64,000 nt of DNA. Source: Branchiostoma floridae. Taxonomy: Eukaryota > Chordata > Leptocardii > Amphioxiformes > Branchiostomatidae. The position numbers and the translations under genes were made by a program. How positions within the stretch are numbered: position 1 is the first letter of the stretch; every line of letters begins with the position of its first letter. This document shows positions 1-64,000 of the stretch, one piece after another. The stretch is taken from NCBI RefSeq assembly GCF_000003815.2, contig NC_049981.1:2498498-2562497 (forward strand), in the 5' to 3' direction. The notes under the pieces were generated by a model. The model was not told where the DNA came from and searched no databases. It saw nothing but the letters and a program-made list of their open reading frames with translations.

Positions 1-762
1 TCATATCTTCATTTTTTGACAGGTCATTTTGGCAGTAGCAGAAGGTATGCATGCCTTGAGTATTAAAGTGCAAGTCTTTGTCGGTGAATTTACCGATCGA
101 GACAATGTTACTTGGTGAGAAAGATTAGTGGGAACTGAAATCATGTGTAGCTTGCTCATGGTCAATTCATCAACATTTTCTCTTTAGTGGCCACCTGTCT
201 ATAGTGTCCATATTTCTCTAGTCCCTTGAGTGGCCGCTATAGACAGGTTTGACTGTAGTATCTACTCCCTTTCATCAGTGACACTGAGAAGATCTGTTGA
301 TAAGCAGGTTTTCAAAAAATGTTTGACAAAAGGCAATGGATGCTACTTGAAACTCCTGACCGTTTCCAAAAGTTTCTTGAGCAAATAGATAATTCAACTA
401 AAGTGTCACAAATTCCACAACCATTAACATAACTACGATGGAAGCTGATACTATCAAACGAATCTGTAAAGCCAGTGCTCAAAATACTTTTTTCAGCCAG
501 GTTGCCCAGGCAGCAACCTTCTCAAGCCAAAAGACAGGTTGCGCCATCAACATTTCAGGTTGCCCCACTTCCAAGTTATTACTTTCATCAAATCAGCTAC
601 TTATCCATTATCTTTTCTTCCAGTTACATGTAACTACTTAATATGTTTATCTTATCAAGAAGCTTATGCACATAGATGGGGGAAAAGTGGTGTTCCAACT
701 GCAAAATTTCTGTTTGCACAGTTTAAAATTAAGTTGCGACAAGCAAAATGTGGTTACATTTG

Positions 763-1152
763 CAGGGCTCGAAATACTGGGTGCATGTGCACCCAGGTGC
801 ACCCAAAATTGGAGCTGTGCACCCATTTTTTCCTGTGGGTGCACAGGGTGCATCCAAATATTTTTGTAGGTTTATCTATACATACTATTATGCAACATAT
901 TCTTGACATCCAACTGTTAGAAATATGATAAAATGTCTGTCATAGTAAAATACTTGTTTAAGAATTTGAAGTTCAATTTGGATTCATCGAAATTTTAGAT
1001 GCTCAGAAGAGGAACAGTAAGGTTTGTGATTAGGTTTTCTACATAATTCTCAAATTATTTTATGTGGTGCACCCAAAAATTGTTTGGTGTACCCAATTTT
1101 TTAGGTTGGGTGCACCAGTGCACCTAACCCCCAAAACGAATTTCGAGCCCTG
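763..1152. mobile_element. CAGGGCTCGAAAT-ended TIR element, TGCACCCA type
   Basis: Starts CAGGGCTCGAAATAC and ends ATTTCGAGCCCTG; flanked by ATTTG on both sides (758-762 and 1153-1157). Both arms carry several TGCACCCA/TGGGTGCA copies. No coding capacity. It lies downstream of G-alpha-q exon 3, in intron 3. Confidence 0.75.
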
Positions 1153-1191
1153 ATTTGCAAGTGTGCAAGTGGGTATTTCGAACACTGGGAC

Positions 1192-1562
1192 GCTGATACT
1201 ATTTCGCTGACTCTGTAAACTGATACTATTTTCTGAAGGCTGATACTTACTATTTTGCTGACTCTGTAAACTGATACTATTTTCTGAAGGCTGATACTTA
1301 CTATTTTGCTGACTCTGTAAACTGATACTATTTTCTTAAGGCTGATACTTACTATTTTGCTGACTCTGTAAACTGATACTATTTTCTGAAGGCTGATACT
1401 CACTATTTTGCTGAATCTGTAAGCTGATACTCACTATTTTGCTGAATCTGTAAGCTGATAGTATTTTCTGAAGGCTGATACTTACTATTTTGCTGACTCT
1501 GTAAACTGATACTATTTTCTGAAGGCTGATACTCACTATTTTGCTGAATCTGTAAGCTGATA
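1192..1562 (-). repeat. Minisatellite of G-alpha-q exon 3 donor junctions
   Basis: About six to seven degenerate 55-bp units. Read on the minus strand, each copies the end of exon 3 (CAGATTCAGCAAAATA) followed by a donor GTAAGTATCAG or GTGAGTATCAG. The true exon end at 1537 is the first unit. Confidence 0.9.
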
Positions 1563-4500
1563 TTCCCGCCTCCTGTCGTAACACTCCTGGATGCCTGCGT
1601 CCTCCCATAATGACTGGATGGCCTCCACATACTCCTTCTCAAACGTTGATACCGACTCGGGTTCTATTGATCTGATCAGGGCTGCCCTTTCCTGCAATAA
1701 ACAAATAAACAAACAAACATGAACACAGGGGTCTAGCCAGCGTCCGTTTTTCCATCAATGGACGGAAATTTGCTGCGTCTGACGGAAAAAATGTAAAACC
1801 AATCTGTCAACCTTGACGGACAAAAATCCTTGGTGGAAGCTACAGGCTGCTTGGGGACGCCGCCCATGGCTGTAAAAGCCACACACGGTTTGTTTTGCTA
1901 TTGTTATGATTGTTGACAATGTGTGTCGGCGCCCTTTCGCATACGATAATCCCATTAAAACCCGTTTTTCAACGTCTCAATGGCACCATCTACTACTTTG
2001 TAGTGTCATAGGGAAAATGAATTTTCGCAGTTTTCACGGCGATTAAAATTGGCTGACGGAAAAAAAATTCGAGCTGGCTAGAGCCCTGCATGAACACCTT
2101 GACGACAACTGCCCCTTCCTGTAAGACACCCAATAACTTACCTCCGTGAAAAGTTGAGATATAGTTTTGAGTGTGTCTGTCTGGGTGTGTGACTGCCTGT
2201 CTGTGTTTGTGTTTCCGGATTTTTGTAGTCAACATAACTCAAGAACCTCTGGATGGACTACGGGGATATTTGGTAGGTGGGTAAGTGTTGGGAAGATGAA
2301 CGTCAAGGTAAATTTTGGCCCCCCTGGTATGTGACCTTGGTACTGCAGCAGAAATGCCATTTTTTGTATCTTTGACCTGGATGTGCTCTGGTTTTGTTGT
2401 CCCCTTCACTCCACTAAGAGGAAATATTCAAACTTTTATTATCACGTCTTCAATATTCACCATTCATGTTTTCTGAGAACTGTTTTTCTTAAAGTGTTTC
2501 AGATCCCTCGAACCTTTGGAGTCTGTGGAAGCATTGTGTCCAAATTTCAAAGCTATCTGGACATCTGACACAGAACGGCTGGAAACTGATTACATAACAA
2601 GGGCAGTTTGTCCTTCAAACTATTGACAGCTCTGCGGACAGACATGAATCAGACTACAGGATGTTTTCTGCAAATAATGAAAATGGTGTTAAACTAGTGT
2701 TTTCCATTTGTAATGTTACATGCCTGTATGCTTTCATGCATGTATGTTCCATGCCTGTATGTTACAAGGCTGTATGCATGTATGTTATATGCCTGTATGC
2801 TTCCATTTATGTTATGTTACATGCCTGTATGCTTCCATTTATGTTATGTTACATGCCTGTATGTTTCCATGAATGCATGATCAATGCCTGTATGTTTCCA
2901 TGAATGTATTTTCCTTGCCTGTATGTTTCCATACATTAATATTACATGCCTATATGTTTCCATGCCTGTATGTTTCCATTCCATGCCTGTATGTTTTAAT
3001 GAATGTATGTTCCATGCCTGTATGTTTCCATTAATGTATGTGCCATGCCTGTATGTTTCCATTCCATGCCTGTATGTTTTAATGAATGTATGTTCCATGC
3101 CTGTATGGTTCATGCCTGTATTTTTCATGCCTGTATGCTTCCATGAATGCATGTCCCGTGCCCGTATGTTTCCATGAATGTATGTTTCATGCCTGTATTT
3201 TTCATGCCTGTATTTTTCATGCCTGTATGTTTCCATACCTGTATGCTGCCATGAATGAATGTTCTATGCCTGTATGTTTCAAGGAATGTATGTTCCATGC
3301 CTGCATGTTTCCATGCATATATGTTACATGCCTGTATGTTTCAATAAATGTATGCATCCATGCATGTACATTCCATGCCTGTTTGTTTCCATGTCTGTAT
3401 GTTTCGATGTCTGTACGTATGTTTCCATAAATGTATTTTTCATAACTGTATCCTGTATGTTCCATGCCTTTATGTTTCCATGTCTGCACATTTCCATGAT
3501 GTAGGTTTCCATGCATGCCTGTATGATGTTCCATGCCTATAAAATATGTTCCATGCCTGTATATCCTCATGCCTGTATATTCCATGTTTGTATGTTCCAA
3601 ACGTTTATGTCCCCATGCCTAAAGATGCAAGCACCCCATCATGACTGTTCCATGTGTTCCATACCTGTATATCCCTATGCCTGTATGTGCTATGCCTGTT
3701 TGTTCTAATTCTTATGTTCCCATGCATGTACGTGCATGTATGTCCCCATCATCTGCATATGTTTGGTGTCCATGTCGATGTGTGTAAAACCTCTGATGGC
3801 CACAAGTGGCTTTTAGAGCTTCATGCTTGCTGCACCCTCTCCAGTGTTGGAGCAGATATTGCCATTTATCCAGGTCAATCAGGCAGGGATACCACAGTAC
3901 AGGGGAGCACAGCTAGCCAAACCAAAGTTAGGTACTCATTTACACCTGTGTCCAGCAAGGAAAAAGGTGTTAAGTGCCTTCCCTTCCAAATTAAGTCCCT
4001 AAGTTGGCCCAAGTACACATTATCATGGTCTGCTTGGGACTCAAACCCGGAATTTTTAGATTCCAAGTCAACATGTCGTAGTGCATATTCCAGTGGTTAG
4101 CGGCCCTGCCTCTCGAACTAGAAGCCGTGAGTCGCTGACCTGACATACGCGCTACCAGAAAGGGTTGCAGTCCTTAGGCCAGGACATTAAGCCGTGGTTG
4201 ATTGTGCTTGTCCTAAACAGCTAGGGGAATTTCCCCGGTACAATGAACCTGTAAATACTGTACATAGCATCTGTCCTGTCTGTCACGACCAGTGGAAGAC
4301 TAGCTCTTCAGTGAGCTAAAACTGGATCGAGATCGCTTTCCTTTTTTCTTCAACATCCCTACCTAAGTAAGGACGACCTTATGTGATGTCGTTAAATTGC
4401 ACATTAACACGACATGGCCACCAGTGATGATCGCTGCGATTGTTCTGTAGACGACACTTCCATCTCGTTTGCAGCCTCTCAACAATCCTGTCCCATTATC

Positions 4501-4646
4501 CCCCAAATGGCTCCCAAATGGTCAGCGAACCATCACCCTAATCCAATCATTCTTCCAGCTTCCAATATCACGGCTTTTTGTGTTGATTACATCACGCCAA
4601 TCTCAGGCCATCACCTAGGCCTAAATCAAAGGTAAGTAGGCTGTGT

Positions 4647-4690
<44 letters not shown>

Positions 4691-7600
4691 TCACCGTTCA
4701 AGAAATCTGTGGCTTAACACTGAAACAGGTCTCCCACTACTTTTCACATCTACTCTACATCAACTGTGGCTAAACAGGTCTCCTGCAACTGTTCACATCT
4801 TCTCTACATCAACTGTGGCTAAATAGGTCTCCCACCACTGTTCACATCTCTACATCATCTGTGGCTAAACATGTCTCCCACCATTGTTCACACCTTTTGT
4901 CTACATCAACTGTGGCTTAACAAGTCTCCCACCACTGTTCACATCTTCTCTACATCAACTGTGGCTAAACAGGTCTCCCACCACTGTTCACATCTCTACA
5001 GCATCTGTGGCTAAACCGGTCCCCCACCACTGTTCACACATCTTCTCTACATCAATTGTGGCTAAACAAGTCTCCCACCACTGTTCACATCTTCTTTACA
5101 CCATCTGTGGCTAAACAGGCGTCCCACCACTGTTCACACCTCTTCTCTACACCATCTGTGGCAACACAGGTCTCCCACCACTGTTCACATCTTCTTTACA
5201 CCATCTGTGGCTAAACACTAACAGGACCCCCACCACTGTTCAGAGCAGTGAGCACTAATACAAATCTACATAGGCAATAATGTAAAAGTTAGCAAGTTCA
5301 GAGTGTCATAATCTCATCCGTGAATATTCCAGGTCATAAGAACTCACCCCACACAGCAGCCCGCTATCTCAAGTGTCCAAAAGTCTAATATCTAAACTTT
5401 CTGACCGGTGCAACTATTCAACCGGTCAAACCTTGCCGCCATCTTGCTTTTCATGACGTCATTTTTGGGACTCAGCACTTCAAAATAGGGGTCAGCACAG
5501 GCCGAAAAGATGGACCAAAACCTAGTTTTTGGGCCGAATCTGAACATCTGCAACCTACACTGTCTCACCAATATGAAATGTACTTACATTTTCCTGCTAA
5601 AAGTCGAAAATAGGCTAAAATACTGTATGGACTCGTTTTGGGCCTTCTGCGCCTGCCTCAATTAGGGTCATTGCCCTTCACATTACAGCAGCATCTGTGA
5701 CGCAACAGATCTCCCACCACCATTGACAATTTGACATCTACTCTACATCATCTGCAGCTAAACAGATCTCCTACCACTGTTGTTATATACCACAAGAATA
5801 AAGGGCATGACATTAAATTTCAACTGACTAAATCATGCATTTTTCCAGGAAGCATAAAGTTTAAAGAGCAAGAAACCGAAGGGTTGAAACCTAATATGGG
5901 TGATGGGTGAAACCTGATATGGGTGTCAGGTGGGGAATAGGACATTCACTCAAGGACATTTCACCTGTTGAACACCTGAGCTAGATGTACTAACACAAAA
6001 TCAGGTCTAAACAGTGCTGTTCCCCATGTTGGGGCGAGAATGAAAGATATCAAAGAGTGCAGTTCCCATGTTGGGGTGAAAATGAAGGCTTATTATAAGT
6101 TATATCAGTGCTGTTCCCCATGTGTTTGAGTGAGTGCTGTTCCCCATGTTAGGGTTAGAATGAAGGCTTACATCAGTGCTGTCCCCATGTTGGGATGAGA
6201 ATGAATACTTTTATCAGTGCTGTTCCCCATGTTGGGTTGGGAATGAATGCTTTTATCAGTGCTGTTCCCCATGTTAGGGTTAGAATGAAGGCTTTTATCC
6301 CCATGTTCGGGTGAGAATGAAGGCTTATATCAGTGCTGTTCCCATGTTGGGTTAAAAAGGAAGGCTTTTATCAGTGCTGTTCCCCATGTTAGGGTTAGAA
6401 TGCAGACTTATATCCCCATGTTAGGGTGAGAATGAAGGCTGTTCCTTATGTTGGGTTAAAAAGGAAGGCTTTTATCAGTGCTGTTCCCATGTTGGGTTAA
6501 AAAGGAAGGCTTTTTTCAGTGCTGTTCCCCATGTTAGGGTGAGAATGAAGGCTTTTATCAGTGCTGTTCCCCATGTTGGGGTTAGAATGAAGGTTTATGT
6601 CAGTGTTGTTCCCCATGTTTGAGTGAGAGAATAAATGCTTATATCACCTCACGCGACCAGGTTTTAGTACTGCATACCTACAGTATTGGCTTTTTCCATA
6701 ATTTAGACAGACTAAGATGGTAAAAACTGTTCCAATACAGATTTAAGTTTAGGAATCTTAATCTTACATCCTATTACTCAATGCGAGCATATTTTGAAGT
6801 TGAAAATTCTGAGTTAAAATGAGCTTGAATTACAAATGAGCAACATGCAGTTCCCATTCAAGATCTGCATGTGAAAATATTCTATACTTGCAATATTGCA
6901 TGCAGAAAATAATGACTGTATATTCATGTAAATATTTCGAATTGCATGCAAAATTTTTTGCCAACAACGAATATTGCATGAAACCGAAAAAGGATTTTGC
7001 GCCTTACAATTCCAACCAATGACGGTACAGTGTTCAACATCAACCATAATTGAGAATAATTTCATAAAAAGTTTTCTAAATCTAACGTTAATTTCTCTTA
7101 ATCACATTCCCACACAGTCATTTGCTCTTATTCATAATGAGCTAATGATAATGACAATTTGTGGCTGTTTTCATGTTGCCAAATGAGCTGCTATTTTTAT
7201 GCAAAGCTGTGGCGAATAAACTGCTGTTTTTATGCAAATCTGTTTCTGTTAGCATCAGGTCTTGTCCATACAAGGTCAGAGTGAAGGTCAAAATTCACCA
7301 ACCTTCACTTCAATGATTATTCACAAACACTTTTACATTTTACATAAGTTATTCAAACTAATTTCACATCATAGTTAATACTTAGACATATATTCTGTTA
7401 GGATTGGGCTCCTTTTAAAGTTTAAGACAACCAACATCAAAAAGAGTTTTTGTGTTTGAGAGCTGCACCTCAAGCACACTAAAAAAGAACCCATCGCACA
7501 TATTGATAAAAGTAGGGGCCCATACCGATTTGAGTGGATCAAATACATGTAAATCTGTCCGGATATGCTGCTTGTAATGTATAGTACAGGGTTAGACAAG

Positions 7601-10600
7601 TTTGTTAAAATTCACTTGTCCTATCGGGCAAGTACATAGAAAGTTTACTTGCCCGAACCAACTTTCCACTTACCCAAAATTTAATAAATGACATGTATTT
7701 TTACTTTCATCGATGGAATTCTTGTTATTGGCTCTATTTTTCTTTGTTGACCAATGCTTGATGCCATGACTGAAAAGTGGCAAGTATAAAAAAATCTCAC
7801 TCATTGAAAAATCTTACTTGCCCGATCGGACAAGTGGGGTAGGACATGCACTTGCCCGACCATCACTTTCACTTGCCCGGGACAATAGGGCTAGTGGACT
7901 TGTTTATACACACAGACTAAAGAATGCCTTCTAGTTCTACACAAGCACACACCAACCATCACTCAAGACGGGGGGCGATATAAGCTTCCTGACACTTTCC
8001 GTCCACTGCTGACGTCTAACATAACTAATGTCACATGTCCAAAGTGACTGGTGATATCACCATGGTTACGTATGACCCTGAGGAAAGCTACAGTAGGTAC
8101 GTTACTATAGCAACAGGAGCAATAATACTGAAGATGCGTGATGACTGCGCTATAGAAGTAGTAATTGGTTTATTGACAAAAACGTATAAAAAAGTCATTG
8201 CAGTAAACACTGAATTGTGCCGTAATTGTGCCGCTATAGACACTGAATCTGCAAAACAACAAGCCCAAATCAGCAGGGATGGACAAGTCGCCCAAACAAA
8301 CGTTTCACTTGCCTGAAATTCAAACATTCATAGTAAACATTTTTTTTTGTATCCTCACTTCCAGCAATCGAATTGTTTTAATATTTACTAGATTTTTTCC
8401 GTCTTCACCAATGCCTGATGCCATGACTGTAAAAAGCAACAATTGTATCAAAATCTCACTCATGGAAAAATCTAACTTGTCCGATCGGGCAAGTGGGGTA
8501 GGACATGCGCTTGTCCAATGGGTACTTTCACTTGTCCGGGACAATCGGGCTAATGGACTTGTGCAATCCTGATTTAAGGCATTATCGTATACTTAAAGTA
8601 CATGTATCCGCACTACACTAATACAACACACACTACACCCACACTATAACAGGCACTACACACTTTCATACCAGCACTACATCATCATCATCATCGCGGG
8701 CTGCTTGCCCGGACCAAGTCCACCCTCTCCTTCCAGACTTCTCTGTCCCCCATAGCTCTGTCCCACCAGCACTACAACACACATTATACCCACACTACAA
8801 CACACATACAACACACACTATAACACACAGCATACCCACACTACAACTGGCATTACACATGCATCATTCTCACATAACAGCAGTTACACATGGTCTTCAA
8901 CACACATAAAATCTGCACTACAACAGACACTGCACCCGCACTACAAGACATTATAGCTGTACTACAACAGACATTACAACAATTACACCTGCACTACAAC
9001 AGACATTACACCTGCACTACAACAGACATTACATCCGCACTACAACAGACATTACATCCGCACTACAACAAACATAACACCCACAATTGCACCTGTTCTG
9101 GGGGACATGAAATATTTTCTAGTGCACATGCTCTCCTAGGTGTATAACTTAAGGGCATATACTGTACTGTTGTTTGGGACATGGGCTGTTCTGTCGTATA
9201 CTAACTGTTCTGTAGTATACAAACTGTTTCGTATGACACAAAACTGTTCTGTAAAACACACACTGTTCCGTAAGACACAAACTGTTCTGTAGGACACAAA
9301 CTCTTTTGTAAGACACTAACTCTTTGTAGGATACTGTTCTATAAGACACAAACTGGTCCGTAAGACACAAATTGTTCTGCAAGACACAAACTGTTCTCAA
9401 GGACACAAACTGTTCTGTAAGACACAAACTGTTCTGTAAGACGCAAACTGTTCTGTAAGACGTAAACTGTTCTGTAAGACGTAAACTGTTCAGTAGGACA
9501 CAAACTGTTCTGTAAGACACAAATTGTTCTGCAAGACACAAACTGTTCTCTAGGACACAAACTGTTCTGTAAGACACAAACTGTTCTGTAAGACGCAAAC
9601 TGTTCCGTTGGACACACTGTTCTGTAAGACACAAACTGTTCTGTAAAACACAAACTGTTCTATAAGACACAAACTGTTCTGTAAGACACAAACTGTTCTG
9701 TAAGACGTAAACTGTTCTGTAAGACGTAAACTGTTCAGTAGGACACAAACTGTTCTGTAAGACACAAGCTGTTCTGTAGGACACAAACTGTTCCGCAGGA
9801 CACAAACTGTTCTGTAGGACACAAACTATTCTGTAACACAAACTGTTCTATAAGACACAAACTGTTCTGTAAGATGCAAACTGTTCTGTAAGACGCAAAC
9901 TGTTCTGTAAGACGCAAACTGTTCTGTAAGGCGCAAGCTGCTCTGTAAGACACAAACTATTCCGTAAGACACAAACTGTTCTGTAAGATACAAACTGTTC
10001 TGTAAGACACAAGCTGTTCTATAGGAAACAAGCTGTTCTGTAAGACACAAGCTTTTCCGTAGGACACAAACTGTTTTGTAGGACACAAACTGTTTTGTAG
10101 GACACAAACTGTTCTGTAGGACACAAACTGTTCTGTATTGCTAGTGACAGTGTGTTCTGTCGAAGGCTGGTAACTTGAAGATAAGACGTTTCTGTTGATG
10201 GTCTGGAACTCTAATGTAAGACTGGTGTGTTCTGCTGAAGGCTAGTTTCACTACTTTGCGAAGAAGAAGACTACTTTGCGGATTCCGTATACATTTGTGG
10301 ACAGCCACACCTCGAGCATGTGACAGAACCCATAACTCCTATCGAAACGAACAGGGGCCCATCCCAGGGTAAACGGATCAGATAAATCTGTCTGGATATG
10401 CAGTTTGTACTCTTCGGTACAGAACTGGCGTTATGTGCCAAGCGACTGTTTACTGCGTATGCAATACAAACAAACAAACACAAACAGGCTGGGTGAAAGG
10501 GGATCTCAAACTACATTGTCTTATCTTCAGACATACATTTTGAATCAGGAATATGATGATACAGCATGGATATGTAACCTGTATATAAGATACCCGACCT

Positions 10601-11458
10601 TCACCCCCACCCCCTTCCATCCCCTAAACCCCTCATCAACCCCCCTCCCCACCCTACCCCCTCCAGCCCTCTGTATCCATGCTGATTATAAGAAACACCC
10701 TGAGATGTGGCTAATAACGTCTTGAGACGTTGTGGAGACGTCTTACCTCGTTCTCCTTGTTCTTGTAGGCGATCTTGAGGGTGTCCATGGCGCGGATCAT
10801 GCTGTGCATGGCCATGAAGATGTTCTGGTACACCAGCTTGGTGTACCCCCGTCTGTCCTCGTCTGAGTACCCAGCACCGTGGATGATTCTCATCTGCTTG
10901 ATGAAGGTAGATTTGCCGGACTCTCCCGTACCTGTGGAGCGGGCGGAACACCTGTAAACACCTGTAAACAGCTGGGGGAACAGCTGAACACCCGTCTGTG
11001 AGAGGACAGAGGCGATGTATGGGGGGTAGTCTGGCGTACCATCAACACAACTGGGCTTGTTTTGGTGGCCATTTGCCGGCCAGTGGGCCAGCATCGCCCC
11101 ATATATCCCACCCTAGAGGACAAGTGGACCCATCCCTGTGTACCAGGGTAAAATGTGACCAGGCAGGGCCGAGTCTGGCCCGTGTGAGCCCGGCTTGGCG
11201 CGAGCACCACACTACACACATCGCCATGGCCGTTTTTCATTGATAGAGAGGATGTGTAACTGTACATACAGAAATCAGCCGCCATAAACAAGCCTCTAGG
11301 GCGGCGGGAACAGACAACCAAGCCGACTTACCCAACAGGAGCAGCTTCAGTTCTCTTCTGGCGTCTCTCTTGTCCTTCCTCAGCTGTTTTTCGATCTCCT
11401 GGTTGATACGTTTTTGCTCCTTTGCCTCCTCGGATAGACAGCACGCCATTTTGTTCAT
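1537..11458 (-). CDS. GNAQ: G protein alpha subunit, Gq class (exons 1-3; 3' exons outside window)
   Basis: Alpha subunit of the heterotrimeric G protein that couples receptors to phospholipase C-beta at the plasma membrane. Coding exons on the minus strand are 11332-11458, 10747-10931 and 1537-1691. Exon 1 gives [14 protein letters not shown] after an upstream MNK; the Met at 11458 or 11449 may be the start, and the Cys pair is the expected palmitoylation site. The exon 1/2 junction rebuilds the P-loop GTGESGKST followed by [14 protein letters not shown]. Exon 3 encodes [13 protein letters not shown] and [18 protein letters not shown] in the helical domain. Exons 2 and 3 are 185 and 155 bp, which from memory are the vertebrate GNAQ/GNA11 sizes, and phases join (1, 0, 2). 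The GTPase core, switch II and C-terminal helix would be encoded left of position 1. Intron 2 is 9 kb and repeat-rich. GNAQ and GNA11 cannot be told apart; an invertebrate probably has one pre-duplication gene. Confidence 0.95.
1726..2088. mobile_element. Non-autonomous hAT-type element with 8-bp target duplication
   Basis: 363 bp. The left end is CAGGGGTCTAGCCAGC and the right end GCTGGCTAGAGCCCTG, forming an imperfect inverted repeat. It is flanked by a perfect direct repeat CATGAACA at 1718-1725 and 2089-2096, the 8-bp duplication expected for hAT transposases. Inside, GACGGA(AA) recurs near both ends. There is no coding capacity. It lies in intron 2 of the G-alpha-q gene, just upstream of exon 3. 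Confidence 0.85.
2711..3745. repeat. Minisatellite, unit about 30 bp (tgcctgtatgtttccatgaa)
   Basis: About 1 kb of degenerate copies of tgcctgtatgtttccatg with atgaatgtatgttcca spacers. It lies in intron 2 of the G-alpha-q gene. It generates long shadow frames on both strands and has no exon similarity that I can see. Confidence 0.9.
3925..4330 (-). mobile_element. tRNA-derived SINE-like sequence
   Basis: On the minus strand CCGGGTTTGAGTCCCAAG near 4030-4052 resembles a Pol III B box. Sequence close to it (ggaaggcacttaacacc) is shared with similar blocks near 17430 and 31030. A second plus-strand tRNA-like piece with ggttagcggccctg starts near 4096. Boundaries are unclear. Confidence 0.4.
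4642..4689. repeat. (GT)n microsatellite
   Basis: About 24 dinucleotide repeats with one interruption (gtgagtgtg). Confidence 0.95.
4725..5245. repeat. Minisatellite, unit about 49 bp (caggtctcccaccactgttc)
   Basis: About ten copies of a unit reading caggtctcccaccactgttc, then acatcttctctacatca and actgtggctaa. A detached copy occurs near 5690-5785. Intron 2 of the G-alpha-q gene. Confidence 0.9.
6005..6645. repeat. Minisatellite, unit about 42 bp (tcagtgctgttccccatgtt)
   Basis: About fifteen copies of tcagtgctgttccccatgtt followed by agggttagaatgaaggcttt. It lies in the G-alpha-q intron 2. Confidence 0.9.
7587..7903. mobile_element. TIR-like element, CTTGCCCG type (copy A)
   Basis: Begins CAGGGTTAGACAAG and carries repeated CTTGCCCG/CGGGCAAG in both arms; the right end (GGACTTGT) seems to lack the terminal CCCTG. 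It shares its interior with the copy at 8274, for example the gatgccatgactg stretch and aatctcactcat. Boundaries are approximate. Confidence 0.6.
8274..8571. mobile_element. TIR element, CTTGCCCG type (copy B)
   Basis: Left end CAGGGATGGACAAGTC, right end GGACTTGTGCAATCCTG, an imperfect inverted repeat. The interior is about 80 percent like the copy at 7587 by eye, in the same orientation. Motif variants CTTGTCCG occur. No clear target duplication was found. Confidence 0.65.
8600..9085. repeat. Minisatellite, unit about 22 bp (cactacaacagacattacac)
   Basis: Tandem and scattered copies of cactacaacagacattacac, densest at 8925-9080. G-alpha-q intron 2. Confidence 0.85.
9185..10140. repeat. Minisatellite, 20-bp unit (aaactgttctgtaagacac)
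   Basis: Nearly 1 kb, roughly 48 copies of aaactgttctgtaagacac and variants (taggacac, taagacgc). Reverse frames are open over up to 230 codons, but these simply read the repeat. G-alpha-q intron 2. Confidence 0.95.
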
Positions 11459-13808
11459 GCTGGAGATGTCAGTCTCTCCGCCAGCCAATACTGGGGGCCC
11501 AGCCCTGGCGATCGTGCTTCCCTCCCGAACTAGCGGCTCGGCCGTGCGCCTGAGTGCCCGTGCTGGATCCAGCGGGCTCCTGGCGGTTCGGGCTCGGTGC
11601 GACCCGCCTGATTGTGCCGTGGATCGGCTCCGTGTGGCTCCGAGCGGCGTCTGAGTCTGTCCGAGGTCTGCAACTCGCACTACGGCCTGGGTGGGGACGG
11701 TACCAGCGCGGCGATGCCAACCAGCGGACTCGCCCCCTTTTTCGACTAGATTGAGCTTATTTCTTTTCAAAGCAAAAGTTAATTCCAAAAATACTGCAAT
11801 GAAAAAATATTACTCAATTATATCAAAGTGAAAATATAACTCTACTTATGTGTGTGATGAGTCATTTGTCATTAAAACTCCCTTTTTCTAATTTTATGGT
11901 AAGGGGTGGCTACGCAATGTGGAACAGCAAAGCTAGGTTTGTGTGATATTTGAAGCTAGTTTGTAGTTATTTCTGATACTTCTATAATAGTTGAAGACGT
12001 TTAAATATATCTTAAGAAGGTAAAACTTGAGGTATTCTTGCACTAAAGTAAAATATCATATATTTTCTAATTTATCTAATGATACTTGACGTGTAGAAAT
12101 GTTTATATTTAACGTTTGTGTGATATATGGGTGACCGTGTAACCCCCATACATAGCCACCAAAGCAGCAAGACTAGGATCCCCCATCTTGGCGCCCCACA
12201 TGCCCACATTGTCAATTCGTGATGTTCCCGAAGCAGGAAAAAATCGCTCTCTTCTCGGACAATTCTACCTTCCTTTTCCTGCCAACACGGACTATATTTC
12301 ACCATACTGTTGTTGGGAAAAACAGGCCCATTTGTGGGGGACAACGGCGCCATATTGAGGGTAGGGTGCCGGGCCAACGTTAGGGGTCGTTGTTTCACAG
12401 TCGGCTGAAGCCGGTGGAAAGGAAAGTCATCAGTAGGAAGAGGAAATTGTGGATGGAGTAAGGGAGCATGGGCGCCATTTTGTCCGGAGTAAGACCGTTT
12501 ACAGCGTCTGTGACGTTCGTACGACTGTCTGACGGCCCGACAAGTGGCTCAGCGCCAAATCCTGCGGGACAAACCGGCGCAAAAAGAGCAGGGCACGCCA
12601 CCTGCAGACGAACCAACAAGTGGCATCACAGCGGGGATAAATAACTACACAGGCCGGAATACTCCCATGTGCAACAAGTCATTCCCAGCTGAAATTAAAC
12701 AAACATATCAAAACCGGGGATTCCGCTGCAGTACCGTAGCAAGCCGCTAGGGGACACAAATCCGATCATTTTTCTCATCAAGACCTAACGAAATAAAGTT
12801 TCCAACGTTACCCACATATTTATCCAGGTCATTATCCAGTTCGTCCGTAAACAGAAAACAAAGAGGCTCAAACCCATTTTAAGCTCCTTGCTTTTAAACA
12901 AATGCTACCAAAAACATAACTTCTGCCATTGGAAAGTTAACTACTATATCCACCTTTAAAATGTGTAAATGGATAATGAATAAAGTTATTCTCCAAGCAG
13001 AGGTTGAGTCTCGCCGGTGATATAGTAGTTGTCGGAAAATTTACCGGAGCGCGCTGGAGAATAGAATAAAGCCAGAGGTCCGTGTTTAAAAAAAGCCAAG
13101 ACTCAAGTACTTTAAAGAACCCACCACACTCAGTGAATAGTTATTGGCTAAAGGAAGAAGGGAATAAAAGAAGAAAAAAACGAAGGAAAGAAAGGATGGA
13201 AAGAAAGAAAGGAAGAAAGAGATAGAGAACAAATCACTATGCCTGTAGATACCACCAGTACAGTGTTGGCGCATACGGTCACCACCAGCGTTGGCGAATT
13301 TTCCACAGCAACTTTCAAGAACGCAAACTCCCCACACACGCTCATATCATAACAATGATGGTTGTTCGGTTTGCTTATATTTCCGTTTTTCTCCAGCAAT
13401 GACTTGTGTGGGAAGACAAGAGAACAGCGTCCCTACAGACCGATAATCAAAGTGGGGACATTTACTTTTAAAACCATTTTACGCCCATACACGTTCATCA
13501 ATCTCCAAGCAGATGTTCGGAGGGAAATCGTGACGCACTACGTTCTCGGGCCTGGGTGCCAGACGGAGTAAAGCTAAAATGGGCTAACACCCAAGCTATA
13601 GCGAAGTCACATATCCATGTAGCAATACATGACTAGACCTGGTTACCAGCGAGCGAAAAACATTCCGATTTCCTCTCCGCGTATCTGCTTTAACTTTGAG
13701 ACAGAGTCGTCACCATGACGTCATGGTCTCGTCGCTCCCAAGCGGTACGAAAGCGACCACTTGCGACTTTATTACAAACTGCAGCCGTTCTACAATCCAC
13801 TTCCCAAG
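11459..13808. other. Divergent intergenic region G-alpha-q / KIFBP
   Basis: No coding exon seen. GC-rich sequence at 11470-11720 is probably the 5' untranslated region and promoter of the G-alpha-q gene. 11790-12130 is AT-rich. A fragment near 12705-12750 (ccgctgcagtaccgtagcaagccgctagg) resembles the interior of the TIR element at 16133. Sequence just before 13809 holds the KIFBP start region, with no TATA box identified. Confidence 0.5.
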
Positions 13809-16800
13809 ATGGCGGCCATGTACCTACAGAATCAGGGGTTTGAAGAGTATGCGAGTGCCCGGCGACTGAGCGAGGAGGTAACGGCAGGGCGGGGATGGCA
13901 CGGGACGAGGAGGGGGAAGGGGTCCCCAGTATTGACTTCGTAACGCCATGTTGTAGTTGTTGTTGTCAGCATTTACCCAGTCAGTGACGCCCCCCTCCCC
14001 ACCACATCCAGCCCTGTCATGCAATGGAATGCATGTTTGTATCAAAGTAAAGGGATGACACTGTAGCTCAATCGGTAGCAGCTTAACAGTTGAGCACCTG
14101 GCTGTAATTAGTTCGTAACTGGGAAACACCGCTTCTGATCCGTAATGGGTATCGTGGTTAGAGCTGCATTCGTCTTTCGAAAGACAAATCCGGATGTAAA
14201 ATTCTAAAAATGGGGTTCGTGTTCGAGGAGGTGCCTCAAGCACATTACAACAGCCTCATTACTTAGATGGGTACTTATAGCTACTGGTTGTGCTGCAAGG
14301 TGAATAGGTGCATGTTTTATGTTAAGAACAAAATCTGTTGTAAGGTTTGGCATACTAGCTTAGAAGGCGGTGACACGCCGATGTCCATGACCACTGATGA
14401 CAAGTATTTTCCCGCCCTCCTGTATCCCCTTCAGGAGTCCCGTCAGGACCCGGAGACGGAGCCCTACAAGTCCAAGTACAAGGCACGGGAACTTCTGCTG
14501 CAGCTGGCAGAGGCTCTGCAGGGGTTTCAGGATGAATCACAAGCAGAGGAAAACATCGGTCAGTTTAGCACGGATTCACCATCTGTCCGTCCTTCCATCC
14601 ATTCCACCCATTTACTGCTGTGTTTACTGCTGTGTTGACCCTGCCGTAACGTTGTCCAAACTGTTTGTTTGTTTACTCCTTTGTTTGGTGTTGTTCAGAG
14701 TTGACCCAACAGTTGTCCGAGCTCTTTGTTTGTATACTACTTTTTTGTTCAAAATTGATATTACAGTTGTCCAAGCTGTTTGTTTACTCCTGTTTTTTTG
14801 TTGTTCAGAGTTGGTGCTACAGTTGTCCAAGCTGTTTGTTTACTCATGTTCGTTTTTTGTTGTTCAGAGTTGACCCTACAGTTGTCCAAGCTGTTTGTTT
14901 GTTTACTCCTATTTTTTGTTGTTGTTCAGAGTTGACCCTCCAGTTGGCAGAGCTGTGGTTCCATCTCGGGGTGAACTTCAGCGAGACGGAGGAGGTTCCC
15001 ACAGGTGAGCAGTACTTCTCCAGGTGTGCAGAACTCATGCAGGGGCACAAGATGGACCAGCGCTGCGTCAACACCTGCCTCAACTGTCTTAACCAGGTAA
15101 ACACTTTCACTTTCAGCTGCCTCAACTGTCTTAACCAGGTAAGCACTTTCACTTTCACCTGCCTCAACTGTCTTAACCAGGTAAGCACTTTTACTTTCAC
15201 ATCCTCAAGTTTCTTAACCTGGTAAGTGCTTTCACGGTCACCTGCCTCAGCAGTCCTAACCAGGTAAGCACTTTCACTTTCACCTTCCTCAACTATCTTG
15301 ACGATGTAAACACTCTAAGTTTTATTTACGCACATTCTAGTCTTATGTACCTTAAAGCATTCTCAACTATCAGTCGCTGTTCTTTTTTCCTTTCAGAATT
15401 GACTCATGCGACTTAAGACATGTTTCCTACAGCAAGTTACATGATGGATGTTTTGCAAAATTCCTCACAATTAAAGTCATGTTTTATGAATTAAAACCAA
15501 CAAATGATTGTGAAAATATTGCTGTGTGATTTTTGCTTGTTTGTTTATAGTTTGTGTTGTATCAATTTAGTCATGTTTGTTTACTGTTGGTATTGTTGTT
15601 TACTCCAGCTTGGCATCCTGTGGGTCTCGCGATCAGAACCGGAGAAAGCCCTGAAGATTTTACAGGTGGGACAAAACTTATCGTCAACATCAGTCGTGAA
15701 CTTTCGTTGATCATATCGCCATCCTTACTTGATCAATCGCTTTGAGTCGCAATTCTTGTACAACCAACTCCCATAATCAGCCCAAATGAACAGATATAAC
15801 AAACAAACAAACAGACATAAGAAACAAATGGACACAACAAACAAACAGACAACAAACAAACAGACATAATGAACGTCCAAACGTAACAGACGCATATACA
15901 CAAAAAACAAACAGACATAACAAATAAAATGTACACAACAAACGAACAGACAACAAACAAACAAACAGACATAATGAACGTCCAAACGTAACAGACACAC
16001 ATACACAAAAAACAAACAGACGTAACAAATAAAATGTACACAACAAACGAACAGACAACAAACAAACAGACATAATGATCGTCCAAACGTAACAGACAAG
16101 CATACACAACAAACTAGAGTTCGGCGACCTCATACCTCCATGAAAATTTAAAGCTTTTGTAAATTTCATGCAATTGACTAACACATTAACATAATTTATG
16201 CATGGCGTTGTTCAGCATTGACTAACGTACACATGTCACAATTCTAAAATTCCCATTATTAATCATAAAGCAGTTTTGCAATTTTTACATAAATTATGCA
16301 AATAAGTTCCTCATTACCATATTTGGTATCTGCTTATATTCCACCTATCATAATTAACATCTGTTACATTTATTTAAGTCCAGTTATTGAAAACAACGGA
16401 ATTATACAATTTCCTCATTAATTATGCAAATCAACTCCTCATTTGCATAACATGTATATCATTATGAACATATTTGCCTAAGGTACACGCATACCCAATA
16501 TGATGCCAATCCATCAATCCTTTCTGCATTTATCCTCTTTGGAATGTCTTGACAAAAATGCCCCTGCAGTTCCCAAATTAAATGTTAGGGGGCTGAAATT
16601 TGCTCCACTTTGTCATGACACTAAAAGCTATCTACCACCCAAATGTCAAGACCATATCACATCTGGGACAAGAGATACATAGAAAAAATTGCTATGATAG
16701 AATATTCTCATTAATTATGCAAATGTGCTCCTATTATGCATAATTGGTATTTCACTTTGTACAACATTGTCTAAGGTACTAGTACCTACATACCAAAAAT

Positions 16801-19800
16801 CATGAAAATCCGTTGTTCCCTTCTTGAGTTATCGTCTTCAGAAGTTTTTGACAAAAATGCCCCTGCTATCCCCAAACTAGCCGCTAGGGGGCCCAAAATT
16901 TTTTCACTTATTCCTGAGCACAAGAGCTATCTAATACTCTAAAAACGTGACCATAGCTTGTTCAGAACACGAGATAGTAAAACCGGAAGTTGCGCTGCAG
17001 TACCAAGGGAAGCCGCTAGGGGGCCCAAAATCTAATCATTTCTAGCTTTCATCACACCCCACCAACACACCAAGTATGAAAGTAATCCATCCAGCCGTTC
17101 TTGAGTTATCTTGTTGACAGACAGACAGACAGACACACACACACACAAACGCAGGGTAAAATATAACCTCCATGACATTTCATGGAGGTAATGAACAGAC
17201 ATAACAAAGGGGTAAAACTGACTCTTGTCCCCCCAGGAAGCTGAGGACATTTACAAAATGTACATGCACAACGTGGGACAACCCCCTCTACTACTACATG
17301 AGTAAGTACCCCCCTGCAACTTCATATGTAAGTAACCCTTGCTACTTCACAAGTAAGTACCCCCCATCTACTTCACAAGCAAGTGCCTCATACAGGGCCA
17401 AGGTTTGAATCCTGCCGTGTCACTGATCTTGTGCCCTTGGGAAAGGCATTTTACACGACTTTCCTCACTTCACTGAAAATGGGTTCCAAGTTTTGGCTAG
17501 GATGGTCCCTTGGATAGGACGTTAAATGGATGTCCCATTTTTGGGGAGAGCGACACCCCTCGCACATTAAAGAACCCACCACACCTTTTGAAAAAGAGTA
17601 GGGGCATACCCCAGTGTGCGATGGAGCAATTCTTTCTGTCTGGAGTTGGTGATTCACTACACATCACTCAAATGGAGGCCTGGCAAACCTACATCTCGTA
17701 TCAGCCATGCAGTGAATTTCGTTTACAATCATTTACCCGAACTTCAGGAAGAATAGTAATGTATCATTCACTAATGGAGATCCGATTCAAACCAAACTTC
17801 ACGTGTATTTAAAGTACCCCCCTCTTATTACACATGTCCAAAATTAATTGCTTATGATGTATTCTGCAGATTGTGCTGAATGTGATGTTCCTTCTCCTGC
17901 AGATTGTTGTCTCCTGAGCAGACTGGCAGCCCCAAGTCTCGGCAGGCAGAGTTTGAGAAAACTCACACCCTGACCCTGTACTACCTCGCACAGACATACC
18001 CCAAACTGGGCGACAACGAAAAGGTAAAAATGACGTCTTGCCCTTGTTTTCTTTGACCGGTAAGCCCAAAAATACTTGAAAGCCTGACGGTATAGTCTGT
18101 CCATATCCTAATTGCTAGTCCAAAGTCCGGTCCACTATTTTTTTCAAGTCCGTTTTTTCCGGACCAGTCCAACAAGAAAAAAACGGTTTTGCTTAACTGT
18201 ATGTATTCCTGTATGTATTCATGTGTGGGCCACAACACCAGCATAGTGCTGCCTGTGACCCACTTGTATTGTACTGTTTGCAATTTCAATAAATCAAATC
18301 AAACTGATTGATTGTTTTTGTTAGATGTTGGGATGGATAGACAGATGATTCTGATGGAAGATAGGTAGATGGATTGGTTGATCAATTGGTTCATCGATTG
18401 GTTGATTGATTGATTGATTGGTTGATTGATCTCTTTAGTCTGCAGCCTACTGTCACCTGACCCTCAGCCGCCAGCTGCAGTCAGGACACTTCCAGCCGAT
18501 CGACTGGGCGACAAACTGCGCCACGCTGTCACAGTACTACGTCACGCGCGACAACTTCACACAGGGGAGACATTGTCTGGGTAAGCATCTTTCCCAGTAC
18601 AACGTTTTTTGTGATCCAGCCAGCGCAAGTTGCGTGATATCACAGTTTTTGTGTTCTAGCAAGCATGAGTTGCGTGATGTCACAGTTTTTGTGTTCCAGC
18701 CAGTGCAAGTTGTGCGATGTCACAGTTTATGTGATCGAGCCAGTGCAGGTTGCATGATGTCACAGTTTTTGTGTTCTAGGAAGCACGAGTTGCACGATGT
18801 CACAATTCTTTGTGTTCTAGCAAGCATCAGTTGCAGGATCTATAGTTTTTGTGTTCCAGCCAGCTCAAGTTGCGTGATGTCACAGCTTTTGTGTTCCAGC
18901 CAGCACAAGTTACATTATGTCACAGATTTTGTGTTTCAGCCAGCACAAGTTGCATGATGTCACAATTCTCTGTGTTTTAGTAAGCATCAGTTGCGTGATG
19001 TCATAGTGTTTGTGTTCCAGCCAGCGCAAGTTCCGTGTTGTCACAGGTACCCGAACCATCTGATGAGACAGAAGACGGAGAGAACGAGTCGGCACGGGAA
19101 AAACTGGAGCGTCGGAAGGCGGACATCTCACGGTGCTGGCTGAAGTACTGCCTGGTTTTACTACAGGAGTCCAGGTACTCATTCATACATTCTATCACTC
19201 ACACACTCAAGCTCTCACAGACTCATTCACTTGCTGGTTTGCTCACTCGTTCGCTATCTCTCACTCATTCACTCACTCACACTCATGCTTTTACTCACAT
19301 TTGCATTAACTCACACACGCTGGCACTCATTCACTTACACATTCACTCATTGATACTACTGTAAATGCAGAAATGTTTGCGGTGGATTAATGTTTGCGGT
19401 TTTTGCGATGACCACTTCACCGCGAACTTAAAACTACTGCAAGCATTATACTATTGTGGTATTAGACTGCAGTCTATGGTGTTACCGTGAAAATAAAACC
19501 ACTGCGAAAAGTCCTTTTCCCGCTACCGCGAAATTAAATGTATTTACAGTAATTTGTTCACTTAGTTAGTCATTTATCGCACATCTTTTTACTTTAAATT
19601 TCATTTCTTCCCAAAGGCGTTTTTGTTCTCACTCATTCCCTCCTTCTCCTTTTCCCAGGCAGGCTCTGATGGATGACATCGGTGAGTTGGACAGGGCAAA
19701 GCAGACAGACCTGGCCAAGGGCGGGGCTGTTGCCGGGAGCAAGGGTAGCCATAACGACGACAAACAAGAGAAGTCAGAGGATCCGGAAAAGGCAGAAGGT

Positions 19801-22800
19801 AAGATTACAGAAGTAAGGAATGAAACAGTAAAGGAAGTATTGCAGGGGAATTATTGTCATTACAGTTACAGTCATTCCTTAGTAAGACGGAATGAAGGGA
19901 GAACAAAGGTCAATATTTACAGTTACAAATCTTTGTTCCAACACAAGGGAAACACACAACATGAATTTTCCGTTGATCCATGACCGTGGTAGATTCCGTC
20001 TTCCCGCCATTTTTTATTCGCTCCTGACGTCATCAAACATCCGACTTCCGGAACGTCAGCGCAGTGAATAAGACTGTCACATCTGATGAAGGTCGGCAAG
20101 ATGGACTGAAAATTCATGGTGAGTGTCTTCCTTGTGCAGGAACAAAGTTCAGACTTTTTAACTATGAATTCTACCAACAGAGATGAGTCTTTATTCGAAA
20201 TGTCAATGTTACCACCCCCACCCCCCCAGGTGCTGATGGGCCGGGCTGTCACCATGGCGATGAGAAGAGTCAGTTGAGATTCGAGAGTCTTGAGCTGACA
20301 GCGCTAGAGGATCAGGTTACTGACAAGAAGGTCACAGACTTTGATCAGGTCAGTGAAGATTATTAGGATAATCAGGGTAGGACTTAGTAACCAGGTCAGC
20401 ATTATTAACTAAGTTATGAAGATAAGCAGAGTAATTAAAAAGGTAGCCATGTTAGCATGAAATGTAAACAAACACTGCTGCTAATGTCCTGGACATTCTT
20501 TCTCCACATTGAAACCATTTTGCCTGTGACCTTGTTGTCAAGACCAGTTTATTTCGCAGCAATCCACAGGTCACATAAGTGGAAAAGTTTTGCCAGTTTA
20601 CATATTGTAGATGTCTGCAGTGCTTTAAGAAACTGCTAGGTGGCACTACCTTCCATGCTGCAGTGTGTTTGTGTTGTTCATTGCCTTCTTCCTAGGTCCT
20701 TTTTATTTTATTCACCAGTTGAATTTCCTGCGCTGCATTTGAAATTTACTTGGTGGCGCTGTGAGGCAGGTTCTGATTGGTTGGTTGTGTGTGTTGCAGG
20801 CGCGTGCGGTGTTCCTGGTTGGGCAGAAGTACGTGAACGCAGCGAAAGAGTTTTACGTGTTGGACGGGCACGTAACGGACTTCGTGGAGATCACCCAGGT
20901 AGGCAGGGCATCTGGGGGGTGCTTTGAAATAGGTGGTGCTGTAGAAAAGGGGGAATAGGGGGTACTGTGGAATAGCGGTTACCGTGGAATAGAGGTGATG
21001 TGGAATAGGTCGTACTGTGAAATAGGGGGTGATGTGGAATTGATGGTACTGTGGAATAGGGGGTGATGTGGAATAGGGGGTGCTGTGCAATAGTGATGCT
21101 TTAAAATAAGGGGGATGTGGAATAGGGGATGCTGTGGAATAGGGCATACTTTAAAATAGGGGGGATGTGGAATACGGGGTGTTGTGGTATAAGGGGCTGC
21201 CGTGGAATAGGGGGACTGTGGAATAGGGCGGGTATTTCTCTTTCCTGAAAGGAAATCTGAACTTGCACCCTGACCCCACACAGGACTGGAGTCAGCTGTT
21301 CCGGGCGCTGTCGTTTTTTGAGCAGGATTTCGAGCGTCGCTGTAAGATGCACAAGCGTCGTGCAGACATGCTGCAGTCCCTACTGTCGGAGCTGAACCAG
21401 CAGCACTACCTGCTGGTGTGCAGACAGATCATGTACGAGATCGCTGAGATCTTCAGCGAGATGCTCGACCTCAAGGTCGCCATCGCGGAGGCCGCAGACG
21501 AGAGACCGAAGGTCCACGCCGTCAAGAAGATCAACTCACTGTGAGTATGGGTTGCTAGGTTACAGGTTGCTAGGTTACAGGTTGCTAGGTTACAGGTTGC
21601 TAGGTTACAGATTATTAGGTTACAGATTATTAGGTTACAGATAGCTAGGTAACAGATTGCTCGTTTGCAGGTTGCTAGGTTACAGGTTGCTAGGTTACAG
21701 ATAGCTAGGTAACAGATTGCTAGTTTGCAGGTTGCTAGGTTACAGGTTGCTAGGTTGCAAGTGCTAGGTTACGGGTTGCTAGGTTACAGTTCACAATGAC
21801 AAGAAAATCATGGAGAGTATGGGTTGCTAGGGTACAGATTATGCCATCATGTGTTGCTAGATTATGTATTGCTGGGTTATGGTTCATGCCATTAAGAAAA
21901 TCAACTCACTGTGAGCATCGGTTGTTAGGTTACAGGTTGCTAGTTTATGGTTTATGCCATCAAGAAAGTCAACTGACTCTCAACTCACTGTATGGGTTGC
22001 TAGGTTACGGGTTGCTAGGTTACAGGTTTGTTTCAGACATCTTGTCTTTGATACCTCTGATTGTTGTTACAAAATCAAACCTAATCCACCAACTGGTCCC
22101 ATGTTGTAAACTCTTCTGCAGGGCACAGCAGTCCATCAGTCACTACCAGATGTTCTTAGGTAAGGAACAGTTCTGTGGGGTGCTCATGTTTGGTGTTTGG
22201 TGTTACTCCTACTCCCATTGTAGATAACATACTGTCAGTTTTATGATGGTGACTCCTTCTTCCATTTGCTTCTCAAGACTCCTTAAGAAAGGCTGATAAG
22301 GAGATGCCCAAGACGTTCTCAGAAGACACGCTGCGCCCTGCGCTGGTGGCGAACTTCTGTGTTGGCAGATTGTGAGTACTAGTACTTCTGACATTTTTCT
22401 TCCAAGATTTTATTTCCAATTTTCATGCCTAATGCCTGTTACTTTTCAGTGCTGATATTTGTTTGTTTGTTTGTTGTGTGTTTTGCAGATACTCCAAGTT
22501 CCTGTCCTCTGATCCCCAGGTGAAGCTGCAAAACATGTCCAAAAGGTGAGGATTGAACCGTTCACATATGGGGAGGAGAGTGTGAGGGCAGTATATGGGC
22601 TATGACCGTTGGGAGTTGGGGGTGTATGTTCATTGGATGTGGACTGGACCAGTGGTGGTTCTTTAGCCTTGGTATTGTGAACATTATGTTTGACTGCACC
22701 ATTATGGATAAAGGGGTGTTCTGTGTTCCTCAGTAGAAATCAGACACTAACAGATCCCCCTCTCCAGCCTGGACCATTATGAATAGAGGGGTGTTCTGTG

Positions 22801-23744
22801 TTCCTCAGTAGAAATCAGACACTCACAGATCGTAACCCCCCTCCAGCCTGGACCATTATAAATAGAGGGGTGTTCCATGTTCCTCAGGAGAAATCAGACA
22901 CTACCATTTTTCTACCCCCCCCTCCAGCCTGGACCATTACCAGTTTGTGGTGGACTACTGCACCTCCCATCCAGACATTGCAGAATTAGTTAAGGTGAGT
23001 TTGTAGCATTCAGCTTGAAGAATCAACTTGTAACATTGTAATGTTTCTCAAAGACATACACTAGCTGCATAACAGTCCAAGACTGAATGTGTCCGATTAA
23101 CTCCATAGACCTCCTAGCCTGGTATCCAGATGTATTGTAGCTCCCGAGTCTCTTCTGTCGTCTCTGCAAAAACATGTAGAAGAGGAAACTCAGGAGCTAC
23201 TAGAAAGGTCACATTTTCAAGAAAATGCAAGATGTTTCCAAAGGGAAAAGAAAGGAAAAATCGCAAGAAACAAAAAGGCAACATTTTTGCGCAAGTCTAG
23301 TGCCTCGCATGTTTGGACGTCTTGAGTGTGAGTAAAAAAAATTGAAAAAGGCGAGTGTCAAACGTACAATGCCCTGTTCACAAGATGAAAACGTATATAC
23401 AAGATACATGTCTAAAAAGGCTTGATTCATGCTGAGTCTGCATGTATGAAATGAACTCTACAGAGATGTACAGAGATGTCCATGGAGTAGGTATGGATTT
23501 GAGTTAATTTTTATTCTGATCCTCAGCAGAGCTGCACAAAGATGACCATGGACTAGGCTTTATTCATGCTGAGTCTGCTTGTATGAAATGAACTCTACAG
23601 AGATGTACAGAGATGTCCATGGAGTAGGCTAGATTTATGCTGAGTCTGTTTTCATTTACTCCACAGAGCGAACTTGAGATCTGCACAGAGATGTCACAGC
23701 TACTGCCCATACAGATGGAGAAGATTCGACTCACCTTGTCCTGA
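13809..23744 (+). CDS. KIFBP: KIF-binding protein (KIF1-binding protein, KBP), complete, 17 exons
   Basis: Helical TPR-like protein that in vertebrates binds a subset of kinesin motor domains and limits their attachment to microtubules. Exons: 13809-13877, 14435-14558, 14930-15096, 15609-15665, 17237-17301, 17903-18023, 18439-18580, 19021-19174, 19659-19798, 20230-20348, 20800-20898, 21284-21540, 22122-22159, 22278-22371, 22489-22545, 22928-22994, 23667-23744. All junctions are GT-AG and phases join, giving 615 codons plus stop against about 621 in human. Conserved blocks include EPYKSKYKAR, FHLGVN, LGILW, LYYLAQTYPKLG, RRKADISRCWLKYCL, FERRCKMHKRRADML, YYLLV-type HYLLVCRQI, DLKVAIAEA and a C-terminal LLPIQMEKIRLTLS. 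The ATG at 13809 is chosen because exon 1 joins exon 2 in phase 0 at the position where human similarity begins. Five junctions in this gene adjoin exon-derived minisatellites. Family assignment is firm; microexon boundaries are inferred by eye. Confidence 0.95.
14050..14245 (+). mobile_element. tRNA-derived SINE-like sequence
   Basis: GTAGCTCAATCGGTAGCAGC at 14062 closely matches a Pol III A box in tRNA context; a weak B-box-like TTAGTTCGTAACT follows at about the right distance. It lies in KIFBP intron 1. Confidence 0.45.
14640..14960 (+). repeat. Minisatellite of KIFBP exon 3 acceptor junctions
   Basis: About five copies of ttgttgttcagagttgaccc plus acagttgtccaagctgtttg. Each copies the acceptor TTGTTCAG and the first exon 3 bases (AGTTGACCCTCCAGTTGGC). 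The real acceptor ends at 14929. Confidence 0.9.
15070..15295 (+). repeat. Minisatellite of KIFBP exon 3 donor junctions
   Basis: About five copies of ctgcctcaactgtcttaacc followed by ag and gtaagcactttcactttca. The first copy is the true exon end (donor at 15097); later ones keep GTAAGC donors. Confidence 0.9.
15780..16115. repeat. Minisatellite with acaaacagacataa units
   Basis: Higher-order repeat of about 110 bp built from aaacagacataac and gaacgtccaaacgtaacaga segments. KIFBP intron 4; interrupted by the TIR element at 16133. Confidence 0.85.
16133..17190. mobile_element. 1.06-kb TIR element inserted in a tandem repeat
   Basis: Ends TACCTCCATGAAA and TTTCATGGAGGTA. The interior is AT-rich with repeats of ctcattaattatgcaaat and of a block containing gacaaaaatgcccctgc followed by a taggggg motif. 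A (GACA)n/(CA)n tract lies near 17116-17148. The acagacataa repeat of 15780-16115 resumes right after it, so it appears to have inserted there. It is in KIFBP intron 4. No ORF was recognised. Confidence 0.65.
17390..17620 (+). mobile_element. tRNA-derived SINE-like sequence
   Basis: AAGGTTTGAATCCTGCC resembles a B box. The downstream segment (gatcttgtgcccttgggaaa) matches, in reverse, the block at 30960-31133, which shows an interspersed family. KIFBP intron 5. Confidence 0.5.
18602..19046 (+). repeat. Minisatellite of KIFBP exon 8 acceptor junctions
   Basis: About eleven 40-bp units of tttttgtgttccag plus ccagcgcaagttgcgtgatg and tcacag. The last unit is the real acceptor (exon start 19021) and first 25 bases of exon 8. 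Most upstream units keep a TTCCAG, TTCTAG or TTTTAG acceptor. Confidence 0.92.
19357..19551. mobile_element. TACTGTAAAT-ended MITE, copy A
   Basis: Inverted ends TACTGTAAATGC and TATTTACAGTA flank about 195 bp with GTTTGCGGT and CTACCGCGAA segments. The outer TA fits a TA-target (Tc1/mariner-like) element. It lies in KIFBP intron 8. Confidence 0.75.
20900..21240. repeat. Minisatellite, unit about 20-40 bp (gtggaatagggggtgatgtg)
   Basis: Degenerate copies of gtggaatagggggtgatgtg in KIFBP intron 11. It begins a few bases after the exon 11 donor but contains no exon sequence that I can see. Confidence 0.85.
21520..22030 (+). repeat. Minisatellite at KIFBP exon 12 donor with junction copies
   Basis: A 15-bp unit ggttgctaggttaca fills most of it. 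At 21885-21935 a copy of the exon end plus donor recurs (attaagaaaatcaactcact then gtgagc), and a partial third near 21955-21990. The real donor is at 21541. Confidence 0.88.
22670..22945 (+). repeat. Minisatellite of KIFBP exon 16 acceptor junctions
   Basis: Four units of about 85-90 bp, three of them ending in cccctccag followed by cctggaccatta (first bases of exon 16); the most upstream is degenerate. The true exon start is 22928. Confidence 0.9.
23400..23700 (+). repeat. Repeat resembling the KIFBP exon 17 acceptor junction
   Basis: Two to three copies of catgctgagtctgc, then atgaaatgaactctacagag and atgtacagagatgtccatgg precede the exon 17 start at 23667, which itself reads ctccacagagcgaacttgag then cacagagatgtcacagc. 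Similarity is partial. Confidence 0.7.
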
Positions 23745-23789
23745 ACTGACCTTGTCTTGAACTGACCTTGTTCTAAACCGACCTTAAAT

Positions 23790-24135
23790 GTTGTATTGTT
23801 TCATGTATGATGGATGTAATGTGGTACTAAGTACATGCGAAGTCTACATGTATAATGTGGCCCTACATGTATGGTAATGTGGCCCTACATGTATGGTAAT
23901 GTAGCCCTACATGTATGGTAATGTGGCCCTACATGTATGGTAATGTCACCCTACATGTATGGTAATGTGGCCCTACATGTATGGTGATGTGGCCCTACAT
24001 GTGAAGGCTACATATCTGATGTAATATGGCAAAACCTGTATGGTAATGTGGCCCTACATGTATGGTAATGTGGCCCTTCATGCATATGGGAAGGCTACAT
24101 ATATGATATGCTGCTACATGTATGGTAATGTGGTA
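23790..24135. repeat. Minisatellite in KIFBP 3' flank (atgtggccctacatgtatggta)
   Basis: About twelve 23-bp copies start about 80 bp after the KIFBP stop codon, so they probably lie in the 3' untranslated region or just beyond it. Confidence 0.85.
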
Positions 24136-24139
24136 CAAG

Positions 24140-25885
24140 TATGATATAATGTTTCTGTGTAAAGCCCAGACCTGGAATAAGTCATTTCTTGCAATCACTG
24201 TCTCATTGTTGTGTACTAGTAATATGAAGGAATAGAATGAACACCTGCTTGCTGTCAATACTTGCTGGTAGTTCTAAGTAGGTGTTCTCAATGTCATCTA
24301 ATGTTATCGACTGGAAGAAACAGATTTTAAATCTAATTAAAAATGCTGCACCTACTTGATGCGTTGGTTTTTGGAATTAAATGGATCTTTTCTTTAACGG
24401 ATACCTAGGGGTGGTGCCCATCTCCATTTCTGTAGCCCTTTAGCCACACATCTGTGCAAGACACTACAGCAGGGGGCTAGTCTGTTGGCAGTGACGTGTG
24501 TTTAACTCCCATACTCTTCCTCATTAGTGCTGAGTGCTAAGCTGAGCAGCATGTACCATTTTTAGAGTCTTTGGTATGACCCAGCCGCAATGCGACCTCC
24601 CGGGTTCCAAACGAACATTGAGTCAGGGAAAGTCTTGTAAATTGACTTCACCTTGGGGCATAGCAAGTATTAAAAACCCAGGACCTCTTGGCTTCCAGCC
24701 AAATGCTCTACCAGTTATGCCATACCAAACCCCACAATATGCCGTAGTTGGGAAAATAATTTGATCACACAATCTCTCGCTGGCTGGAAGTTATGACCCC
24801 CTCACAGGTGACTGTTCTGCTGGTGCTAAAAGCATGATTTAGTCAGGCTAGATGGGAAAATAAACCAACTTTAAACAAAGAAAAGGCTAAAGAAGTAACT
24901 TACATTGCATTTCTCCAACCTCACGCATTCCCAGTCCAAGAACTTTCATTTGAGTGGTAATTCTGGAGTTAGTGTCATTATTATATGGACTAGCAAAAGC
25001 ATTGTCTATGGACTTGGTGTCAGAACGTTTTCAAGTGAGAAAAATTAAACTGCAAGAAATAGACATTCATGTTATTCTGTTTGACATTTTCCTATTTATT
25101 CTGCATTAGTGGTAACTACATATTAACCAACCATGTTCCATTTGAATGTTGCTATTTACATGTAGCGATACCTAACAGTGAAGTTACTTTCTGCTGTAGC
25201 ATTTCTGTAGCAAATGTTACCACTGTCCACATTTCATGTTGCAAATATAGTGGAAATGGCGACTACGGTTCCAGCTAAAAAGTAAATCATAAATGAGTTC
25301 GACAGACACATGGTACATGCAGATACCCCCTACAGAAACAACATAGAAACAACATGGTACAGTCCCCCCTATAGAAACATCATACATGCCTTCAGTTGTA
25401 CTTTACTACATGTGGTCTTGGGTTTCTTAGCGACAGGAGAAATCTGACATAAATCCTTGAACATGCAGAGAAAGAGCCAGACGCTAGGAGGCGCTGCAGT
25501 GCATTGTCCTGTGTTGGAAATGCGTGGTTTTACTGTCAACATGGCAGCTACTATAATGTGACTCCAGTTGTCATGGCAACAGCTATAATGTGACAAGTTG
25601 CCATGGCAACGGCTGTCATGTGACCCAATTGCAGTGCAGTACATAAAAGTGTGATGATGATATAGTGCAATCTAAACAGAGTTAAGACTCTTACAAATTT
25701 CTTCAAGACAGCTGCATTATGTGCAATTTCATTACGTAAGAAAAGTTCCTTGAGACAGCTGCATGATCACTTACAACTTGAGCAACTTCCTTTTGTAAGA
25801 AAAGTTCCTTGCCCAGCCGGATACAAGTATGTACAGGTGAAAACTAAAAACATTAAAAACTAAAAACGGCCGCCGGTTTGGTTGG
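24140..25885. other. Convergent intergenic region KIFBP / HDGF-related gene
   Basis: No coding exon seen. A SINE-like block lies near 24440-24740 (antisense B-box-like cgggttccaaacgaacattg and ggcttccagccaaatgctct). 25540-25640 contains repeated gttgccatggcaac and ataatgtgac segments. Confidence 0.4.
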
Positions 25886-37223
<11,338 letters not shown>

Positions 37224-38695
37224 GTTTGACTTTCTGGTGAGGTCCAGCTAGAAGGCCGGTCGGCAGGGGCCGTCTGTCTCTCAGAGAGACGGTGCTGAGG
37301 TCTCTGGACGCTGTTTGAGGGCAGAAGTTTGTAAAGTTTTCACGGAAACGCCGAAATTTCGCTTCACATCGACACAGTCGGCGCCATTTCGTGTCTCTCG
37401 TCCATTCTCGCGAGAAGTGAACGCATCCAACCGCATCAAACATATCACAGAGAACGACAATCTGATAAAGTTTCTTACACTTTTATCAATATCTGCTATA
37501 ATGTATAGAATAGAAGGGTCTAAAATAAAATGTTATATTTCTATAACTGAATGTTTTGTCTATAGGGTACATATTTGGGTATTTTTATTGTGATCAATGT
37601 TCACATTCACGTTATGAGGCGTTGACAAGATTTCGCGGGAAAAAGCAAATCTTTCAATGACAGAAATTTTCAGACGATAGAAGAACTGTCTGACCGAAGA
37701 GCTCGGATTTTGAGAGTTTCATCGACGGAAGCCATTCAGCTGACAGCAGGGGTGTAAGTTAGGGTGAGTTTGTTGTACGTAGACATTGCAGATGTGCAAA
37801 TTCTGTGTGAAAGTACGATATTCACAAAGCTTCGTCAGATTCTGTGAATGAAGCAACTGGATGGATTCAAATTGGTCAGACTCAGATGTTTCACACAGCA
37901 TCCACGTCTTATCCTCATTGATGCTGTAATAGTAGCTGTATTAAAGGTCTTGCTTTTGTAACTACCTGAGAGTCTAACCTTCATCAAGAACTCACAATAT
38001 TTCGTCCCAAGTATACAATTATGATTTGACTTTTGTCCGGCGGTGCGAATTTGTCAGAAAGGCCGTTTATTATATGACGTTACCATACTCTGCGTGTTCA
38101 GTCATTGTTCAACTTTCCAGGCCACTTAGATAATAAATGCATTTTTTTTTTTTTTTTTTGCCACGTTGACAGAACCTCCACCTGGCCTTCCGGGGGATTT
38201 AATTGCATAGTAGAATTCCGTATAACTGCCATGAGATGGAGCGCATGCAAGAATAGCATTTCCCTTCGAATGAATGAACAAACGAACGAATGATTTATTG
38301 AATATTTTCAATACAAAAACAACAGGCAATCTTAGGCTTGTTGCAGGCAATCATAGGCTGCCTGAATTGCACTGTAGTTCAACATGAAAAGGCTTACATA
38401 TCACACACATGATTGGCAGCATACAGTACATCCTGTTGTTCTAAAATTATTTCAAATCATTTTCTCTAAAAACATGAGATTGCACATACTGTACATGTAT
38501 TTAGGGATACACATGTACAGTATTGGACAAATACAACCCTACAATGGCCAAACTCTGCTGGCAAATTATTCTCCCAATGTAAATTACAAAGTCTGTGAAG
38601 TTAGTCTGGCAGAGATTACCGGCAGTGACAACCAAGAAAAGTGGGCAAGAACCTAACCATTTTGTCCTGACTATTTCACTAGTTTAAGAGGAAGC
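37224..38695. promoter_or_regulatory. Head-to-head intergenic region of the two IBD genes (candidate shared promoter)
   Basis: The HDGF-related ATG (37223, minus) and the IBD-like ATG (38696, plus) face away from each other across about 1.5 kb. The first few hundred bases are CpG-richer than nearby introns. A donor-like GTAAGT sits near 37758, in a sequence that could be a 5' untranslated exon of the plus-strand gene. A poly-T tract lies near 38142-38159. No TATA box was identified. The shared promoter is inferred from arrangement only. Confidence 0.35.
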
Positions 38696-41600
38696 ATGAA
38701 GACCAGAAGCAGGCAAGGATCTGCTGTGCAGGCTGTGTTAACCATAGCAACAAGAGGCAGGATTACATTCTCTCCACCAGTCAAGAAGGAGGAACAGCCA
38801 CTCCAGCCTCCTCCCCAAGCAGCCCAACCTCCAGCATCAGAGGATGCAGGGAGCATCGGTCAGCGGTTGAGGAAGAAAAGAAATGACAAAGCAGAAATAC
38901 CGGCAGAGGTTAATATGGAAGATGCGCAGAAAGTGAACAACACGAAGGCAACAAGCAAGAGGGAACAGCAACCTGCTGTGCAGAAAGTGGACAGCACAAA
39001 GACAGTATCTGGGAGAGAAGTGCAGCCAGGTATGCAGAAAGAGGAGGGTGGCAAAGGTGGGATGAAAACATCAGGCAACAGGAAGCGGAAAGTTGAAGAT
39101 GAAGACTGGGAGGATTCTGGGATGGAGACGGATGACTCGGTCTCCGGATGGGAGGACACCTCGGGTGTGGTGGGAACGATGCCAACTCTCCGCCAGGTGA
39201 GGTTCCCTCCACCACCTCCTGGAGAGTCTGAGGAGGACAAGAAGAAGAGAGAGGAGATGGAGGAGGCAGAGGTAAGTTTACTCTCCCTGTTCTTGCAGTC
39301 ATTTGTTTTATCCTGTAAATTGTGTCATTGAATTGAAGCTACTGTAAAAGTGCGTTTTTTTCTTGTGCCAAGTTTACATGAGTTGTAGCATCAGTGCCAA
39401 TGGAAACAAAAATCTTGTGTACTGATTTAGGCTTAAGACGTCAAGTCACATTTCCAAACCGGGGCCTGGCCGGGATGTCTTAAGAATCGAAAAATCAAAT
39501 TACATACCTAGAAAAATACACAAATTATGCCCTTGAATCTTATTTTGACATTTTGTGTATTTTGATCTCCCAAAAGCTGCCGGGCCGGGCCCCTTTTTTG
39601 AAATGTGACCTACATGTAAGTCTTAGGGAGGGTTAGTCCTTGTTGTGCAATGATCTTGGGGTCAAATAATCCTTCATGTACACTAAATATGGGACAATCA
39701 ATCTCTGTTATTTCCTGCCAGAGGAAGAAGGCCTGGGCTGAGTGGCAGTTTGCTGCGGCTACGGAGAGGAACCGGATTCGTGCCGAGCATGACAGGAAGG
39801 CGGTACAACGGGAGCTTATGCACCGCAGATGGTAGGAACCCTGCTGTTGTTAGGACGTTGCGAAAGGTTGGGGCTCTGTAGGGACTGCTATATATGCAAT
39901 TGAAATATTACAAGCTTCAAATTGATAGAACAATTGATTCATATGGAAGATTGTTTTTTCTGAGGGTACTTGTAAAGTTTATGAACTTGAAGATATCATG
40001 CCATGATTCCAAACTACTACCAAGAATTTCTTGTTGAAAGCATGCAAAAACATTCATGCACAGGTGGAACAGGTGGATGAGATCACATAATTACCTAATG
40101 TGTCCTGACCAATTTTATTGAAGCTTGAGAACTGAATCAGATGCAATAATGGTTGTCACTCATAAGCTGTGTCTACTGGTGCAAAGCTTATAAAATTTTA
40201 ATCCCAGACACAGTTCACTAACAGTTGTTAATCTTCCATTATAACCTGAATGTGAGCATCTTGTTTTTCCCCAGGCTAAAAAGTCTAAGTAAGAAGGAGC
40301 GGAAGAAATATGAAAGGACTGCCAAGAACAAGGAAAGCCTGAGAGGTAAGTGTGTAATCAATTGTTATCACATCTCTAGGTCCTTTGGGTTTGAAAAGTA
40401 CATTGATAACTGTGATTATATTGCAGATTATGATTACCTTTTTTTTCATCTGAGGTTTTTTATTTACCCTGCACACTGTCAGTGTCATCATTCATGTAGT
40501 ACAAGCTCTCATGGCAAGTCAGAAGAAAATGTCATGCCAACAGCAGGAAACTGTTTACTTTGGTAGTGAGATTTGTAAAAAGCATTCAGAACTCATAGAA
40601 GGTAGTGGTAGCTCTGACGCATTCGTTATCATTCCTTAGATTTCAGACCCTTCCATGGCTCAAACTTATTTTAACCCTGTACCTCCCGTCCCTGGTACAG
40701 CTATGCGTGATGAGAGGTCTTTGTTGGAGCTGCAGTCTGACCTTGTCTCTGCTCTGCAGGTTGGTCACATTGTGAGTATTCATTTTTCTGATCATCTTTA
40801 GTCCGACCAATGTGTGAATGTTTTTTCTCCTTAACAGTGTTCTCACCAGAATTTTTTTTAACAGCATAGGGGCATCTTAGTGCAGCAAAGCCATGTGGAA
40901 AGCAGTGCAGGTGTGAACATTGCAGGGGTCTGAGAATTCTCAAATCTACAACCCTTGGAAACTCACTATCCATTTTACTATTTCCTGCATTTTGAGGGCT
41001 AAATTTTTTAGTAAATTAAAGCCAACATTTTTTTTTACTTTGTTACAAAAGACCCCTTTGCTGGTTGATACACAGCAAAACGGCCCAAATCACAGTGTAG
41101 GGGCTCAATCAAAGCATAGGGGATCCAACTCACAGCATATAGGGGCCCCCTATGCTGAAAAGGCCTGGCGAGAACAGTGTGACCTAAAGATACTGATGAT
41201 CAGTGATTTTGAATTAATTGTCCAATCACAACTGAGATGTCAGCATCACAACTGTCTCTCTGCAGGATGTCCCAGCTGCTGTTTCTGTGCTGAAGAAGAT
41301 GCGGGACATTGTGTTCACCCAGAGACTGCTGACCAACCAGCCGACAATTGTCTACACACTTCATAAAGTCAGTATTGAGAGTCCTGTAACAGTACTACTA
41401 CTGACATTTGTCAATCATTTTGCAATTTGACCTAGAGCAGGCTGTATACCCTAGTGCACCAGGTGCAATTTTTCTTTAATTTCAAGTTCAGGACATTTCA
41501 TCCTGAGTATACATTTGCGTCATAAAGTCAAATTTCTTTCTCATCTCTTCCTTCATATTTTCATTAGGAATAGTTAGTTTCATGATGTGTCAACATTGTT

Positions 41601-42587
41601 TTTTTTTTAATGGTGTGGTTTTATTTCTTTCAGGTGCGTGAGTTTGCAGGGAGTCGGCAGGTTCAGAAGCTGGCGCATCGCCTGTACTTGTCCTGCAGGA
41701 TTCCCTTCATGGTGTATGAGGGAGAATCTTTCATCCAGGCATTTGAAAGGGGTCGGCAAGATCTGCTGGAGAGAGATGCCAGAAACCTGGAGGAGGAGCT
41801 GGCTAGAAAAGCAGAAAGAGGTGTGGATATAGTTTTCTGTCTGTTTATGTTAGAGGTCTTATGCAAAAAACAGTTATTCAAGCAACTGGGTATGATTTTG
41901 GAAAGTTGCTTGAGTAACTGTTTTTTTTTTTTGGCATATCTTATACCTGGATGTCTAATCTTCATCGATGTTAGACTTAGAGGTGTTAGTTTTACTTGTA
42001 AGGGGTGTTGCTATATGTATCTGAAAAGAATTTCATCAGGTTGCTAGAACATAGGATATTAAAGTTTTCTTTTTCTCAAGTGGTAATGTCTCTTACCTGC
42101 TTACATTTTTAAGTCTATGAGACATTTTCCTTAGAGATTCTGACATTGGCTACAGACTAGCAGTTTTCCAGCTGCTAGAGGTATAAATAAAAGTTTCTGG
42201 CTGCTAGTGGTGTAGATAGTTCAAAATTTTTTTTGGGTCTTTTCAATTCTTTGCCCGTGTGCATACACTGTGACTGGTCTGTCCATTGGTTCCTGGTGTT
42301 GCATGAAAAATGTAGGATATTTGTCCGGTGATGGTTCAATGTTTGGACTTAACCCATACCTGTAGGACTGACTCTGTTGGCATGGTTACCATATGTGAGT
42401 TCTTCTTTCATACTGCCTAGCCTCTAATTCAAGAGATTATTGGCAGACGTTGACTCACCTTCTTCCTGTTTCAGCAATAAGGAAAATGAAGGAAGCTGAA
42501 GACCAGGTGGTACCTGGGGAAGAGAAACTCCCCCTCCCAAACCCAGCAGAGACCTGGGACACAGAAGCCGTGGTACCAGGACAGTAA
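38696..42587 (+). CDS. IBD-like/TFIIS-N-like domain protein without PWWP, 7 exons
   Basis: I cannot name this gene. Exons: 38696-39271, 39722-39831, 40275-40345, 40701-40771, 41266-41367, 41634-41820, 42475-42587. All phases join to 409 codons plus stop. Residues 1-192 are a charged, low-complexity tail with basic stretches such as RLRKKR and NRKRK, suggesting a nuclear protein. Next comes a basic helix-rich region (KKAWAEWQFAAATERNRIR; LKSLSKKERKKYERTAKNK). Exons 4-6 encode an IBD-like bundle: LLELQSDLVSALQVGHI, DVPAAVSVLKKMRDIVFT, PTIVYTLHKVREFAGSR, VQKLAHRLYLSCRIPF. Exon 4 (71 bp, phase 1 to 0) and exon 5 (102 bp, phase 0 to 0, 34 codons beginning D-V/I-P) equal exons 13 and 15 of the divergent neighbour in size and phase. 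That supports common descent. No PWWP exon is seen. A short 5' non-coding exon may lie nearer 37700, since CACTAG sits just before the ATG exon. Confidence 0.85.
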
Positions 42588-43304
42588 CCTTAACTGTAGT
42601 CTGTATAATGCAAATTCCACTGTCCAGGGCTGTATCTGTGTTGGCAATGTTGGGCATGCTGTATAGAAGCGTGATTAAATCAGGCTACCTGAACTGAGAC
42701 CCAAGGCACAGAAGCTATGGTGAGGACCTGAACTAACTCATTGCTTCAGGTTCTGTTCTGTTCTGTTCACTTGTACAGGGACTTACACAAGGTGTTTAAT
42801 GACACATAAGATATACAAAACTTATGGGATGACAGTACATGTGAATCTGGAGAGACGTTGTTTTGATGATAGTTTAATGCAGTGTTAGAACGTTGAAATA
42901 GCCATGATTATTGTCAGCTTCCCACTTTACATAGTCTATGCCTTAGTAGTGTATATATATATATATATATCCTCCAGTTGAGTATGATAAACAAACTGGT
43001 GCCACTGTTTTACATTCACTGTTGGCACTGCTTAATTGCAGGCAGATTCCTGAATGTGTAATGAAATTAAAAAACAGTTCTGATTTATTTTTCGCGGCTA
43101 CAGTGACACTCTTGCAGCATCTCAGTTATTATATACACTACCTTCTTGTGTTGTGCTACACCATACTGTAGTAATGTGGAATGATCAGTGAGTATGTATT
43201 AAGAGATGGTGTTGTGGAACTATCGGTGCATGTGTTTGCACAGTCCATCTAAACAAAGCTGTCCTAGAGGATGGGTAGTCATGGTAACACATCTGCCACG
43301 CCCC
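42588..43304. other. Convergent intergenic region between the IBD-like and CCP genes
   Basis: Probable 3' flanks of both genes. A short (TA)n tract lies at 42951-42971. No exon seen. Confidence 0.5.
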
Positions 43305-46300
43305 TCAGACTAGCTCCAGAGCATCACCAGGGGTCTGGTAGTCATAGTGATAGAGGCGCCACGCTCCACTGATGTAACGGAAAGTTACAAACACCTTCTT
43401 CTTCAGCTCCTGAGCAACAGAAATGGTCAAACTGGTCAGAATCATGCCAAAGTGTAATGTTAAGGTGGACAGAAAAGCCAAAGGTGAAGTTACATAAGAC
43501 GAATTTCTCTCCACACACGCCAGAGATATTTACCTGCCACATTTACATAGGGTCTATAAATGCAGGATGGGTTGTGTGTAGGGCCAGCTACCCACCACAT
43601 ACAAATTGCTAGCGAGGAACATAGGGTCGAAGGAAGAAAATTTTGCAGCAGATTAGAACAGAGAAAAGAGACAGTATCAAAGTGAGAGGGACACAAGAGC
43701 ACCCAAAAAATGAATATAAACTCAGCCAAGTTTAGGGGGTCCCTTCTTTCACACTAGAGTACTCAGTGAGAAACAGTACACTACAGTGTTGCTCTTAGGA
43801 AGGTAGATATCTCTTGGTTGTGTATGAAGAACATTGTTAGGGGGGCAGTGGGTTTTTAACTGATCTCTTAAAGGGACTGGTTTTGTTACCAATCCGATAC
43901 TGTAAGCCCCGTTTTACATCTAAGGCTCTGTAAATGTGACCTAAGCCTTATGTGTGAAACAATAACAGTCGTGATTTGTGATCCGGCGCGGGTTCGAATC
44001 CCGGAAGTCGGGATGTTGTTTCTTTCTGTTCTACTCGCCCCTCTGGTTGTTTCAGTGGTTCCCATGCCGACCCTGTGAGTAACAGGCTAGTGGATGTGCC
44101 ACACAGGGATGTCGAACTCGGAGATCCGAGGACGAATCATGAAGAAAAGGGGAGTAGTGTAACAGTGGTGTTCAAGTACTACCTATCGTCCTTGCCCAAG
44201 GGCACTAGTGCTTTTGTGGCGACAGCTATAGCAGTCGTGATTTGTGATCCGGCTGCCCGGGTTCGGCGCGGGTTCGAATCCCGGGAGTCGGGATGTTGTT
44301 TCTTTCTGTTCTACTCGCCCCTCTGGTTGTTTCATGTGGGATACGTGAGCCTGAATGGTTATTGATAGTAGCTTAAATAGCCACAAACTCTGAACATACC
44401 GGGACTGGTGTTTGCAGGCTGCCCCTCGTTCTGTCACACACAAACACATTGTACTGCTCTGAAGTCTTGTACAGAGTCGTCCTGTCCGCCGTTGAGTGAA
44501 GACGGATGTTCGCACCTCCATTCAGGTTGTTTCCCACAACGGTGCTCAATGCCTTCAGCTAGTATCACGTAAAACACGACAGAAAACAAGTGTGTACAAC
44601 TTGGTAATCTCCCAAATGTTTCCCCTAAAATCCCGGAAAATAGTTTTCTTTGTTTGGTTCATGAAAAAAAAATATTCATCAAATCAGAAGCTGTTTAATC
44701 TAGTACCCACCGTTTGTATAATTAATGCCGAACGTTTGGCTTGTAGTGGGAACTTATTGTCTGATACAGTTTATATATAGGAACATATGTAATAGATTTT
44801 CTGGGACTCCTGAAACACGCTAAAATTGCCTTACCTGTACATCTGAGTGAATAACCATGAAGGTCTTGATGTTGGCGCCGATGTCATTCAGCTTGTCGTT
44901 GCAGTGTTTGACAAGGTTAGATGGCTGAGGGCCCAGATGGACGTGTTCGTCCAGAAACTTGTCGGAGAAATGCATCACGTCTAAATGAAAGGAAAGTCGC
45001 AAAATTAGTCTCGAATTTTCCCTAGGTTTGAAACCCAACCAACAAAATGTATCATATGTTTTTCGAGAAACAGGGAGCTGAAACGCTGATGATCCCGATG
45101 GAACTGCATGCAGTGTACTATCTGACATTTTTCTCTTACTTATACTCAAATGTTTAGGGTTACTTAAAGAGGTTATAACCTCCTTGAGTTACTGTACTGC
45201 ATGGGTTGTTATGCCAGATTCCAGATGCCATATTCATATTTTCTTCGAAAAGCCTAAGGTTGTACTCATCAGGGAAGCAATCACGAGGAAGCTAATGTTC
45301 CATAGCAAATTTATCTTTTTACCAAGGAAACTTCCAGCGAGACAAATCCCGAGGCATTGCTTTTCTCCCAACCCCGGCTATTAGTATGTAGGTGTTTAGA
45401 TTTAATATCATACACATGTTGATTCTAGGGGGGCCTGCAAAGGACGGCACAGAGAGGCATTAGAACCTGGTCTCAATGTTGGAAATTGCAAATAAGCTTC
45501 CCTTTCCCTAGGCCTGGGACTTAAAGAATTACCAAGCACCGGACCGGGTGCTCCTAGAGGGACTGCAAATGGGCTTAAACTCACCCACACATGATGGAAA
45601 GTCATGCTCAAACCCCTGTGCTGCACAGGTATTCACTTGGGTTTTGCGAGGCGGCAGCGTAGTCTTCTCCCAGAAGATGTTTCCTCCCCTGCTGTACATG
45701 AGGGAGTCGGCAGGGCAGCGGACCTGCACCTCTTGCAGGGCACGGATGCGGGTTCCGGCGGCGTTTGCTCCGCCTCGTGTCAGCTCCACAGCCTTCTCAC
45801 CTGCTGCAGGGGCTGGCACGGGGACCAGGCATTGCACTGAAACACAAATACGCAACATTGATACCGCAGCCGTTCAAGCTGAGGAAGGAGCATGGGAGAA
45901 ATTGACTCAACCATATCACAACAACACAAACGTGCAACATCTGCACTGCAACACTTTCGAGATTCTCTGACACCGGAATACTACAGGGTTAGGGTTAGGT
46001 CTACAATACCGTAGAAACTTAATCTTCAGAAGGCCCATTGTCAATCTTGGACTTCACAATCCTCCCGATCCCTCACAAACAACATCGAAAACATAACCTT
46101 CTCAGTAGTAGTAGAAAAGATATATAGTGACACATTAGGATGTCATTCAAAATGTTGAATGGGGAGGTTTCACATTCAATTACTTAGACCATACCATCAC
46201 AGGGGACTATGGGGTGATTCATCCCTCCACCAGCAGTGCAGGTCGCCAACTGCGAGTTATGAGCCGTTCCATGCAGGAACCACTCACTGCCACTACATTC

Positions 46301-49300
46301 GTACGACACCTAGGTAACAAAGGGAACAGCAACAAGAAGATGTGACAACAACAGCATGAGTCATGGACTGTGCCCTGAGGGACTTCTATGCAGAACCCGC
46401 TCACGATCACCACATTTGTGTACGTACGGCATCTAAACAACAAAACGTACTAGGTAAGCAACCACACTTGCTGTTAACACTTTGAAACAGTCTATACCTA
46501 AACAGCAGCAACATTCGTGGCGACTCAACCTCTACTTGGATAATAGGCAGAATGAGTTGTTTGTTGGCCTGCAACTGCAGCTGTTGATATCTGCGGCATG
46601 CATTTGAAGCTGGCCGGGGGAAAGCTTTCGTCAAAGTTAGCTTGTAAGTAGCAGCAACGGTTAACTAATTCAGAGTCAGACTGGACAAAAACATGGACTA
46701 AGGTCATGTTATTTGCCTTAAACCCTGAATTTGTGAGTTGTACCCCATTTTACCGCAACTTTTCCTGTCATGTCCTACCTGGTTGTCTTTCCACACCCTT
46801 TCTGGCGGTCTCAGTCTCCGGGACGTGCCCGGACCCGTCTGTAGTTTGAAGATTGGAGCCTGCTGACGCCTGTCATCAGCAATGGGCGGGTCGTTGATCT
46901 CACAGGTTTCTGTAGTTTGTGTATTGACAGTATGTAACAGCTCATGTCACGGTGGCCAGGTAGTGAGTCAAGGATCAGAACAGAGGCATGATGTTTGCGG
47001 AGATAATAACTTTATTTCAGTGCTCAAGTGGACACGTCTTCCCCTGTCGCCGTCTCTAGATCGAATCCCCTCCCTCTTACGTGTCACTTCCCCAACCCCT
47101 CTACATTTGGTCCCCAGTAACACTCCCCACTCCTGGGGTTATCACGCTGTCACCTAGTGACACTCGCACAACTTACACTGTAATCATCTATGCGGAGCAA
47201 TTGTAAAACACACATTGATGGAAATGGACGATAGGTCAGAGAATTTTTGAGAATTTCAGTTTGTTGAGAATAAGCTTAGTCATATCAGCAATATAGTGAA
47301 GAACAACTGACCTATACAATCTAAAGTGTCTGGGTTCGGCTTCAGGCTGCCGTCCGTGCATGTCAGAGTGATTTCTCTGGAAAAGTCGTCCCACAGCCTC
47401 CTGTTGCCACGGCAAGTGACAGTGACGTCACTGTTGTGTGGAATCTGGCCTACCGTCGATGTGTCGGCATTAGGGATGTCCGGAACGTCACATGGACGCG
47501 GGGCAGCTGGGAAATACAGTCAATCAATCAATCAAAGAACCTGAGGCATCAGAATGGGAAACAACTACAAGGAATGTTTGGGACGTTACAGGGACGTTTC
47601 CTATTGCCTTGGGACCGAACAGAAAACAGTTCCCACCTTCACACTGGACCACAGTCTTCTGCGCGCCTTTGTTGCATCTCCAGGTATCTGTTCGTTTTCC
47701 GACACCCCTGGAAAGTAACCACACACGATGCAAAACGTTTACGAACCAGATAGAAACGTTTCTTGCAGAGAGTTGCGGCTTAATTTCACCCAACTCCTCG
47801 ATCATCTGTCCACCACTTACATACGACACTCAAACAAACATACGACTAGCTGGTATTAGTGATCAACTATTGTAGCTTTAAAATTCATAGCAACATTTAA
47901 ATAGACAAGTGAAAGTGATTGTTGAATGTCACCTGAGAATGCTGTTCTGCGGACAAGTGAAAGTGACTGTATCTCCCTGTAGCATTTCTGTGGTTTCCTT
48001 GGCGGCAGTGAAAGTTGGCGGCTGGTACTCCACCAGCAGAGCACCCAGACTCGGCGTGAAACCAATGTTCATGCCAGGAAACTGCAGGAACTTGTTCCGT
48101 TTGGAATCGGACACCAGCTTACAGGTCCCTACAAAGAAAACGTGAGAAATCTTACACCGCACCAGTGTCCAGGTCCCTACATTTGGAAAATCTTACACCG
48201 GCGTGTGAATTGTGGTACAGGGGGTATCCACGTAAGCATTGTGGTACAGGCGGTCCTCACGTGAGTATTGTCAGTGGCAAATGTGGTAATCACGTGAGCA
48301 TTGCGGTACAGGAAGCAGTGTACATTGTGGCACCTACGGTACTCACGTGAGTATTTTAGCATAAGCAGCACTCACGTGTGCATTGTGGCACAAGTCGTAC
48401 TCACTTGAGCAGATACTCGCGTGAGCATTGTACGTGTTACAAGCTTGGTAGTCACGTTCATCAATTTGTGGCACATTCCCTACTCACGTGAGCATTGTGG
48501 CACAGTCGTCACTTGACGTCACAGGTCATATTGTGGCACAAGTGGTACTCACTTGAGCAAGGCACAGGCGATAGTCACGTGAGCATTACCATTGTACATT
48601 GTCGGTTACATGCTAGGTAGTCACCTGTGCATATATTGCACAGACGAAACTCATGATCACGTGCACGTGCATTGTGGCACATTCAGTACTCACTTGAGCA
48701 TTGTGGCACGGGCGGTTCGAATCTGCCGGTGTCCTGACATGTCATGCTCAGAGTGTTCTGTACAGGGTACCGGGCCTTCACCCCCAGCCCGCGGTTACAG
48801 ACCGCCTCCAGCACCGTCCCGACAGGCTGCACCTCCCCGGCCCCCACCTCCTGGTCCGTCTCCCCGTGCACCAGCCTCCCGTTCAGGCTCTGCAGCTGTC
48901 CAGCAGCCACCGCACACCCTGGAAATGGACAAATGGCAAAGTTGGTGAACTGGTGGTTTGGGGTGATACTAAATCTTTTCAGGGCTTTTAGCAAACAGAG
49001 TCTAAACTGGGATGTTTTGGTGTTCAATTTGGCTTTTCCATTTTTTTGCGTATCAATTGAGAAATGTGTTACTATGTTGCTTATACACATATGCATATTG
49101 TACCTTCTTCTGTCTCACGGGCTAAAACGTAGCGCAGATGTAAATTACAATGGGCAAAGCACATATGCAGCACATTGCAGCGACCTATTAATTTAATTTA
49201 ATTTGTCCGGCTAGCCTTTAAAGCTTTAGACCTAAGACCACATTTCATTCATATCTGAACTTTACACATGAATAACTCTAAACACTCCTCCTAAAATCTT

Positions 49301-52300
49301 AACCAGTTGCTTCAGTAACTATCTGTTAGCATAACTTTAGACTTGTCCAAAAACTGACAGACGGTGATAGATTATCTCGGCGCATGAGGTCTCTGTTGAC
49401 TTTACCTCCTTCATCGGCGTCCTCTTCTTCAACTGAAAAGATAGACAACAAAAAGGTTGTCATGATGTGAGTAAAACATAAACACCAAGGAAGGTATTTT
49501 GATAGAGCGGATTAATCCTGGACGTCGTTCCGTGTTAGTGTCCTGGAAGGGACCTTATAACTATCGAGACATAAGTTAAATCGGAAGAAAGTCTCCTGGA
49601 AGGGGCCGGCCTTCACCCCGAAAACGCCATGCGTCTCGAGGCGGAGCAAACTCCTTTCTACGGCAAAATCGCCTTGAGCAACCTTACGAGGAATTCGCAG
49701 GTAAGGCAGGTTGTTTTGCAACAATGTCAGTTCGCAACAAGGCAAGTCTTTTCGCAACAAGGTACAAGTCGTTTCGCAACATTTGAATGTTATTAATCTT
49801 GATGGCCTAATAGTATTAGAAATCGTATTCCTAACATAATTGTACTCCTTCCGCGTAAAAATCTTACCGACAGACAACCCTAGCTGGCGGCAGAGGAACA
49901 TGGGGCCTGACAGCCCGATGATTTTCATACGCCGGGCGGTGCAGTTTCGTACGCGGCGTGCACAGATAGGAGTATAATTATGTTAGGAATACGATTTCTA
50001 ATACTATTAGGCTATCAAGATGTCAAACAACCTGTAACCAATTCGCACACTTACCTAGTTGGTACCCCTGCCCGACAAACGGTGCCACCAACACCCGTCC
50101 CACACCAACCACGAGGCTCCAGCAGGCGCGGATTCCCCCCTCCACCCACCCTGACAGCATCCTCTTGTTCCGACCTCAAAGGAAAATAAAGCATGGTTTA
50201 GTATCATAGGTGGCTTAATTGTCATATTGGTTTATTATCTATGAAAATTGTTCACCATGTTGGAATGAAGCACAAGAGTACAGATGAGGATGGGCCATAC
50301 GCACCATGTGTCGTGCCACCGCCACTGGAGCTGTGTGGAAACAAAGAACATTTGTCTTTGATAGCTATAGATGTATCTACATTTCTCTTTCTCTCTCTCT
50401 TGTTCTTCTCTCTCTATATATGTATATGAGTGAGAGAGAGACGTCCTCACTTACTACTACAACTATTGTGCAAGGCTCTGATATCACTAATACACTATTG
50501 TGAAATGACTCTTTTATCACCGCTGTGTAATGCTCCTTTATCACTACTATGCAATGCTTTGTTATCAAACCTGTCCCTCTGGAAAAGCTGCACCAGCCGC
50601 GTCAGGGAGTCACGGTGTTCGCGGAACTGCAACGTTCCAGGAAGGCGGTACAGGATGTAGGGGGCGTAAGGAACCTGTACGGTATGCACAGCAAAGAGAA
50701 ATGTTCATCTTTGACCAGTCAGCATTATGATATTAGCAAATAGCAACTGATTTTAGCATAACTGACAAATCCCAACTGTTATCATCACTACGTCTAGACT
50801 CTACCTTGAATCCTAGGCTGTCTGCATCTACCCTGGCCACCAGGACTTTCCCGTAGAACGGCGTGTACAGTGCCAGGCGGTCAAACCGCTCCAGGGACTC
50901 CTGACGGCAACTGCGGCAGCCTGGAGGGGTGATGTATATCTGGTATTACTTATTTTTGCAATAAATCTGAAGCCAAAGAAGTTAAAGACAGGAATTACAC
51001 AGGCAATCTTACGAAGGTCTTATCACCACAGAGCAACACTCAGATGTGTATTATAAGTATCGGTACTGCGTGGAAACCGTTAGGAACAGGTGTTTCAACT
51101 TTCATTCTGTTCACAAGTACCTCACCTTGTTAACAAGTGCGCGCATGCCTCGCCTTGTTCACAAGTGTCTCGCATTGTTAGTAAGTGCCTCACATCGTTC
51201 ACAAGTGCCTCACCTTGTTGAAAATGCCTTGTTAGTAAGGAATTCGAGCTCACATTGTTCATAAGTGCCTGACCGTTCACATGTGTCTCACCTTAAGCTT
51301 GTTAAAGAGCTTCAGGTGCTTCACCATGTTAACGAATATTTCACCTTGTCACAAGTTTCTTGCCTTTTCCCCAAGCACTCACCTTGTTCACACGTGTCCT
51401 TATTGCAGCCGCGACAGAACAGCAGGATGATACCATACTCCGGTTCCCGGTTCACCAGCGCTGTGTAGGCCTCCATGCTCAGCAGACGGGTCGGTGCCTT
51501 CGGATCAACTGTACAGCAAAACACGACTGACTTTTATTATTCTTGGCTCAAATGCAAGACATGGCTACATATTTAGCCGTCTACAGGATCCAAATTTGTC
51601 TTGTTTGATCCTACTTCTATACTACAATGCTAAACTTTATTCAAACGCAAACTTAGGGTATACACAGATCAAATTTTCAACGACCACTGTAACATTCTCA
51701 GGATCAATACTACGCTCTTAATCCTGAAGAAGACGACAGTGGTCGTTGACGATTGAGTGTTGACACACATGAGTTTCCATGATAATCCTACTTCTGCAAC
51801 AGCATTGCACACTTCTGCAACGGCCTTAGCTTGTGTACATATAATTCAATAATATAATCTTAACAGCAAACTGACCATCTTTCAGTAGGGCATCCTCGCA
51901 TCCAGGCACGGTCTGTTTCTGCTTGTCGGCGAAATCACATATGTCTCCGAAGATCTCGTGGCTAAGTCTCGCGGCACAAGGACCACGTGGCACCGTGGCC
52001 AGAGGGCCCCAGTCACTGGAACATTCGCCGACATGCACCCCAAAGACAACGACTGAGCGGCTCACGCCAGAAACCTGAAGATGAGGTGGAAAATTTCTTT
52101 CTTACAGCTTTTTATTTCAGTGAAAGAAGTCGACACGCTGCATCTATACACAAAGTAAAGCACTCATCGCCAACTTTTCAACCAGTCCTCTATATAGTCC
52201 TTCTCAATTAAGTTGATCTCACGCGGGGCCGACTTACTAAGCTAGTAACTTGGTCAACTGGTCAAATGTGCCAGGCAGTTGGTATCGGCCCCCTTCTATC

Positions 52301-55300
52301 TCTGTTGAGTGATGGTCAGTAGTTGTTGTTGTTGTTGTCCCTGCTTAACGTCTATTTCTTCGCTAGACGTGAGCTCCAGGTACTATTTCCATCTAGGTGC
52401 TTCTCATGTGGTTGTTGCTCATTGGTGCTTGAACTCTGGTGCTTTGCACATTCGTGTATAGTAAGTTGGTGACCTATTAGTCCTCCCCGGCAAATCTCCC
52501 TGTGTCTTCTATATACTTTGAGAATGCCTTGTACATCATTTTGTTTGTTTCTTCTCCCAGATCTTCTCTCATCCCTGCTAGCGTCACTATGTCCAGCCTT
52601 CTCTCTTTCTCCCGTGTACTGAGTTCTTGGTATATGTTGTCCACCTCGTTGTACATTCTGTGTCTGCTGCTCTCATACCTTGGGCAGTAGTACAGGAAGT
52701 GCTCTGTGCTTTCTCTCTCCCCACAGGCTTCACAGTTGGGTGACTCTGTGTCGTCTATCCAGTTTCTGTAGGCGTTGAGTGAGGTGTGCCCACTCACCAG
52801 CTGGTTTATTGCAATTTGGGTTGACCTCAGTCCCAGTACTTTGCATTTTTTCTTCATTTGTACATTTATCTTCTGCATGTGTTTGCTGGTAGTATGTAGC
52901 TCGCTTCTTCTTTTCCATCTTTCTTCTGCTTGTTTTTCTATGTGTTTGAGGGCTTGTTGTCTTGTCCACACTGTATTCATGTTGCTGTTTCTGGCCTCTT
53001 CAGCTGCAAGTTTGGCTTGTTCGTCGGCTAGCTCATTGCCTGCTACTCCCATGTGCCCTGGGCACCATTCAATTTGAATGTTGACTCTCTTCTGCTTCAT
53101 TTCGTGCAGTTTCTGTCTTATGTTGTTAACTAGATCGTTATAGGCATCTACTTGGTGAGTGGTGATGACATTTTCTATTGCCGCCTTGCAGTCACATAAG
53201 ATGAGCACTCTCTCTTCACTTCTTTCCCTCTTGCTCAGTGTGCTGAGTGCCAGGTGAAGTCCCTGCAATTCCCCCTCATAGTTGTTTGACTTTGCTGCAA
53301 CGGGCTTCTTGACAGTGTATGGTTCTGTTCTGCCCCAATGTTCGTAGATCACTGCCGAGCATCCTGTCGGACCTGGGTTCCCTAGAGACGATCCGTCCGT
53401 AAAGACGACGGTTGTCTTTGTCTGCTTGATACTTTGCAGTAACTGTGCTATTTCTTCTTTCGCTTGCTCTTTGCTGCATTGGTTGTTCATTTTGGGTGTG
53501 AATGACCCTGTTATTCTTCCAATGGAGAAGGGTGGTAACCTAGCATCAAAGTAGCATTCTTTATCGACTGTCTCAGTTTCCAGCTCACCTTTCAGCTCTT
53601 TGAATCTTGTAGCAAGTAGATGTACAGGTGTGCCTCTTCTTTCCTCTGTCAACTCATGTGTAATGGTATCGTAGATGGGGTTGCCCGTGTGTTTTGTGCT
53701 GAGCCTTAAATATGCCTGTGCATATATTGCCGACATGTGAGATGGATGTCTACAGGAATAGTTCCAGTTAGTGCTTCTAGCGCTTCGGTGCTAGTTCTTT
53801 GTTTGCAACCTGTTGCTGCCAGTAGGGCCCTTCTCTGGATGGGTGCATAGGCATCTTCTTGTTTCTTCCCCGCCATGATAGTGCATTCCGCTCCATATTC
53901 TAATATCGGTCTGATCAGTGCTCGATACAACAACAGGTGCGCTTCCTGGTTTGGGTTCTTCTTCGCATTAGTCACTCTGCTGACTACTTTGAGTGCCTTG
54001 TAGGCCTTGTTTTTTGTGTTGTTGATGTGACTGGTATACGTGAGTCTATCATCTAGTGTGATGCCTACTAGCTTTATTTCCGGGAGAACTTCGATTCTTT
54101 TCCCATTGACTCTGATATGGTTGACCCGTGTGTCTGCTTGGTGGTTTGCTTGGAATATGAGTGCCTTAGTCTTTGATTCTTCCACCTTCATATTCCATCT
54201 CGGGCACCACTGGCTTATGAGTTTTGCAATTTGAAGCTCCACATGTGTGATCAGATCTCTTAAGTTTGGACCTGTCTTCCAAGCTGCCCCATCGTCTGCG
54301 TATTGAAAGTTGCTGAGGTCAATGTCACTGTACGCATCAGATGTATATATGTTGCATAACGTAGTAGACAATACTGCACCTTGTGGCACTCCCACCTTGC
54401 TTAGGGTTGGTTTTGTTGTTACTGAGTTTACTCTGAAGGAGATCTCTCTGTCTCTCAGAAAGCCACTCAGATAGCATAGCATTCTCCCCTTAATCCCATG
54501 TTTCATCAGCTTGTAGAGGAGGCCTTCTTGCCAGATTCTATCAAAGCAGCCTTCATAGTCTGCGAACACTGCAACTGTGGATTCCCTTCTCTTCCAACCT
54601 TCGTTGATGTGTTGTATCATCCTTAGCACCCCATGTGTGGCTGTTCTGTTCTTCCTATAGGCCTCTTGGTAGGGAGATATGATGCTGTTCACTTCTGTCC
54701 ACCATGTGAGACGGTTGTTTATTATTCTTTCCAGTATCTTCCCTATAACGCTTGACAGAGTGATGGGTCTGTAACTACGTACTTGGTTGTAGTCTTCTTT
54801 CCCTGGTTTCTTTATCAGTATCTTGCAGTCCTGTTTCATTTGCTTGGGAACATGACCTGTTATCCACACTCTGTTCAACATATGGTGTAGTGCTATCAAC
54901 ATCCCTTCTCCACCTTTCTTGAGCATGATTGGTAGAATTCCCTCTAGCGGACTGGGTGAAGATCGTGAGTCCATCTTATGCACCGCTGCTTCAACTTCTT
55001 GTAGTGTTATGTCCATGTTGAGGCTATCTTCATGGGAGGTTTCTTCCAGTGTGTCTGCTTCCTGGAGTCTGTGCATCTCATGTGTTACCACTGCTTTTAC
55101 TGCGTGTGTGATGCTCTGTTTCCAGTGTTCTAATTCATCTGGCATATCCACTCCTCCTGGTGCATATTCTTTGCTCACCACCTGTGCTATTTGTTCATCT
55201 GTTGTGGCTCTCTCCCCATTCTGCTGCTTTAGAGGTTGAATCGTGGGCTTGGCATTTCGTCCTAGCTGGTTCTTAATTGCTCTCCAAAATTTCTGAGGGT

Positions 55301-58300
55301 TGTTTGGGTTCATAGCTTTGAGCTGTTCATTCCAATATGTGTTTCGTGCCTCTTCCTCCATTTTGTTGAGAGTTTGTTTCTCATTCAGGTACTTTCTCAG
55401 GTTGTTGAGGTCTCTCCTCCTTCTGAACTTCCTTAGTGCTCTTTTGGTGTTTTTCATCTGCTCTTCCAGGGTTTTATTCCAGTGCCCTTTACTGTGTTGT
55501 GTTACTGTCTTCTTTTGGATGAGCTCTTCGGCACATTCCATTACCCTTTCTTTAAAGGTGTCATAGATTTTTTCTGTGTTGTCGTCGTAGTTGTCACGTG
55601 AACTGTTGGTTTCTTCGGCCAACTTCTGGAAAGCTGTGTCTGTCTTTCTTTCCCATTCTTGCCAATCCACCTTACGCAGGTTCCATCTTTGCTGCTTCTC
55701 TAGCTTCTCTTTGGTTCCCACTATCATGGTGATGAGGTTATGATCTGTTTGTAGCGGCACCTCTGGCTCCACTCTCCAGTTGCTTATGTGGTTTTGTGTA
55801 TCTCTGTTTACTATGGTCAAATCGATGATGCTCTCCTCTCTTGTGGGAGTGTTGTTGTTGATAATTCTAGTCCTACTTGCTTCCATCATAGTGCTTAGCA
55901 TTTGGCCCAGTTTGTTATCTTTCCTATCTCCCCAGGATGTATGTCTGGCGTTCAAGTCGCCACATACCACAAGATGCTTCCTTTTTGTGCTTTGATTGTT
56001 GATTATGTTCATTACTTCCTGCATGGCTAGTTTGTCGTCTGGAGGCACGTATGCAGATATCAAGAGGAAGTTCAAGGTATTTGTGTATATGTTGAGCGCT
56101 ACAACATCTGCATGTGTAGTCTGATCTAGTGGTTCTTCCATTACTTTAATGCTTTCTCTAGATGCTATTGCGACTCCACCTCCTCTTCTTCCAGTTCTAT
56201 TTCTTTGTACCCATTTCCAGGATTTTAAGCATACTGGTTGCTCACTTTTGTTCCAAAGTTCTGATAGACAGATTGCGTCGATGTTCTTTTGTTCGCACAT
56301 TCTCTCGACCAGAGCCGACGAGGTATTGATTGATCTTATATTAATTTGTGCGATCTTCATTTTCCTGGTATGTATGTTTCTTGTTGGAAGATGCTGCAAT
56401 GCTTTTGTGGTCACTGCTGTAGGTCTTTTGTAGATGTTAACTATTGTATCTTCGTAGACTATTGCTTTTGCCGTTTCTCGTGTGGGTGATCTTATTTTCT
56501 TCTTATGTGAGAGTCTTATTCCTCTTTTCCGTATGTGAGTTATCAATTATGTATAGTCTCTTTGTTGTTGCAATGTGCTTTTGTTTCCTTGTTTTTATGG
56601 TCTTTGCAAATGAGTATGTCTATTCGATATTTCTTCCCCTTTTGCAGGTTTAGACTCTGTTTTCAAGCTTTTGCTTCCAGGAGTGGAAAGCTTTACATCT
56701 GTTGTCGTTAGCACTATGTTTCCCTCCACAGTTAATGCACCTTGGTTTGCAGCTTAGGGTGTGGTTTCTTGCTTCTCCACACCTGGCGCAGGTGGCGTCT
56801 TGCTCACACAATTTGGCGATATGTCCGAAACGATGGCAATTGAAACACTTGATCGGTGTCTGAGTCTTTGTTCTGTATGGTTCAATGTTAACCGTAGCAC
56901 CGTCTATTATTACGTTCTGTGTGAAGATGCTTGACAGCTGTCCTTCTGTTGTCTCAATCAGGACAACCTTTAGCGGCTTCCCGGTATCTTGGTATCGGTA
57001 TCTGTGTGCTTTAACCTTTACTTCTATCAGCTCTAGTATGCTCTGTTCTATTTCTTCTTCCTTTATGTTGGTTGGTACGTTCTTTAATATAGCCCTTCTT
57101 CCATGTGTTTTCTGTGTTCTGTGGCTTTTGAGCTGTCCTTTATTACTTCCAAAGGCTCCCTCTGTCCAGGGTTTCATCAACTCTTCTGCTGTTTTCTTGT
57201 CTTTGCTGTGTACAGCTATTCCTCCTCTTGGTAGGGAGTATGCAAGTTGGATGTTGTGTGTGATCCCTGGTTTGTACCTGGAAATCTCTGCTAGAATCTT
57301 CTGGCTATTTTTGTACGTCTTGGGGTTTGGTATGCCGTCTATAATGACGACTTCTTCTTTTGCACCTATGTTGTTGTGTGTTCTATCCGTGTTGTGGTTG
57401 TTGCACCTTTGGCTTGTGGGTTTGTGTCCCTTTTCTTCCCTTTGTGTTGTTGTCTTTTGCGGCTTATTTTCCTCGTTGCAACACTCTATTCTTTCTATGT
57501 TGTGTTTTCTTAGTTTCTTGATGATGCAGTATGCACATGTGTATTCCTCTTCGGTTTTCACAAAGAAGTCAATTGCCTGTTTGGTTAACTTTGCACATGT
57601 ACTGTGCCACCATGAATTGCAGATGTCACAGCAGATCCAATTCCCTCCCTCTATATGTTCATCCCCACATATGCACCGATCTTCTTCGTTACTTAGCTGA
57701 GTCTGTTGGTTGTTTCTTTCTTGGTCATGTGTGGTGATTGTTACAGGTTGTGTACTCACGGTTTCTGAGCTTTCCGTACCCCTTGTATGTTGTGCTTTCC
57801 CTTTCTTTCCTTCTTCCGTTTCTGTTTGCCTGTATCCTTCCTCTTGCTTTTTTGACTGCTGCTGAGTTCGTCTTTTGGTTGTTGTTGTTTGTTTCTTGGG
57901 CCCTTGTAATCTCTTCCGCTTCTGGTTTGTGTCTTGTTCATCTGCTTCTTGTTCCGGACTTGTTTTTTCTACCTTTTTTTCCTGGTTGGTCCGCTGTCTT
58001 GTCTTGTCTGGGTTCACCTCTTGTGCTTGTATTTTTGCTTGTGCTCTCGTACTAGGCCCTATTGAACATGGCCTCTTTCACTCCTCTTAAGATACAATAA
58101 TGTCCAGTGCCAAGGATTCTGACTTCTGTCTAACTCACATAGAGTCCAGGGAACTCGACCTATACATGCTGTACGACTTGTGAGGTTTGAGACCTAGGCC
58201 ATATGTGCAAGAGATGCTACCATCTCACGGGGGATATACAATCATTAGTGTTGCATGGATAGACGTGGCCCAAGCCCCGTCCAAAAGAGCCAGATTTTCA

Positions 58301-61049
58301 GCGAAAAATACAGCCGATGCTCGGGCGATGTTGAAATTCGGCGAGCTCTGACCGAACTACAAATTAGGCCGGCGTTAATATTTGTATGAATTGTAAAACG
58401 GCTTAATCATTATTTGTAAACAGAAGTCGCCGGAGCCCCGTCCAGTTTGTGACGGGGCAGATTATCACTGAAAAATACTGTAGACGCGCCTGTACGCTGG
58501 GGCGATTTGAAGTCGGCGAGCCGCTAGCCAAACTTCAAATTCGGTCGGCTTTAATTGTGACGGAGGTTCTTAGACAGGTCACACACGACACAATATTATG
58601 ATTACTTGTTTTTTTCCATGACGATTGCGTATTTCTCATGCAGTGATGGTTTGTGAGAGAACAGACGTCTAACAATCCAGTTTGTTACTCGGGCATTGTG
58701 ACGTTGTAAAGGTTCCAGAACGTTCGAACTTCATTGAAATCGTTCACGAATTCACTGAAGCACTACGCGAAGTGCAGGTACTGAAGCGTATTAAAGTTCT
58801 TGAAGATTGACTTTAGAAAGCTGTAAAGCTCAATATATATAATGTCTGCCGCATCGACGTCAACTGTCTCTAGATGCCAGAGACGAAACAAAAAGGTGGT
58901 CTCTGCAAGAGCACTGCTCTATACGGAGCTGGGGTACATCGACTCCCTGACTGAAAAGAGCACAGCCGCACTCCACCAGGTTTGCCTCAGTGATGGCATC
59001 ACGATTGATGACATTTTAGCGGGGAACTACCGAGGAAGAGGAGTATCAAGAGTAAGACATATCTTTGTGTCAAGTTGAACTGTTCAACTTTGTATGGGTT
59101 TCAAGTCGATTTTCAACATACAGTCAGTCATTTGTCACTATTGAAGCATAACTGGTCGCTGATGTCACACTACTATTTTCATCGTTGTTCACATGAGATA
59201 TCAAATAGATTTCAGTACCCGAATACAATACATAGCTTGCTGCATGCTACATGTTTGACAAAGACCAACGCAACGAGTAGCTATGAATCAAAGAATGTAA
59301 TTAGTTGCCCTCGTCCACATCTTATCTAGGCAGCTGTAGAGGCAGCACGATCAGAACTAGACTCAGACAGGCACATTAAAGGGGACCCAAATTTGCGTAA
59401 TTGGAGTACAGATGCAAGACATGCAGTCTTCCTCCACAAGAATGGCGCACAAGCTGTCCACCAGGATGGAGACAAGGTAGTAGACGATACAGAAGACGAG
59501 GTGCGGCAGGGTTGTGAGGATGCAGAGCATGAGCTCGAGGAATGTTCGGCAGACAGAACAGCACGGGGCGGTGGTGATGTGGCAGATATAACACAAAGAG
59601 AGAGGGAGGATAGCACTGCGGCAAGAGGAGAGAGAGAAGATGAGAACATGGAGTGTGCAGCAGGTGGAGAGAGAAAAGAGAACAGGGAGTGTGCAGCAGG
59701 TGGAGAGAGAGAAGACAACACGGAGTGTGCAGCAGGTGGAGAGAGAGAAGACAACACGGAGTGTGCAGCAGGTGGAGAGAGAGAAGACAACATGAAGTGT
59801 GCAGCAGGTGGAGAGAGAGAAGACAACACGGAGTGTGCAGCAGGTGGAGAGAGAGAAGACAACACGGAGTGTGCAGCAGGTGGAGAGAGAGAAGACAACA
59901 CGGAGTGTGCAGCAGGTGGAGAGAGAGAAGACAACACGGAGTGTGCAGCAAGTGGAGAGAGAGAAGAGGAGAACAGGGAGTGTGCAACAGGTGGAGAGAG
60001 AGAAGACAACACGGAGTGTGCAGCAGGTGGAGAGAGAGAAGAGGAGAACAGGGAGTGTGTAGAAGGCAGAGCGAAAGAAGAGCGGCCCGCACCGGTACCT
60101 AGAGCTCGCAGAGGAAGACTTATGGACTTTAGGAGATGTATAACTGGCATAGGACGTCGCATGAGAAAACTTCTTCAATGTTGCAATTGTCTAAACCCTG
60201 ACACAGAGGACTGAAGTTGGTACATCTGTTCTGTTACGTATTCCGTTACATCTGATCCGTTATACCTTTATATGAAAAAAAAATGTATGAAAAAATTTTT
60301 ATGAAAAAAAAGAACGAACGTTAAAAACAGCAAAAACAACAAAAAGGAAATGGATGTCCATTTCACTTTGACTAAACAGGATCGTAATGTAATTAGTTGT
60401 AGAAATTGAAAAACACTGTGCGGCTGTGTCGGAGTGTACATTTGCATGTATTTCTCTCGCTGGTGGGCTGCTAGGGGCGCGATTTAATCAGATTCGAGAG
60501 AAGACGCCTATATTAAAGTGGTACACGTGCGTAGTATTATTCATTAGTTTATGTGTGCAAAAGATAAGTCGTGTATATACTACACAAGATGGTGTCACTC
60601 GGTGAATGCACTGTGCTTCTGATGTACAAAATGTATGTGCGCGAGTGCTTTGATGACGTAAACGTTAGTTCAAGCATACATGTAGATGGTCATCGATATG
60701 TGTGGAATACAATCCACTTTCTTGTTAATTAAAAGACTCTCCGTGAAAGTTCATGGATCGAAGCATGTTTTCCGTTTTATAAATTTTTGATTCATAACTT
60801 ATTGACCGGGCGCTCTCGGTCTAACTCATCGCCATGCAGGGATTTGGCATTGAATGGTTGGGAATAATGATAACGTTATTACAAAGCAATTTTTTTTTAC
60901 ATCTGAAGGGTATACGTCACGTTCATTCAGGTTTTTAGACTTACAAGATTTAATCAAGGTCAATCTTATATCATTGTTTGTACTTGTTTGTGCCTGTCAC
61001 AAGTTGTGTTTCAGAAGACGAGGTGTTTTGTGTGTCAGGTATGTACGTG

Positions 61050-61093
<44 letters not shown>

Positions 61094-64000
61094 TGTGTGT
61101 GTGAGTGTGTGTCGTGTGTGTGTGTCGTGTGTTTGTTGACGCCGTAAAAACGTTTCAATGACGTTTCCACCCTGCGGCCGAAAAGCGTAGGACCTATCAG
61201 ACTGCAATGTTTCATTTAGTCAACGACTCAATATTTCAAAAGCTATCAGCAAAGTTGTCAGACAAAAACGTCTATAAGTAGGTATGGCGTAAGCGATGAT
61301 ATATACCTTGAGAACTTAAGTATAGCTCTCCAGGGTAATAGTGAACTTGGAAATGTTTTAAGATGTCTGGACTCTTCAATGCAATCTTTTTCGCCAATCA
61401 ATCTATCAATATACCGCATGTGTGTCCTTGTATCTAAAATAGTACAGAACTCATCCAACTAACAGTCTAAAACTTACCGTAAGGTGTCGTATTTGCGCAG
61501 TCTATGCAACGTACGTACTGTACGACTGTTTACGATGATGAAGTCCAAGACAAGGAATAGGTGTTTTGACCACAAGGTAGGAGGTGCTAGTACGTTCCGT
61601 GACCTAACTGATGAAATTGATAAGCTCTGTATGTGGGTATACACAGCCTTATGATAAGCCTAGCTCGTCGACGTCCTTTAAGAAAAACGGCAATATTTTT
61701 ATGATCCTGAAGTTCTCTAGTAGTTCTCTCGTAGATCCTGCATTTTCAACTACATGTACCATCGATTTCCTTTTTTCATCCGGGCAGAATTGGTATTACT
61801 GACTTTATCTGTTCACCATTGTATAATGTATATTGTAATGTTACCAGGGCTAGCCCTTGATAATAGCCTCCGGCTAGTTGGGTAACCCTGGCTTTATTCC
61901 TTATTATCATATAGCCAGGCGCCGCGGACCAATCAGAAGGCCCCGTTCCACGTNNNNNNNNNNNNNNNNNNNNNNNNNNNNNNNNNNNNNNNNNNNNNNN
62001 NNNNNNNNNNNNNNNNNNNNNNNNNNNNNNNNNNNNNNNNNNNNNNNNNNNNNAAATCGGGAGAGGCGGGACGCAACTTGAAGTTCAACCTTTGGTATGA
62101 AATAACGTTGCTTTTGTTTGAACCTGCTGAAATAGCAATAATGTCGTAAAGATATTGTGTCCGCCACAGTAAAAGACAAAACATTTTATTGAAAATTTCT
62201 CATGACACGAAAAATGTCTGTTTGCTCTAGTTCCGTGATACATGATAAGATTAGGGATGAGCCCCCTACTGAATTCCTTTTGCGTGACAGTTTGCCTATT
62301 TGTTTTTTTTTTTATCATATCAAGTTGTTTGTTTGCTGGTTGGTTGGTTGGTTGGTTGGTTGGTTACGTAAAGCCCCCGTCGCTAATCAAGAATTGAGCT
62401 CGGCCGACGTGTTGGCGAGCTCAAAATGGGCATGAACAATCGACGTCCTGGCGATTACGCGGGCTTCGGACGATTTTTTGCAGCTCCGGGCCTGGCTCGG
62501 CCGACGTTTTCGGTTCATTGGGAGCTTCGCTTAAATGTAGCAAGGCCTCGGCGACGATTTTTGAGCTTTTTATGAGATTTTAGATTGGGGTATCGCAAAA
62601 TTCCTGCTAATGTTATACGGTGCCAGTCCACCCACACATGCTCTACATATTTGCCACAAGACGTTAAAGATGATCAAGATATATTATTTTTCACTGACCG
62701 GGTTAGTCGACTCTCACTTCGTCCATATCCGTGCTCTGAGAACCTGGTCCGAGAACCTAGTCGGGGGCCGACACGGACTGCCGGACCTGGCCCATTCCTG
62801 ACATCACACCTTCCACTCAGGTCAATTAAGTGACGTAGATGTCAGGGCAAATCAATGAGAAGGACCAGAGGACTGGTCTAGTGGACTGATGAGCGCTTAA
62901 CGTTGTGTACGGATAAAGCGTGTGAATTGCTTACAACTTTGTCAAGAACTTTCATACGAGTACTATAAGTTACTGCCCTACTGGTATTCTTTATATTTTC
63001 TTAGTTGTATCTTGTATTTCTTTTTTACCAAACCAATTTTCTTTAAATGATCAGCGAATTATATGATGCTGTATCAAATACAGTGTAAACTCTACCAATG
63101 CACACAAGCAAACAAACAAAACAATAAACGAAAATGAACAAATAAAACAGTAGACACAAACAAATGCAAATTCATGCACACCTGGTAGGCGGGGCTTCCT
63201 GGGATCTTGAGGTGCTGATGGGAACCTGGGCACGATACAGCTGCTAGCTCGTTCCCAGCGTACCCCATGTTGTTTTCATCGACACGCCCTGTTTTGCTGC
63301 ATTTTATATTCCCGGTGGCATATTTAACGGAAACCTAGAGTCAGACAGAAGGTGAGACATAAGAAATATTACCGACAAGTTTCCCGTGGACAAAAAAAAT
63401 CTACTTTGATGTTACAGAAACTGGAGTTACATTAATGTTCTTCACTGATCGGAGATACCAGATACAGGGCCAATGGACCGATCCTGAAACCTCGAGCTCG
63501 CCCCCTGTTCGATCATGCTCTATTACGAACACCTCCGTCAAAAGCAGCGCTTGTCGGACAGAACTTTGTGCCGCCGCTATTTTGATAATAATGACACGTG
63601 ACTTCGGTTTAGCTTTTTTGGCCTTGAAATCCTCTCAGAACAGGCCGAGAAAAATGCGCTGCGCATGTCCTCTTTGTTGGATGTTAACGTTTCCCGCCGC
63701 GGACAATTAAAATGACTTACCTGTGGAGAAACTGGACTTTCATTAAAATTACCTTCAGAGATTCTTCAGAGAGTCACATGGTCCACTTTCATTGATGTTC
63801 TCTAGATCTACGTAGTTACTTTGCGTGCTCAATGGAGAAACAGACTAGGCCTGAGACTTACATTGACGTTCTCCACTGAGAAGGGGCTCCAGGTTAGCGC
63901 TGTTCCCGGGAACTGGAGGCCAGACGCCAGGCTCAGCACCGCAAAGCTGTTCACTGGACTCTTGTTCCGCAGCCAGCCGGGGAAGATGTGGACTCTCCGT
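43305..64000 (-). CDS. Large protein with thioredoxin-like segment and five CCP/sushi-like modules (5' end outside window)
   Basis: I do not recognise a named orthologue. Minus-strand exons: 63862-64000 (partial), 63182-63334, 51876-52074, 51383-51508, 50805-50920, 50571-50674, 50305-50330, 50055-50174, 49406-49432, 48694-48918, 47933-48128, 47637-47707, 47312-47506, 46779-46909, 46195-46309, 45585-45836, 44835-44980, 44400-44558, 43305-43409. All are GT-AG and every phase joins, giving about 868 visible codons. Order of parts: Cys-containing N-terminal region; thioredoxin-like segment with CRSC; hydrophobic stretch (CWSLVVGVGRVLVAPF); short acidic linker; five four-Cys CCP-like modules; a C-terminal region ending GDALELV. 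The Cys-rich make-up suggests an extracellular or secretory-pathway protein. The signal peptide, if any, lies off the right edge. The intron at 52075-63181 contains a LINE and a nested gene. The exon chain is well supported; domain names are less certain. Confidence 0.8.
43960..44340 (+). mobile_element. tRNA-related SINE-like duplication with intact B box
   Basis: GGTTCGAATCCCG, a perfect Pol III B box, occurs twice (about 43991 and 44271). Each is followed by the same tail of about 60 bases (gtcgggatgttgtttctttc, tgttctactcgcccctctgg). No full tRNA cloverleaf was found. It lies in an intron of the CCP gene. Confidence 0.6.
46255..46445 (-). repeat. Diverged copy of a CCP-gene acceptor/exon start
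   Basis: 46370-46440 resembles 46245-46315, which is the acceptor and first 60 or so bases of exon 46195-46309 (minus strand). Shared pieces include catg-ac-tg, ttc-atgcag-aacc and cactcac/gctcac, then cgtacg(g)ca. Confidence 0.6.
48190..48715 (-). repeat. Minisatellite of CCP-gene donor junctions (exon 48694-48918)
   Basis: On the minus strand the exon end GTGCCACAATGCTCAA|GTGAGTAC is followed by more than ten degenerate copies of gtgccacaatgctcacgtga, many keeping a GTGAGTAC-like donor. Confidence 0.9.
50571..51508 (-). other. Thioredoxin-like segment of the CCP gene
   Basis: Exons 51383-51508, 50805-50920 and 50571-50674. The pattern follows a thioredoxin fold: a beta strand (YGIILLFC), a Cys-rich turn containing CRSC (a CxxC), helix (ESLERFDRLALYTPFYG), strand with Asp (KVLVARVDADS), then VPYAPYILYRLPGT in the usual cis-Pro/strand region and a closing helix (DSLTRLVQLFQRD). 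The CxxC lies just after the exon junction. Extra cysteines (CRGC and DTCEQ) precede it, unlike standard thioredoxins. The fold is proposed from pattern and not tested by profile search. Confidence 0.55.
51100..51405 (-). repeat. Minisatellite of CCP-gene donor junctions (exon 51383-51508)
   Basis: Degenerate 22-bp units of cttgtgaacaaggtgaggca on the minus strand match the exon end ACGTGTGAACAAG|GTGAGTGC. About ten copies follow the real donor. Confidence 0.85.
52477..56546 (-). pseudogene. LINE ORF2: endonuclease, reverse transcriptase, RNase H; frameshifted
   Basis: The first in-frame ATG is at 56360 (MKIAQINIRSINTSS), at the start of an apurinic-type endonuclease domain with SAYVPPDD, VVCGDLNARHTSWGD and a TDHNL motif. 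The reverse transcriptase follows, with YRPITLSSVIGKILERI, GVPQGAVLSTTLCNIY and the catalytic FQYADD box. The frame is lost between about 53706 and 53736. The remainder continues in another frame to 52477 with an RNase H domain (VVFTDGSSLGNPGPTG, ELQGLHLALS, DCKAAIE, GHMGVAGNELADE) and a C-terminal Cys/His cluster (CEACGERESTEHFLYYCPRY). One indel accounts for the break. Confidence 0.9.
56650..58017 (-). CDS. LINE ORF1: PHD finger plus three CCHC zinc knuckles
   Basis: 455-codon open frame beginning at a GTG (58017); the frame stays open further upstream without an ATG, so the true start is unclear. A basic Lys/Gln-rich N-terminal region is followed by a PHD finger (DRCICGDEHIEGGNWICCD, then CNSWWHSTCAKL and YTCAYC). 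A central region, probably an RNA-recognition-type fold, has VVIIDGIPNPKTY and RRAILKNVPTNI. Near the C-terminus are knuckles CFNCHRFGHIAKLC, CARCGEARNHTLSC and CINCGGKHSANDNRC. The likely role is binding element RNA as a ribonucleoprotein; the PHD finger could target chromatin (inference). Confidence 0.85.
   Translation of the reverse strand: MNPDKTRQRTNQEKKVEKTSPEQEADEQDTNQKRKRLQGPKKQTTTTKRRTQQQSKKQEEGYRQTETEEGKKGKAQHTRGTESSETVSTQPVTITTHDQERNNQQTQLSNEEDRCICGDEHIEGGNWICCDICNSWWHSTCAKLTKQAIDFFVKTEEEYTCAYCIIKKLRKHNIERIECCNEENKPQKTTTQREEKGHKPTSQRCNNHNTDRTHNNIGAKEEVVIIDGIPNPKTYKNSQKILAEISRYKPGITHNIQLAYSLPRGGIAVHSKDKKTAEELMKPWTEGAFGSNKGQLKSHRTQKTHGRRAILKNVPTNIKEEEIEQSILELIEVKVKAHRYRYQDTGKPLKVVLIETTEGQLSSIFTQNVIIDGATVNIEPYRTKTQTPIKCFNCHRFGHIAKLCEQDATCARCGEARNHTLSCKPRCINCGGKHSANDNRCKAFHSWKQKLENRV
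58250..58580. repeat. Diverged tandem duplication upstream of the nested gene
   Basis: Two blocks of about 130 bp share gccccgtcca, cagatt-tcagcgaaaaatac, gggcgat-ttgaa-tcggcgagc and ggccggcgttaat. A third GC-rich relative may lie at 62390-62570. Their nature is unknown. Confidence 0.55.
58842..60214 (+). CDS. Two-exon nested gene with 12-residue tandem repeats, function unknown
   Basis: Exons 58842-59051 and 59330-60214 join in phase 0 and give 364 codons. The N-terminal part (TELGYIDSLTEKSTAALHQ, SDGITIDDILAGNYRGRG) looks like a folded globular segment. The middle holds about a dozen copies of a 36-bp unit encoding GGEREDNTECAA with variants, so it is highly acidic with regularly spaced Cys. 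The C-terminus is basic and ends with paired cysteines (RRMRKLLQCCNCLNPDTED). A TATA-like ATATATAA lies just before the ATG. The gene sits on the opposite strand inside the 11-kb intron of the CCP gene. I know no family for it. It could be a lineage-specific gene or part of an unrecognised mobile element. Confidence 0.6.
59640..60065. repeat. 36-bp coding minisatellite in the nested gene
   Basis: About twelve tandem copies of a unit ggtggagagagagaagac plus aacacggagtgtgcagca. The unit length is a multiple of three, so copy-number change keeps frame. Several copies are identical, which indicates recent homogenisation. All three reverse frames are also open, a by-product of the repeat. Confidence 0.9.
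60215..61953. other. Intronic sequence of the CCP gene between nested gene and gap
   Basis: No exon seen. An A-rich stretch follows the nested gene at 60270-60350. A (GT)n microsatellite lies at about 61055-61135. A short imperfect palindrome, agggctagccctt then gggtaaccctgg, lies at 61850-61893. Confidence 0.5.
61954..62053. other. Assembly gap (100 N)
   Basis: Exactly 100 N inside the large intron of the CCP gene; no exon is visibly interrupted. Confidence 0.98.
62054..63181. other. Intronic sequence of the CCP gene right of the gap
   Basis: No exon seen. A (GGTT)n tract lies at about 62338-62365. A GC-rich block at 62390-62570 repeats ggccgacg and ctcgg-gacg words. Confidence 0.5.
63400..63875 (-). 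repeat. Dispersed copies of a CCP-gene donor junction (exon 63862-64000)
   Basis: The exon end GTGGAGAACGTCAAT|GTAAGT recurs downstream as gagaacatcaatgaaagtgg (about 63785), a truncated ttaatgaaagtccagtttct (about 63735), and tgaagaacattaatgtaact (about 63430). The copies are degenerate. Confidence 0.6.

Follow-up and report, generated by a model that had tools for sequence, protein, structure and literature searches.

Genes and splice junctions in the window

The window, a stretch of 64,000 nucleotides of the Branchiostoma floridae genome, contained five annotated genes: G-alpha-q, KIFBP, an HDGF/PSIP1-like gene (here, HDGF-related), G4 (38.7 to 41.8 kb), and a gene termed the "CCP gene." Exons were placed by tblastn searches using the human proteins GNAQ, KIFBP, and PSIP1 and then by open frames and GT/AG dinucleotides, which gave 94 annotated splice junctions (48 donors and 46 acceptors), with one ambiguous donor set manually. 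The internal exon edges of KIFBP and G-alpha-q were reproduced by a purpose-written, homology-based spliced aligner, except for the K1 and K8 donors; the end of G-alpha-q exon 3 was 2 nt short in one run and exact in another. Homology backing for G-alpha-q extended through human residue 158, with exon 4 outside, and the adjoining stretch beside the window contained 2618 N. The exons of the CCP gene rest on open frames, and its sushi match scored 20.4 bits, just below the Pfam cutoff of 20.7. No Pfam match above the cutoff was found in the parts of G4 that were searched, and one part had no NCBIfam match.

Several other features were recorded. Two runs of 100 N each (31503 to 31602 and 61954 to 62053) are probably assembly gaps, and the former interrupts the HDGF-related gene between H7 and H8. 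Upstream of the window, a minus-strand stretch resembling a diverged G-alpha-q exon 5 (L034:1276-1380), with 69% identity to human over 35 residues, lies beside a stretch that is 100% identical to human G-alpha-q over 43 residues (L034:769-897); the diverged copy is a possible alternative exon. A non-long terminal repeat (non-LTR) retrotransposon occupied positions 52477 to 58077 on the minus strand, with an open reading frame (ORF) for endonuclease and reverse transcriptase (Pfam PF14529, PF03372, and PF00078), a 475-amino-acid (aa) ORF upstream, and a 437-aa ORF downstream that appeared RNase H-like by eye. On the plus strand, a 36-bp tandem repeat (59630 to 60042) within an open frame (59330 to 60211) encoded a repeated 12-residue acidic stretch, and the frame had no Pfam match up to an E value of 1.

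Junctions copied into adjoining introns

Tandem Repeats Finder (TRF) returned 95 rows for the window. Exon-terminal 25-mers had a copy in their own intron at a score of at least 15 at 11 of the 94 junctions. Junction 40-mers were held to a rule requiring a score of at least 18, spanning of the junction, and a score above every random placement for the same junction; 13 of 94 passed (7/48 donors and 6/46 acceptors), and a looser rule (P < 0.005 plus spanning) admitted 15 of the 94. The 13 cases were distributed among KIFBP (six), HDGF-related (four), the CCP gene (two), and G-alpha-q (one), with none in G4. Three weaker acceptor cases were noted beyond these, C8 being likely and K16 and C12 degenerate. 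The first-pass annotation had described about fourteen arrays, at donors as well as acceptors in four genes, whose units include the adjoining splice site with part of its exon, and these counts bear out that description. The cases span positions 1197 to about 51405, the part with annotated junctions, and none was found from there up to 63875. Unit lengths in the junction-containing TRF arrays of the window ranged from 26 to 94 bp.

The G-alpha-q case was an array at the exon 3 donor (1197 to 1564, minus strand; exon 1537 to 1691) with units of 51 and 31 bp and six copied donors. The surrounding stretch (1192 to 1600) had only one genomic match in a search that skipped simple repeats and very common words (513,431,437 bases in 431 contigs).

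KIFBP, on the plus strand, carried arrays at both ends of exon K2. The acceptor array (14666 to 14946; exon start, 14930) had a 56-bp unit and four scored copies, three with AG, and the donor array (15072 to 15314; exon end, 15096) had a 42-bp unit and five copied GT sites. A 26-bp unit at the K4 donor (17281 to 17384; exon end, 17301) gave two copied donors, and a 40-bp unit at the K7 acceptor (18606 to 19046; exon start, 19021) gave nine scored copies, all nine with AG. At the K11 donor (21516 to 22030; exon end, 21540), copies were distant, at +272 (GT lost), +370, and +449. Between this donor and its copies, starting 9 nt past the donor, lay a 15-bp minisatellite (21550 to 21789), similar to the intronic portion of the K11 unit and nested in the larger junction-copying repeat. 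The K15 acceptor array (22694 to 22939; exon start, 22928) had a 79-bp unit and two copied acceptors. The array at the acceptor of K16, the last exon (23418 to 23669; exon start, 23667), was degenerate, with a unit of about 71 bp seen by eye and a nonsignificant 40-mer (P = 0.18).

The HDGF-related cases were on the minus strand. The H14 acceptor array (27180 to 27437; exon start, 27234) had a 94-bp unit, about 55 bases of which were exonic, and two near-identical copies. The H13 donor (27570 to 27760; exon end, 27730) had a single copy 144 nt into the intron. At the H12 acceptor (28538 to 28764; exon start, 28576), an 85-bp unit had two copies inside the intron; a further copy at -631, past the preceding exon, was counted as well but is probably spurious. 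The H8 acceptor array (31287 to 31456; exon start, 31329) had a 73-bp unit with one scored copy and a partial one. An array at 29822 to 29891 was rejected as a case, being a coding repeat with a two-base overhang across the H9 acceptor.

The CCP-gene cases, also on the minus strand, included the C7 donor (48209 to 48720; exon end, 48694), with scattered units of 26 to 29 bp and nine scored copies, eight with GT, and the C1 donor (51120 to 51405; exon end, 51383), with units of about 20 to 28 bp and four scored copies, three with GT. The C8 acceptor (48110 to 48200; exon start, 48128) had one copy 48 nt upstream that scored 16, above random controls and one base short of the spanning rule. The C12 acceptor (46290 to 46450; exon start, 46309) had one degenerate upstream copy, seen by eye (P = 0.053).

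Other arrays near exons were purely intronic (20952 to 21228, 27838 to 28041, and 34085 to 34345). The last of these, in an HDGF-related intron, had a 48-bp unit with 96% matching, and the unit seems by eye to hold inverted halves. A 1.6-kb array (32205 to 33797), also in an HDGF-related intron and away from annotated junctions, had a 50-bp unit with higher-order periods of 100 and 150 bp.

Position and quality of the copied splice sites

The first-pass annotation held that the true junction is always the exon-side unit of its array. For KIFBP and G-alpha-q, the predicted exon edge is the exon-side unit by protein homology, in agreement with the spliced aligner, and the homology was good for KIFBP. 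The same placement at H13 and H14 rests on weak homology (tblastn E values of 0.02 and 0.01), and that at H8, H12, C1, and C7 is based on the open frame.

Some copies were identical to the junction unit and others diverged from it by up to 28%, and the total of copied sites ranged from 50 to 52 by search rule. GT or AG was kept in 46 of 50 copies, compared to 77% of other neighboring dinucleotides in the same copies. Many intact copied sites were strong: 27 of 47 equaled or exceeded the true site in score, and 22 of 47 were at or above the median true-site score. Use of a copied site would bring a stop or frameshift in 45 of 50 cases; the frame was kept without a stop in five, one of which had lost its AG. 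The copies had been cast as possible decoys that must be silenced, which sits poorly with the intact dinucleotides, and no sign of mutational silencing was found among them. The signature of intron gain, a direct repeat shared by the two ends of an intron (donor and acceptor), was absent in 139 introns (best score, 12; null 99% score, 12; null maximum, 22).

Recurrence in independent genes and relation to array load

An independent set of nine genes (CCT1 to CCT8 and HSPD1; 105 exons) was assembled from a genome search with PF00118 (60 exon matches), with repeats ignored in the choice. Of 192 junctions, 188 were tested, and 4 were lost to short introns or N. Junction copies at a score of at least 18 were found at 5 of 188 junctions in four of the nine genes. 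These were the CCT6 exon 4 acceptor (68-bp unit, six copies), the CCT2 exon 4 donor (67-bp unit, about 14 copies), the CCT6 exon 9 donor, the CCT7 exon 7 acceptor (112-bp unit with few exonic bases), and, weakly, the CCT5 exon 3 acceptor (score, 18). The lowest possible P value was reached at eight junctions, with the score of 18 passed by five of these; the 25-mer rule was passed by 3 of the 188 junctions. Such arrays thus recur elsewhere in the genome, in genes picked irrespective of repeats, at a rate significantly lower than that in the window (Fisher test, P = 0.0006).

Tandem arrays made up 16.7% of bases in the window, compared to 4.0% in a 206-kb sample of other, arbitrarily chosen stretches and 4.2% at the chaperonin loci, and there were 7.4 arrays per 10 kb in the window versus 3.25 in the 206 kb. 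Within the window, G-alpha-q, KIFBP, and HDGF-related had 31 to 36% of intron bases in arrays and contained all 10 junction-containing arrays of a hand-made list. In the five array-free chaperonin genes, no junction scored 18 or more; the best was the CCT1 exon 9 acceptor (score, 17), near the line. The frequency of junction copying rises with local tandem-array load, and the window is rich in junction copies because it is rich in tandem arrays.

Distribution of copying relative to junctions

Of 25-mers located in exons at least 20 nt from the edge, 1 to 4% had an intron-side copy no more than 800 nt away; this share was 11.7% for those at the junction and 7 to 19% over the next 400 nt of intron. 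By place, copy shares in introns were 11.9% up to 100 nt from a junction, 18.2% at 100 to 400 nt, and 36.9% deeper, compared to 3.8% in exons and 3.7% outside genes. In the chaperonin genes, the share was 1.6% at the junction and 1.6 to 3.7% in the adjoining intron. Neither the window nor the chaperonin profile had a peak of copying at the junction, and copying faded within about 30 nt of exon. The junction therefore appears as the place at which duplication general to introns reaches the exon.

Random placement of arrays gave a divided answer to the claim that they touch splice junctions more often than expected. With free placement across the window and chaperonin genes, 14 junction-containing arrays were observed versus 14.9 expected. 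When exon overlap was constrained to at most one unit, 14 were observed versus 7.1 expected (P = 0.0055); allowing 15 nt of slack changed these numbers to 18 and 9.4, respectively (P = 0.001). This fuller test used 38 of 47 merged TRF arrays with periods of at least 10 (7 lay outside gene spans, and 2 inside exon H9 were dropped); the 11 junction-containing window arrays included the coding repeat at 29822 to 29891. Constrained placement also gave an excess for a hand-made array list (13 versus 6.2; P = 0.0045) and for window arrays of at least 100 bp (10 versus 3.5); the hand-made lists (38, 36, and 36 arrays) omitted at least one genic array (18360 to 18431). In the chaperonin set alone, 3 were observed versus 1.5 expected (P = 0.17), and the twofold excess came mostly from the window that had suggested the hypothesis.

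Origin of the arrays

The arrays are best read as mirage minisatellites, the published name for boundary-spanning repeats of this kind, produced by ordinary tandem duplication that spills over exon edges and is tolerated by splicing (probability of about 0.7). Small tandem duplications would arise freely in the introns of this genome, and some first duplications would span an exon-intron junction by chance. Those would survive because the outermost, exon-side site is still used and the protein is unchanged; duplications wholly within an exon would change the protein and be eliminated. Use of the exon-side site is the expected outcome of selection that preserves the protein. The units would later multiply on the intron side by slippage or unequal exchange. 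The exon-side site is probably chosen because sites are paired across a short exon (exon definition), so that the nearest pair wins even where copied sites are of equal strength. We infer this mutational route and pairing rule together with the neutrality of the copies.

The first-pass annotation had proposed a process that initiates duplication at splice junctions and confines it to the intron side. Active seeding or holding of this kind, for example through an undying exon-side template or through co-transcriptional structures, would explain the constrained excess, which persists with slack. Donors and acceptors are affected alike, so the pyrimidine tract is not by itself responsible. Against these points, the copy profile lacks a junction peak, free placement gave no excess, the chaperonin set was not significant by itself, and the idea was derived from the same window; junction seeding is not required by the data, and we consider it rather unlikely. 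Less likely again is use of the copied sites, in regulated alternative splicing or as a reservoir for new introns and exons. The retention of GT/AG and the strength of nearly half of the intact sites fit such use, as does the intron-gain model published for globins (PMC3087553), but kept dinucleotides may only reflect young copies, nearly all copied sites would disrupt the reading frame, and donor-acceptor similarity beyond the null was found in none of the 139 introns. An assembly artifact, or chance likeness between low-complexity introns and exon ends, is very improbable. Repeats are prone to misassembly, and the copy number in PGBD5 differs between two lancelet assemblies; however, the divergence among the copies described here is unlike that of collapsed or duplicated reads, their scores exceed random controls, and the same structure has been published independently for several genes, with the PGBD5 repeats upheld by resequencing (PMC3087553 and PMC3902484).

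Spillover of ordinary duplication thus remains the preferred reading, with the twofold constrained excess as the main result against it in pure form. Junctions, or arrays weakly anchored at them, may be favored. The excess may arise because a conserved exon-side unit keeps its array alive. A tentative and somewhat doubtful extension is that, genome-wide, splice-site-anchored arrays are kept about twice as often as intronic ones, the exon-side unit being held by selection and reseeding the array. Were that true, intact strong copies beside one used site would amount to a natural test, on the scale of the genome, of exon definition under competition between sites.

Comparison with known systems

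Boundary-spanning repeats were named mirages in amphioxus Adh3 and in the globin genes BflGb6 and BflGb9 (PMC3087553), and similar repeats were described in PGBD5, where those of Adh and troponin C are cited (PMC3902484). The first-pass annotation had pointed to amphioxus Adh, correctly, and the structure described in these reports is that of the present arrays. Since the phenomenon has already been published, the cases in the window are new examples of it. Published units range from about 10 to 72 bp in Adh3 to 150 to 160 bp in a globin gene, and splicing was described as seemingly regular, on the basis of Adh3 data and globin reverse transcription-PCR, alongside the model of intron gain for globins (PMC3087553). 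Length differences between haplotypes, and for some cases somatic instability, have also been described (PMC3087553 and PMC3902484). No genome-wide survey of mirages was found among the papers covered by a literature search. The present analysis adds a controlled count, a second gene set chosen blind to repeats, the association with array load, and the finding that copying does not peak at junctions.

Should the exon-side site be used despite equally strong intronic copies, the lancelet genome offers ready-made experiments in splice site choice, and also in the frequency with which new introns could be produced by tandem duplication.

Like the amphioxus mirages described in those reports, the arrays are tandem copies of a boundary and part of its exon, occur at 5' and 3' sites, and often keep AG or GT; unlike those mirages, which were reported gene by gene, many occur in neighboring genes of one window. 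Ordinary intronic minisatellites are likewise local tandem arrays and are frequent in the same introns, but the mirage unit differs in including a functional splice site and the exon end. In accounts of intron gain by tandem duplication, in potato RdRp (PMC4974935) and in human genes within segmental duplications (PMC2812944), duplication likewise copies splice-signal sequence; in those cases, a site that was copied or cryptic comes to serve as a functional intron boundary, whereas here the outer site apparently stays in use.
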